64,000 nt of DNA from the NCBI RefSeq assembly GCF_000003815.2, contig NC_049983.1:24201062-24265061 (forward strand), written 5' to 3'. The position numbers and the translations under genes are program-made. The notes under the pieces were generated by a model that saw nothing but the letters and a program-made list of their open reading frames with translations, made no database searches and had not been told where the DNA came from. Of the stretch, positions 1-64,000 are shown piece by piece. How positions within the stretch are numbered: the stretch's first letter is position 1; each line of letters starts with the position of its first letter. Origin of the DNA: Branchiostoma floridae. Taxonomy: Eukaryota > Chordata > Leptocardii > Amphioxiformes > Branchiostomatidae.

Positions 1-2
1 CC

Positions 3-377
3 ACGCTCCCGTGGAGTAACCCCAAACCCTCCATCCGGTTCCAGCCCTTCCCTCCCCACCCGAACACGACCATGGTGGGTTACCTCTTCTCCATGAACCC
101 CTGGTTGCAGAATCAGCAGCCGTTCGACTACAGCCAGCACCATCAACACCAGCCGAGGTTCCCGGGCGCCGGCCCGCTGAACGTCTCGTCCGCGAATGTC
201 CTCCCGGTCGCCGGCCCGTCGTTCGCCGACCCTTTCTCAGGTTCACAGTCGTTGTTCTACTCAGGGCAGCCCCCGCCGCATCCGCCGCACCAGTTCCACA
301 CGTTCCAGGAGCAGTTTTCGGGCGCCAGCGGGTCCAGGTCAGCCTTCGTGCAATACCCGACAACACAGTCCCACTGA
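3..377 (+). CDS. C-terminal exon of an unidentified gene (partial, 5' end outside window)
   Basis: The reading frame is open from base 3 to a TGA at 375-377, with no stop before the window edge. It is therefore probably the 3' part of a last coding exon rather than an ORF starting at the ATG at 72. The roughly 124 visible residues are low-complexity: rich in Pro, Gln, His, Ser and Phe, with short aromatic patches such as NPWLQNQQPF and FHTFQEQF, ending in TTQSH. There is no recognisable domain, signal peptide or membrane segment. Such tails are common in transcription factors and RNA-binding proteins, but nothing here allows a family call. The GC content is much higher than in the AT-rich sequence that follows, which fits a coding-to-3'UTR switch. 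The gene is convergent with the FGD6-like gene. Confidence 0.6.
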   Translation, partial: TLPWSNPKPSIRFQPFPPHPNTTMVGYLFSMNPWLQNQQPFDYSQHHQHQPRFPGAGPLNVSSANVLPVAGPSFADPFSGSQSLFYSGQPPPHPPHQFHTFQEQFSGASGSRSAFVQYPTTQSH

Positions 378-438
378 TCAATGTAGATTAATAACGTTAA
401 CACTGGTCACTTTTGATTTGGAAAGTCAATGAAAATTA

Positions 439-544
439 GCCTGGGTACCATCCTATTTCTACCAAGGCTCCTTACACTCAGTTCCCTAAAAAAATAGGGA
501 AGTGAGTGTAAGGAGCCCCGGTAGAAATAGGATGGTACCCAGGC
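439..544. mobile_element. Near-perfect fold-back element (106 bp)
   Basis: The left arm starting GCCTGGGTACCATCC is the reverse complement of the right arm ending GGATGGTACCCAGGC. Pairing continues almost to the centre around 485-495, through AAGGCTCCTTACACTCA and TGAGTGTAAGGAGCC. The whole segment can fold into one long hairpin with a loop of a few A/T bases. This is the form of a small non-autonomous fold-back or MITE element. No target-site duplication is obvious. Confidence 0.75.
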
Positions 545-1691
545 CTGGTTGAATTGTGCTCATAGTGGCAGGAGTGCCAACATCCAGCCAGTGGGAGGGG
601 CCAGATACTAGCCTGAAGACCATCTTCCGCAGTGACCACTGGCTCAATGGACTGATCCTGATTCTGTACTTTTTTAAAGAATAATATTTCGCTGAGTCAG
701 ACATAGACATGTCATGGAAAGAAAAATGCTACTAGAAATCAATGCTTGAATCTTTCAACACAAGTTGATATTTAGGATATTTGTAGTCCTTGAATTTGGG
801 TAAAAAATGACTTTCCAAACCAAAAGTGGTCATTGCCCGATGACAGACAAAAAACAATCTTGTCTGCAGGAAGAAAATAACTTTTAGAAGAAAACAGTTG
901 TCTCCCTCTTTGATACAAGTTACTGTTTAATCCAAGTGTTTACCTCTATCTAATAGAATATCTCTAGCTAATGGATTGTCATTAAGTTTTTATCAAACAT
1001 ATTGTTAATGTTGTTGATAGGTAGATAGCTGAACTTCTTCCCAACACATGAGATACAAAGCTGCAGTAGGTCAGCAAAAATTTTCAAATTGGTTCATGTA
1101 TTTCTATGTGTTGGAGGTTCAGCTATTTACTGACTCAGAGAATTGTTTTGTGTTTGTATTGAGTAGTTTAAGTTAGATGTTTTGAGGCCTGGTGGTGATC
1201 ACAGCACCAAAATGATTAAGCAATCCAGGTGTACTGAATTTGCATATATACCAAAGTTATAGCAATATTGCAGGTGACCACAGGTGGGCATACCTGCCGG
1301 ATCAGGTGTTTTGCCACCTGCTGAGCAATTGTCTTTGATGTTTGTTCCTTCTTAAATATACGTCTTAAAGTAAGGATAAGACCAGAAAAGTGCTTTTTCT
1401 GTTATTTGTTATAAGAATCCAACACCTTTTTATATAACCTCAAGTGCTTTTATTTGTAAGAAAGAAAATAAGGAAAACGAGTGTGAGGCTAAAAGGTAGC
1501 GTAGTGATGCCAATGTTAGTACATGTGTGGTTGCATTTTCCAAGATATGTGGATAGAAAAAGCCATTGTGAGAATGTATTGTACCATACATTGTATGTTT
1601 GAAAACTGTCGCTTGTGACTAACAAATTCCTCACATTGTACATGTGAGTTGTCAAGAGCTTTTAAACAATGGTGATATGCCTTTGATTTTT

Positions 1692-1720
1692 AAACATGCC
1701 TTTAAATTAAAGGCATGTTT
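1692..1720. repeat. Perfect 14+1+14 palindrome
   Basis: AAACATGCCTTTAA is followed by one A and its exact reverse complement TTAAAGGCATGTTT. It may be a structured 3' UTR element or the relic of a fold-back element. Function unknown. Confidence 0.6.
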
Positions 1721-2044
1721 TAAACGACCACTTCTGACCCAAATATGTTTTGGTCAGTTAGGAAAAAGGGCACCAAAATGTCAAGCAAACTTTTTTTAAC
1801 GAGTTTGCTCAGTGCAAGGCCATTGACCACTTCTAGGCACTGAACTACGCTCACTGTGGCAGCATTTCTTTTCCCCAAGTCAGAAATATCGAGCTTCGGC
1901 AAGTTCAAATAACTGACTCAATAGGTGAAGCAGGGGTTGGCAGGCTACAATGTATATAAGAGTGACCACTCAAGGCATTGCAAGGAAATGAACTGTAGTC
2001 AGGATCTTTAAAACTCTCGTCCTGTTGAGGGATGCACATAATAC

Positions 2045-2241
2045 TACTCTCCAAGCAGAGGTTAGGCTCCGGCTGTTTTTTTTTAGTCGTTTTTATCGGG
2101 TTTTTATTTCATCTTGCTGTGTCAAAAACTAACTTGGCTGGCGTACTTCAAGAAAAATGACAAAATAGAAAGCCCAATAAAAACGACTAAAAAAAACGTT
2201 TAAAAAAACCCAGCCGAAGACTAAACTCTGCTTGGAGAGTA
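2045..2241. mobile_element. MITE, family A, copy 1
   Basis: The left end TACTCTCCAAGCAGAG and right end CTGCTTGGAGAGTA form terminal inverted repeats of about 30 bp, extending inward to an AGGCTCCGGCTG / CAGCCGAAG... pairing. The interior is A/T-rich with GTCGTTTTTATCGGG and AAAATGACAAAATAGAAAGCCC blocks shared with the copy at 4861-5035. A TA at each outer edge would fit a TA-targeting (Tc1/mariner-like) mobiliser, though this is inference. Confidence 0.75.
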
Positions 2242-4428
2242 CACTTTTACATGATGCCTGTATGTAGGTCCAGTTTCTTTATGGGTTTGGGTCATTTCTC
2301 ACTTAAATCTGGCATACCGCAGCAAACTGCATCGATTGGGGACGTAAATCTGCAGCACCAGCACGGAACAGGCTTTACTGATCTGACTAATTAACCAGCT
2401 TAGAGGGTTTAATTGGCAAAAAAAAATCTACAGGACAAGGGTTAATGCTTGATTAATGGAGAAAAATAATCCATGGGACCACCCAAAAGTAGTGGTCACC
2501 CAAACATAGTGGTCCTGACAAAATGGTAACTTTGACTGTCCATGCTCTGCTATATGCTTACTGTTACAGTAACAGTATTTAGTACATCTGTCCTGTTGTA
2601 TAGGAATTATATATAAGTGTTTGACGTTTGTCTTATATATTATGACAATAGTCTCAGACTAAACTGTAGTTTTCTTTCATTGTAAGTTTACAGCTTTTTA
2701 TTCAATGCCTTTATCTAGACCTGATTGCTAGCCATGCATATAAAGCTATCATGTTCAGAGGAAACAATTTTATCATTTTTCATGTTTTGATAAATCTTAT
2801 AAACTGTACATACTGTCATGAGAGTGTAGTAGTTACAAAACTGTATGTTAGTGTATGTTACTGTGATCTAGTCCAAAGTGCTTCAGAATGATGTTTTAAG
2901 TGTACCAAAATCAGAGGCTATACAAATGTGGTATTACAAATTATGTCTTTTTATTATTTCAACATAGAGATATCTTTACAATAGATGATTATTTCAGTCA
3001 CATACCATGCACACATCATAGTAACTGTAACATTAAAAACTGAGAAGATATGTAAACTGTATCTTTGGTGACTTGAATAGCATACTGATACATGTGTACT
3101 TTGTTTCTTACTTTCTACTTGTCATACTGTTCATGCGATATGATACATGTACATGCATAGAATGATTGTTGAGATAATAATGATTTGTTTTTTTAATGTT
3201 GCATAAAAGTTGAAAGCAGCACAATACTATCAATAACAATTCCAACATTTGTGTTCAAGTTGTGATAATTGTAAATTCTTTTTGTATTTGCATGCTTTGC
3301 ATGTTGCAATTCTGTTGAGAAATCATTTCTGCTTTGGGAGCCAGCCCCTGTTGCATACATGTACTAAGTATTGGGAAAATATTCATGTGCCTTTAATATC
3401 TTGATTTGTATTAAAATTGTAAAACATTACATTATAGATAGGCAACCATCTTGGCAAGAACAGAGGGTGCACAAATTTCTGTGCAACAATTTTTCTTAAA
3501 TTTCCTTTCTTCAAGGTTTATAACTTTAAAGTAACTATATCTCCAAGCAATTTTAACGTGCAAATCTTTTCATACCTTGATGCACAGATTCTTAATTCCG
3601 TATCTTCCCATTATACTACTACTACAATACAATATGGAATCCATTGGATATACACCTGAATCCAGTTCCAAACTTACTTGCTACTTCAATGTTGTCACAA
3701 TTTATAACAAACTTGCAATTTTTACACTTTAACAGTTGCAAAGGCACTTCACACAAGTTTCATCTTGCTGTAAACTTCAACTTGAAGCTAAATTTCTATC
3801 ATAAACTTCACAGTATAACATATTGGATATTCTCTGAGTCCTTGCAATTGAGTTTAGGAATCTAGAATTTAATTTTACATGATATTTTTTTTTGTACAAG
3901 TTCTCCATTAAATGTCACAGTCTTTTACAATTTTTAAAACTATCAAGAAACTTCTTTAAGTGTATTGAATTTGGAATGAATAGAAAGATAAAAAATTGAA
4001 AGACAACAAAACCAACTTTGTACATGTCATCATAATTGTACCTCTGTCTTGATAACAATATTGAGAGTAATCAAGCTGATTTACATGAATGTTGTTTCAT
4101 GGCTTTCGCACCATTTACTGACAATAAGATTCTGAAGTTAATCTTTGTAAGTGTACGCAGTTGGGGACCTGAATAGCATTATTGTTTAGAGATTTTGGAG
4201 ATTGTATTGTATAGATTCATCAGTTTTGTTATGCAACAGCAAGATTCTGTGTGATAAGAGTTTTCAATATCAGCCTGATTGTAAGATAGTTTTTTTTTTT
4301 AAATTTGCAACCTCTGCAAATATCTTCAGCTTACCTCTCCGAAAAACCTATTACAAGGCTTGGCTAAACTTGTTTTACAGAGTCTGACGTTCACTCTGTA
4401 CTTTGAAGCTGTTGTTTTAAAGTGCGTG

Positions 4429-6518
4429 TTACAACACAGTAGCGTTCATCATGGCTGCCACCCACCTGCAAAATAAACAAACAAACATAAACAACAGTTT
4501 TGCCACATTTCTTCTATGCAGTGTGTTTAGTAAGCTAAGCAACACTGTTTTTTTTGTTGTGAAGTTGTTTGAGACATTTGCATATGTCTTGGTGCCAGAT
4601 ATAATTTAAAAAGTGTGTCAACATGCAAATCGAGTACCACTATAGTTATGCACTTCTATTTTCAGGAATTATGCAATACCGGTGCCTTTCTTTCTGGTAA
4701 TGTTACTTCAATTCATTAAAAACTACAGTAACTACTGTACCATGATGCTGAAAACGGCTGTATGGCTGAACACTACAGTATGAAGAAAAATGTTTAGATG
4801 CATTGCAATGTTCTGCGTTTGCTGTTCTTTATTGTGATAGTTTATACTAATGGTTAGAAGTACTTTCCAAGCAGAGGTTAGGCTCCGGCTGTTTTTTTAA
4901 CGTTTTTTTAAGTCGTTTTTGTTGGGCTTTCTATTTCGTATTGTATCTGGCGTACTTCAAGAAAAATGACAAAATAGAAAGCCCGATAAAAATGACTAAA
5001 AAAACAGCCGGAGCCTAACCTCTGCTTGGAGAGTAGGTTAGAAGTTCAAATTGGACTGATGGCTGTGATGTGACAGAATGCTATGATTGTGTGTCTTGAC
5101 GTTGTGTGTGCTGACATTGTCCACTTTTGACCGGTGTTTGAATAACAAAGTCTGTGTGTATCCAAGCTGGAATTAAGTTTTTGCAATAGAGTTGAAGAGA
5201 GGCATTCAAAAGAAACCAATCTGATCTGTTCGTTAGTAATTAAGCACACACATGTACAATTATATTATATCTCAGGTTGTATCATTCCAGTCAGATATCT
5301 AGAACTTACTTAATACTCATATAACACCATTACTATTTCTTGTATTTTCCACCTCTCTGACTGGTGTATTTTGTTTCTCACAGTTTCCCTAACAATATCT
5401 TTTACAGTATGTCCAATCTACATGAATGTAGATGCCACATGTAGGACTTCACATAAGACTTCATTTTCTTTATAGAGATGGTTGGCAATTTTTACCCCAA
5501 TTTTGCTTCCATGGTTTGTCTGGTCTGCTCAACATAATATTATGTAAAAGCAATTGATGAGGAAAAGCTGACATAAAGACACTCTGTTTTGTATTGTTAC
5601 AAATAAATGAAAAAAAAATAAAGGAGATGGTTTCTCACTTCTTGCTGGCTGCCTTGTCGTCACTGCGGAAGTAGACGTCAGGACGTCCCTGATGGGCCAA
5701 CTTGAAGATCAGGTCTGGGGGCGTGTCTTCTTGGGCCTGGGTTAGTCAAGAATTTAAAAGAAAAGCTTTCATGCAACTTTGAAACACACAGATTGTACAC
5801 AAGTTAACAGTAACTCAAGTTACAGCCATGGATTGATTTGGAAACCCTGACTGACGTGTTGTCTGTACTTGCAATTAGCCATCAGGCATGAAAATGCAAT
5901 AAACATCCAACATTCATCGGAACTAGCCAAAATTACATGTGGCATGCAAGGAACAACAGGGAGGAAAAAAGAGGTAAGCAATGAAAAAGATGGCAGGATG
6001 ATATCAGAGAGTGGACTGGCATGACAATAAGTAAACCATTAAGTATAGAAAAGTGGCTAGGGTGGAAAAAAAATTGATAGCTGCAACAGTCAAACAGGAA
6101 TGCTGTAAAATGCATTTAAGTTTGCTGGGATTTAATTTCGCGTTAGCGGGAAAGTGGAGTGTTCACGGTAGTTTTAAGTTTGAGTTAGTGCCATACACTG
6201 TAGTCACATGATGTAATGAAATAATGTTCGCGGTGGTTTTAGATTTGCGGTAATACTTCCTCGCGAAAACTGCGAACATAAAACCACCGCAAATATTTCT
6301 GCATTTACAGTAGAGATGAGTGAATTTCATACCTCTGTGAAGGTGGTAACAGTGAACCCCAGAAGAGGAAGACTCTCGAGTGCGGCTACGTCTTCGCTGG
6401 CCTTGTAGGTGTACAGAACCTTATCCTTCAGCACGAACCACAGCTTCCTCCAGCCTTCACGCTTTGTTTTCCTTTGTAGGTAGCCGCTCATGTCTGAGTT
6501 CAGATTATTAGCTGTCAC
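4429..6518 (-). CDS. FGD6: FGD6-like: PH2 domain exons (last three)
   Basis: Exon 6333-6518 encodes the first strands of the C-terminal PH domain ([32 protein letters not shown]). Exon 5639-5736 continues with [19 protein letters not shown]. The frame meets a stop just after KK if read through at 5637. However, GTGAGA at 5638 is a good donor, and joining it to 4465 restores the expected PH-ending helix: KK then [11 protein letters not shown] and TAA at 4429-4431. The final Trp is the conserved C-terminal helix residue of PH domains, which is why I place the true stop at 4429 rather than 5635. Residues about 1767-1872. Confidence 0.88.
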
Positions 6519-8997
6519 CTAGAAACAGGAATGGGTAAGACAACATTATAGCAGAAGATTCCTCCAGCCTTGAAGGTGTACAGAACCTTGTCTTCAGTAC
6601 AAACCACAGCTTCCTCCAGCCTTCACGCTTTGTTTTCCTCTGTAGGTAGCCGCTCATGTCTGAGTTAAGATTATTAGCTGTAACCTAGAAACAGATAAAG
6701 GGGAAAAGAAGATTGTAATAGAACCATACGCTTTGTTTTCTTCCCCTGGGCACAGTTATCTACTCAGGTTGGAGTTAACCTTGTTGTTGGCTGTTACCTG
6801 GTACAAAATGTAAATACAGCTTATGGTTAGGAAGCACATATTAACTTAGGTACAATGTAAGACCGTAACAGAATCACATCTAAGTTTTTGTCTTCTTCCA
6901 CTCATGTCTGAGTTCATCTTGTTGGCTGAAAAGAAATCGATGTGACTACAGTACAGATGCTTTCAGATGTATCGTTTGCGTCTGATCTTTCAAATAACAA
7001 ATTGCCACTTTAAGACTACAGGAAAAGCCAAGAGACAGCAAAATAAATCCATACTTTGCTGTACTGTGGATGTGAATGGAACACTGGTTTAAAAATCATC
7101 ACAGAGAACCACTTAATATATATAATAAGGCTTATTGTCTTTTGGTCTGACATCTTACTATGGTTTCCAAACCTACAATCATTATGCTATTTGGATCCAA
7201 ACCTACAATGCTATTCAACATTTGTATCTTCACGTCTTGTTATTTCTTCCATCATCCACTAGTGGCATGGCAAATATAATGCTAAAAGACACGATCCTAC
7301 AAGCACTAGTACCCACCTCTTTTAACACAGATGGGATGGACTTCTTTGCTTTTCTTGCCGTCTTCTTGAAGCTCTTGAAGCGAGCTTGGATTGTTGCTCG
7401 ACTCAGCCTGAACCCTCCCCTCTGCTTGTCTGGGTTTGCCTTATCAGGACTGTCCCCTGCACTGCTCCCATTATCATTAGCCTGGAACTCTGGGTGAGCA
7501 GAAACAGGGAGAAAAGTTGGTCAGGTTTAGTCAGGTCTAGACCTGGTCAACCAGGGTTCTAACCTAAGGCCACAACAATTTAATTTCTTGGTTCACGGAT
7601 TCGCTCGCTCCTATTTTTTGGAAAAAAAAATAAAAATAAAAATTACCACTCAGCAAATTTTCACCATTAATGAAACCGTTCATCAACTTTCTGGTGTAGC
7701 AAATTGGCCTTTATATCATAAGCTCCTTAAAGTGTGGGTACAGGTGCTGTTACTGTACAATAATAGTGTTTTTGTACTTTTTTCAAGCTGAAAACTTTTT
7801 TTCTTTATGTTTTGGATTAGCCGTTACCTTTACCCCAACCATTTTACAATTTTTATTTTTATTTCGCCCTTTCGCTCCATATTTTTTATGAAAAAATCCG
7901 TGAACCAAGAAATTAAATTGGTGTGGCCTAAGCGTCTGTCCTTTCATCCTTTAATGCAATTTTGCTGCTAGGGACGGACAAAAATTTTACCCACATTTTC
8001 GTCCTCTGTGATGGACAAAAATCAGCATGTAAAGATCTTCCAAGAAAATTTGCTACTAAAAACAAGAGTTCAGAGAACTCATGCCTGCATGAAATATTCA
8101 GTTTTGTGTAAATTTCTTGTTTTATCTTATTAATCATGCAAATACCACTTGACTGTAGTAAGCATTAATATATTTTAAATGATGGTCTCTCTATCAAAAA
8201 AATACATTAAACATGTGACAAGTCCATTCCATGCAGGCTGGAAGTCGACCCTGCAGACCAGAGGTTGACCCTGCAGGCCCCCTGTTCATCAGGTAACTAT
8301 TTCTGCAGTATGGGTTCATCAGGTAACTATTTCTGCAGTATGGGTTCATCAGGTAACTATTTCTGCAGTATGGGTTCATCAGGTAACTATTTCTGCAGTA
8401 TGGGTTCATCGGGTAACTCTTTCTGCAGTATGGGTTCATCAGGTAACTATTTCTGCAGTATGGGTTCATCAGGTAACTATTTCTGCAGTATGGCTTCATG
8501 AGGTAACTATTTCTGCAGTATGGGTTCATCAGGTAACTATATCTGCAGTATGGGTTCATCAGGTAACTTTCTGCAGTATGGGTTCATCAGGTAACTACTT
8601 CTGCAGACGTATGGGTTTATCAGGTAACTATTTCTGCAGTATGGGTTCATCAGGTAACTTTCTGCAGTATGGGTTCATCAGGTAACTTTCTGCAGTATGG
8701 GTTCATCAGGTAACTACTTCTGCAGACGTATGGGTTCATCAGGTAACTATGTCTGCAGTATGGGTTACTTACCAAAATATTCAGATAACATGCCTACTTC
8801 CTAAGGATTTAAGATGTCTAGCATCCTAACAAATAACAAGATCAGCACTACCCAAAAAGTAACAACTTGTGCCTACCTTTGGAGAGTCTTTCATAGCACT
8901 CCTCACAGACCCTGACTGCCTTGTAGTCTAGGTACTGCAGTGGGGCCCGGTTAGCTGAACAGGTGCCACACACAACCTGAAATCAATAGTTTAATTC

Positions 8998-9039
<42 letters not shown>

Positions 9040-12000
9040 TATTGGTCACAGTACAACCAATTGACATCATAACCAACCAATCGGTCTGCAATTAAAAAGC
9101 AGTCAAATCAACACATGGCCATCACTTTTTGTTGATCCTTTATTTTCCCCAATGATACAAGCATTAAGAAGCTTATCTGTGAGACTTTTCTTCAAGGTCC
9201 TTGAAAGGTTGCATAATAAACAGGTTTTCATAATACAAAATAATAATAATAATCTTTATTGAGACACGACAAAGGTACAGTGACTTTTGCAAGGTCTACA
9301 TGTATAACAGCTACTTACAGTACAACTAAAGACACATATATGGATATCTATAGGTATGAATAAATCAACATTAGCTTGTCATTTACAAAATATGACTTCA
9401 ATAGATTGCAAGAGATTCCATACACTACTAAAAGTACAACCAGTGTTACTTTCACTTCAGCAATTTAAACATCTCATAGCTTGAGTTGTTTGCAAGAGAT
9501 TCCAAATCTTACTAAAATATTCAGCAACTGTGAAGAGTTTATAAAAACAGTGAACCTTTCCACAAGCCCTGCAGTGATGTCTCCTCCAGGTGACAGTGAA
9601 GTCGCATGTACAGCCCATGCACATGGTGACTCTGGAGTCAGGAATCCACACAGGGGCCTTGTACCCCAGCACTAGGGAGTTGGACTTGTCTCCTGGCTGG
9701 GAAAGAAGGATAAAGGTTGGTTTATGTGTATGTTCATGTCAGCAACTTGTAAGTAGAACTGACAGTGAAGTCACAGGTACAGCCCATACACATGGTCACC
9801 CTAGGAGTCAGGAATCCACACAGGAGCCTTGTACCCCAGCACTAGGGAGTTGGACTTGTCTCCTGGCTTCGGTGGAAAGGGGGAAAAGGTGCCAAATTGG
9901 TAAAACTTTCAATTGGTAAATCAAGTGCCAAATTGGTAATAATCAATTTCTTCACAGTATCTGGTCTACTCTTGAGACTGCTTCATATGATGTCTTCTAC
10001 AGTACAAAGTTGAACACATATGAACTTAGATGTTAGTAATTAGTGCTGCAAAATCATACAGCCCAGTGTCTTTACATTAACATGCAATGCATGTACATTA
10101 AATGTTCCGTAAAAGGTTCAGTTTTTCCACATCTAACTTTTCTAACTTTTCCATACCAAAATTTCAAAGGAAAACACTCACCACAGCATCCACATGCCTG
10201 ACAAACTCGTCAAAGGTGCTCCTCTTGGCAGCGTTGTCTCTGATCGCATCGGTCAGGGCCTGCATCCAATCATCTCTCTCCTCTGAAGAGCTGTGACCAA
10301 TGAGATGGAAGGAAACAACAGTGATGTAACAGTATAATTGTTAGCAATCATCCAATCATCTCTCTCCTCTGGAGAGCTGTGACCAATGAGATTGAAGGAC
10401 ACAGCAATGATTTAACAGTAACTGTTAGAAATCATTATCCAATCATCGCTCTCCACAGGAGAGCTGTCACCAATGAGAAGCCAGGAAATGGCAATGAGTT
10501 AACAGTAATGGTTGGTAATCCTCCAATCATCTCCCTCCACAGGAGAGCTGCGACCAATGAGATGGAAACAGCAATGATATAACAGTAACCTTTTAGCATT
10601 TATCCAATCATCTCTCTCCACAGGAGAGCTGTGACCAATGGGATGGAAGGAAACAGCAATGACTTAATAGTAAGTGTTGGCAATTATCCAATCATCTCTC
10701 TCCACAGGACATATTTATTTGATCCACTCGCACCGGGAAGGACCCCTCCTCTTTTTGACAAGTGTGGTGGGTTCTTTAACACCCTCGAGGTGTGGTTCTC
10801 CTCAAACACGAGACCTCCATTTAACGTCCTATCCGAGGGACGGCCATAACTGGAGCTAGGTACTCATTTACATCTAAGTGAAGTGAGGAAAGTAGTGTGA
10901 AGTGCCTTTCCCAAGAGCACAAGATGGGTGGCACATCAACGGATTTAAACATAGAACTTCTGGGTTATGAATGTTAATGTTTTAAAGTTGATTCTGTGAC
11001 TGATGACGTATTTCATGTGTACATACATGCCAAGTCATCCAGGAATAAAGCTGAATCTGAATCTGAATCTGAATCTGAATCAAACACCATACCTCTGGTG
11101 CCACACGACCCTCTAGGATGCACAGATAGAGGGTTTCCACACCAGTTAACACAGGAAGAAACAGTCCTCACCTGGCTGACAGAGTGAATGACCTCTGCAC
11201 ACTGATGATGCTGAGCTCGTTGAGGAAGTCCTGAACAGGCTTCATCACCTTCATGCCTGCCAGCTGCAGCAAGTTGTTTAGCTTGTACATGCCTCCTTGG
11301 ATGGGTGTACAGTACAGTAGAGCATCGCTCATCTGTGGTGACATAAAGTATTGCTGTTAAAAACCTGAGGTACATGTACATGTAACAAGTTGTTCAGCTT
11401 GTACATGCCTCCTTGGATGGGAGTACAGTACAGCAGGGCATCGCTCATCTGTGTTGGAGTAAAGTATTCGTGTTAAAAACCTGAGTTAGCAAGTTGTTTA
11501 GCTTGTACGACTTGGATGCATGTACATTGTACATACAGTACAGCAGGGCATCGCTCATCTGTGGTGACATAAAGTTTTGAAAACTTGAGTAAGCATAATT
11601 TTTTTAATTGTTGTTCATCTTGTTGTTCAGCTTGTACATGCCTCCTTGGATGGGTGTACAGTACAGCAGTGTCATCTGTGGTGACATAAAGCATTGCTGT
11701 TAAAAAGCTGAGGTAGCAAGTTGTTCAGCTTGTACATGCCTCCTTGGATGGGAGTACAGTACAGTAGAGCATTGCTCATCTGTGTTGGAGTAAAGTATTG
11801 GTGTTAAAAACCCGAGGTAGCATAATGTACATGACACAGTAGTGCATTGCTCATCTTTGGTGACAAACATGTAAAGTATTGCTGTTAAAAACCTGAGGTA
11901 CATGTACATGTAACAAGTTGTTCAGCTTGTACATGCCTCCTTGTATAGGAGTACAGTACAGTAGAGCATCGCTCATCTGTGGTGACATAAAGTATTGCTG

Positions 12001-15000
12001 TTAAAAACCTGAGGTACATGTACATGTAAAAAGTTGTTCAGCTTGTACATGCCTCCTTGTATAGGAGTACAGTACAGTAAAGCATTGCTCATCTGTGGTG
12101 ATATAAAGTATTGCTGTAAGTGTTAAAAACTTGAGGTAGCAAGTTGTTCAGCTTGTACATGCCTCCTTGGATGGGAGTACAGTACAGCAAGGCATCGCTC
12201 ATCTGTGGTGACATTAAGTATTGCTGTTTAAAAACCCGAGGTAGCATAATGTACATGACACAGTAGTGCATTGCTCATCTTTGGTGACAAACATGTAAAG
12301 TATTGCTGTTAAAAACCTGAGGTACATGTACATGTAAAAAGTTGTTCAGCTTGTACATGCCTCCTTGTATAGGAGTACAGTACAGTAAAGCATTGCTCAT
12401 CTGTGGTGATATAAAGTATTGCTGTAAGTGTTAAAAACTTGAGGTAGCAAGTTGTTCAGCTTGTACATGCCTCCTTGGATGGGTGTACAGTACAGCAAGG
12501 CATCGCTCATCTGTGGTGACATTAAGTATTGCTGTTTAAAAACCCGAGGTAGCATAATGTACATGACACAGTAGTGCATTGCTCATCTTTGGTGACAAAC
12601 ATGTAAAGTATTGCTGTTAAAAACCTGAGGTACATGTACATGTAACAAGTTGTTCAGCTTGTACATGCCCCTTTGGATAGGTGTACAGTACAGTAGTGCA
12701 TTGCTCATCTGTGGTGACATAACATGTCTTGGACTAGCTACTAAATGACCTTAAAGTTTAAACATTTATCAGCTTTGACACTTTGCTACTGTTTATTTAT
12801 TATTTGGTCCTAATAAGAATATACTGAAAAAGAGAAAAAGAAACGCACACACAGACATGTTGAAACTGTCAACTGTCATGGGCTTAGCATGTGTGCAGCC
12901 ACCTATGCTCCATAATAACCATTGTTAAAACAGATTTTGCTACATTCTGCTAGAAATTTAGAGCCCTAGAGAGGGAACCTGAAAGTTACACAATGTCTAC
13001 AGGGTGGGCTTGTAATAGTGTAATTTGTAATAGTGGAGAGCTTGAATGTGTTAGATGATGTGTTAGATAATGTGTTAGATGGAGACTCAGTAACAAGATA
13101 CACACACATACCAGGAAGAACATCCTGGGCTGCATCTCCTTCCTGGACAGCTTCTTTAGCATCCCTTCCTTCAGCAGTTTCTATGGCAACAGACAGGTGT
13201 AAACAACACTTCATGAATTGCCCATTAACTCCATAATTCCATTCCATCATGGGATACACAGAATTCCCATTGTCATTTAACTTTTTTTTCTTTGTTAATA
13301 TGAGCCCTAGGATTCTGTTACATGGCCCTGAATATGCCAAATAAGCTTACTGCCAAAAGAAGCAACATTCCATTATCCTTATTGTCTGTCTACACATAAT
13401 GTACCTCAGTGTACAAAAGTTGGTTCAATTTTTATGAAATGTACAGTGCTGAAAAGTTTAATTTCATGGCACTAAAATGAATATAAAACCAAAAACCACT
13501 GATGAAGTCTCCCATAGATTATATGATGAATAAAGAAGAAATAAATTCAGAAGAAAATGACGAAATGCCTCACCCTGCCTGGCTTGACGATTTCATGCTG
13601 GCCAATCAGGCTGTGTTGGATCCGTAGCAGCTTCTCAAAATTGTCCTGTGGGGGAGGGGGGGCAGTAGTTTTGATTGAATTTGTGTACTTTATGAGAAAA
13701 GTCGTAAGATTAAATCTACACGGTTTGATAATTTGCCCAAAGTACAAATTAACGGTGATAACAATGTATCACACAATCCTTAGATCTTTGAAATTGCAAA
13801 GTATGTCTTTTTTAGATATTTTCTTTTAGATATTCATTTTTATGTAAAACTTACCCCTTGTTTCATTCCTTCATTAGCATGGTCAGCTACCTCACTGACT
13901 ATGGATAAGGCCACTGAAAACAAAAGTAAAGACATTTGCTAAATGAATACACATTTATGAAATACAATTATCAAATATAAAAGTTCATACTGTAAGGTAC
14001 AAAAAAGCAATTGATATTTTAATTTAATTGAATCTATACTATAATCATTATACCTTTAGTGTCCTTGTAATCAGGTGACTCCTCTGTCAGGTGCTTGAGG
14101 TAGTCTGAAAAACAGAAAGCGTCACTGTACATGTTACCCAGGAAGTTCTCTTATCTCCATGCAAGTGTGATGGGTTCTTTAATGTGCTTAAGAAATGATC
14201 ATGGTACTATTTTAAAGTACTTGAAGAAACGGTTGATTTACCATCCAGCAGCATCTTGTACTGGGGGATCCTCTGTATGGGTTTCAGCATGTAGTGTTTA
14301 ACTGCCAGGTTGGCACATCTGGGGCTCATCTGTACAGGGGGAGCAACAGATATATGGGTGATTAATTAATCTGATGTCCATTTTGAATGAGTTCTCTCAT
14401 GACTACTTATTCAATATGCCTATTTCAATCATACAGAATTGCTGTTTTTTTGTGCAATAAAAAATTTTGTTAGCAGCAACTTTTACATCTGTTCACATTT
14501 ATATCAGTATGCAATTACAATATCTTACTTAATTCATTTTAATCTATTTACTTGCCATTGACTACCTGTAATTCAATGCAATTCACTCCTTGTTCTAAGA
14601 TATTAATGACCAACCTGCTAAAGAGGCATTCTGAAAAGAAATTATCTGTGATCACCATGTATGATGTAAGGTAGCAGGATTGGGGTTGATATGACTAGCA
14701 CACAGTTAACTATACTACTACTAGAGGCTTTTTCAAGTTGCAACTTGTTTTGTACACTTTTCTCTCACCTGGAACTCCTTGACAGTTGCTGCAAACTTGG
14801 GAAGACGTCTGCAAGCCTCATCCAGTGCAGAGGTGGCCTTCTCAAAGTCCCTGATGTAGGTGGTGTAGAGCTTCAGGTACGGGCCCTTCTTAACTATTAC
14901 ATCTGCTATACGGGGGTCCTGCTCCCTGAAAACACATGCCATGAAAATAAAACAGTCAATTCTTTGGACTTCTTTGTCTCTGCAACTCTCTCCCTGGATG

Positions 15001-18000
15001 AAAGGTCCCTTTTCTCTGCAAGCATAAGTACATTTGAGCACGCACAAAGAAGTGCTGAAACAATATCTACTGCAAAAAAAGAAAATAAGACTGTTAGGAA
15101 AATAGACGACATAAAATCCAGATTGTGTGGACTATTGGCAGAATGTATGTAGGTTGTAAGAGAATGAGTACCAAGTTAATATGCCTTATCCCTCAGAAGC
15201 CCAGAAAGCAAAAGTTACACAATATTCCTTTACATGTACAAATCTGTTACACAAAGTTGCAACTACATTTATATATTAGATAAACTGAAAGGCATTCTAC
15301 AGATTATGTAGCCATGGGTCCAGCCTTGTTCACTTTAGTCTGCTCCCAAAGGTCACTAACTGCGACCTTCAGGAGCCGACTAAAGCAAACAAGGCTGCAC
15401 TCAGGGCTAATCTCCGCAGCAGAACCTACGGTAGTATCAAAAAGTTGGCAGAGGAGTGAAGCTGGCCTAGGAGTTTGTTACCCTACTGTTGCTCATCTGA
15501 CTTCCTTTCACCGGCTATACTCCTTGGCCAGCTTTGATACGATCTTATGGCACCGTAGGATCTGCTTTGGGATTAACTCTAATCTTCAGATTACTAGGAA
15601 TTCCATACCAATTTTCCACCCTCTCCTTGAAGTCCTTGAGGAGACTCTCGTTGAACTGCTGCAGCTGTGGCAGGTACATCAGGATCTGGGTCATGCTGGT
15701 CTCCTCTATGATGGCCTGGCCTGGCGCTTCACTTGCAGTGTCTACAGCTGATCTGAAGTCCTGAGGTGACGGACAACAAACACAGTCTAAGCTGTTCTAG
15801 TCACAACTCAAGAGACTTAGAGTAAATGGTGAAATATGGCTACTTAAGACAAGATTCTTAATGCTTTGGTCAATGGGAAAAACAACTAAGGGATCACCAA
15901 AGTGTGGTCACAATGGCCAGCTAGTTCTTGACCTGGTATTTGAGGATAGTTTTACGGACTTTGACTGTTAATACTGGGTGACAGTTTGAAGAGCATCTAG
16001 AGGCCACTCTTGAGACTAAGGTGTCAAAGTAGACAAAGGGCCACTGTAGACTACAGATTCTGTATGCTTACATCAATGGGAAAGAAATCTAGGGGATCAT
16101 CAAAATGTGGTCTGGTGGTCCTTACATAGAGAAGGTTTGAGGACTTTGACTCACTGTACAGAAATGCATATCTGTAGTGACCACTTACTAAAGAGGGAAA
16201 TGGACACAATAGACACTATAGGGGGTACCCCTCGGTGTTCCCCACTGGTAGGTCACAGCATCTAATTGTTACCAAAAGCCAGCCAGTGAACTGCACTACC
16301 GGGCCCCTTTTTCCAATTTGGGCCCTAAGCCTAATCAGTGTCAGACTCTGTTTAGTTTCAGCACCAAGGACAGGACATAGTTTCAGCACCAAGGACAGGA
16401 CATTAACTTCCGTTGTAGAGTACTCAGAGTTAGCCAAGTTTTCAGAAATTCACTCGCCTATCGGGCAAGTACGCAGAAAATCTACTTGCCCAAAATTTAA
16501 AGGCTATTTTTCTATGTATTTTCACTCCCAGCAATATCATTCTTTTATCATTGGCTCAATTTTTCTGTGTTGACCAAAGCTTGATGCCATGACTGTGAAA
16601 AGCAACAAGGATATCAAAATCTCACTCCTGGAAAAATCTTGCTTGCCCGATCGAGCAAGTCGTGTAGGACATACATGTGTATGCTTGCCCGATGGATACA
16701 TTCACTTGCCCTGGACAATCAGGCTCGTGGACTTGTCCAACTCAGATACTGAACAATGGCAATGCTTACCTCATTAAGGAGCTTCAAAACGTCCACAAAT
16801 CTGCAAAAACAAAAGTTACCATGAATAACTTTCATCAACCAAATTCTATCAAAATGTAGCATCAAAGTTGCAGCATTGAAAATTCGTCAAGCTTTGTAAA
16901 ATTGATACTTACACTTCCTCTGAAGACATGATCTCACGGGCGATGTAGAAAGCTTTGTCCCCCTTCAGTGCTGGCGGCTGAAAGTGAACAGGAGTTATTC
17001 TGATCTATCATATCTCAGAGGGTGTTTGAACCATAAGGCTATTGAAAATACACTCTCACTCATTCCACTGAGCTTGCTTGGAACAAAATGAAAAGACAAA
17101 ACAGCCATTGATGACAGTAGGCAGGTAACTCACTGAAGCTGTGGCATATGGCGCCGTGGCTAAGTCCTAAATTGGATTCGTGTTACCCTTGACTTCATAA
17201 TGGGAATATCATACAAAACACAAAATACACAGTATGTGAAAAGATGAAATTCGTTGAAAGTACCCTGCTGAGTGGTCTGAAAATTAGCCTAACAACTAAT
17301 TAGTTATATATGCCAAGTTTACATTTTGCTATCGTAAGGGCCTAGGCATTATTTTTTCATGTCAAACCAATTTTGAGAGGGTCAAACAGCCTGAACTTGA
17401 AGGGAAAGACTTCATACCATGAGTTCTGTTAAGACAGTGTGACTTTCAGTTTGAATCTTACAATGAACAGAAACTGAAGGTAAATTTTAGAAAGACAGAC
17501 TGTGACAGAAAGTATAGACATTGACATTAAAACAGTAAAGAGGCAACGTATTCGTACAAAGTGAGAAATCATTTATTACTGATAGATTGTAAATCACATT
17601 TTTCCTATCTACAATTTTGGATCATTGACAGATTAACAAATGTAACAACAAAGAAAGTGGAAGCTTAGATTAAAAACCACTTGTAGTGTGGAGCATAATA
17701 ATAATTATTGTTCAATATAGTACAAAAACAACAAAGATTATGGCAGAAAAGAACAAATACCATGATAATGCATAATGAAGCAAAATTAGACATGAAACAT
17801 TCAAATATCATGCGACACATAGAAACAAAGACTGAGTCTGCCATCCCCATATCATATGATCAAAGGTGTGTTTCATAGACCCATATTATGAGTCCTAAAT
17901 TGGTTTAATCAGAAAAAAAACTTTCAATTAGAAATAATTTGATGAATGGTAGCCTTGACAGGCCAGCTTTCATTTCTGTGTTGAAATTGCAAAAATCCCT

Positions 18001-21000
18001 AGCTGTTTAATTGATCAAATAATTGCACCTTTAAGTTAAAATATCAGGACTTTGGAAACTACATGAAATTACATTTAAGTTAAGTGCATGATTCGGGCTA
18101 ACATTACAGACAGTTTCAGACAAATTAAGTTAAGGATTTCATGACTGAAGCTTCATTGTAGGCTTCAACAAAGAACTGAAGCATAGTAAATGTTGCTGGC
18201 TCTAATTCTTATGATCTCTTATTACGTTTCCAAAAGCATCTATGGCAAATCTAACGGGAAAGCTGGGTCAAAGCTGGGTCAAACTGAAACTAGAATCTAT
18301 GAAAAAGATCAGAAATTTAATATCATTAAGCTATCTATTCTGAGTAGCCTTCCACCACCAGCACAAAAATGCCTGAAAATGCAAACAAACCAAACTCTGC
18401 AAATTAGTACAAAAAATGCCACATTTAGGGAATGCGAGTGAGAAGGAAGGCAGGCTGCACCTTAGCTAGGAGGGAGTTATATTAATTAGGCACCTACTTC
18501 TAAAATATATACTCTTTTTGTTATGCTTTATTCACCCTCCTTACAAGCAAACTACTAGTACTTTGTTAAGTTTACTTTCGTTAATTGGAGCACACCCAAA
18601 GCATTTTTCAGTTATATATTGTGTAACCGTATTGCACTATTAGTTAAACTCCTTGCACATTACAATAGAAAATACAATTTGATAAAGTTCTATTAACTGC
18701 AACTGAGCTACTCTTACTAGTATATCATTGTCATTGTACAACATAATGTCACCATATCAAAATGTTAAGGCAAGAATATAGTATGGCTTTCGAGACTTGG
18801 TCCTATGTACAAGTAGGATAAATACTGTAACAACAAACAGTAGTTATAGAGTGGTCACAAATTGACTGTAACACTGATGAACCTTATCTAAAATGCTTTC
18901 CTGAGCAAGAAAAGTCTTTGCTGTCACGGAATTCGAACTTGTGACATTTGTGCCTCAAAGAGAAACCTTCCCATCTGCTTGAAGCTTCTTATGACACATT
19001 TGAGACAACAATCTACTAAAGGCATATATCTACAAATCAATATCTTTGTACGTCTTCATTTATCATGGGCAACATACTGTAATTGACTATGAATGTTGCA
19101 ACAATGTTCTTTCCCTTTCATATAGTTGATGATAATAAGAGCTTAATACATAAATGGCACGTGAAAAGGGAGTTACGCACATTCCTTTACTTCCTAAGTA
19201 CATCTTAAACATTAAAAGGTGTTACATAATACTTCACAAAAAGGCCTCTGTAGTACGAAAAAGTTCTTGAAAGAGGGTGTGCTTATTCCAAAGTTTAGAG
19301 TTTCATCACCCATTTTTCGATCCAATCCTTTTTCTCAGCCTTAAGTCTAGACTTCTCCCTCCTACGCATAAGTGCCTCCTGCCTCTCTTCAAGGTCGCGA
19401 CCTGACGACGGCAGGGTCAACGACCTCTCCCGACCCCCCTCGACCCCTCCACGACCGTGGGGGGAGAGCGTGCGTGACCTCCGTGCGGACAGAGGCGGCG
19501 GCGGCGGGGCAGGTCTACTTGGTCTGGAGGGGGTGACTTTTCCCGAGGGACAGGCTGAGGCCATAGGGACAGGTGAGTGAGAAGACTGGACCTGCTTTAT
19601 CTGATAGAAAGAGGAGGAAAGTACAAAATGAAGATAGATCAGTTTAGAAATTGACGGACTGACAGACATCAGTGACACTTTCAAAGTTTGTAAGAACAAG
19701 ATGTAACAACAGGGTTATGTTGCGTTGGTGCGAAGGAAAAAAATGTTGACAAAAAAGTCATTTAATAACAGTGTTCTCCCTTTTGGTTGGCATGGTGGCA
19801 CAATTTGCTGGCTTTTTATCTGAAATTGTTGTTTTGGAAACAAGATGTAAATGTTCTGAAGGGATCGCTTCTTGGTATACTGGAGCCATTATACCAGCTA
19901 TAGGTGTACATTCAAGTAAAAGATGAAATGTTTTCTGAAGATAAGTAGAAAGAAGAAGGCAAAACAGCACAGAACTATCTATCTCCTTGCCAGCCGCATA
20001 AGAATTATCTGTTGCACCTTGATGCAAGAGTATCAGAATTATGCTATACTCTGCTGCAATTCAACAATATTCCCTGCAAAAACTTCTGAACTAGAAGCAT
20101 GCATACCTTATAAACCAGCCCTCACACCACACTCCAACGTTAACAGTACCAAACTGCCTTACTATGTCTGCCTTGCCCTCCTCCTCCTGTCCTTCCTCCT
20201 CATCTGAAGAAGATTCCTCCTCCTCCTCCTCGGAGCTCTCAGCCTCCTCCCTGGCTCCTGCCGACCCAGACTCTTCTGAGGAGACCTGGCTGTTGGAACT
20301 GGCCTCGCTCACGCCTGACAGCCTGGCCTGGGGGAAAACAGATACAAAGAATGGCTTTAGAATTGTCCAAACACAGACCAATAAACTTTAAGGTATGTTA
20401 TAAGGAGTAGACCTGGCTGTTACAACTGGCCTCACTCTCACCTGACAATCTCGCCTAAGAGAGGAACGAGATGTACATGTTGTATGGAATGGATTTAGAT
20501 CTGTTCAAATACAAACCAATAGGGTAATATAGGGTTAATGACCCGACTTGAGGTGTATACACGGTGCCATAATTCATGGCCAGTTCCTAATAACCACTGA
20601 ATGAAGCGACCGAGTCCGCGTAGCAGATGAGGACGTTTATGAGGTGGTTATAGGAAGCGGCCATGGGATGGACTTAGATAAGCCTACAACTAGTAACCCA
20701 TCACTAGAATGGGTAATGATTTATCAAATGTAGTTGTAGACAATAGACTACATGGAGTCCCTCCTATAGCTACTTATCAATAAAAAAAAGAGACTTTGGT
20801 TCAATGCTGTATTTGGGGGAAAGGTGATAAAATCAAGCAATATAATCTTACATTGTAAATCTGTAGAGACTCATCGCGCCTTCCCACCATTTATGATTCG
20901 CTGCTACCTGACGTCATCCGACGACTTCCGGATAAGTCAGCAAATCATTTCATCTGAAGAAGGTCGGAGTGCTCGACCGAAAATTTATGGTGAGTCCCTT

Positions 21001-24000
21001 CTTTGTGTTGGAACAAAGTTTAAACTTTTGCAATATGGAATTTACCAACACAGATGAGCTTTCATTCGGACTGTAGAGACTGACTTAACCTAAAAAGCCC
21101 TCTTTCAATAAAAAGGAGACATACCTGGTCAGTGCATACTTTCTGATCACCCTCTTCCTCTGGGCTAAGCAGTTCTGAGGACTGCCTGGGCAGGGGAGCT
21201 GGTGGTCTGTCCTCTGGAAAACCCACACATCCGGGCGACCTGGGAGGCTTGGGCGGGGGTGTAGCTGACAATTTCAGTGGAGCAGGGGCTGTAGTGGGCT
21301 TGGGAGGGGGTGGTCTTGGTGGTTTGGACTTTTTGGGCGTCACCTTTGTTTGAGTCTGTGTGTCGTCTGCGACCGGGGAATAGTAGTGAGTGGTCTTGTC
21401 CTTTTCAGGCACCTTGTCTGGAGGGAGCACAGGTTCGTGGTATTCGTGATCGTTGGTGTTAGGGACGGTAGGGTTCGCGTACGGCTCCGGCTCAGCGTAG
21501 TCACTACTGTCATCAGTATGCTGAGGATCTGCGTAGTCGTACGTGTGGTCCGTTTTCTCTTCTTGCTGCTCCGGTCTTTCCTTAGGCATGGAGTAGTAAT
21601 GATCCTCTGCTTCTTCTTGTTCCTCTTCTTGTTTTTCCTCCCTTTTGGGTGAGGCAGCGCCCATTTCTTCATAATCATCACTATCTGTTTTGTCGTCATT
21701 TTTGTCCCCGGCAGTTTCGTTCTTGTACAAATCACCCTCCTGGTTCATGTACAAGTTGTCCGTGCTATCAGCCTTGTCGTTCTGGTAGAGATTATCACTG
21801 CTGTCGGCTTTCACACTTGTATCCATGTCCATGTACTCAGCATCCACCTCTGGTCCCAAATCCTCTGCGCTACCCCCACTAATGTTCATATCTACATAGC
21901 TACTACTATTTCTTGCGCTGCTATCTTTTGAGACGTCTTCAATGGATGTCCTTACTCCGTCTTTCCGGCTTTCTTCAAATAGCTTCTTGGCTGGAGGGGG
22001 TGGTCGAGACGGTGTTTTGGAGACGGTAGGTTTCAGTGCTGCCGAAGGTGGTTTGGGAGGAGGGGAGGTTGGTGGGGGTATTCGGTGCTGAGACGGGCTC
22101 GACTGTGCATTTTCTGTATCTGCTTCTGAGGCGGTTTCTTCTGTGGGAGGAGGAATGTAGAATGTAGATTTGGGTACCACTTTCTTCCTGTCCTCCTCTC
22201 CCTTGCTCTTGCTGCGACTCAGCTTCCTCATGATGAAGCTCTCCCTCTTTGGCTCTGACGAGAGCGTGCTGTCTTGGTTTGGACTGCTTCGCCTCATTGT
22301 AAGCTTCTCCTTGATGTTTTCAAACGGGGCTGGCAATGATGGTGATCTTTCCTTTGAAGGCTTGTCAGGTGTGACACCACTCGAAGAAGAAGATCTTTCC
22401 TTCGAAGGCTCATCAGGTGTGACAGCACCGGAAGATCTTTCCTTTGAAGGAGACTTATTTTCGGCTGTGCTTTCAGAAGTAGCAGCAGGAGTGGTGATAC
22501 CAGATTCAGATGTCCCAGCTGATGCAGGTGCGGCAATTGGTGGAGGTCTTGGTGGTGCAGGGGCTTTTCTGCTGGGCCTGGCTGGCTTTATGGCTGGAGA
22601 TTCTACCCGAGAACCTTCAGGGATGGTACCTTCCTTCTTTTCTGTGTCTTCCTCATCTTCTGGAGGACTTGCAGGTGGGGGAGGAATGTGTAAGACGGGT
22701 TTGTCAGTCCTCTTGCTGTCGGCATCCTTGTTTTTGTTGGGAGTCTTCTCAAAGAAACTCCTTATTCCAGAAGCTATCGTAGAAGAGAAGTGAGGTTTCT
22801 TAGCCCCCTTCTTGGCAGAGCCTTGGACAGGCGTGCTCTCGAGTTCGGAAGAATTTGGGAGAAAGACTTCTTCCGAGCTATCAGGTCTTGGTGCAGTCTT
22901 AAGCTTTGTTCTATCTACTGGTGTGGGATGTTCTCTGTCTGACATCGAGTCTACAGAGGTGCTCTTCTGTACTGCAGGCTTTGGTGGTGTCTGAACTGAA
23001 GGAATGCTTTCGAGTGCTTTGCTTTCACCAGGGGTACTTGAGGCTAGCACATTCCCTGCAGAAACTGCCTTTTGTTTCAGGAAAGGTGGTGGAGGCGGCC
23101 TTCTTGGTGGCCTCACCATTTTACTTCCCTCTCTTTCCTTGGGTTTGACTTCAGCTGTATCTTTAATATCCTTGTCCCCTTCCTCCTTAACTACATCTAC
23201 GGCCTTAACTAGTCTCCTTGGAGCAGGGACAGGTCTTGGTCTTTCCTGTACACTTTTCTTAAAGTCTGTTCTAGTTGGAGTCACATCGTCTAAGGAGTCA
23301 AAAGACCTACTTCTAGCTATCAACGTAGCGCGTGCTGGATTTACACTTGGTGTGTCAACACTGCGTAGCCTTTGTGGCTTGTAAGGTACAGCGGGTGGGG
23401 GGCCCCTGTCCGAAGGTGCCAAGTTTTCCGCAGAATCACTGTGGAATATTTTCTCTGCCTCAGCTTTATCGAGAAGACTGTTCAGGGACCGACTTCTTCT
23501 CTTGAGTGGACAGGGTGGGGCCCTTGGTTTGTTCAGTCTTCGTCTTGAGTTTGCCTTGAAGTCACCGGCATCATGTGGAGAAAACAAGTGAGGTCCTTGC
23601 TTCTTTGACACATGTGCCTTGTGCGTCTGTTTCTCTTGGTCATCCAATGATGACCCTGGTACAAAAGTGAGCTTTCCTGGAGGCGAGGGATCATTCGGTA
23701 CCGTAGACGGCTTCTTGCTTGGTGGGGGAGGGGGTGGTGGTTTGGTTGGAGAGACAAATTTACTTTTCTTTTTTCTTGGAGGAGCGATGAGATCAGCATT
23801 TTCTTGGTCCTGCATTCCTGGTTGTGATAGTTCTACAGTTCTGTCACCATCCTCTCTGTGAGGATTTTTTTCTTGGCTAGAATTGAATTCTGCCACCTGC
23901 TCCTGTGGTAGAACATTAGCACCGCTTGCTACATTCTCGACCGATAAATTTGCAACATCAGCGTCCAGACGACCTTCGGTTCCGTCTGCTACATGGTTTG

Positions 24001-27000
24001 TAACGTCCCCACTTGTAACCGTGTCCTTGGGTGAATCACAAGTCTCTCCCAGGTCAGTGCCCTCGGCTGTTGTCATGGTTACCACCTGCTCCACTGTATC
24101 TTTGTCCTTGGATTCCAAAACCCCTCCGTCATCTTTTTCCTCCTCTTCCTCACTGGAAAGGCCAGCCTCCCATGTGTCTATGGCGTTCTCAAGTTGTTGG
24201 AGTGCATTGTTTTCATCCTCACTATTGGCAGCTACAGGAAGCTCACTGGATATTCGTCTTGGTTTGGGAACCGGGGGTTGAGACATTTTTGTTGGGAATT
24301 GGGGTTGCTGAGCGGTTGTCTCTGTGCTTGGCTCTTGTATTCTCTCAGAGTTTGTCATACATTCTGCTGATGTAGAGGAAAAAGTGGTATGTGTGTCTGA
24401 GTCCCCAGATGTTGGAAGAACTTTCTGCTGGTCAGAGTTCACATCAAATGCTTCTTTGCCATGTTTTTCAGCATCTACTCTCTGAATTTGGTCAACATTT
24501 GAGTCTGTGGGTAATACAGAAGACTTTTCATTTGGAGGCACAGTACATGTAGAACCAGCTTGTAGGGCTGGCAACACTTCACAAGGCCTTTCTTCAGACT
24601 CAGACACTGTACTTTTCACAGGTTCCAGTTGTTTGTGTGGAGAGTGTGTGGGTGTGGTCACTTCTGGTTTTGTAGAGATGGCAGTGATGGGTGAGGGTTT
24701 TGTAGAGATGTCAGTGACAGGTTTAGGTTTGGGATGAGGCTGCGGTTTGACAGCTGCCACAGCAGGCTTCCTGGGTACCTGAGGCTTGGGAGCCAGGGGT
24801 GGCCTCCTGGGAGAAACACCTGTAACAGATCAAGGAAAATGTGTCAATCAAAAGTGCTTGTTGACATATCAATACATGGGCAGTCCATGCAGCATGGTTT
24901 TACATTGTACTGTACAGTACAGTACAGTACAGTGTACTAGTAGGTAGCTTGAAGTGATGAATATTACCTGAAGCATCCAGAAGAAATTTCTGAACCATTT
25001 CCAATTCTACTTTTAAATCATCTTTGATTAAGCCTAAATGCACCTCTTTATGAAACTGTACAATTCAAACCCAACAATAAAATGTGCTATGGAAAAACAA
25101 ATATCCAAACATGTGGTCTTCATGTATCCCCTTTTACTCACGTACATTTATAAATTTTCAGCAGAGGAGAATATAGACTTAATAGTCCACAACTTTTTCT
25201 TTTTTCGTGCAAGTCACTTTTGACTCAACTTCGTATGTATTTTGAGCCCTGGAACTGTATGTGCCAGTAATCAAGCAGCAGTATTATGTACACGTTTTTT
25301 GAATGCTTGGCTTGTCATGCTTCTCTTTCAGGTGACATGAGAAAACAAAAACAACGCTTTCAAGTCCAAGCTGCGTCCTCTCTAGAAGAGCTTTTGTTTC
25401 CTGTATTCAAAAGCTTTCTTTATTCACTCATTGGTAATTCAATCCGATGAAATTTGCTTGGACTTTCTTCACACATTCCTTAAGAGGTCATTCACAGTTT
25501 CTTGTTGAGTTCTGTACTTATTTACTTCTCCCAAGGAGGTGAAATGAAACTGTATCTTCTGACAGCCTCAAAGGAAGACTACATGTGTAGGCTGCTTTCA
25601 CAAACAAACAGCCTTTGCCCATGAAAATAAAGAGAACATTTGGCAAAATAGAAACCCGAGTATTGTTGACATGTACATATTTCGGGCAGCTGACTACAAT
25701 CAGTTTACAAAATGTAGCCACAGGCTTATCTTTGAGGAGAATGTATTGCGACGTTAGGAAAGGTTGGATTTCGCCTTGTCTTGTTTTTGCTACAGGTTAG
25801 GTTTGGCTCCAGATCAGGAATCCGGTAGTCAGCCTTGAAATCCTGCATGTCCGCAGGGCAAATAGAGGACTACCTTGTTTGTCTGCAACTCACTGGACCA
25901 TTTAGATAGTCTGAGATAGTCCGAAAACCAGTACCAATTGTGTACTACTATCAGGCATGCTAACAATATTGCAACCAAGAAAGTAAATTAATTTCTAGCA
26001 TCTTTGCTTCAATAATTCATTGGTCTAGGCTTCGCATTTTCAGAATACAGGCGAAAAGGTCTTATCGTTGAAATATTGGACTAAACTTGTCGAACAAAAT
26101 ATGTTAACATATTACATACTGATACACATATGGTAAATATGCCATATCTCTCCCAAAAGCCAGTATATATTGACATTCTTACTTCCATTGCATAGTTGCA
26201 CTCTTTGATACAAGTTTTCCAACAGGAAGTCAAGGTGTATAAATATTTGATAAGCTATAAAAATAAATGTCTGTGACTTATTTTATGACCATATGTTGAA
26301 TGAGCCTCAACTCTTTTGACCCCAGCAGCAATTATGTCTGAACATTTTATGATATCAAGTTATTTAATGTAAGTCTCTCCCATACCAGATGGTGCATAGG
26401 TCAGAGCCCATCTCCATTTCAGCCCTTGGGCCACACAACTTTGTGCAATTATGGTAGAGCCAAAGTCTGGTGTGTGGGAGTGTGTGGGAGTGTGTGACTG
26501 TTTAAATGTCAAATGCTGAGTGCAAAGCATAGAGACCACTACAAATTACAATGTCCCATCTTTAAGAAATTCTGTATGACTCGGGCTTAGATAGAACTCA
26601 CAACCTAACGAATATAACATGAGGCGAACATTATGTGTTGATACAACTGAACCATAACAGAGATCTCATACTAAAGCACCAGTCCCATGTGAGCAAGAAT
26701 GTCCCCCTGGGGGCAGGCTGAAATAACAGCAGTCAGGAAGCCATGTCCAGCTGGCCTTATTCCAACTCCAAGTCAGGATTTCTGAATGGATCTCAATATT
26801 ACAACATGACTTTACATACACTCAAATTACACCCAAATTCCATAGAACAGCAGCTTCACAAGTACATTATTTGGGTAGTATAATTCTGCATAAGCAAATC
26901 ACTATTAGTGATACGTGCAAGTACGTCCAAGGCTCAAAATACTTTTTCTCAAAATACATTGAAAATTACCTGCACCTGACAAATTTTACCTGCTAAAATT

Positions 27001-29063
27001 CGCAAATGACGGCATATACAGCTGTAAATACATTTGATGATTTAGCTGCTGCAACTTGTATCATTATAATAGAGTAAGTCACTTTTTGGGGGGGTATGGA
27101 GTAAAATGTTGAGCAATGAGAATTTGAGAATGGTTGATGAAGATCCCTGAAAGGGGGGAGGGGGGGATTGTAACAGGCTGTGTCGAGTTAAACTTTATAT
27201 TCGTCATATTATGATCCAAAATGAGCTTGACAATGTAACATTACATTGTAGCTATTCTTCCTGTAGGTACTACTAACTGGTAATACAATTATACGAGTGC
27301 TGCGCAATATAGAAATACCTTGCTTGTATTATAACAAATCTTGTACTCTAAGGCCAGCAGTCTCCCCCTAGCTTTACATTGGCACATGCATCTAGCTATC
27401 CCCACATACAATCAACACCCCAACTTCCGGCTATTGGTGACTTGAGGCACTTCTACAACCCACTTCATTGTCCTTCGTGCATGAAAACTTAACAAGCAGG
27501 CATGACTCAGCTTACATGAACTTACAGAATAGGCAGCACACATGCATGGATGTTAACATCATCAGATTATTTATAAATAGACCATAAACCAGAAAGTGAT
27601 TGAATGTATGTGTGTGAATGAATAACATGTCTGCAAGATAAAAATGTCAACACAAAATAATTACAGAGATAAAGGAAAGTGTTATTGTTAAGAATTTCTC
27701 ATGCAAACATGTTTTTGTTAGGACATTTTGGATCAGATAAAGTTTGGTGAAAGTATTTTGCTCAGAGAAAATAATTGTTTCATTTTGCAGAATCAACATT
27801 TTTCTATTGACTCACTGACTACAGTAGCCCTTGATAAGTGAGTTCAAAGATAACAACATATTCTGACAGGCCCCTGACAGTTAGTACCTGACAGTGTCAG
27901 AAATGCCTGCTACAACTGTAGTTGTAAACTGTCGACGTCGCAAGTTCAACCACAACATCTGTTTGAAGCAAACTGATAAGCATTCATTCGAATTACATAC
28001 TGTAGGAAGACATTTTTGAAACCCGATTGCAAATAATTGCTAACTCTATGTCCAACTAACTACTCTCAAGAAATACATATATAGCTTATGGTCACAGCTC
28101 AGTTTTACTTGAAAGTCTTGTCACAAAAATATGCGCAATAAATTTCTTTTTTTGGGGGGAGGGGCAAGCTCAAGGTCAGACTCTCATTTTCAAACATATG
28201 ATCAACAACTTGCATGTCAGATGGACAGCAGTCCCTACAAATGCATATCATTGTTGGTTCAGAATTTCGAAAACTGTACGGAATTCGAACCCCTGACCTG
28301 GTAATCGTGAAAACTCGATGCAATCTCGAGAACTTCCAAGCTATTCTCAAACTATTTTCAACTTGTCTGCTTACACAATTAGTACAGCTTTTTCAGTTCT
28401 TGAAGCTCTGAGCCTGGCTCTATTCAACTGTAGACACATGTATCAGTACTAGTAATAGGATGCTAAAAGTACCAAACATATTGTTGTGCATATGATTATG
28501 TGCAACAATAATGACCACTGCTCCGCCCCTTTGCGTACATAACCTGGACGAAAAAACAACAGGTGCTATAAACAACAGGTGATCCCTTTGTCGTACCGCC
28601 AGCGTCAACTCACCTGTACACACACCTGACGCAGCGCGCGTCGCTCGCAGGTGAGGCCCTCAGATCAGCCGACTAGCAGACGACAAAACGTTACCTTGCT
28701 GTTTAAACTTATGAATTTCATTCAGACTTTTCTCGTTTTGTCACAGGAGCACTTTGGAATCCACCAGAACCCGTTAATAATTGACGGACGAACCACCTTA
28801 GGGGGCAAAGTTTATGATGAAGGCGTGTAAATTTCGGGGGCAAAGACCTTCTGCAAATGTTGACCAAGGGCTCTGATAAACGGAAGAGATGACCACCTGA
28901 CGAGCTTGGAGGGATATTCAAATCGGGGCAACCGCTGACAGCTGTCAAACAAATCGCACAACGTCGTTTGGAAGATAAGGAAAGTCTACATACAACAGAT
29001 AGAAGAGACGAGAGTGAAAATGAAAAAGGGGAGGGGGGCGGTTTGACGCTTACCTGAATTCAT
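4429..29063 (-). CDS. FGD6: FGD6-like RhoGEF (DH-PH-FYVE-PH), complete gene, 21 coding exons
   Basis: Exons (minus strand, 5' to 3'): 29054-29063, 21125-24819, 20163-20327, 16913-16977, 16770-16800, 15609-15760, 14769-14925, 14242-14329, 14054-14104, 13855-13913, 13574-13645, 13112-13180, 11172-11332, 10182-10290, 9556-9696, 8877-8976, 7317-7489, 6333-6518, 5639-5736, 4429-4465, with an optional exon at 19310-19600. All junctions are GT-AG, all phases match, and the sum without the optional exon is 5619 nt, encoding 1872 residues. Order: disordered Pro/Ser-rich N-terminus (1-1290), DH (about 1298-1491), PH1 (about 1519-1620), FYVE (about 1645-1705), PH2 (about 1776-1872). FGD proteins activate Cdc42 and bind phosphoinositides at membranes. 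PH motifs such as [14 protein letters not shown] and SEDVAALES favour FGD6 over FGD5. Human FGD6 is about 1430 residues, so the N-terminus here is unusually long. Expression, isoforms and 5' UTR are not visible. Confidence 0.93.
4861..5035. mobile_element. MITE, family A, copy 2 (in the last FGD6-like intron)
   Basis: It has the same ends as the element at 2045-2241: TACTTTCCAAGCAGAGG on the left and CCTCTGCTTGGAGAGTA on the right. The inner parts CTTCAAGAAAAATGACAAAA and AGAAAGCCC are shared. The inverted repeats are longer and better kept here (AGGTTAGGCTCCGGCTG against CAGCCGGAGCCTAACCT), so this copy looks younger. Confidence 0.8.
6118..6312. repeat. Inverted-repeat sequence in FGD6-like intron
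   Basis: GCGGTGGTTTTAGATTTGCGG is answered by ACATAAAACCACCGCAAAT about 40 bp later, and TTCGCG by CGCGAA. An outer GTTCACGGTAGTTTTAAG block repeats the theme. It looks like a decayed palindromic mobile element; the boundaries are approximate. Confidence 0.45.
6550..6935. repeat. Decayed tandem copies of the PH2 exon acceptor side
   Basis: Bases 6550-6690 repeat the 5' part of the PH2 exon together with its splice acceptor, offset 166 bp from the real one (boundary 6684 against 6518). The copy has lost at least one base (GTCTTCAGTACAAACC against ATCCTTCAGCACGAACC), so it is frameshifted and cannot serve as a clean duplicate exon. Two weaker copies of the CTCATGTCTGAGTT core follow near 6725-6800 and 6890-6935. 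The real exon keeps an intact frame and donor. Confidence 0.75.
7317..7489 (-). CDS. FGD6: FGD6-like: basic linker exon between FYVE and PH2
   Basis: It codes for about 58 residues joining FYVE to PH2. The first half is acidic and polar ([15 protein letters not shown]). The second half is strongly basic ([14 protein letters not shown]) and ends SIPSVLKE before a GTGGGT donor. The IP-x-x-LKE ending just before PH2 matches my recollection of human FGD6 (IPAALKE), which helps the orthology call. The basic run may aid membrane or phosphoinositide contact; this is inference. Confidence 0.85.
7564..7932. mobile_element. Inverted-repeat transposon (about 370 bp), non-coding
   Basis: The left end CTAAGGCCACAACAATTTAA and right end (reverse complement) CTTAGGCCACACCAATTTAA match. 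The match runs on through TTTCTTGGTTCACGGAT, giving terminal inverted repeats of about 40 bp with few mismatches. The interior is AT-rich without a transposase frame. It lies in an FGD6-like intron and is probably a MITE. Confidence 0.8.
8284..8764. repeat. 30-bp minisatellite, about 16 copies
   Basis: The unit TTCATCAGGTAACTATTTCTGCAGTATGGG is tandemly repeated, with CTGCAG (a PstI site) in every unit. The first nine units are almost exactly 30 bp. Later units are 26 bp (TAACTTTCTGCAG) or carry an insertion (CTGCAGACGTATGGG), so homogenisation has been local. Because 30 is a multiple of three, both strands are open for up to 121 codons, but these are not genes. Intronic in the FGD6-like gene. 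Confidence 0.92.
8877..9696 (-). CDS. FGD6: FGD6-like: FYVE zinc-finger exons
   Basis: Two exons (9556-9696 and 8877-8976) encode a complete FYVE domain. All three hallmark motifs are visible: WxxD (WIPD, residues 1645-1648), the basic RRHHCRACG motif (about 1666-1674) and RVC (about 1697-1699). Eight possible zinc-binding cysteines fall at about 1654, 1657, 1670, 1673, 1678, 1681, 1699 and 1702. FYVE domains bind PI3P on endosomes, and the intact basic motif predicts that this one can. I chose the upstream of two close AGs (CCCAG at 9697-9698) because the phase then matches the preceding exon. Confidence 0.93.
8995..9039. repeat. AATC tetranucleotide microsatellite
   Basis: About eleven tandem AATC units lie just upstream (in gene sense) of the second FYVE exon. 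Confidence 0.9.
9753..9868. repeat. Partial duplicate of the FYVE exon, acceptor side
   Basis: This segment repeats the first ~110 bp of the FYVE exon (WIPD and the first CxxC region) with its acceptor neighbourhood, about 170 bp upstream of the real one in gene sense. An added base (CACCCTAGGAGTC against GACTCTGGAGTC) shifts the frame, and the copy stops before the RRHHCR motif, so it is a non-functional remnant. Confidence 0.8.
10182..13180 (-). CDS. FGD6: FGD6-like: PH1 domain exons
   Basis: Exons 13112-13180, 11172-11332 and 10182-10290 encode residues about 1516-1628. Recognisable pieces are [13 protein letters not shown], the MQPRMFFL strand, [18 protein letters not shown], a [10 protein letters not shown] strand, and the closing helix [13 protein letters not shown] with its invariant Trp. 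The joins RMFFL-MSDALL and [12 protein letters not shown] match the human FGD6 PH1 as I remember it. All phases agree (0, 0, 2, 0). Two of these three exons have tandem arrays of their own 5' ends in the preceding intron (see repeats). Confidence 0.92.
10343..10710. repeat. Tandem copies of the third PH1 exon's acceptor end (about 84-bp unit)
   Basis: Five copies of a block containing CCAATCATCTCTCTCC and AGAGCTGTGACCAATGAGA follow the real exon start at 10290, beginning near 10348, 10438, 10523, 10602 and 10687 (steps of 79-90 bp). Each holds the first ~25 bp of the exon, the acceptor CACAG on the minus strand and about 55 bp of intron. The last copy is cut short. Confidence 0.88.
10985..11081. 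mobile_element. Possible retroelement 3' tail with GAATCT repeats
   Basis: The sequence AGTCATCCAGGAATAAAGCTGAATC leads into about six tandem GAATCT/GAATCA units. Short tandem tails after an AATAAA-like signal are typical ends of CR1/L2-type LINEs or derived SINEs. No coding remnant is seen. Confidence 0.35.
11368..12725. repeat. Array of about ten copies of the second PH1 exon's acceptor end
   Basis: The real exon starts at 11332. Upstream in gene sense, about ten copies of a 100-150 bp block follow. Each carries the exon's first ~65 bp (AACTTG...GTACATGCCTCC...GCTCATC on the + strand), the acceptor ATCTGTGGTGACATA, and intron sequence GTATTGCTGTTAAAAACCTGAGG. A 308-bp higher-order unit is visible: the block at about 12089-12271 recurs at 12397-12579. 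Copies lack the second half of the exon and its donor. Several keep an acceptor that looks as good as the real one. Confidence 0.92.
13574..16977 (-). CDS. FGD6: FGD6-like: DH (RhoGEF) domain exons
   Basis: Eight exons (16913-16977, 16770-16800, 15609-15760, 14769-14925, 14242-14329, 14054-14104, 13855-13913, 13574-13645) encode residues about 1291-1515. The conserved regions of Dbl-homology domains are all present: [19 protein letters not shown] at the start, [18 protein letters not shown] in the middle, [20 protein letters not shown] followed by [15 protein letters not shown], and the final helix around [19 protein letters not shown]. This domain catalyses GDP release from a Rho GTPase, Cdc42 in characterised FGD proteins. 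One 31-bp exon ([10 protein letters not shown]) is very small. No catalytic-face residue is obviously lost. Confidence 0.95.
15408..15575. mobile_element. MITE, family B, copy 1
   Basis: The left end TAATCTCCGCAGCAGAACCTACGGTAG... pairs with the right end CACCGTAGGATCTGCTTTGGGATTA. The interior shares TATACTCCTTGGCCAGCTTTGATAC with the copy at 41474-41602. No coding sequence. Confidence 0.72.
16350..16402. repeat. 25-bp direct duplication
   Basis: GTTTCAGCACCAAGGACAGG plus ACAT occurs twice in a row. The surrounding intron (about 16440-16760) carries several CTTGCCCGAT / ATCGGGCAAGT motifs in both orientations, suggesting a decayed inverted-repeat element. Confidence 0.55.
16978..19294. other. 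FGD6-like intron, AT-rich, no supported feature
   Basis: No exon with coding character or repeat of note was found on either strand. A tRNA B-box-like motif (minus strand GTTCGAATTCC-type, about 18928-18945) hints at an old SINE but is not enough to call one. Confidence 0.5.
19295..19600 (-). CDS. FGD6-like: probable optional or alternative terminal exon
   Basis: An acceptor (TTTCTATCAG) at 19601-19602 opens a frame in phase with the preceding exon. It encodes a Pro-rich stretch ([17 protein letters not shown]), a Ser/Arg-rich part, then a highly charged helix ([20 protein letters not shown]) and [12 protein letters not shown] before TAA at 19295-19297. Two uses are possible. It could splice at GTGATG (donor 19309) in phase to the DH exon, adding 97 residues. 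Or it could end the protein, giving a DH-less isoform of about 1390 residues. The coding character is strong: high GC, no stops, SH3-ligand motifs. It could also belong to another transcript. Confidence 0.6.
   Translation of the reverse strand: MKQVQSSHSPVPMASACPSGKVTPSRPSRPAPPPPPLSARRSRTLSPHGRGGVEGGRERSLTLPSSGRDLEERQEALMRRREKSRLKAEKKDWIEKWVMKL
20163..20327 (-). CDS. FGD6: FGD6-like: acidic Ser/Glu exon
   Basis: This 55-codon, phase-0 exon follows residue 1235. It is dominated by Ser and Glu ([21 protein letters not shown]) and ends KADI at a GTAAGG donor. It is a disordered acidic segment immediately before the DH domain, with many casein-kinase-type sites (S-x-x-E). In FGD and other Dbl proteins the region before DH is often regulatory, so autoinhibition is possible but not shown. 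Confidence 0.85.
20405..20480. repeat. Partial duplicate of the acidic exon's acceptor end
   Basis: ACCTGGCTGTTACAACTGGCCTCACT...CACCTGACAATCTCGCCT repeats the first ~50 bp of exon 20163-20327 (ACCTGGCTGTTGGAACTGGCCTCGCT...). The adjacent intron motif with CAAACACAGACCAATA is repeated too. The offset is about 120 bp. Confidence 0.75.
20575..20665. mobile_element. Short inverted-repeat element
   Basis: CATGGCCAGTTCCTAATAACCAC at the left is answered by GTGGTTATAGGAAGCGGCCATG at the right (20644-20665). This gives a 91-bp palindromic segment, probably a small fold-back element. Confidence 0.65.
21125..24819 (-). CDS. FGD6: FGD6-like: giant disordered N-terminal exon (1232 codons)
   Basis: A single exon encodes residues 4-1235. 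It is low-complexity and very rich in Pro, Ser, Lys, Glu and Thr. It holds many SH3-type ligands ([36 protein letters not shown]) and RxRSxx[10 protein letters not shown] 14-3-3-like sites. From about residue 978 to 1150 there is a dense cluster of tyrosine motifs: YVDM, YMDM, YQN, YMN, YKN, YEEM, YSMP, YAEP and YANP. The exon starts at 24819 because acceptor TTACAG fits phase 1 after MNS-G from 29054-29063. A copy of PSKERS repeats three times near residues 760-810. Vertebrate FGD5 and FGD6 also have long N-termini encoded largely by one big exon. Confidence 0.93.
24820..29053. other. First FGD6-like intron, 4.2 kb
   Basis: No convincing exon on either strand. Contents seen: an ACAGT short tandem repeat at about 24907-24933, poly-G runs near 27090 and 27160, a possible tRNA-derived SINE fragment near 28255-28300 (minus-strand B box GGTTCGAATTCC), and a GC-richer stretch with CGCAGCGCGCGTCGC near 28630-28650 close to the promoter side. 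An internal alternative first exon cannot be excluded. Confidence 0.55.
29054..29063 (-). CDS. FGD6: FGD6-like: start codon exon
   Basis: ATG AAT TCA G followed by GTAAGC. Joined to the 24819 acceptor it reads [11 protein letters not shown]. There is no good alternative ATG in the large exon before residue 100. The AAG before the ATG gives a purine at -3. The 5' UTR extends into 29064 onward to an unknown start. Confidence 0.8.
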
Positions 29064-30885
29064 CTTGGAAACTTTGCAGTTTTTCCTCCCTCACTCTCCC
29101 CAAAGGTATTTCTGAAAACCTGTAGAGTCTAGAAAGCAGCTTATGTGGTCCTGACAGCTTGTAGAGGAAGCTGCCATTGCTTGTACGAGCGGCAGTTGTC
29201 CGAATCGAGCGCCCAGAGACGCCGTCCGGCCCGGGATATCGCCATTTCCTATCGTCTGATTTGTCCCGTTCGCGTTTCCCTCATGACGTCACCCCTCTCG
29301 GTCCCAGGACACTCAGGCCGGAAACGGTGCTCGTGACCTCTTCGACTTGCCGCTCAATAAAATAACTTTCGACCAACTAAAATAGCATATCCTGCATTAG
29401 AAAATAGAAAATAGCCAGCTATCAAAGATTGATACACAGCTTGTGAGAGATAACGTTATGTGTGGCAGCAAAATAACACAGACTGAGAATCTCTTTTCCG
29501 AACATCTGCTCGGAGAGTAACTCGTGACCTTTTCACCCTTTTCCCGTTTGGGACAGGACAGGAAGTAAGATGCGCTTTAATGTTCTAACAATAGAATGTC
29601 TTTAGGCAGTTTCAACTCGACTAAAATGAGCAGGCGTGTAAAACACAAACGTTCATTTTGCGTAACACTTTATTCAAACAGAAGTTTTTCAGACATTGGA
29701 ACTTGTTCATGATCAGATCAGAAAAGCTAATTGAGTTGAACAAAGTTTTGCTTGGCATGTTGTCGCCATGACTTGTATAAGTTTAAAATTCCTCTTCTCT
29801 GAGTCTGACACGCATAAATAGATTGGGCTCATTGAGATTAGGTACACAATACTGAGTGAGCTGGGAGTTCCTCTTTTTTTCTTTATTCATAATTACAAGT
29901 AACGTTAAGTAGACTGGTGCGGATATAAAGAATTACAAGGAGGTTCCGCTTTTCGCCTTGTTAAATGGGCTACTAAGAAACCATGGCATGAGGTCAGCAA
30001 CTTTAAACTGCATCACATGATCCCCTGACTTTGTTAGTTGTTAGTCTCGAAGCAGACGTGTCAGCTGGATGAAGAAAAAAAGATAAGACTTTGGGACAAA
30101 TAAGTTGTCACAGGATTTCCATCAGTCTTTTGCAGCCCTGCAATCCGCCGGCCGGTCAGCTCACTCCTACTAGGCTTTTATTCCTAATTTGGCCAAGGTC
30201 CCCTATTACTATGCAGCCAAGCGGGAATCTAGTAGAGACTTTGTACGGGAAAGACCACCTCGAAGTTTAGACTGTGGCGAACGGAGGTGAGGTACAGTAT
30301 AGCACTTCGTCGTTGGGGGGCGCTATTTGTCGGCAGATCTGATCGACCCGGTCATAGACATCATTGCGTGATTCTTTTGAAGTGAAAGTGAAAGTCATCC
30401 CGTGTTTCATTGCTATGTAACATCAAAAATGTACTTTGACAAATACTGAGGAAAGACTACGATGGCATGTAGGATGAAGACACGTACATTTTGTTGTACA
30501 ATGATTCTACAATGGATGAACAAGAGGTCAAATGAGGTTTGATTTCAGGCCAAGTCCGTAAACAGCACCATCGATTTGTCATTGATACGTTCTCTTGTTT
30601 GCAGGTTGTATTTCACAGTCATATCACACATTGAACATTTAATACTTGTTCTGTAGACACAGTAAACACAATTAACGAACACGCGAAAGAGCGGTAACAT
30701 GCCAGACTGTTCCGCATTCTATTTAAATTCGCAGTGAGTCACCATCACGAGAGCATACATGCGTGGGGGTTCCCGAAGGTTTCGGTCATGTAAACTTGCA
30801 TCAACTGCAGTTTCTTCTTCTAGTAGTGCTACGTTTCTTCGTACAGTTTTTGTAGGAAGGAACTTTATTCTCGTGTCGTTACGCC
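29064..30885. other. Divergent intergenic region between the two large genes
   Basis: This 1.8-kb stretch separates the start codons of the minus-strand FGD6-like gene and the plus-strand membrane-protein gene, so it should contain both promoters or a shared one. CpG-bearing GC-rich patches lie at about 29170-29350 and 30270-30360. No confident TATA box, RNA gene or repeat was found. Confidence 0.5.
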
Positions 30886-32040
30886 ATGAAGGGCTACCTT
30901 TGGGTGCTTTTCGTGTCCCTTGGTGTTGGTTATTCTGGTGGTAAGACAAACTTCACTCAATTCTTGTGAGCCAAACTCCAAATAGATGTGTAGCGTGGGC
31001 TATGTCTCATCTTGCAGGTCTTTACTTAAGGGAATGGTTGTCTTTGTTGACAATAACAATAGCAATTCTCTCGCACTAGTTCCTTTGCCAGGAATGTTAT
31101 TTCGGTAGCGTTTGTATGTGTGTATATACACGTGTGTATGTAAACGTTACATGTATATATGTATGTATGTTTGTGTATGTGTACATGTATGTATGTTTGT
31201 GAATGGACAAGAATAACTCGAGAAGCCCCTGATGGATTGTAATGATATTTGGTACAGGGGTAGTTCATGATGAGACCTTGACACGGTTATATTTTGAGCC
31301 CCCTAGCGGCTTGGTACAGTACTGTAGTGGATCTTCCGGTTTTGTTACCTCGAGTTCTGGATATGCTATTGTCGTGTTTTTGCGGCGTACATGTACATAT
31401 GTAGTATAGGTAAGTAATTATATGTGGTGTAGGTTTGTGCCCCTAGCGGCTTTTTAAACTGCAGGAGCCAAGTTTATTTTCTGACTTTGAAAGAGAATAA
31501 GTCAAGTAGTAAATGACGGTTGGTCAAGATTATTAAGAGGAGCGATGAATGTTACTCAAAACGTCCGGTGGTAGATCTCCGTTTTGTATCCGGTTGTAGA
31601 GATTGAATTGTTTTTTTATATCGCTCTGTCTTGTCTTATATTTAGGAACACCACACACCACGGAAAGCTCGCTTGTGTCCAAGCTAGTCACCGACGTTGT
31701 GCCCACCCGACAGCAAACGGTAGGCCACGGTCTCAACCTGACCTCAGAGTCCGCCCGCCTGCCGACACCGTCCTCTGCGGAGACCCCTACGTCGGAAAGA
31801 CCGGTCTCAACGACCGTCAAACTTCCGCTTCAAACCACAAAGTCGAAACCAGCCAGAACCAACGTCGCGACTAACCCCGGCAGCGGGCTCGGGGTAGAGA
31901 GGCACCACCGACCGCTGACTCTGTTCGGTCAGCTCGGTGCACCCCTAGGGGCGGCCCCGCAGGCCAGGGATCCGTCCTGCCCGCCTGTTAACGGGAGCGA
32001 GCCGCCGCAGCTGGTGACTTCGGACGGTTTCTACAAGAAG
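30886..32040 (+). CDS. Membrane protein gene: signal peptide and Thr/Pro stalk exons (1-2)
   Basis: Exon 1 (30886-30940) gives [18 protein letters not shown], a typical signal peptide. The ATG has a good context (ACGCC before it) and a GTAAGA donor follows. Exon 2 (31646-32040) continues in phase with [10 protein letters not shown] and about 130 residues rich in Thr, Pro, Ser and Arg without predicted structure, likely O-glycosylated, ending DGFYKK at GTGGGG. A downstream in-frame extension past 32040 is open for 80 more codons but loses coding character and is intronic. Confidence 0.82.
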
Positions 32041-34948
32041 GTGGGGAAAGATTCTGTGATCAGTGGTGCAAATAACCTTTGTTTATCTCGCGTTCACTAT
32101 ATATATTTTGTCATCAGGCGTTCGGCTTCAGTTTCGCTTTTACATTTGTCTTCATGCCCTAACATACCACATTTCTCGTCTACCCGTCACTCGAAAAGGT
32201 TGACGGCATTTGGCGAAGGTATGTGGTTGTTTCTAGCTCTTAATAAGTATATAAAAGTTGAACTTGTGGGTAATATCAATATACAATGAAATGAGATGTA
32301 GTCTTCATACATCTGTAAAAGATGCAAGTATTATAATGATGTTCTTTCCGTTGGCCATAATATTGCCGTATACGTTACCGATGCCTGATATGTTTACAAC
32401 TGGGGCCATGTTTTAACATTGAATACATTGATCAAGAACACAGCGATTAGCACTCGGGTTTCTTGCAAAGCCATTGATAATGATCATCTTTATTTGCATG
32501 TTCTTGCCCACACGGGCTAAATAAAGCAGTTATACTAAATATTACATCAAAGACTGGAGGTAAAATACGAGTGATCAAATGGAGAAGCAGAACAGCCAAA
32601 ATATCTATCGTTTACCATCTACACGAAGTTTTATTAACTATTATGTTGTCATTATATACGCAGAATACATATTTTGCTGAGGAAAGAATAACGCATGTTC
32701 CTGCAAAACGCACACACTCACTGATTTCGAAATATACTTCATTTTCTATGGTTTGAGATGCAAAGTCTACAAAGTTCAGTATCTTTCAACTTTAATTTGT
32801 AGGGAGTGATCACTAATTACATTCGCCAAGAAGGTTATGTTTTCAGTTGAGTGGATGTGGTGTATGTTATCAACATAGACATGGCTCAGCAATGACTAAA
32901 ATGATGTATATTCATGTATACTGTTCTCTTTAGTAGGTATATGTATGCTTTCTATACGTTCTTAGTTTGCTTGCTTGATATTTGTACCATTTAAGCTAAG
33001 TTCTGAATAAAATGTTTGAACAAACATGTCTTTTAGTCTCCGTTTCAGTGATGGTAAATCATGGTCGAGGTTTAACAACAGGTAAACATAACCTGACAAG
33101 GGTTACGGACAAGTGTTAGATAACAGAGACATGGGAGAAATGCAATTTGTCTTCTTATCACAAAAAGTCATGTTGTTTTCGGCACCAACGGCCTGACAAA
33201 CAGGCCGAACGCAAACGCGTTGCATCTGCTTCAAGTCCTGCTAACCTTTGCCATGTCTCCCGAACGTTCCCTCATTTCGGATCATCTTACAATTGCAAGT
33301 GTGAACGTCTGAAATATTAGTTTGTTTCTTTGCTCATATTCCCATTGTTCCATTCATCATCGTCGTCATATTCATGGTCGTTTCATTCCTGAAGAATCGC
33401 GGACACACCACATCGTCCAACACATGGGCAAAGACGACACCGTAGAGGATCCAAAGAAGGACGACATAGACGATTCCTAGCCCCAGGAGTGATTTAAACA
33501 ACGTGCTGCAGCCGTCTCTCGAGTAGACGTTATACGCGGCCAAGACGACCTGTCCAAGTGCCACTACGGGGCGGGCAACGATGGCGAACCATAGAGCCAC
33601 TGGGTGTTCTATCTTGAGTCCCACTGCCTTGACGTAGCCGTTGACGTGGTCTATGTAGGAGGCAGCGAAAGGAATGAGTTCACCTGGGATCAAGGTGTTC
33701 AGGAAGATGTAGGCCAAGACGTGACTGTCCTGAAAGGCTCCCTCTTTGTAGTCCGTCATCCCGTCACAGCCGTCCCCACAACAGCAGGTGTGCAGAAAGG
33801 TGGAAGCACGACAGATAGGGTGGGCATGGAAGAATCCTTTATATCCACATAGGCGGCTTATTGTGGCGACGAAGAACAAGGCAGAAAGGGCGATCCCGGT
33901 GAAATAGATCCCGCTGGTGAACTTGCACCTTATGATGTCGTCGACGTCGGCAAGCATGGCTAGATTGAGAGCCAACCCAGCGATGCCCATGATCTCAAAC
34001 ACCAGCGCCCACGCGTTCTGACATTTTGGTGTAAAACAACAGGGGCAACGGGCTTTGAACCAGGCCACCACAGGTTGACAGCAAGCGCACCTTCCACCTC
34101 CGTCGCTTCCGGGGACCTGGATGTCCATCCTGGCCACTCGAGCCGACACAGAGGGTACTGTGCTCGACATGCTGGATATATAGCAATCACAGACGACAAG
34201 ACTCAGACAAACGTTGGCGGAGTATTATAAACGGAACTGTGTGATTGTTTCTTTCACTTTCGTACACCGTGCCGACAGGTGAAGTACCATATAAAGGGAG
34301 GGGGGGGGTATGTTTTATGAAAGCTAAAAAAGGAATCTGCTTGCATATTTATATTGATCGATTCTTCAGGTAGGTCTTTGCTGTCAATTCTTAACTCTTA
34401 TCACCAAATTAATCTATGGGAAGACGAAAAGATCTTGAGTTTACATTGGTTCACCCCGCGTCGTTGCAATGGTACAGTCGAGGATAGTATTTCCGGTCTG
34501 AGAAAAGCACGCTATCGGTTGACGCCAAGGTCGTACGAAGTTCACATGGCGGACAGGGCTTGTGTAGCTGAAGCAAAGCAGATGCACAGGAGAGTGGAAA
34601 CTTGCCGTCCCGTGGGCATGTTTAAGGTTCTATGTGCACTCAGTGCCGCTAATAAGACAAAATAAAACACGTCTATCCACCACTTAAAAATCTGATGACC
34701 ATAGCATGCCCAGAACAAGTGAAGTCAAAGTTTGCACAACGATTGCACCAGGGACAATTTATGGCAAATAACCTTAAACCCACGGGACGCCATGTTTCCG
34801 CTTCCCAGTGCATCTGCTTTACTTCAATACCTAAAGCAGAGTCCGCCATGACACGGAAACGTCCTTGACTTCAACCCATAGCGGAAATGCTATCCTCGAC
34901 AGTAACGATCATGTTTACCTTCGTCAAGAAGTAAATGTTTATCTTTAT

Positions 34949-34988
<40 letters not shown>

Positions 34989-35047
34989 ATGTGTTTGTGT
35001 GTGCATGTGTGTGTGTGTCTGTGTGTGTGTGTGTGTCACTGTGTGTC

Positions 35048-35102
<55 letters not shown>

Positions 35103-38100
35103 AGTATAACTCGAGAAGCTTTGGATGGATCCTGATGATATTTATTAGTAGGCTTTTAGGGGTCAGGAAAACGAAGGCCAGGTTCAATAATAGGCCTCAT
35201 AGCGGCATTCTAAGGTAATGCAGCGAAACTTTTTACTGGAGCAGGCAAGTGCTACACTGTTTGTCTGTACTCTTTCACGTTACCTGCAGTTAGCCAAGGA
35301 TTTGCAATAAACTGTCACTGATAACGTTTATCTGTACTGGTCATACACACATAGTCTTACTCTTATCGAGTATCTTAGTTCCGCATTCCTTAAATCGACA
35401 GTCGAATACGTTTTCACAAACCTCCCTTTTCCCCAATCTTTTGCTAATACCCTTTTCTTTTCAGCCTCCTTTCTTTACATTCTCCTTACATTCTTCACGG
35501 TGTCGCTTTCATCTTTATTTCTTCATATTCCCGTGGCTTTTCTTTGGCTCGCTCATTCACTTTTTCTATTGGAAAATATTGAATCTAAACCATTTTGTTC
35601 GCAGGTGACCGCAGACCGGATAGAAATCCTGGCCACCGACGTCGCTCTAGACGAGACCAGCGCCCTGTTCGACCCTTGTAAGGACTTCTACCTGGAGACG
35701 GTCAGTCTGACCATCAAGGTATCTATCTATACATTAATCTGTGTAATTAATAGCTAAACCCATACAGTCCTACATTTTCACCATTACCAAGAAGCGAGAA
35801 GAAGCCGAAGTTCTGTGTTAGACTAGATTTTTGATACTTTTATATGTATATACATATATATTTTGACTTGTTGTGACCTGTACTTAGCTCGGTTGGGCAA
35901 AACTGTACACTAAAGGTCTTAATTCATTCTATTAATCATTTCTCTATTGTTTTCCTAATACAGAAGTTCGGCTTCTTCTCGCTTCTTGGTATTGGTGAAA
36001 ATGTATGCGTAGGACTACATGAGTTTAGCATGCAATAGTCGGTTTGTGAAAACACATGAGGAATATGAACTTGTCAAAACTACTCATGTGCAATTTGAGG
36101 GAATATACCCTCTACAGAACTAAATAGAGTTTCTGCATCGTTAACATACATAGTACAATCAACAACGAGGTGTTCACCTTCTACCATCTGTTTAAGGTAC
36201 AAAATTGACACACTTTTTATATTCCTGATTTTCCTCATTTTAGGGCCACCTGCGCTGGAAGGGGCGGAGCGTGTACATCTCGGCGGTGAACCTGACCGTG
36301 ACCGGGGAGAGCGCGGCTGTGGACGTGTCGTACTCTGCTCCGGGACAGCCCGACAGGGACACCCCCGCACAGAGTGGTACCGCCCAGGGGCAGGCGGGGC
36401 AGGACGGGTAGGTGGAACCTCCAAGCAGATGTTGGGAGGGAAGATTGAAATGTCTTCTGAACGGGTGCCGGTTGTTTGTGAGTCTGAAAAAAAAGGGCTG
36501 CCAGAAAACATTAAACAGCTCCACATACTTAGGCAGCACTAAGGATACATGTACAAGGATACAACACACACAAACACAACACATACGCGGCACTGGAAAA
36601 CACACACGCACACACACGCACATCCCAGCATACATACAAACAAGCACACACACACACACGCACTCAAACACGCTAAAACACACAAATAAACACACACACG
36701 CACACACGCGCGCATGCAATGGTACCAAAGTAATACTTCATTAATTCCTTTAAAATTGTAATTGAGGTGTCATACATTTGAACAATGTTGAATATATAAG
36801 ACTAGCTTTTCATATCATGTTTACTGTGGTCTAACATGTTAATGGTGATATATTTTCATTTGTGTATTCCAGCCAGGCCGGTGGAGTGGGCCAGAGAGCA
36901 GGAAACGCGACGCTGTATGTGGGGTTCCTGTTCGGCGGGCAGCTGGAGGTGCTGGCCCGGGGAGGGTCCGGGGGACTGGGGCAGGCTGGCGGGGACGGGC
37001 ACGTTGGGGCCCCGGGACAACCTAACCAGTAAGTACTCGGGATTATATTGTACAGAGGGGTGGGGATGCTGGCGCGGGGAGGGCCGGGCGGAGTGAGGCA
37101 GGCTAGTGGGGATGGGCACGTGGGGGCCCCGGGACAGCCTAACCAGTAAGTACGGAGGGGTGGGGTGCTGGCCCGGGGAGGGGCGGGCGGACTGGGGCAG
37201 GCCGACGGGGACGGGCACGTGGTAGCCCCGAGACAGCCCAACCAGTGAGTACCCAGGGTAATACTGTACGGAGGGGGTGAGGTGCTGGCCCGGAGAGGGG
37301 CGGGCGGACTCGGGCAGACCGGCGGGGACGGGCACGTGGGGGCCCCGGTAAGTACCCGGGGGTTATACTGTACAGAGGGGTGGGGGTGGGGTGCTGGCGC
37401 GGGGATGGGCGATCGGACTGTGGCAGGCTAACCAGTAAGTACCCGGGGGTTATACTGTACGGAGGGGCAGCTGGAGGTGCTGGCGCGGGGAGGGGCGGGC
37501 GGACTCGGGCAGGCCGGCGGGGACGGGCACGTGGGCGCCCCGGGACAGCCTAACCAGTAAGTACCTTGGGGTTATATTGTACGGAGGGGTGGGGTGCTGG
37601 CACGGGGAGGGTCGGGCGGACTCGGGCAGGCCGGCGGTGACGGGCACGTGGGGGCCCCGGGAAAGCCTAACCAGCAAGGCCTGGCGTTAGTAAATGCAGA
37701 CCACAAAACATTGTCACAACTTTCTTTTTGTTGAACATCACAGAGAATGTGCCACTTCATGTTGACTTCCCAATTGTAAGAACTTCAAGTATGACCCGGG
37801 AGAAACTATCAAAATATGTAATTTGTTAGACGACTGTCGTTCTTTAAATGGCAAGTGACATAAGACAACGGGCATTTACTCAAACGGCTTACTTTGTACA
37901 TACATGGTGTTTATCCGGAGTTTATACAGTGTCATAGAATGACACATGTTTCTCTTGTCTTGTCTGTAATCTTTATTAGGCCTTTAGCACTGATGATTGG
38001 TTGTGGGACAAGAGAAGATATCTCCTCCACAGCCAGGTTACAGTTCAAACCAACTTTCTACCGATATATCTACGAAACTCTAAACCACAGCACGTACAAG

Positions 38101-41100
38101 TTGATTGTTTTTGTTTTTAATTTGTGTTGTGCAGGGACCGTGACGCCTGCTGCCATGGCCGCTCCACGGCCGGCACGACTGGTGGGAAGGGAGGGGACGG
38201 CGGCAAGGCGGGGCAATCTGGAGATGGAGGTAAGCTTAAGGAACAGAGAATAAGATCCTATAAGAAAAGTTGTGCGGACTGAAGCAAAATAAGTTCAAGG
38301 GACGTACAGCAGGATAGCTTTTCAACACTTCAAAAGCAGATATGCAGCAGCTGTATAAATCGCCTGAGTTCAGCAACCCGTCAAAAAATCACTCACTAGA
38401 GTATAATATACTATGTAGACTAAAAATGTGTTTACAATAGCTTTTTGAATGATGACAGAGCAGCACAAATTACTAAATAACGCATTTCACTACCATATAC
38501 CGCGGTTATACTTGCGTGTTTTCTGTTTGTTTATTGTTTATTGCTCATTGACTCCTTTAGTTGTTACATATCATTGCACAACTAGTATTCCAGGAGTGAT
38601 ACACATAATACTTGGACACGATACAGTTTGCAACATACACACATACAACATGTCAATAAAAAATCATTAAATGAACTCATGTGCCTTATCCAAAAATCAT
38701 CAAGTCTCTCATGTGTCCTTAGCTAAGTCTCGCGTATGTTTCACCAGCTGCCGTCTGAAAATCTTGCATGTGTTCTCGGTCTGCAACTCGTGTGATAATT
38801 TGTTCCATTCTGATGATGTTCTATATGTGAAGGCTTTCTTGAGGCTGTTTGTTTTTGGTTTCTCAGTTCTTATGTTTCTCCGTGTTGCCTGTCTCGTGTG
38901 ATAGCTGTGCTGGTTTGACACTAAAGGTATTCTACAGTATAATGATGACGGCTCCTTGGAATGGAGTACTTTATGAAAGGCACACATGCTGCTTACATAG
39001 AGTCTTTCGCTTACAGTCAACCATGATAAGACATTGTGCATATGTTTGATCGGGGTGCGGTTAGTTCCCAAGGTAAGTCTGCCTGCTTTATTCTGCATCA
39101 CTTGTAGTGCGGTCATGTTCTTTTGTGTAGTAGAAGCCCAAACCGCTGCACAGTAGTCAAGATGTTGCAAGGTAAGTGTTTCTGTCAACATTTTCAACAA
39201 TGACTGATCCAAGTATGCCGCACTCCTTCTGATGGCGCCCAGGGACCTAGCCATTTTCTTTATGGTCTCTTCTACATGGAGGTCCCACGTGAGACACTCA
39301 TCCAAGGTGCTCCCAAGTAGCTTCATTGTTGTTACTTGCTGTATTGGACATCCGTCAGCAAACAAGGTGAGTTTCAGTTTCTTTGACATTTTGGGTCTAC
39401 TCCCAAGCAACATACACTTAGTCTTATTTGCATTCAAGAAGAGTCTGTTTAAACTCACCCAGTTACATATATTATTTAAATCTTCCTGTAACTTGACCGT
39501 AACTGTCTCCACTGATGGCGAGCACGTGTATGCTGATGTGTCGTCTGCGTACATTTCGGGGATCGTTTCCCTCACAGCGAATGGTAGGTCGTTTGTAAAT
39601 ATTGTGAACAGCAAAGGGCCAAGGCAACTACCTTGGGGTACGCCACAATTAACCTCCCTAAACGTCGAGTTCGTGCCGTTGAAGTGTACGCACTGTTCTC
39701 TTCCTGCTAGGTAACCGTCCATCCAATGCACTGCTGTGTCTGAGAAATCGTAGTACGCCAGTTTTTGTAACAGAAAGCTGTGATCCACCAAGTCAAAAGC
39801 AGCGGAGAAATCCAAGAAGATGACCCCGACGATGTTACCCTGGTCGATGTTACGATACCAGTCATCGACTAGTTGCAAGAGTGCAGTGCATGTCGAGTGA
39901 TGTTTTCTGTAGGCGTGTTGGTAGGGTGACATCAGGTCATTCACTTTGAAATAGTCCGAAATTTGAGAACTCACAACTTTCTCCATCACTTTACTGAAAG
40001 CAGGTAAGAGACTTATTGGTCTACTGTTCGGCCCGCATAAGCGAGTCGTTGTCGACTTGGGCAGAGGAACAACCTTGGCTCTTTTCCATGCCGTCGGATA
40101 TTCAGAAGTGATGAGCGATAAGTTTATGATGTAGCACAGTGGTCTGGCAATTTGGTCGGCAGCCAAGCTTAACAGCTTGTTGTCGACATTGTCAAGTCCA
40201 GTAGCTTTCCCATCAGATAAGGACAGAAGGTGTTTGTGGATCTGTTCCCAATGTGTAAGTTGTCCGTCGTTTTTTGATGAAAATGAGCTTCAATATTTAC
40301 TTTTCCTTTTCGGTTCATTTAATACCTTCAATGAAAATAAACTTGTGTATTTTTCATCAGGTTCTGGAGGAGTCGTCACCATCAGGATGCTGAACAAGAC
40401 GTGGGAAGATCTTGACGTCCACAGCCTCCAGCTCCTCCAGCTGCCGACTGCTGACGTCAGCGGGGGTCCGGCCGGTGCCCCGGCGGCGGCAGGGCAGCCC
40501 GGGCCCGGGGGACCTGGCGGTGGAGGGTCGGGAACACACTGCTACAACGCCGGGCACTGGTACGACCATCACTGGCGCTGTGAGGGTCCCTACGCACCCC
40601 CTGGGCCTCAAGGTAGCACATACTTGTCATTGGATAAGTCAATTGCTTACTTTGTATTTCATTAAGGGACAAGGCCAAATCAGAGCTTTTTATATTTCAG
40701 CCCGTTTCATATTGCATTATCACAAGATGCTTGATAATCTGTGTTCTTCTGCTGGTCCAGAATTCTTAACAATCATGATATATTGATCAAAACTTCCATA
40801 ATGTTCATGGTTAATATATGAGCATAATAACACAGAGCTTTCAACGTTGGGGAATCAGTGCTCCCAAATCAGTCCTTTTGACGCACATGTCGAACGGAAC
40901 AGCCATGAAGTTGATGATGAGAGTTGCACACGTGCTAAAAGAGTGTCTACATTCAAACCAGGTCCTTCAGGCAACACACCACCGCCGGCCGCTCCTGGAC
41001 ATCCGGGAACTTCAGGACAGGCGTCCGTTGACGTCATCGACTTTGAGGACATCTCAGAGCACATCTCACCGGAGATGGTGCAGATGACCTTTCGACAAGG

Positions 41101-44100
41101 TACAGTACATTCCATTCTCTCTGTTCATACTTGTAATGTATCACACAATTCATCCTATAGGCTGCGATGTCTTACAAATAAATCATTCTCATTCTGATTC
41201 ATCCAAACGGTGTTTAACCGCCAATTGTGAACGTTCGACTTTGTTATTTTTGTCAAGTGATGCAATTTTTTTTTGCTACCAATTCGATTATTGTCCAGAG
41301 CTGGTTGCTTTGACGTCCTGATCAAAAGGCCATCTCAGCGACATCACGTAGTCCTGCTGAAATGTACATTTCAAGATAAAGTAATACCAGAGCTTATACT
41401 GAAACTTGCAATTTTGGTCTATTCAAAGTTCCTTTAGCACTATAACATCAACGTCCAAAGAGACTACTCTAGTTAATCTCCAACCAGATCCACGGTGCGT
41501 AATGTATAGTATCAAACTACCCGTTTGACTCCCTTAGTCGGCTACACTCCTTGGCCAGCTTTGATACTATCTTATGGCACCGTAGGATCTGCTTGGAGAT
41601 TATACTCCAGTGACATATGGGAGTCAGCATGGGCGCCACCATCCGTAGTAACCGTTGGCTGAATCTTCGCCGTAGTTAGCAAGCGAAAAGATTGAGCCAG
41701 CGGTTACTACAGGGGATGGTATCTACATATAGGCTACACGGGAGTTAGTGTTTAAAGAGGATTTTGTTTTTGTCGCTGTGTGCAGGTTACCGGTACTACA
41801 AGGAGGGTTCTGTGGAGTCAATAAGAGGTTTTGTTTCTTTCGCTGTGTGCAGGTAACCGGTACTACAAGGAGGGTGCCGAGGAGGCGGCCCGGAACGTGT
41901 ACCTGTGGATCTACTTCACCATGCGGAACTCCAGCCGCCCCGAGCTGAGGGGCCACGCGCGGGAGGCCATGATCTATCTCATGCAGATCCAACACGGTGA
42001 GTCTGTTGTTATACATATGTAGATACAATGTAAACAATGTACACTTGACTATGAGGACTTCATGCTACTGAAATGTGTTGCAGTTCTAATAAAAGGACTT
42101 ACCGTTAGCATCAAGCGAGCAGGGGAATTGAGCTCGTACTAACAATACATGAAACCTTAAATCATTTTTCACAAACTGATTCAAGGTACGTCATCACGTC
42201 CTTTAATGCATTAATCTTGAAACAGCAAAATGAAATTTTGCAGGACTTGACTTCTGGGCGCACGCGCAGAACAACATCCCGATGAACTCCTACAGCAGTA
42301 TCTACACGTACCTGTCCACCGATATCGTGCCCTACGCCATTGGTGAGTTTCGACGTTGGAACGTCAGGATTTCTTTGCCTTTTTTATTCGTCCCAACAAC
42401 CTTGCCTTCGTTAGAGAATTGCAACAACCTTGCCTTCGCTAGAGAATTGCAAATAGCGCTTGTGATTAAAAAAAAGTTCTCTGTACCTCAAAGCATATTT
42501 TGGAAGTCTTACTTCAGCTTAGTATACCAAAAGCTCAGTGTTTGCAACTGAAATACTTTGGGTTACACTAACTGACAGCCTACAACAAGCAATGATTTAC
42601 AGAGACACATATGCATGTTCTGCAATCACGACTCGAGACTGGAAGGACTAGCCTTAAGCAAGTAATATAGACAAGCAAGCAGATGAATCATAATGACAGA
42701 AGCCTGTTTAGCTTCGTCTTAAAAAGTTTTACATGTAAGTTATACCCATCATGGGGTAATCGCGCGGGAGTTTGTTCAATCAAAACCTAGAGACTAACAT
42801 AATTGTTGTTTGTAACATTTGCATTGTTTCTCCCTGTAGACGTGGAGAAGGACTATAATCTGTACTTCGCGGAGGCCACGTCCCAGGAGCAAAAGATGGT
42901 GGTGGCGAAGAGCAGCATGGACCACAACAAGTTCACCATCACGGTGCTGGAGAAACAGAAAATGGAGAAACTGGACGAGCTCACACAGGTATCTGCGGCG
43001 TTTGGCTCCTCATTGCCCTGGTTGCAATCATCATTCCGGTAGTAAGTAGTTACTCGCCGTTCGGAAAATAAAAATTTACAGAATAGTTGTCAACCTTTTC
43101 TGCTGTCTCTACAGAAGTTTTTATCAGACTCAAATGACTATCTAGGATGATGCGGATACGTATCAATTAGTCTTGATTAACCAACATGAAAGTAACCAAA
43201 CCTAAGTGGTGGTAACGGTAAGAATACACTTCTGAAACAGTGCGGATTACCGCCAATGTCAACCATTCGAAATCACCGTGACCTGATATTTTTACGTGAA
43301 TGACAATAACTTAGTACAGCGGAAGCCCATTTAATTGCACGTCGGATAAACGCATACTTCGGTCAATTGCACGGAATCCCCAAATCCCGTGGCGGTGCGG
43401 TCCAACTGGGTAACTTCCCATTATCGCTCACACCAGATAATTGCATGGGATTCGCTGGCCAATTGGGTGTGCAATTACGCGGCTTCTACTGCATACGAGA
43501 TCTTTGGAGAGTGTGAGAACACCACCTCCATCATTTGTATTCGTTTATGGCCACCGGCAAGGGAAAGGAAAATGAAATTTCTTAACTGGGCGTTTCTAAT
43601 TCTTTTAAAATTTCTTAAAGATCCAGTCTGAGCTGCGTGACCTTGAGCAGCAGCAGGCAGTGCGGTTGGCGCGTGCGCAGGACGCCACAGCTGAGTGCCA
43701 GGATGCCATCGAGGCTGACCTGGTGCACAAGGCCACGGCCATCCACTTCAGCGACATCCTCAAGATCGCAGGGGCGGCCATCAAGATATACGCATCTATA
43801 TACACAGGTTAGTCGGGATCGTGTGGCGTAATTATAACTACAGAAGCCAGAGGTCCGGGGTTCAATTCCTGTCATGCTACTGCTCTTGTGCCATTTATAC
43901 CCCCCTCACATTAGGCGCGATTCGATCGGACGATGAGTCTGCGAGCTCTAAATTACGAGGAGGCATGACCCTGACGGGAAGGGGGAACTCTGCCATTTCT
44001 TCGTCGGCATCAGGGTCATGCCTCCTCGTAAATTAGAGCTCGCAGACTCGTCGTCCGATCGAATCGCGCTTAATGTGAGGGGGGTATAAGGAAGACACTT

Positions 44101-47100
44101 TGCACGACTTTTCTCGTTCCGAAAATGGATACCTGACCTCGGTTGATGAGTGAAAAGACGTTGGGAGGAGAGGGTTGGTATCCGTCTTATATATTGCACC
44201 ATGCTCTAGACACAGTGGATAACAACTGATGCTACGGCCTTAAAAAGGCTATGGCCTTTACCTATGCTTTAGTTTGACATCTATTTTGTGAAAGTGCTAG
44301 GTAATGTGACTTAATGATTACCTGAATGTTATGGGAAAATATAATTACACTGGATTAATACTATGTCTTGGTTTAACAGGTGGGCTGACCTTGGAAAGCG
44401 GCATTAAAGACATCATCGGCGCCTTGGAGGCCGGGAAGAAACTCGGGGGTCTGGACTTTTTAGACCAGCTGAAGGGAGTCAAGACGATCATCAAGAACAT
44501 CTGGGGCACCTGGGACAAGGACAAGGTGGGACGGCATTCTCTGTACTCATTTGGTCATGTTTTGGTGCAATATTAATGGTGATATTCTGTTCCTGAAGAA
44601 CTGTGTATTTGTATGTGGTCTATAATCTCCAAGCAGATTTACCGGCGGCATAGCCATAGGACAGTTTCAAAGGCAAGGGCCGAAGCAATATCCAACACAG
44701 GCTACCGGTGGCATTTGGATACTACTTGGCCGGCTTTTGATACTGTCTTTTGTCACTGGTAAATCTGCTTGAAGATCACTGACGTGCTGTATTAGTCGTA
44801 CGCTGTGTCGACGAATATGTGACACGCTTCTAGTTACAATGGAGCATGAAAGAATGAAAGACACCAACGGAAACAACAACATCGGTTTGCTGTCTTCGAT
44901 GTTTTGTCTACGAATATATTGCACGCTTGTGTTATGACAGTGTTGCAGAGGAATCTTTAAAGTACCAACCGAATCAAATGAAAGCAGTTAAACAACATCG
45001 GTTTAACACAGTCTTTCCTGTTTTCTCCAGGGTATCATCAAGTCTGACTTGAAGGATATAGAAGAGCAGTACGAGAAGATCAAGGACACGCTAGACCACA
45101 CGGGTCAGGAGAACCAGCAGAAGATCGTGGTGGACGGGCAGAAGTTTGACGAGCAGTTCGACAAGTGGCTGTACCTGGCGCAGTGTCGGGAGGCCAGGCC
45201 CAAGATACAGGCTTATCTTAACGTTACACAGTGAGGGCTTTAATTCTGTTCATTCAATATGCTAAGCCGATATGGTCGAGGGGGCTATACATCTCTTTTG
45301 GCTTTTTAGCAATACATGTACTTTTTGATAATCAGTTTACGTTATCGGTCCTTTTCTACGTTGTTTGGCACCTTCTTCCCTATCATAATGTTCTCTCGCT
45401 ATCCAGTTGGTGGTTTCACAAGCGTTTCTCATCTGTTTTCTGCGTAGATCAGAGCTTATAATGGCAAGCTGATTGACTGTGAATTCGTCATCAACAAGCA
45501 AGCCACAGTGGCAGATTAAAACTTACCCTGGAATATAACTTACCTTGCCGTACATGTTGTTGATTGTAAACCTTGTTTCTTCCCCAGAGCCGTGAATGAC
45601 AAGTTGGTCCACCATGACGCTGTCGTCATCAAGATCCATCTTGTTGTTTTCCGTGTGATGACTTTCATGACTTTAAATCATTACTTCCCTTGTCAGAGCC
45701 GTGAATGACAAGCTGGTCCACCATGACGCTGTCGTCATCAAGATCCATCTTGTTGTTTTCCGTGTGATGACTTTCATGACTTTAAATCATTACTTCCCTT
45801 GTCAGAGCCGTGAATGACAAGTTGGTCCACCATGACGCTGTCGTCATCAAGATCCACAGTCTGGACGCGGAAGTTCAAGTTCTCCAGCAGCAGAACGCGC
45901 GCCTGCGCAGTGCGACGGCCGCAGTGTTTGACCCCACCATCATCAGTTACGCCATCGCCATTGGACGGGTCTACGTACAGTTAAAGGTGGGGTCCAGTCT
46001 AGGATAGAAGCAGAGAATCAATGTCTTGTTAGATTCCTTGTACACTGTGTTTTGCTCTAAAGCACATTCCTCTTTTCTCCTCTTTTGATGTTTCAATTCT
46101 TAGTACAAATTATTAAAAAAAAGCAATTTTGCTCTGTAACAAATAAAAAAATACTCTGACTTACTACAGAAGCAACAACTACGGAACGGGGACAATCTAT
46201 GATCGTTTCCCGTTCAGGAGCTGAACATTGCTTCTGCCTACGGATCTCCAAATTAATCCGGGGCCCGGTCGGGCTGCTTCTGCTTGGGATACCATAATTT
46301 TCGATCCCGCAAGCTACTCCGCAGGGCGCAGGTTTGGGGGTGCGATCCTGGCATAATAACCGATCAAACATTATCAAACGACTTAGCATAAAAGTTCTGC
46401 TGTGTTGTATATGACATTATGGATAAACTAAATTTAACTTACCAACACTAAGGTAAGTTGGGACTTATGCCAAATTTACAGCTGACTCCGTAGGACTTGT
46501 TCACGGAATGGACCCGTCTACTGTAGCTTCCGGAACTTGAGGTGGAGGCATGTGACTGTAGCAGAGGGTCGTAAATGCCAGATATCCTATATTATCAAAC
46601 GGCTGGTTACGATTTCGATTTATGCTTATGTATATATTGTAACTTTGGTTTGCTGATTGTTTAGTTTATCTTATTTCTTTGTTATGTTATTTTGTGAATG
46701 TTATTCTGTACAGGGCAAGCCTGGAAAGCAGTGCGCAAAGCACTGGGTGTGTTCAACCCTGTATGAATAAAACAGAAATAAATAGATAGATAAATAGACT
46801 GTTTTCTTCCATCTCCGTGCAGGATTCCATCGTTGACCAGATGAAGCGGCTGCAGGAGGCCTATAACTACCAGTTCCTGGAGCGGCGGCCGTTCTCGTAC
46901 GACGACTCGCGCATGGCCATGATCGAGGCCTGGCTCGCCAACAACCGGATATCCATGCTGCAGCGCATGGAGAAGATCGGAAATGACGTGCAGGTAAAGG
47001 CTCTTCTGTTCAGTTCAAAGGTTTTGTGACCATCAAGGCTGCAGTCCAGTCCATGACTCACTCTCCGAACCCGATGGATATGTACTGTTCTCCCCACGTC

Positions 47101-49511
47101 TCTTTGGGGAGACCAGTCCATGCCATGGGCACCGCCATATTGACCTTGAAAACCTATGTACACCAGCTTTTGCGAATACGTTTGCTGATCAGTGGAAGAT
47201 CTGCCCAAGGCCATGGAGGATCACGGAGGATAGGGGTGGATGTGGGGAGAGAGTCATGTTCATCTGACCAGCACGACAGATGATGTCTAACCTTCATCGG
47301 CATAACGTCTTGTAATTCCAGGTGTTCAACGCGGCCTCCCCGCCCCTGACCAACACCATCGTGTTGCGCCGCCGTGACCTCGCGGCCGACTTCGCCCGGT
47401 TCGATAACGGCACCGAGCTGCCCTTCGTCATCAGCGGGGCGGAGGCCCTCCTGGCGCCGATGACTCACGTGCACATGACCGATGTCAAGGCCTGGATCCC
47501 CGGCGTTCGCACAGAGGACCGCCGTGTGAAGGTCTGGCTCAAACGGTAGGACTGTGTGTGATGTTGTTGATGACAGACTTATCCTAAACGTTTTGGGATA
47601 TTACTGGTCACAATGTAAAGCTTCACTTGATTAATGAAAAAAGGCAAAGATAGTCCCATAGCCGTAGTGCAGTGGGTTGTAGTACTGTACTACGACCTTC
47701 CACCAACTTTTACATCTCCAAGCGAAGCCAGATACCTATTTTTTTGCTCCTGGGTGGATCCGGAGTGGGGTAGTAGTGTAAAGTTTCCCGACGACACAAT
47801 CCAGTAATCGAACTCGTGACCTCTCAAACTCGCCCGCTCGAGACCATTTTGATGACACTTTGAAAGTTTCATACTTTTGAAAATATGCCTAAAATTAACC
47901 TGCTTGAAGCGTAAAACCATACCTCTACATCCGTAAATAGCTTCATCAGGTTAGCAATTATTCATAGTGCAAGGTTCTTCTCATAGGCACAACACCAGTC
48001 ATGAACAGAGACGGGGGGGGGGGGGGGGTGTGTACAAGATGAGCCACGTTTTGGACGGCATTCTTGCTGCTGCAGAAAGAAGTAGTTTCCAGTCATTCTA
48101 CTCTGATGATAGTGTCTGATTGACATCGAAACGTTGGAAGTAAGTATTCCCTGGTTGTGCCTAAAGAACCTTACTACATGCTGACCTATGCATGTCCACA
48201 GGTACGGCACGTCCCTGGTGTACGACCAGCAGGGAGGGATGTGGACTTTTACGCATGCGCCCCGCACCATGCTGTTCCACTACAACACCGACAGTCTGCA
48301 GGTATATGAGATCACTTACCTAACCACACGTAGTGGTGCCATACTCAAGTGATGCCATGTATCATGTAATGTATACGTAGGTGTAAAATTAGCAAGATAC
48401 AGTGAAGGAAATCAGGGTAGTAGGTCCTAATCTGGTCTCCCATGATGGTTGGAGGTCTCTAAGACTGAAATTAAATGTATGAAACATGATCCACATCCCT
48501 TTATTATACCTTGGGTGTGATGTCTTAGCCATTTCTGTACTGTTGCCTCGCCTGATTCTTTTTTTGTATGGTCAAACACACCCGGAATCCCTGCCCAGCT
48601 CTTTTTCATAATTATCATATACGTGTGCTGTTTTTTTTTTCGCAAGCAGCGATTTGATACCATAAGCGCCCTCGCTCAAGGGGCCAAAACAATGGCAATA
48701 ATGACTATGATGATTTCTGTTATCATAACAGGATACATAAACTATGATGATGATAATAATGATCATATTGCAGGTATATTCAAAGGCCGACATCCACCAG
48801 CCCAGCAGCGACTACGTCACGCTGAGTCCCATTGGCCCCTGGACCCTGGCCGTGCCGCGGGAGCACAACCCGGGGGTGGACGTTACCGCGGTGCGGGAGA
48901 TCCGCCTGCAGCTCACCCTCACCTTCCTGCCGTGCGCTCAGCCCGTCTGCCCGCCCCGCACAAGGGTCTGTATCTGTTCTTCTTTTTCTTTTTCTTCTTC
49001 TTCTTTTGAGTGCCAAACCTCATTTGGTTGAGTGCTCAGGCACTGGGGGAGGGGTCATTTTCTAGATGCAGGTGCAGGTGGTTTATGGTGGTTTATTTGG
49101 TGCAGGTGGTTTATTTGGTGCAGTGTTCTTCAAAACTGTCCAACGGACATGCCCTACTGTGTTTGGTGATAACAAATTCCACTTAACAATAGTTTGGGGG
49201 AAAATACGAATTTTTGAACACTCCAATCCTAGGTTGGTACTGAATCCTACTCTGGTACATGAAGGCTTGACTATTTCTTCTTATAGGTCAACTTCACGGA
49301 GGCCGGCGGGAGCTCCACAGCCGAGTTCCGGGTCCAGGACACGGCGGAAGATGTCGGGCCCGGCTCGGCCGCCTGGGTTGTGGCGGTGCTGGCGGTGCTC
49401 GCTGTGCTGCTAGTTGCGGGGTTGCTGTACGTTCGTAAGAGGCGTTCAGCACAGGCTCACCTCCCGGGGCACAGCGAGACAACACCGCTAACAGCCAACA
49501 CGGCTGTGTGA
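30886..49511 (+). CDS. Uncharacterised 1128-residue type I membrane protein, complete gene, 20 exons
   Basis: Exons: 30886-30940, 31646-32040, 35605-35718, 36244-36407, 36873-37028, 38135-38229, 40361-40612, 40962-41099, 41853-41996, 42244-42342, 42840-42988, 43621-43807, 44380-44525, 45031-45230, 45806-45986, 46823-46993, 47322-47545, 48202-48301, 48774-48965, 49287-49511. All junction phases agree; total 3387 nt. Layout: signal peptide (1 to about 18), Thr/Pro/Ser-rich stalk with N-glycosylation sites (about 20-140), possible beta segment (about 150-240), Gly-rich collagen-like block (about 230-425), helical and coiled-coil region (about 455-880), possible beta region (about 883-1075), TM helix (about 1082-1103), and a 25-residue tail with RKRR stop-transfer. 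I do not recognise a named family. From memory the layout resembles large glycine-rich proteins of unknown function in fungi and bacteria. Confidence 0.85.
31126..31300. repeat. Dispersed repeat with GT/AT-rich head and ATAACTCGAGAAGC motif, copy 1
   Basis: A stretch of (TGTA)/(TG) repeats is followed by AATAACTCGAGAAGCCCCTG, then GATGGATTGTAATGATATTTGGTA and GTTCATGATGAGACC. The same order (GT run, ATAACTCGAGAAGC, GATGGATCCTGATGATATTT) occurs at 34951-35190, so this is a repeat family with an attached microsatellite. Confidence 0.6.
33334..34170 (-). CDS. Single-exon gene for a 278-residue multi-pass membrane protein, nested antisense in intron 2
   Basis: The uninterrupted frame has strong coding character. 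The N-terminal ~50 residues are Cys-rich ([20 protein letters not shown]) and could be palmitoylated or bind metal. Hydrophobic segments follow at about residues 53-75 ([19 protein letters not shown]), 88-108 ([18 protein letters not shown]), 150-170, 193-215 ([18 protein letters not shown]) and 228-252 ([20 protein letters not shown]). A second Cys cluster (CCCGDGC) lies between TM2 and TM3. The C-terminus has N-x-T sequons (NET, NMT, NGT), suggesting a luminal or extracellular end. I recognise no family. The start is chosen for context and the TATA-like element upstream. It may be a retroposed or lineage-specific gene. Confidence 0.78.
   Translation of the reverse strand: MSSTVPSVSARVARMDIQVPGSDGGGRCACCQPVVAWFKARCPCCFTPKCQNAWALVFEIMGIAGLALNLAMLADVDDIIRCKFTSGIYFTGIALSALFFVATISRLCGYKGFFHAHPICRASTFLHTCCCGDGCDGMTDYKEGAFQDSHVLAYIFLNTLIPGELIPFAASYIDHVNGYVKAVGLKIEHPVALWFAIVARPVVALGQVVLAAYNVYSRDGCSTLFKSLLGLGIVYVVLLWILYGVVFAHVLDDVVCPRFFRNETTMNMTTMMNGTMGI
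34223..34232 (-). promoter_or_regulatory. Candidate TATA box of the nested gene
   Basis: The minus strand reads TTTATAATAC about 55 bp before the start codon at 34170. That would place a start site near 34195 and a very short 5' UTR. Placement relative to the single-exon frame supports transcription of the nested gene, but it is a short AT motif. Confidence 0.4.
34951..35190. repeat. (GT)n microsatellite with attached dispersed repeat, copy 2
   Basis: About 150 bp of nearly pure GT/GC-interrupted dinucleotide repeat (34951-35100) is followed by TATAACTCGAGAAGC, then GATGGATCCTGATGATATTT. This is the same tail as at 31200-31260. Open frames in the GT run are artefacts. Confidence 0.85.
35605..36407 (+). 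CDS. Membrane protein gene: exons 3-4
   Basis: Exon 3 (35605-35718) encodes [20 protein letters not shown] and the following 18 residues. Exon 4 (36244-36407) encodes [20 protein letters not shown] followed by a Gly/Gln-rich stretch. Together (residues 151-242) they look like alternating beta strands leading into the glycine-rich block; R-x-x-Y-I-S-A-x-N-L could be a strand of a beta solenoid or sandwich. They carry one Cys and one N-glycosylation site (NLT). Confidence 0.78.
36570..36716. repeat. (CA)n-rich microsatellite, interrupted
   Basis: ACACAC/CGCACA/AAACAC runs extend over about 145 bp in the intron after exon 4. Confidence 0.85.
36873..38229 (+). CDS. Membrane protein gene: glycine-rich exons 5-6
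   Basis: Exon 5 (36873-37028) encodes a strand ([20 protein letters not shown]) and then a GxxG collagen-like run ending GAPGQPN. Exon 6 (38135-38229) encodes [20 protein letters not shown] and [12 protein letters not shown]. The GGxGG and GxxGxxG periods are not strict Gly-X-Y collagen. The 1.1 kb between them is filled by tandem copies of the 3' part of exon 5 with its donor; extra copies might be spliced in some transcripts, but none has a clear acceptor. Confidence 0.78.
37029..37680. repeat. GC-rich tandem copies of exon 5's donor end (about 100-bp unit)
   Basis: About six imperfect copies of GTGCTGGC(C/G)CGGGGAGGG, GGGCAGGCCGGCGGGGACGG, GCACGTGGGGGCCCCGGGAC and AGCCTAACCAGTAAGTAC follow exon 5. 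Most keep both the coding frame core and the AACCA-GTAAGT donor, so each copy is a pseudo-exon with a donor but no obvious acceptor. One copy (about 37380-37435) is shortened and one (about 37268-37350) lacks AACCA. The last lacks the donor GT (AACCAGCAAGG). This is the only donor-side array in the window. Confidence 0.9.
38521..40265 (-). mobile_element. 5'-truncated LINE (CR1/L2/Jockey group) with reverse transcriptase
   Basis: An open frame from about 40265 to the TGA at 38709-38711 encodes over 500 residues of a non-LTR reverse transcriptase: [25 protein letters not shown], the palm motif [26 protein letters not shown] and the catalytic YADD (AYADDTSAY-like, about 39530-39550). The C-terminal part ends [13 protein letters not shown]...SSEWNKL, usual for CR1/L2-like elements. 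The 5' side, with any endonuclease and ORF1, is missing. The 3' tail has repeated AATAAAC near 38521-38540. It sits antisense in intron 6 of the membrane-protein gene. No frameshift is seen, so insertion is probably recent. Confidence 0.9.
40361..41099 (+). CDS. Membrane protein gene: exons 7-8 (end of Gly-rich block)
   Basis: Exon 7 (40361-40612) starts with a predicted strand ([20 protein letters not shown]), then GGPAG...[11 protein letters not shown], an aromatic/His/Cys insert ([18 protein letters not shown]) and PYAPPGPQG. Exon 8 (40962-41099) continues [20 protein letters not shown] and then leaves the Gly-rich mode for [19 protein letters not shown]. The aromatic insert flanked by GGxGG and GPxG resembles, from memory, a module in large fungal and bacterial proteins. 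Exon 8 has two in-phase acceptors, at 40961 and 40970. Confidence 0.8.
41474..41602. mobile_element. MITE, family B, copy 2
   Basis: TAATCTCCAACCAGATCCACGG... at the left pairs with ...CACCGTAGGATCTGCTTGGAGATTA at the right. The interior TACACTCCTTGGCCAGCTTTGATACTATCTTATGG is shared with 15408-15575. Confidence 0.78.
41768..41852. repeat. Duplicate of exon 9's acceptor end (67-bp offset)
   Basis: GCTGTGTGCAGGTTACCGGTACTACAAGGAGGGT occurs with its acceptor at 41785, and again at 41852 for the real exon (GCTGTGTGCAGGTAACCGGTACTACAAGGAGGGT). The first copy diverges after about 28 bp of exon, so an alternative acceptor there would run into TGTGGAGTCAATAAG. Confidence 0.85.
41853..42988 (+). CDS. 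Membrane protein gene: exons 9-11 (conserved helical core)
   Basis: Exon 9 (41853-41996) encodes [20 protein letters not shown] and an amphipathic helix ending [11 protein letters not shown]. Exon 10 (42244-42342) encodes [20 protein letters not shown] and [12 protein letters not shown]. Exon 11 (42840-42988) encodes [20 protein letters not shown] and a start of coiled coil. The LDFW...IPM-x-S-Y pattern recalls, from memory, LDYFG...VPMLSFE in the fungal glycine-rich proteins; this is the best clue to remote homology. Residues about 457-587. All phases agree. Confidence 0.8.
43621..45986 (+). CDS. Membrane protein gene: exons 12-15 (coiled coils and hydrophobic helices)
   Basis: Exon 12 (43621-43807) encodes a heptad-like helix ([20 protein letters not shown]) and then an apolar stretch ([18 protein letters not shown]). 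Exon 13 (44380-44525) has [20 protein letters not shown] and [16 protein letters not shown]. Exon 14 (45031-45230) has [17 protein letters not shown] and [11 protein letters not shown]. Exon 15 (45806-45986) has [19 protein letters not shown]. The frame of exon 14 would end in TGA at 45231, but GTGAGG there is the donor. The apolar segment between coiled coils is not a classical TM; it may form a helical bundle core. Confidence 0.82.
43822..43888 (+). mobile_element. tRNA-derived SINE fragment
   Basis: GTGTGGCGTAATTATAAC resembles an A box, and GGTCCGGGGTTCAATTCCTG carries a B box (GGTTCAATTCC). The spacing suits a tRNA-like head. It is cut at the right by the fold-back element at 43896. It lacks a tRNA acceptor stem, so it is not a tRNA gene. 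Confidence 0.5.
43896..44088. mobile_element. Fold-back element with ~75-bp arms
   Basis: TATACCCCCCTCACATTAGG on the left is the complement of the right end TAATGTGAGGGGGGTATA (43896 to 44088). The arms pair for about 75 bp through GCGATTCGATCGGACGA, GAGCTCTAAATTACGAGG and GGCATGACCCTGA, with a loop of about 35 bp. A few changes (AAT against ATT, GATGAG against GACGAG) show it is slightly aged. Intronic, next to exon 12. Confidence 0.88.
44623..44777. mobile_element. MITE, family B-like, copy 3
   Basis: TAATCTCCAAGCAGATTTACC on the left is answered by GGTAAATCTGCTTGAAGAT on the right. The TTGATACTGTC and CTTGGCCGGCTTTTGATAC interior links it to the elements at 15408 and 41474, though it is more diverged. 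Confidence 0.7.
45588..45805. repeat. Two exact-period (109 bp) copies of exon 15's acceptor end
   Basis: Acceptor-exon junctions occur at 45588, 45697 and 45806, spaced exactly 109 bp. Copies 1 and 2 contain the acceptor (CAG-AGCCGTGAATGACAAG) and the first ~50 bp of exon 15, then diverge into CTTGTTGTTTTCCGTGTGATG. They are nearly identical to each other, so the duplication is recent. As 109 is not a multiple of three, use of an upstream acceptor with read-through would shift the frame. Confidence 0.93.
46248..46345. mobile_element. Small relative of the 52.8-57.5 kb element ends
   Basis: AATCCGGGGCCCGGTCGGGCTG matches the left end of the large element (AACCGGGGCCCGGCCCGGCTG). ATAATTTTCGATCCCGCAAGCT matches its right end (ATAATTTTCGTTCCCGAAAGCT). 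Only about 20 bp lie between them, so this could be a deletion derivative or a MITE of the same family. Confidence 0.5.
46823..48965 (+). CDS. Membrane protein gene: exons 16-19 (juxtamembrane ectodomain)
   Basis: Exon 16 (46823-46993) is helical ([20 protein letters not shown] ... [19 protein letters not shown]). Exons 17 (47322-47545), 18 (48202-48301) and 19 (48774-48965) look like beta strands: [76 protein letters not shown]. They may form a membrane-proximal sandwich with a Cys pair (CAQPVC). Exon 19's donor is AGG-GTCTGT, weaker than the rest; the phase fit to exon 20 supports it. Confidence 0.78.
49287..49511 (+). CDS. Membrane protein gene: TM and cytoplasmic tail exon (20)
   Basis: It encodes [18 protein letters not shown], a single hydrophobic helix ([18 protein letters not shown], residues about 1082-1103), the stop-transfer RKRR and a short tail rich in Ser/Thr ([13 protein letters not shown]) before TGA at 509-511 of the 49-kb block. 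With the N-terminal signal peptide this gives type I topology. The tail has no tyrosine or known signalling motif, so signalling would need partners. The terminal TAV could be a weak PDZ ligand. Confidence 0.88.
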   Translation, partial: VNFTEAGGSSTAEFRVQDTAEDVGPGSAAWVVAVLAVLAVLLVAGLLYVRKRRSAQAHLPGHSETTPLTANTAV

Positions 49512-49650
49512 GCCTGTACCAGAAAAAAACATCGGCGATGGAAACAAACAGCTTTCAATGTTTAATGTGGTTAATTAGAGATCGTTTCGCCACCTTGTCG
49601 GTTCGTCACAGTCATTTCGCCATATGACAAGTCGTCAATGCTATATGATG

Positions 49651-49656
49651 AATAAA
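49651..49656 (+). terminator. Candidate poly(A) signal of the membrane-protein gene
   Basis: AATAAA lies 140 bp after the stop codon, in ATGATGAATAAAAGTTATTG. It is the first canonical signal downstream and predicts a short 3' UTR. Confidence 0.6.
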
Positions 49657-50658
49657 AGTTATTGATAACTTTGCTTACCTTAGCATACATGTTTACTTAC
49701 CATTTACTTACATGTTACTTACCAGTTTTCATACTACTACGCAGAGCGTAAAGATAAACTATATGTTTGAAAGATTATTCAATGGCTTGCTTCTTTTTGT
49801 TATCTAGTGTGCTATAACTGCTTATAGAATTATAAAGTGTGGTATAGACCGTAAGTTTCTTAAGGTTACTATTGAATTGAAGACTAATTGTCTGTGTCTG
49901 ACCATGTTCACACATTATAACGTTATGTTTAAGAAGTTAAATCCAGCAAAGCTATATTTGAGCTTACATCGTTTTGATGTATTACAGGAACTAGTTTCTG
50001 AAATTTCTGTGGTAACGCATTGTCTCATTATACATGTCAATGGGCATGAGCTTGCAATAAAGCCTGTTTTCGTCTTGAAAATGTGCATAGATTATTGCGC
50101 AATCGTACGAAAATCGTACGTACGACATCTATGTGACCGGACATTTATCTAAGGCCCTTCCGCACTTGTGTGTATAAGCCACCAAATTCTATCCTAATAT
50201 CTCCACGTTTACAGACAAAAAGAAAACTACTTTCCTTTTAACGTCGCAAAACCCACACATTACAGAAAAAGTGGGATCTTTCGTCTTCCACTGTCTCAGA
50301 AAAAGAAGTCAAACCCATGAGTTACATCCTTAACTAGTTTAAGTTAGACTAGAGTAGTCCCTTACTATACTGTTATTTGTATTTGTATATTACCATTATT
50401 TGTATGTTATTTTGTCACTTGCAATTAGCCCTCGGGCAAGAATTTGCAATAAACTTTCTATATTCAAGTCCGCACGAGTTGCGTATTGCCATCATTTTGG
50501 ATATTGTAGCCGAGTTTGTTCCGTATAGGTAACCAGGCTGCACAAAAGTGGCTCAAAGTAAAAGAAAATAACCTCCTCCTGGCAAACATTAAAGCATAAT
50601 GCCAATCCCCAACTTATACGGACTTGAATATATTGTGTTCAAATGTGAACGGGGCCTT

Positions 50659-50973
50659 AAGGGGGTTCACACGTCCGTATATATTCGGTCCGTATGATGT
50701 CCGTATGGAGTTCTTAGCCTCTACCAGGCTCCACAGGTCGCTAAAAATAGTAGAAATTGGACAAATATAGACGCAGAACATGGTAGAGGAGTTAGCTGGT
50801 CTGGTTAGCTAGCCATGGAGTATGGTTTGCGATACAACTAACTCGTCTGCCATGTTATTTGTAATTTTGTCTCTTTCTATCCTTTTCCAGTTACATGTGA
50901 AGACTGGTAGAGGCTAAGACTGCCAAACGGACCTCATACGGACTTGAATACATACGCACGTGTGAACTAACCT
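50659..50973. mobile_element. Inverted-repeat element, about 315 bp
   Basis: AAGGGGGTTCACACGTCCGTAT on the left pairs with ACGCACGTGTGAACTAACCTT on the right. The arms continue through TCCGTATGATGTCCGTATGG and TTAGCCTCTACCAG / CTGGTAGAGGCTAAG. A diverged copy of the same end motif (ATACGGACTTGAATATATTG) lies just outside, suggesting nested insertion. Confidence 0.75.
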
Positions 50974-51220
50974 TAACACATGTTATGAACAAACACAGAA
51001 TCCCCGATTGGTATAAAGGCAAAATATACATTGGACGGCCCACTCATGACGTTCACCCAATGTTGTTTTTAAAGAACGTTCAACCCTTGTACCAACGGCC
51101 GGGCTTTATTTGCTTAAGCCTTTGTGAAAAATACGTTTATCACAATCGTGCACTGACCTGGGCTCGGAGAGGTGGTAGCCAAGGCTCCTGAGCTATTTCT
51201 GCACCGGCCGTGTGCATTCG

Positions 51221-51464
51221 TTAAAGGTGGTATCTCAATGCACTTGCGCCATCGGTGCGGCACTGCGGGGTTCGAAAGATTTATCAGAGATAAAGAACGA
51301 ATTTTCTCAAGTTTTGCGTATATTGTTGTCTTCTAAGTCATACTTTTACGTATTACGCAATATCTAAGTTATGAAAAATCGGCGAAAATAACACAACAGT
51401 GCCGCAGTGAACGAACCCCGCAGTGCCGCACCGGTGCCCCAAGTGTAGTGAGATACCGCGTTAA
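51221..51464. mobile_element. MITE flanked by TTAA (piggyBac-like target)
   Basis: The left end TTAAAGGTGGTATCTCAATG and right end TGTAGTGAGATACCGCGTTAA form inverted repeats that continue through GGTGCGGCACTGCGGGGTTCG / CGAACCCCGCAGTGCCGCACC. Both outer borders are TTAA, the target duplication of piggyBac-type transposons. The length is 244 bp with an AT-rich centre. Confidence 0.78.
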
Positions 51465-51480
51465 CAGTGGGTGTCTGGCA

Positions 51481-51965
51481 CAGGGCTTTCTCCTGCACTG
51501 AAATGCAATTCAATGATCAACTGAGATTTATTTTGGTCAGGGATTGTATACATAACCTATCTCTCGGTGAGAGATGTTTTGTGAAAAACAACGTTTAGTT
51601 CAGTTAAATTTAAACTAGGACAAATAAATGATCTATTTACAAGGCTTTTGGCGCAGGTCTTTCTGCTGCACTGAAATGCAATTCAATAATCAGCTGCGAT
51701 TTATTTTGTTCAGGGGCTGTATACACACCCATCTCTTGAATCGTGTGACCTGTTTTGCGAAAGAAGAACGTTTAGTTCAGTGAACTTTAAACTAGGACAA
51801 ATAAATGATCTATTTACAAGGCAACTGACGCAGGTCTTTCTGTAGTCTGACACAAGTTTCACGTTCATCGCCCTAGGAGATGGAGTTATTTTGATCAAGG
51901 AGTATTTACACGACCTATTGCACGCATCTAGAAAGATCAGTGAACTTTAAACTACGACAAATAAG
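51481..51965. repeat. Three tandem copies of a ~175-bp unit
   Basis: Units start at 51481, 51654 and 51831 (CAGG(G/T)CTTTCT). The first two are closely alike through CACTGAAATGCAATTCAAT and TTTAAACTAGGACAAATAAA. The third is diverged. Function unknown. Confidence 0.85.
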
Positions 51966-52269
51966 GCACCTGGGTCGCCGCGTATTTACAACATTCATCA
52001 GCTTTTCCTGTCTGATTCACAAGAAGTAGTCGGCGGAGCAGGTGGTTGCAAAGAAACGACGTATCTTCTCTCACATATCAACGCAAGAGGTTGGACACAG
52101 AATTGGTAAGTCTTCTCTGAGTAGTCGTTTGTAGCCATTGCTAGCTCCCTGGGTACAGTATGTGCATTAAAGGTAAACACAATTGCGATACCTACGGATT
52201 GTTTTTGAATAACCAGAGGAAACAGTTTTAAGCCTTTATCATGTTTACGCGCCCAAATCACGTTTACCC

Positions 52270-52470
52270 GGTCATCTACCGGCTTCCGTGAACTGTAATC
52301 CGGGTGCTTTTGTCGGTGAAGAAACATATTCAACTGTCTGCTCGTCTATACACCAGGTACTAGGACTTGGTCATCTACTGGCTTCCGTGAACTGTAAGCT
52401 GGGTGCTTTTGTCGGTCAGGAGGCATATTCAACTATCTGCTCGTCTATAAAACAGGGAATAGGACTTGAC
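52270..52470. repeat. Tandem duplication, 99-bp unit
   Basis: GGTCATCTACCGGCTTCCGTG to ACTAGGACTT (52270-52368) is repeated at 52369-52470 with a few changes. Confidence 0.85.
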
Positions 52471-52931
52471 AGGATATGAAGACGTACATGTATGATTCCA
52501 ACAAATCCTTGCCTCAGAGCTGAGCGTTAGTGTGACAGAGACTTATCAGGTTATCGTGGGAATAATATTACACGTTTATTCTTTATGATTATATATACAT
52601 GTATATGTCAAATTTGTAATGTATTGACAAACGTACCGGGGGGAATATTTCTACACGTTTATTCTTTCTGATCATATCCTTAAAATTTGTAACATACCAA
52701 TGTCATTAAACTCCGCAGATATGGAAGTATTTTCCCCGCTCGTATATGCCTAACATCTATGTAATATGTAACTGTACCTCTACAATGTAAACGACCTCCT
52801 AGGCACACACAGAATTCAATCCGCCGCCACAGCTATGGCTGATAACGTCACATTTCCTAACCGGGGCCCGGCCCGGCTGTTAGTGGAAAAGAACAATAGA
52901 ATTAGAAATGCATACGTAAAAATAGACACAA

Positions 52932-55900
52932 ACTAGAAAGGCCAACATTTGCTTAGGAGCAAATACAGCATATTACAATCCATCTTCATCCTGGAAAAAA
53001 TCCCCAAATTCAACAATTTGAAGTAATGTCTGCTCAAAGTGAAAATGAAGTACTGTGGGCAGTTGTCCTACACACCTTTATCCCGAATTTTAGGTCATTT
53101 GGTTTCAATACAAGGGCATAGAAGCCAAAAATATACATTCTTAGACAAAAATGACTGAAAACCCCAAAATAACTAATTGTTGAAGTGATCTATGAAGAAA
53201 GTTTCAATGGGGTCATGTGAGCATATGTTCATTGCACCTCTGCACCAATTTTCAGGCCATTTGGTTTCTATACAAGGGTATAGGAGCAAAAAATATACAT
53301 TTTTAGTCAAAAATGGTCGAAAAACCCAAAATAACTCATTTTTGAAGTGATCTATGAAGGAAGTGTTGATGGGACCCTGTGCTCATATGTCCAATGCACC
53401 TATGTACCAAATGTCAGGTCATTTGGTTTCTATACAAGGGTATAGGAGCTAAAAATAGACATTTTTAGTCAAAACTGGCCAAAAACCCTAAAATAACTCA
53501 TTTTTGGAGTAAACAATGAATGAAGCGTTGATGGGGTTCTGTGGTCATATGTCCAATGCACCTTTATACCAAATTTCAGGTCATTTGGTTTTAATACAAG
53601 GGCATAGGAGCCAAAAATATACATTTTTAGTCAAAAATGGCCAAAAAACCTAAAATAACTCATTTTTGGAATGATCTATGAAGAAAGTGTCGATGGTTTT
53701 CTGTGCTCATATGTCCAATGCACCTCTGTACCAAATTTCAGGTCATTAGCTTGTAATACCAGGGCACAGGGGCCCAAAATATATATATTTTGTCTAAAAA
53801 TGATCAAAAACCCTAAATATCATAAATTCTAAGGCCTCCATCAAGAAAGTGAAAAAAACGTCTGGGGGTATTTGCTATTTCTACCACCCTGCCAAATTTC
53901 AGCTCATTTGGCCAAAAAATGAAAAAATTAATCCCATTTGAAGATTTTGACAGGAGAAACTCAGAAAAAACTAGAAAGGCCGACATTTGCTTAGGAGCAA
54001 ATACAGCATATTGCAATCCATCTTCATCCTTGAAAAAATCCCAAAATTCAACAACTTGAAGTAATGTTTGCTCAAAGGGAAAAGGAAGTACTGTGGGCAC
54101 TTGTCCTACACACCTTCATGCCGAATTTTAGGTCATTTGGTTTCAATATAAGGGCATAGGAGCCAAAAATATACATTTTTTAGTTAAAAATGGCTAAAAA
54201 TCCCAAAATAACTCATTTCATAAGTGCTCTATGAAGAAAGTGTTGTTGGGGCCCTGTTGTCATATGTCCAATTTACCTTTGTACCAAATTTCAGGTCATT
54301 TGGTTTACATACAAGGGCATAGAAGCCAAAAATATACATTTTTAGTCAAAAATGACTGAAAACCCCCAAATAACTAATTTCTGAAGTGATCTATGAATAA
54401 AGTGTCAATGGGGTCCTGTGAGCATATGTTCAATGCACCTCTGTACCAAATTTCAGGTCATTTGGTTTCTATACAAGGGCATAGGAGCAATAAATATACA
54501 TTTTTAGTCAAAAATGGCCAAAAAACCTAAAATAACTTATTTTTGGAGTAAACAATGAAAAAAGCGTTGATGGGGTTCTGTGGTCATATGTGAAACGCAC
54601 CTATGTACAAACTTTCAGGTCATTTGGTTTCTATACAAGGGCATAGGAGCAAAAAATATACATTTTTAGTCAAAAATGGCCAAAAACCCTAAAGTAACTC
54701 ATTTTTGGAGTAAACAATGAAAAAAGCATTGATGGGGTTCTGTGGTCATATGTCAAATGCACCTATGTCCCAACTTTCAGGTCATTTAGTTTTAATACAA
54801 GGGCATAGGAGCCAAAAATAGACATTTTTAGTCAAAAATGGCCAAAAACCTAAAATAACTCATTTTTGAAGTAATCTACGAAGAAAGTTTTGATGGTTTT
54901 CTATGCTCATATGTCCAATGCACCTCTGTACCAAATTTCATGTCATTAGCTTGTAATACCAGGGCACAGGGACCCAAAATATACATATTTTGTCTAAAAA
55001 TGACCAAAACCCTAAATATCATAAATTCTAAGGCCTCTATCAAAAAAGTGAAAAAAACGTCTGGGGGTATTTGCTATCTCTACCTCCATGCCAAATTTCA
55101 GCTCATTTGGCCAAAAAATGAAAAAGTAGAAGGGATTTGAAGATTTGACAGGAGAAGAAGAGACAAAGGAAAAACTAGAAAGGCCGACATTTGCTTAGGA
55201 GCAAATACAGCATATTGCAATCCATCTTCATCCTTGAAAAAATCCCCAAATTCAACAATTTGAAGTAATGTTTGCTCAATGAGAAAATGAAGTTCTGTGG
55301 GCACTTGTCCTACACACCTTCATGCCGAATTTTACGTCATTTGGTTTCAATATAAGGGCATAGGAGCCAAAAATATACATTTTTTAGTTAAAAATGGCTA
55401 AAAATCCCAAAATAACTCATTTTATAAGTGCTCTATGAAGAAATTGTTGATGGGGTCCTGTTGCCATATGTCCAATTTACGTTTCTACCAAATTTCAGGT
55501 GATTTGGTTTACATACAAGGGCATAGAAGCCAAAAATATACATTTTTTAGTCAAAAATGACTGAAAACCCTAAAATAACTCATTTTTGAAGTCATCTATA
55601 AAGAAAGTGTCAACGGGGTCCTGTGAGCATATGTTCAATGCACCTCTGTACCAAATTTCAGGTCATTAGGTTTTCATACAAGGGTATAGGAGCCAAAAAT
55701 ATACATTTTTTGTCAAAAATGGCCAAAAACCCTAAAATAACTCATTTTTGGAGTAAACAATGAATTAAGCATTGATGGGGTTCTGTGGTCATATGTCAAA
55801 CGCACCTATGTACCAAGTTTCAGGTCATTTGGTTTTAATACAAGGGCATAGGAGCCATAAATATACATTTTTAGTCAAAAATGGCCAAAAACCCTAAAAT

Positions 55901-57240
55901 AACTAATTTTTGAAGTGATCTATGAAGAAGGTGTTAATGGTTTTCTGTGCTCATATGTTCAATGCACCTCTGTACCAAATTTCAGGTCGTTAGCTTGTAA
56001 TACCAGGGCACAGGGGCCCAAAATATACATATTTTGTCTAAAAATGACCAAAAACCCTAAATATCATAAATTCTAAGGCCTCTATCAAGAAAGTGAAAAA
56101 AACGTCTGGGGGTATTTGCCATTTCTACCACCCTGCCAAATTTCAGCTCATTTGGCCAAAAAATGAAAAAGTAGAATCCAATTGAAGATTTGACAGGAGA
56201 AGAGACAAAGGAAAAACTAGAAAGGCCGACATTTGCTTGGGAGCAAATACAGCATATTGCAATCCATCTTCATACAATAATGAACTCTTCCAGAACACCC
56301 CTATCAATGCAAAATGGACCAGTCTATGTGGCCCATTTCCCATTTATAGTGCTAAAGCTACCCTAATACCAAATTCCAGATCAGTTGGCTTTTTCATGAC
56401 ACAGGAAGCAAAAATGTACATTTTTGGTCAATAACGGCAAAAAATCCCAAATTTCACAATTTTTAATTGATGTACACCATAGGTGTGAATAGAGCCCTGT
56501 GTCCACATACCATGCGCACCTTTATACCAAATTTCAGACCATTTGGTTTCAATACATAGGCACAGGAGCCAAAACTTAACATTTTTAGTCTGAAAATGGC
56601 AAAAAATCCCAAAATTCAACAATGTAAAGTAATGTATCCCCAAAGTGAAAATGAAGTACTGTGGGTACATGCCAGACACACCTTCATGCCGAATTTAAGG
56701 TCATTAGGTTTCCATACAAGGGCATAGGAGCCAAAAATATACATTTTTAGTCAAAAATGGCCGAAAACTCCAAAATAGCTCATTTTTGAAGTGGTCAGTG
56801 AAGAAAGCGTTGATGGGATCCTGTGCCCTTACGTCCAATGCACCTATGTACCAAATTTCAGGTCATTTGAATTCTATACAAGGGCATAGGAGCCAAAAAT
56901 ATACATTTTTAGTCAAAAATGGCCAAAAACCCTAAAATAACTCATTTTTGAAGGGGTCTATGAAGAAAGTGTTGATGGTTTTCTGTGCTCATATGTCCAA
57001 TACACCTCTGTACAAAATTTCAGGTCATTAGCTTGTAATACCAGGGCACAGGTGCCCAAAATATACATATTTGGTCTAAAAATGACCAAAAACCCTAAAT
57101 ATCATAAATTCTAAGGCCTCTATCAAGAAAGTGAAAAAAACGTCTGGGGGTATTTGCTATTTCTACCACCCTGCCAAATTTCAGCTCATTTGGTCCAAAA
57201 ATGAAAAAGTTGAATCAATTTGAAGATTTTGACAGGAGGA
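52932..57240. repeat. ~163-bp satellite with higher-order organisation
   Basis: The monomer core is CAAATTTCAGGTCATTTGGT, then ATACAAGGGCATAGGAGCCA, AAAATATACATTTTTAGTCA, AAATGGCCAAAAACCCTAAA, ATAACTCATTTTTGAAGTG and so on. A marker block ACTAGAAAGGCCGACATTTG starts at 52932, 53970, 55174 and 56216. The spacings are 1038, 1204 and 1042 bp; the middle one exceeds the last by 162 bp, one monomer. Each higher-order unit ends with a diverged monomer containing AAAAAACGTCTGGGGGTATT. Confidence 0.93.
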
Positions 57241-57256
57241 GAAGAGACTCAGCAAA

Positions 57257-57385
57257 AACAATATATTGCAATCCCATACTATGTATGGATTGCAATATAA
57301 CAATATATTGCATCCCATACTATGTATGGGGATTGCAATATAACAATATATTGCAATCCCATACTATGTATGGATTGCAATATAA
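57257..57385. repeat. Three tandem copies of a 43-bp palindrome
   Basis: The unit is AACAATATATTGCAATCCCA followed by TACTATGTATGGATTGCAATAT. Each unit folds on itself (ATATTGCAATCC against GGATTGCAATAT). The copies sit at 57257, 57299 and 57343, between the satellite and the right end of the large element. Confidence 0.9.
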
Positions 57386-57492
57386 TAATGCCCGCGATTA
57401 TTCTCTTTACGCCTTGTGTATTGTTGTCATTTATATCATAATTTTCGTTCCCGAAAGCTGCCCGGCCGGGCCCCGGTTTGGAAATGTGACGT

Positions 57493-58639
57493 AGGTCTAA
57501 AAGCCATGAGTCCCCATGCACGTTGCAAGCCACATGTCACTGTTGCTATTTTCTCCAAACCTTTAAAACGATACCGGTTTCTCGGACGCACGGAAGCCCG
57601 CTTACGCACATCTGATAGTCTCTTCACCTTTAAGTGCTGATCTCCAAAGTACTTAGCACGTCACTGCGCCACATTACCCCCGTAGACTAGGCAATATTGC
57701 ACGTTTGCAGGCACGAAACGGCGGACAGGCTATTCGCTGTGTCAAGATTGTTTTCCTTCTGAATCACTGTCCTGAGGTTTGGCTATGGTAGTTTTCTCTC
57801 CCGTAGTACCATTTGCAGGTAAATATGTGTGCTTGTGAGTGTGTCTGTAAGCGTATTTATCTCCATACTTTATCATCTATATCTATGTCTATAACGTTAT
57901 CTATATCTATATCTAAATATCTATCTATCTGTCTATGTCTATCTGTATACCCCTCTCCCCTCGTTCTCTTTCTTTATTTCTCTCTCTCTCAAATGGCATG
58001 GCCGCAAAATGAACCTTGGAGCATGTTATTGTCGCAAGAGGAGTTCACAATATCAGACTGTAATGCATCGTTTAATTGAGCAAAATTTACTATTTGTGAT
58101 TTCTGCTCAAATGTTACATAGAGATTTATGATCTCTTAGCAGATCCTAGATTGCGTACAGGTGATGTCTATACCGGAACAATACCCACTGGCTAATAGCT
58201 AAGCAATCTCCATTTGCCACTGTAGGAAATTACTTGGCATGCGAGATTGTTTTGGAACATAGACTGCATGATACTGCCACCGAGGGTCTGTTTGTAGATT
58301 AAGAGATTCTGCAAATCCTACATAAAGTCGTTCCTAACACTAATTGCTACCGTGACGTGTGGTCAGTCTCGATCTCAGTCAACTCTAACCCATAGTCTAA
58401 TTGACCGTTGGGGTATCACAGAGTATCTGACAACCATTTCCTACGTATACCCTCCTGGGCTTTTTGTTTCTCTTAGTGGTTCACTGAGTGCCATCCCTGC
58501 TCTCCTCCCATCTTTTCACTGTCTTCCCCTCTTTCTTCCTCTCAAGACAGCTCTCTACATGATAGTTTGCCGGTCACAATGCACACATCTTTTGAAGCTG
58601 CTCATGTTATCCGCGTCATTTCCTCCGTCTAGACGTCAC
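57493..58639. other. Intergenic and upstream region of the LRR-type gene
   Basis: No coding exon is supported. An (ATCT)n microsatellite lies at about 57893-57945. A pyrimidine-rich stretch (CTCTTTCTTTATTTCTCTCTC) follows at about 57965. The 405-bp open frame at 58352-58756 lacks coding character and runs into the CCAAT minisatellite. Confidence 0.5.
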
Positions 58640-58830
58640 CTATCACCGCGCCTGACAAGAACATCTTGTCACCAATCACCGCGCCTGACGGAGCATCGTG
58701 CACCAATCACAACGCCTGACGGGAACATCGATCGTGTCACCAATCACAACGCCTGACGGAACATCGTGTCACCAATCACAACGCCTGACAGGAACATCGT
58801 GTCACCAATCACAACGCCTGACGGAGCATC
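58640..58830 (+). promoter_or_regulatory. CCAAT-box minisatellite directly upstream of a start codon
   Basis: A ~33-bp unit (GTCACCAATCACAACGCCTG then ACGGAACATC) is repeated about six times and ends at the ATG. CCAAT occurs at 58672, 58703, 58740, 58772 and 58805, spaced 31, 37, 32 and 33 bp, so most boxes fall about three helical turns apart on the same DNA face. CCAAT boxes recruit NF-Y in animals. The repeat may act as, or be expanded from, a promoter. As it abuts the ATG it would partly be 5' UTR if transcription starts within it. Confidence 0.7.
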
Positions 58831-58939
58831 ATGCTGCTGTCCACTCTTCTTCTGTTCGCCGCCATCATAGCCGCGCATGCGCAGTGGCAGTGGCCTGGCT
58901 GGACCCCACCGTGCCCTACAAGCTGCGACTGTTCGCAAG
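58831..58939 (+). CDS. First exon of a secreted or membrane protein with LRR N-cap-like cysteines (continues beyond window)
   Basis: ATG opens MLLSTLLLFAAIIAAHAQ, a strong signal peptide with a likely cut after AHA or HAQ. It is followed by WQWPGWTPP and CPTSCDCSQ, then a good GTAGGT donor at 58940 (phase 1). The C-P-x-x-C-x-C pattern right after a signal peptide is the start of an LRRNT cap, as in Slit, Toll-like and many LRR receptors. No second exon was found in the remaining 5 kb, which is tandem repeat, so the identity of the gene cannot be stated. The ATG sits at the exact edge of the CCAAT minisatellite. Confidence 0.7.
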
Positions 58940-60249
58940 GTAGGTGTGCAAAACAAACAAACAAACAAGCAAAAACAGGCACTTAAATAGATATTCACCA
59001 GATTCGTAAAATCTCATGTCACATGTCTCATGTCACAAGCCAGCCATGGACTGTTTTAGAGGCTGACCAGAAATAATTGCAGGATGTCGATGTGCTTTTT
59101 TCCGGGAAAATTACCTACATGTACCTACCTACCTAGTCCCTTGACCTCCAGGTCATTGGGGGTGGGGGTGGCTGAGGTAGCTATAGCCATAGAATTGGTA
59201 CTGGTACCGTGAAAATTACAGCCTTTGTAAATTGTCTGTTTTCACCCCCCCCCCCCCCTATTGGGGGCCAAGTGTTGCAAAATTAAACGTATACATAGAA
59301 CGAATTTTCTCTCACACAGAAGGGTTGAAAAAGGTCTCACACACAGACAGATTTTTCTCTCTCACACAACAGTGGAAAAAGGTCGCACACATTGACAGAT
59401 TTTTCTCTCTCACACAACCGTTGGAAAAGGTCGCACACATCGACAGATTTTTCTCTCCCACTCCAAAGTTGAAAAACTTCGCACACAGTCACAGATTTTC
59501 AAAAGGTGATTTTTTACCATGTGTTGTCCTATATCATTCTTCACAAATGTTATAAATGCAAGCATATACAGGCGGTTTCTCGGTTCAACATGTACTTTAT
59601 TCGTCAATATAGAGGCTATTATATTGTTTTAGTGAATACCGTGACCGGTATTCAAATCCATTTCTATTTCAGCATTAATGATACAATGGCCAGCATGAAT
59701 TTGACTTTTGACCTGTTATATAGCTTATATGATTTGCCTTTTTCCCATAGAGACATGTATTTGAAATATACCGTAGCTGGAATGTCTCATAGATTCATAG
59801 AATGTACGCACACATGTCATATAAGTTGTCCTTCACCGACTCAAACTTGCACGCTCGATATCTTTCTAAGATACTAAGATTTCCGATCGTTCGTGCAGTC
59901 ATACATAATATCTGTAAAAACAAATATTATCCAAAAACTGAGGCTGAATTTTTTTTCACATACACATCAAGAAGTTTCTGCAAGTCAGTCACCCATGGTA
60001 AGAAAGCTTAAGGTGGAAAAAAATCCGTCCCTGAAGAGAACTGTTTAAAAGATCCTTGTTCGGATGTATAAGTACGGCGACTTTAAAGTTTTGGGGGTTG
60101 ATTGCATTCTTCACATAATGCAGACACCACGAGAATATGTCGCGTCAACAAATGTGCAATTTTTTGTCTCAAACAATTGCAGAAATCAACTCTCAAACAC
60201 ATATCGAATTATTCTTTCCAAAGACAAACTATTCTTTGATACAGCAGAC
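58940..60249. other. Intron of the LRR-type gene, proximal part
   Basis: It contains a poly-C run at about 59245-59260 and the short tandem block at 59285-59500. Otherwise the sequence is AT-rich without coding frames. Frames of 100-120 codons here are not supported by composition or motifs. Confidence 0.5.
59285..59500. repeat. ~58-bp tandem repeat, inverted relative of the large array
   Basis: Four units of TTTTTCTCTCTCACACAAC...GGTCGCACACATCGACAGA occur in a row. The reverse complement (GTCGATGTGTGCGACC, GTGTGAGAGAGAAAAA) resembles the GTCGATGTGAGAGCG and GTGAGAGCGAAATTT pieces of the array that starts near 60250. The two therefore share an origin in opposite orientation. Confidence 0.65.
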
Positions 60250-63200
60250 ATTTTTATTCCGACACACAAACACTAGAATTCTCTCTCACACACAGCACAA
60301 AAAGTTCTCTCACTTCGCGAGGCTTTCCCTGCCAACCCGGCTGTAGGAGTGAGCGATTTTTTCGTCTGAGTGAGAGCGAAATTTGGTCGATGTGAGAGCG
60401 CTTTCGGAGTAGTGGAAGAATAACTTGCTTGAGTTTTCTGAACTTCCAAATGGCAATGAACAGTGTTATCTTCTTCAGTTTCCAATGATAAACCATTTTA
60501 ACAATGACATTCTGTTATGTTATAGACATTTCCTCGACAATCACTTTATTCCGACACACAACGCAGAAATTCTCTCTCACCCACAGAACAAAAAGTTCTT
60601 TCACCTCGGGGGCTTTCCCCGCCGATCAGGCTGGAGGAGTGAGCGATTTATTTTGGTCTGAGTGAGAGCGAAATTTGGTCGATGTGAGAGCGCCTTTGGA
60701 GTAGTGGAAGAATAACTTGCTTGAGTTTTCTTATCTTCTTAAAGGCAATGAACAGCGCCATTTTCTTCAGTTTCCAATAATAAACCTTTTCAAAAATGAC
60801 ATTCTGTTATATTATAGACATTTCCTCGACAATCATATCATTCCGACACACAACGCAGAAATTCTCTCTCACCCACGGAACAAAAAGTTCTCTCACCTCG
60901 GAGGCTTTCCCCGCCGATCAGGCTGGAGGAGTGAGCGATTTTTTTGGTCTGAGTGAGAGCGAAATATGGTCGATGTGAGAGCGCTTTCGGAGTAGTGGAA
61001 GAATAACTTTCTTGAGTTTTCTTAACTTCTAAAGGGGAATGAACAGTGTCATTTTCTTCAGTTTCAAATAATAAACCATTTTAACAATGACATTCTGTTA
61101 TATTATAGACATTTCGTCGACAATCACTTTATTCCGACACACAACGCAGAAATTCTCTCTCACCCACAGAACAAAAAGTTCTCTCACCTCGGAGGCTTTC
61201 CCCGCCGATCAGGCTGGAGGAGTGAGCAATTTTTTGGGTCTGAGTGAGAGCGAAACTTTGTCGATGTGAGAGCGCTTTCGGAATAGTGCAAGAACAACTT
61301 CTTTCATCATTTCTTTACTTCAAACGCATGTTAAACACTGACATTTTGTATAGTTTGAAACGATATACATCATACACTAACAATCACTTAAACCAAAGAC
61401 ATTGTCTTGACGATCAGTCTTTTTCCGACACTCAACGCTAAAATTCTGTCTCACACACAGAACAAAAAGTTCTCTCACTTCGAGGGCTTTTCCTGCCAAC
61501 CTGGCCGGAGGAGTGAGCGATTTTTTGGGTCTGAGTGAGAGCGAAATTTGGTCGATGTGAGAGCGCTTTCGGAATAGTGCAAGAACAACTTCCTTCATCA
61601 TTTCTTTACTTCAAACGCATGTTAAACACTGACATTTTGTATAGTTTGAAACGATATACATCATACACTAACAATCACTTAAACCAAAGACATTGTCTTG
61701 ACGATCAATCTTTTTCCGACACTCAACGCTAAAATTCTCTCTCACACACAGAACAAAAAGTTCTCTCACTTCGGGAGGCTTTCCCTGCAAACCCGGATGG
61801 AGGAGTGAGCGATTTTTTGGTCTGAGTGAGAGCGAAACTTTGTCGATGTGAGAGCGCTTTCGGAGTAGTGAAAGAACAACTTCTTTTAGTATTTTTTACT
61901 TAAAACCCAAAATAAACGCAGACATTTTGTTTAGTTTGTAACGATATACACTATACAATAACAATCACTTATACCAAATATTAAAGATATTGTCTTGACA
62001 ATCAATCTTTATCCGACACACAACGCTGAAATTCTCTTTCACCCACAGAACAAAAAGTTCTCTCACTCCGGGAGGCTTCCCTGCCAACGCGGCTGTAGGA
62101 GTGAGCGATTTTTTTGGTCTGAGTGAGGGCGAACTTTTGTCGATGTGAGAGCGCTTTTGGAGTAGTGAAAGAACAACTTCTTTTAGTATTTTTTTACTTA
62201 AAACGCAAAATAAACGCTGACATTTTGTTTAGTTTGTAACGATATACACTATACAATAACAATCACTTATACCAAATATTAAAGATATTGTCTTGATCAT
62301 CAATCTTTCTCCGACACACAACGCTGAAATTCTCTCTCACACACAGAACAAAAAGTTCTCTCACTTCGGGAGGCTTCCCTGCCAACGCGGCTGTAGGAGT
62401 GAGCGCTTTTTGGGTCTGAGTGAGTGCGAACTTTTGTCGATGTGAGAGCGCTTTTGGAGTAGTGAAAGAACAACTTCTTTTAGTATTTTTACTTAAAACC
62501 CAAAATTAACACGGGAGGGNNNNNNNNNNNNNNNNNNNNNNNNNNNNNNNNNNNNNNNNNNNNNNNNNNNNNNNNNNNNNNNNNNNNNNNNNNNNNNNNN
62601 NNNNNNNNNNNNNNNNNNNAACAATCACTTATACCAAATACTAAAGATATTGTCTTGACAATCAATCTTTCTCCGACACACAACGCTGAAATTCTCTCTC
62701 ACCCACAGAACAAAAAGTTCTCTCACTCCGGGAGGCTTCCCTGCCAACGCGGCTGTAGGAGTGAGCGATTTTTTGGGTCTGAGTGAGTGCGAACTTTTGT
62801 CGATGTGAGAGCGCTTTTGGAGTAGTGAAAGAACAACTTCTTTTAGTATTTTTTCACTTTAAGCGCAAAATAAACGCTGACATTTTGTTTAGTTTGTAAC
62901 GATATATACAATACAATAACAATCACTTATACCAAATATTAAAGATATTGTTTTGATAATCAATCTTATTCCGACACACAACGCTGAAATTCTCTTTCAC
63001 CCACAGAGCAAAAAGTTCTCTCACTTCGGGAGGCTTCCCTGCCAACCCGGCTGTAGGAGTGAGCGATTTTTGGGGTCTGAGTGAGTGCGAACTTTTGTCG
63101 ATGTGAGAGCGATTTTGGAGTAGTGAAAGAACAACTTCTTTAAGTATTTTTTACTAAAAACGTAAAATAATCACTGGCATTTTTTTCAGTTTGTAACGAT

Positions 63201-64000
63201 ATACACCATACAATAACAATCACTTATACCAAATATTAAAGATATTGTCTTGACAATCAATCTTTCTCCGACACACAACGCTGAAATTCTCTTTCACCCA
63301 CAGAACAAAATGTTCTCTCACTTCGGGAGGCTTCCTTGCCAACCCGGCTGTAGGAGTGAGCGCTTTTTGGGGTCTGAGTGAGTGCGAACTTTTGTCGATG
63401 TGAGGGCACTTTTTGGAGTAGTGAAAGAACAACTTCTTTTAGTATTTTTTACTTAAAACTCAAAATAAACACTGACATTTTGTTTAATTTGTAACGATAT
63501 ACACTATACAATACCAATCACTTATACCAAATACTAAAGATATTGTCTTGACAATCAATCTTTCTCCGACACACAACGCTGAAATTCTCTCTCACACACA
63601 GAACAAAATGTTCTCTCACTTCGGGAGGCTTCCTTGTTTACCCGGCTGCAGGAGTGAGCGCTTTTTGGGGTCTGAGTGAGTGCGAACTTCTGTCGATGTC
63701 AGAGCGCTTTTGGAGTACTGAAAGAACAACTTCTTTTAGTCTTTTTTTTACTTAAAACCCAAACTAAACACTGACATTTTATTACGTTTGTAACGTTATA
63801 CACTATACAATACCAATCACTTATACCAAATATTAAAGATATTGTCTTGACAATCAATCTTTTTCCGACACACAACGCTAAAATTCTCTCTCACGCACCG
63901 AACAAAAAGTTCTCTCACTTCGGGAGGCTTCCCTGCCAACCCGACTGTAGGAGTGAGCGATTTTTTTGGGTCTGAGTGAGTGCGAACTTTTGTCGATGTG
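60250..64000. repeat. Tandem array with ~291-300 bp unit, at least 12 copies, running off the window
   Basis: The unit includes CCGACACACAACGCTGAAAT, TCTCTCTCACACACAGAACA, AAAAGTTCTCTCACTTCGGG, AGGAGTGAGCGATTTTTTGG, GTCTGAGTGAGTGCGAAC and TTTGTCGATGTGAGAGCGC. Unit starts (TTCCGACACAC) fall at about 60253, 60547, 60841, 61132, 61423, 61714, 62011, 62309 and on. Early units (AGAGCGAAATTTGG) and later units (AGTGCGAACTTTTG) are distinct variants, and a pair at 61132-61714 is nearly identical. No coding frame persists across units. Confidence 0.95.
62520..62619. other. Assembly gap (100 N)
   Basis: Exactly 100 N, the conventional size for a gap of unknown length, lie within the ~291-bp array. 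The true copy number is therefore not known. The flanks suggest part of a unit is missing (CCCAAAATTAACACGGGAGGG before the gap is not continued after it). Confidence 0.97.

Follow-up and report, generated by a model that had tools for sequence, protein, structure and literature searches.

Mirages in lancelet genes: tandem copies of single exon-intron junctions at eight sites of one window and in a small genome sample

Tandem duplications of an exon-intron boundary have been published in amphioxus as "mirages", in Adh3, the globins BflGb6 and BflGb9, TnC and PGBD5 (PMC3087553, PMC3902484). Length and somatic instability have been reported for them, and splicing has been described as undisturbed (PMC3087553, PMC3902484), the latter being suggested by RT-PCR and Adh3 data (PMC3087553). 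The BflGb9 mirage measures 157 bp and lies over the 3' boundary of exon 2, while that of BflGb6 measures 150-160 bp, covers the 3' end of the intron and the 5' part of exon 2, and differs in unit number between two haplotypes, with 6 in one and 3 in the other (PMC3087553). No genome-wide mirage count was met in a literature search confined largely to open-access papers.

Here we analysed a window, meaning the whole stretch of 64,000 nucleotides of Branchiostoma floridae DNA at C5:24201062-24265061, in which a first-pass annotation had listed eight junctions with extra copies of themselves in the neighbouring intron and had noted that such a class may already be known in amphioxus. The class is indeed known there, and all eight boundaries were found at the exact coordinates, each with its exon edge repeated in the adjoining intron and with the annotated split into seven acceptors (6518, 9696, 10290, 11332, 20327, 41853 and 45806) and one donor (37028). 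Like the published mirages, the window sites are tandem duplications of one exon-intron boundary on the acceptor or donor side, with units of tens to ~160 bp and with AG or GT kept in many, not all, copies; they differ in their hosts, an FGD-like gene and a plus-strand gene, and in their number, eight over the 31 kb spanned by the two genes. They are new members of the published class, to which the density estimate given below is the new addition.

Two other systems invite comparison. In intron gain by tandem duplication in potato RdRp (PMC4974935), a boundary-crossing duplication likewise carries ready splice signals, whereas the coding exons of the window are unchanged and no new intron is inferred. 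Introners (PMC9860276) are likewise extra sequence bearing splice sites. Mirage copies, in contrast, are local: the 6518 unit, the sole one tested, gave two matches only, both local, in a search of the 513-Mb, 431-contig genome that skipped very common words, which rules out a dispersed element for this unit.

Globin genes served as a positive control: a search for the family returned 10 matches, and nine of them, taken with their flanks, went through the duplication screen used for the window. Judged by repeat structure only, a 157-bp duplication over an exon 3' end (L034) fits the published BflGb9 mirage, and an array with 4.2 periods of 158 bp over an exon 5' end (L038) fits that of BflGb6; both matches agree with B. 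floridae as the source of the genome. The duplications in two further regions (L033, L037) do not span an exon, and five of the nine regions lack any; that in L037 (1151-1347) is intronic and begins 20 bp past the predicted donor without crossing the junction.

Eight mirages on two genes of opposite strands

With splice sites read off the sequence, both host genes splice into open frames. The FGD-like gene has 16 minus-strand exons, from 24829 down to 6333, which together give 1893 codons without a stop. The start of its largest exon (24829) is the limit of the open frame, the acceptor there being putative, and at the low end the gene continues beyond 6333, with a predicted exon at 5639-5736. 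Its C-terminal 506 residues match RhoGEF, PH (two stretches) and FYVE in Pfam, in the order RhoGEF, PH, FYVE, PH, which we take to be the FGD arrangement. The RhoGEF match (6.6e-36) begins at profile position 31, so the preceding exon is probably missing from our model. The plus-strand gene was read as 885 amino acids, its frame uninterrupted up to a stop codon in the final exon, with a hydrophobic stretch near the C terminus; these 885 residues matched no Pfam family at E 0.01. The genes and their mirages are as follows.

6333..24829, minus: FGD-like gene, 16 exons, hosting five mirages
6400..6723, minus: acceptor 6518 mirage, 119 bp of exon, unit 167 bp, one copy plus an older third
9591..9890, minus: acceptor 9696 mirage, 106 bp of exon, unit 169, one copy, intron-side homology weak
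10263..10709, minus: acceptor 10290 mirage, 28-31 bp of exon, unit 84-86, four copies plus a fragment
11268..12727, minus: acceptor 11332 mirage, 60-65 bp of exon, unit ~116, 13 copies
20278..20521, minus: acceptor 20327 mirage, ~43-50 bp of exon, unit 127, one old copy, 72% identity
36873..49511, plus: plus-strand gene, 16 exons, hosting three mirages
36928..37678, plus: donor 37028 mirage, up to 109 bp of exon, unit ~99-117, six copies
41755..41884, plus: acceptor 41853 mirage, 32 bp of exon, unit 68, one copy
45585..45856, plus: acceptor 45806 mirage, 51 bp of exon, unit 109, two copies, 98.8-100% identity

Self-BLAST of the window returned local direct duplications at all eight junctions, and TRF reported arrays at four of them (10290, 11332, 37028 and 45806). 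We took as the real junction the member that is continuous with the remainder of the exon. Every site repeats a single junction, that is, a part of the exon plus, in most, some adjacent intron. The most similar pair of a site is between 72% (20327) and 100% (45806) identical, a spread which indicates copies of different ages. At 6518 a more diverged third copy lies near 6800; the nearer copy is interrupted by a 1-base gap within its exon-derived part and, as it stands, cannot therefore substitute for the real exon in frame. Three of the 13 copies in the 11332 array are truncated in the exon part.

Other repeats lie in the window as well. A minisatellite at 8284-8766 (30 bp, 16 copies) is wholly intronic in the FGD-like gene and touches no junction. 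TRF also reported two short repeats in the big coding exon of that gene, at 22344-22450 (period 48) and 24666-24730 (period 30); both periods are divisible by three, and both repeats were missed by the duplication screen described below. Two large arrays lie outside both genes, one at 52930-57389 (unit ~162 bp) and one at 60253-64000 (unit ~291-298 bp), the latter reaching the window end and containing an N run. Within an intron of the plus-strand gene, a reverse transcriptase open reading frame on the minus strand (38712-40289; RVT_1, 7.4e-31) is a retrotransposon copy or remnant.

Placement of duplications relative to exon ends

We screened for copies 30-1500 bp apart at BLAST E <= 1e-5, with low-complexity repeats cut by 3-mer entropy. 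The gene spans of the window hold 10 local duplications, eight of which span a junction, where random placement of single units expects 1.87 (P 1e-4). When whole arrays as now present are placed at random, 4.45 are expected (P 0.019); this control is severe, since arrays expand at the place of their first unit. A hand-made list of nine units of at least 50 bp gave 8/9 (2.08 expected by single-unit placement, P 6e-5; 4.25 by whole-array placement, P 0.008), and with short repeats included, 8 of all 17 listed repeats span a junction (2.48 expected, P 6e-4, and 5.33, P 0.09, respectively).

For comparison we drew 27 regions of 10 kb: 19 with one per large contig (C1-C19, 17-35 Mb long), inside its first 14 Mb, one extra from C5 that lies ~0.23 Mb away from the window, and seven more that came first among 80 length-weighted draws. 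One region (L016) is all N, and four (L022, L024, L025 and L029) hold more than 500 N each. Before counting we removed L016 and all regions lacking three predicted exons in a row. A duplication with its centre outside the gene spans was retained only where it crossed an exon end. A kinase family search for homology-defined exons returned 129 rows, mostly long uninterrupted frames, and gave no usable exon loci; the exon sample therefore depends on our own GeneID-like predictor, trained on this window, which at a cut-off of 15 recovered 26/32 window exons exactly and overlapped 31/32. Sample counts use a cut-off of 18. Gene spans were found in 16 of the 27 regions and comprise 98,126 bp with 88 exons, whose 176 ends may include start and stop codons.

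Half of the 16 in-gene duplications in this sample span an exon end, five at acceptors and three at donors, so that either boundary is affected here as in the window; 2.46 were expected (P 0.001), and the exon edge was found copied in the intron in all eight cases. The excess is stable over exon-score cut-offs from 15 to 26 (P 0.0002-0.002). Under whole-array placement 7.08 are expected against the eight seen (P 0.41), which counts against a junction excess. Junction copies also occur, then, beyond the window. At least one mirage occurs in five of the 16 gene-bearing regions, and the eight fall on seven of the 88 exons (interval 4-17% for 8/88). The window is denser, with 8/32 exons affected (Fisher P 0.033), as expected of a window picked for its oddness. 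Taken together, this small random sample suggests that mirages are common in this genome and overlap exon edges beyond even placement.

Five random genes bear mirages. The four that were compared with Pfam are supported by it, namely a DCDC1-like gene (L006), a TLDc gene (L014), a CEMIP-like gene (L015) and a cadherin (L026); the fifth lies in L029. The first of these (C4:6075917-6085916) carries four mirages on three of its seven predicted exons, one exon being apparently affected at both ends, so mirages may cluster by gene. Its predicted acceptor at 9516 probably belongs to a copy, with the true acceptor ~41 bp further in, still inside the array. With L006 removed, 4/12 duplications span an exon end (1.77 expected, P 0.085).

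Proposed origin, tolerance and persistence of the copies

We consider it likely that mirages are DNA-level tandem duplications of one junction each, tolerated by way of the intact exon and kept recognisable by its conservation. A segment covering one splice junction, with part of the exon and some adjoining intron, would be duplicated in tandem, for which we infer replication slippage or unequal exchange, an origin that fits the observations; some duplications may later expand into minisatellite arrays. A copied acceptor with no strong donor close by, or the reverse, would escape exon definition, and mirages would be tolerated because the gene retains one complete exon with both splice sites. 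They would stay recognisable because one array member is the conserved exon, with which the other members perhaps go on recombining.

The intron side of the copies agrees with duplication of DNA. With L006 9516 left out, at least one copy shows intron-side homology clearly above shuffled controls in 13/15 mirages, the shared intron sequence running from ~30 bp to beyond 100 bp. At 9696 the homology is marginal (score 6 against a shuffled maximum of 5) and at 20327 it falls below the control (4 against 5); a separate pair alignment of the latter does align the flank. None of the 26 screened duplications of the two combined sets falls entirely within an exon, where 2.7 would be expected in the absence of selection, as is in keeping with tolerance. 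None of them has both an acceptor and a donor either, which is weak evidence, the expectation being a mere 0.2, or 1.6 when units are doubled. Copied acceptors of the window never have a donor scoring above 4.0 inside 250 bp or as far as the real junction, against a mean of 5.2 (sd 1.1) for real donors, and such partnerless sites would fit tolerance by exon definition. Against this explanation, three copied acceptors at L006 3672 have a nearby donor of 5.4, and tolerance together with slower decay does not fully account for the junction excess.

That excess bears on how much chance alone can explain. Abundant local duplications, some of which overlap junctions in compact genes while those inside exons are purged, could produce mirages by pure chance and survivorship, a reading that we regard as quite possible, if short of probable. 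Duplications are indeed abundant: the first 20 regions, of which one is all N, contain 26, or ~1.4 for every 10 kb sampled. The first-pass annotation had held that chance would rarely place duplications in this way; about two in 10 would span a junction by chance, and the part of the claim that stands is the excess over even single-unit placement, 3.8-fold in the window (8/10, 1.9-2.1 expected), 3.2-fold in the random sample, and 16/26 against 4.6 expected in the combined sets (P 5e-5, the lowest value that 20,000 draws can give). Copies anchored on an exon should lose similarity more slowly, one member being conserved, and in a weighting for slower decay they were given weight 2. The ratio then drops to 2.3 in the window (8 against 3.5, P 0.004), to 1.8 in the random sample (8 against 4.4, P 0.041), and 16 are seen against 7.8 in both (P 4e-4). 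With doubled units in addition, the harshest combined variant, the values are 8 against 4.7 (P 0.036), 8 against 6.2 (P 0.24) and 16 against 10.9 (P 0.032), respectively. A modest residual excess is left in the combined set and is insecure in the random set alone, where the last weighting, whole-array placement and the removal of L006 all favour chance. Mirages are no older than other duplications (median identity 88.6 against 87.6, Mann-Whitney P 0.98), which speaks against a pure slower-decay account.

The ~2-fold excess left after weighting could instead mean that some feature of the junction raises the duplication rate there, the candidates being the polypyrimidine tract, a nucleosome edge, a co-transcriptional R-loop, or the exon as the sole stable anchor between divergent haplotypes. 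Copies of at least 85% identity show the same excess (12/18 mirages, 3.3 expected). The numbers are small, however, L006 alone provides four of the eight random cases, the window was singled out for its oddness, and the acceptor-to-donor ratio of 12:4 is not significant (P 0.077). A real mutational bias toward junctions is thus possible and unproven, and we hold junction-directed duplication to be rather unlikely.

The first-pass annotation had also suggested selection for decoy splice sites that regulate splicing, which found no support and which we regard as very improbable. AG or GT is retained in 37/40 copies, on a hand list that omits L006 9516, copies with unplaced sites and part of the 10290 and 11332 arrays, and 14/44 copied sites equal or exceed the real site in score (one of the 44 being scored out of register). 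Neutral decay at the rate of the exon parts nevertheless predicts just 6.4 losses where three are seen (P 0.10), and the copies are non-independent. Among the intronic copies of the 10290 array, exon-derived parts differ less than intron-derived ones (13% against 23%), as decoy selection might predict, but those of the 11332 array are about equally diverged (25% against 26%), and the 6518 copy carries its gap in the exon part.

Amphioxus is highly polymorphic, and merged haplotypes in the assembly could in principle yield near-identical units such as those at 45806. Many copies are well diverged (from 72%) and several are gapped, and the globin repeats fit those described from an older assembly and traces (PMC3087553), all of which makes an assembly artefact highly improbable. 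RNA-templated or exon-only copying, with ends snapping to the splice site, could be read into the copies farthest out at 45806 and at 37028 (and almost into the 9696 copy), whose intron side shows no homology beyond shuffled controls, but is rejected for most mirages by the intron-side homology reported above and scarcely credible overall.

Implications for lancelet genes

Lancelet gene models may include false exons at mirages; an annotated PGBD5 exon is argued to be such a case (PMC3902484). More tentatively, and we think it doubtful rather than likely, lancelet junctions may be a genome-wide duplication hot spot touching about one exon in twelve and clustered by gene, which would provide a stock of spare splice sites for new introns, exons and isoforms.
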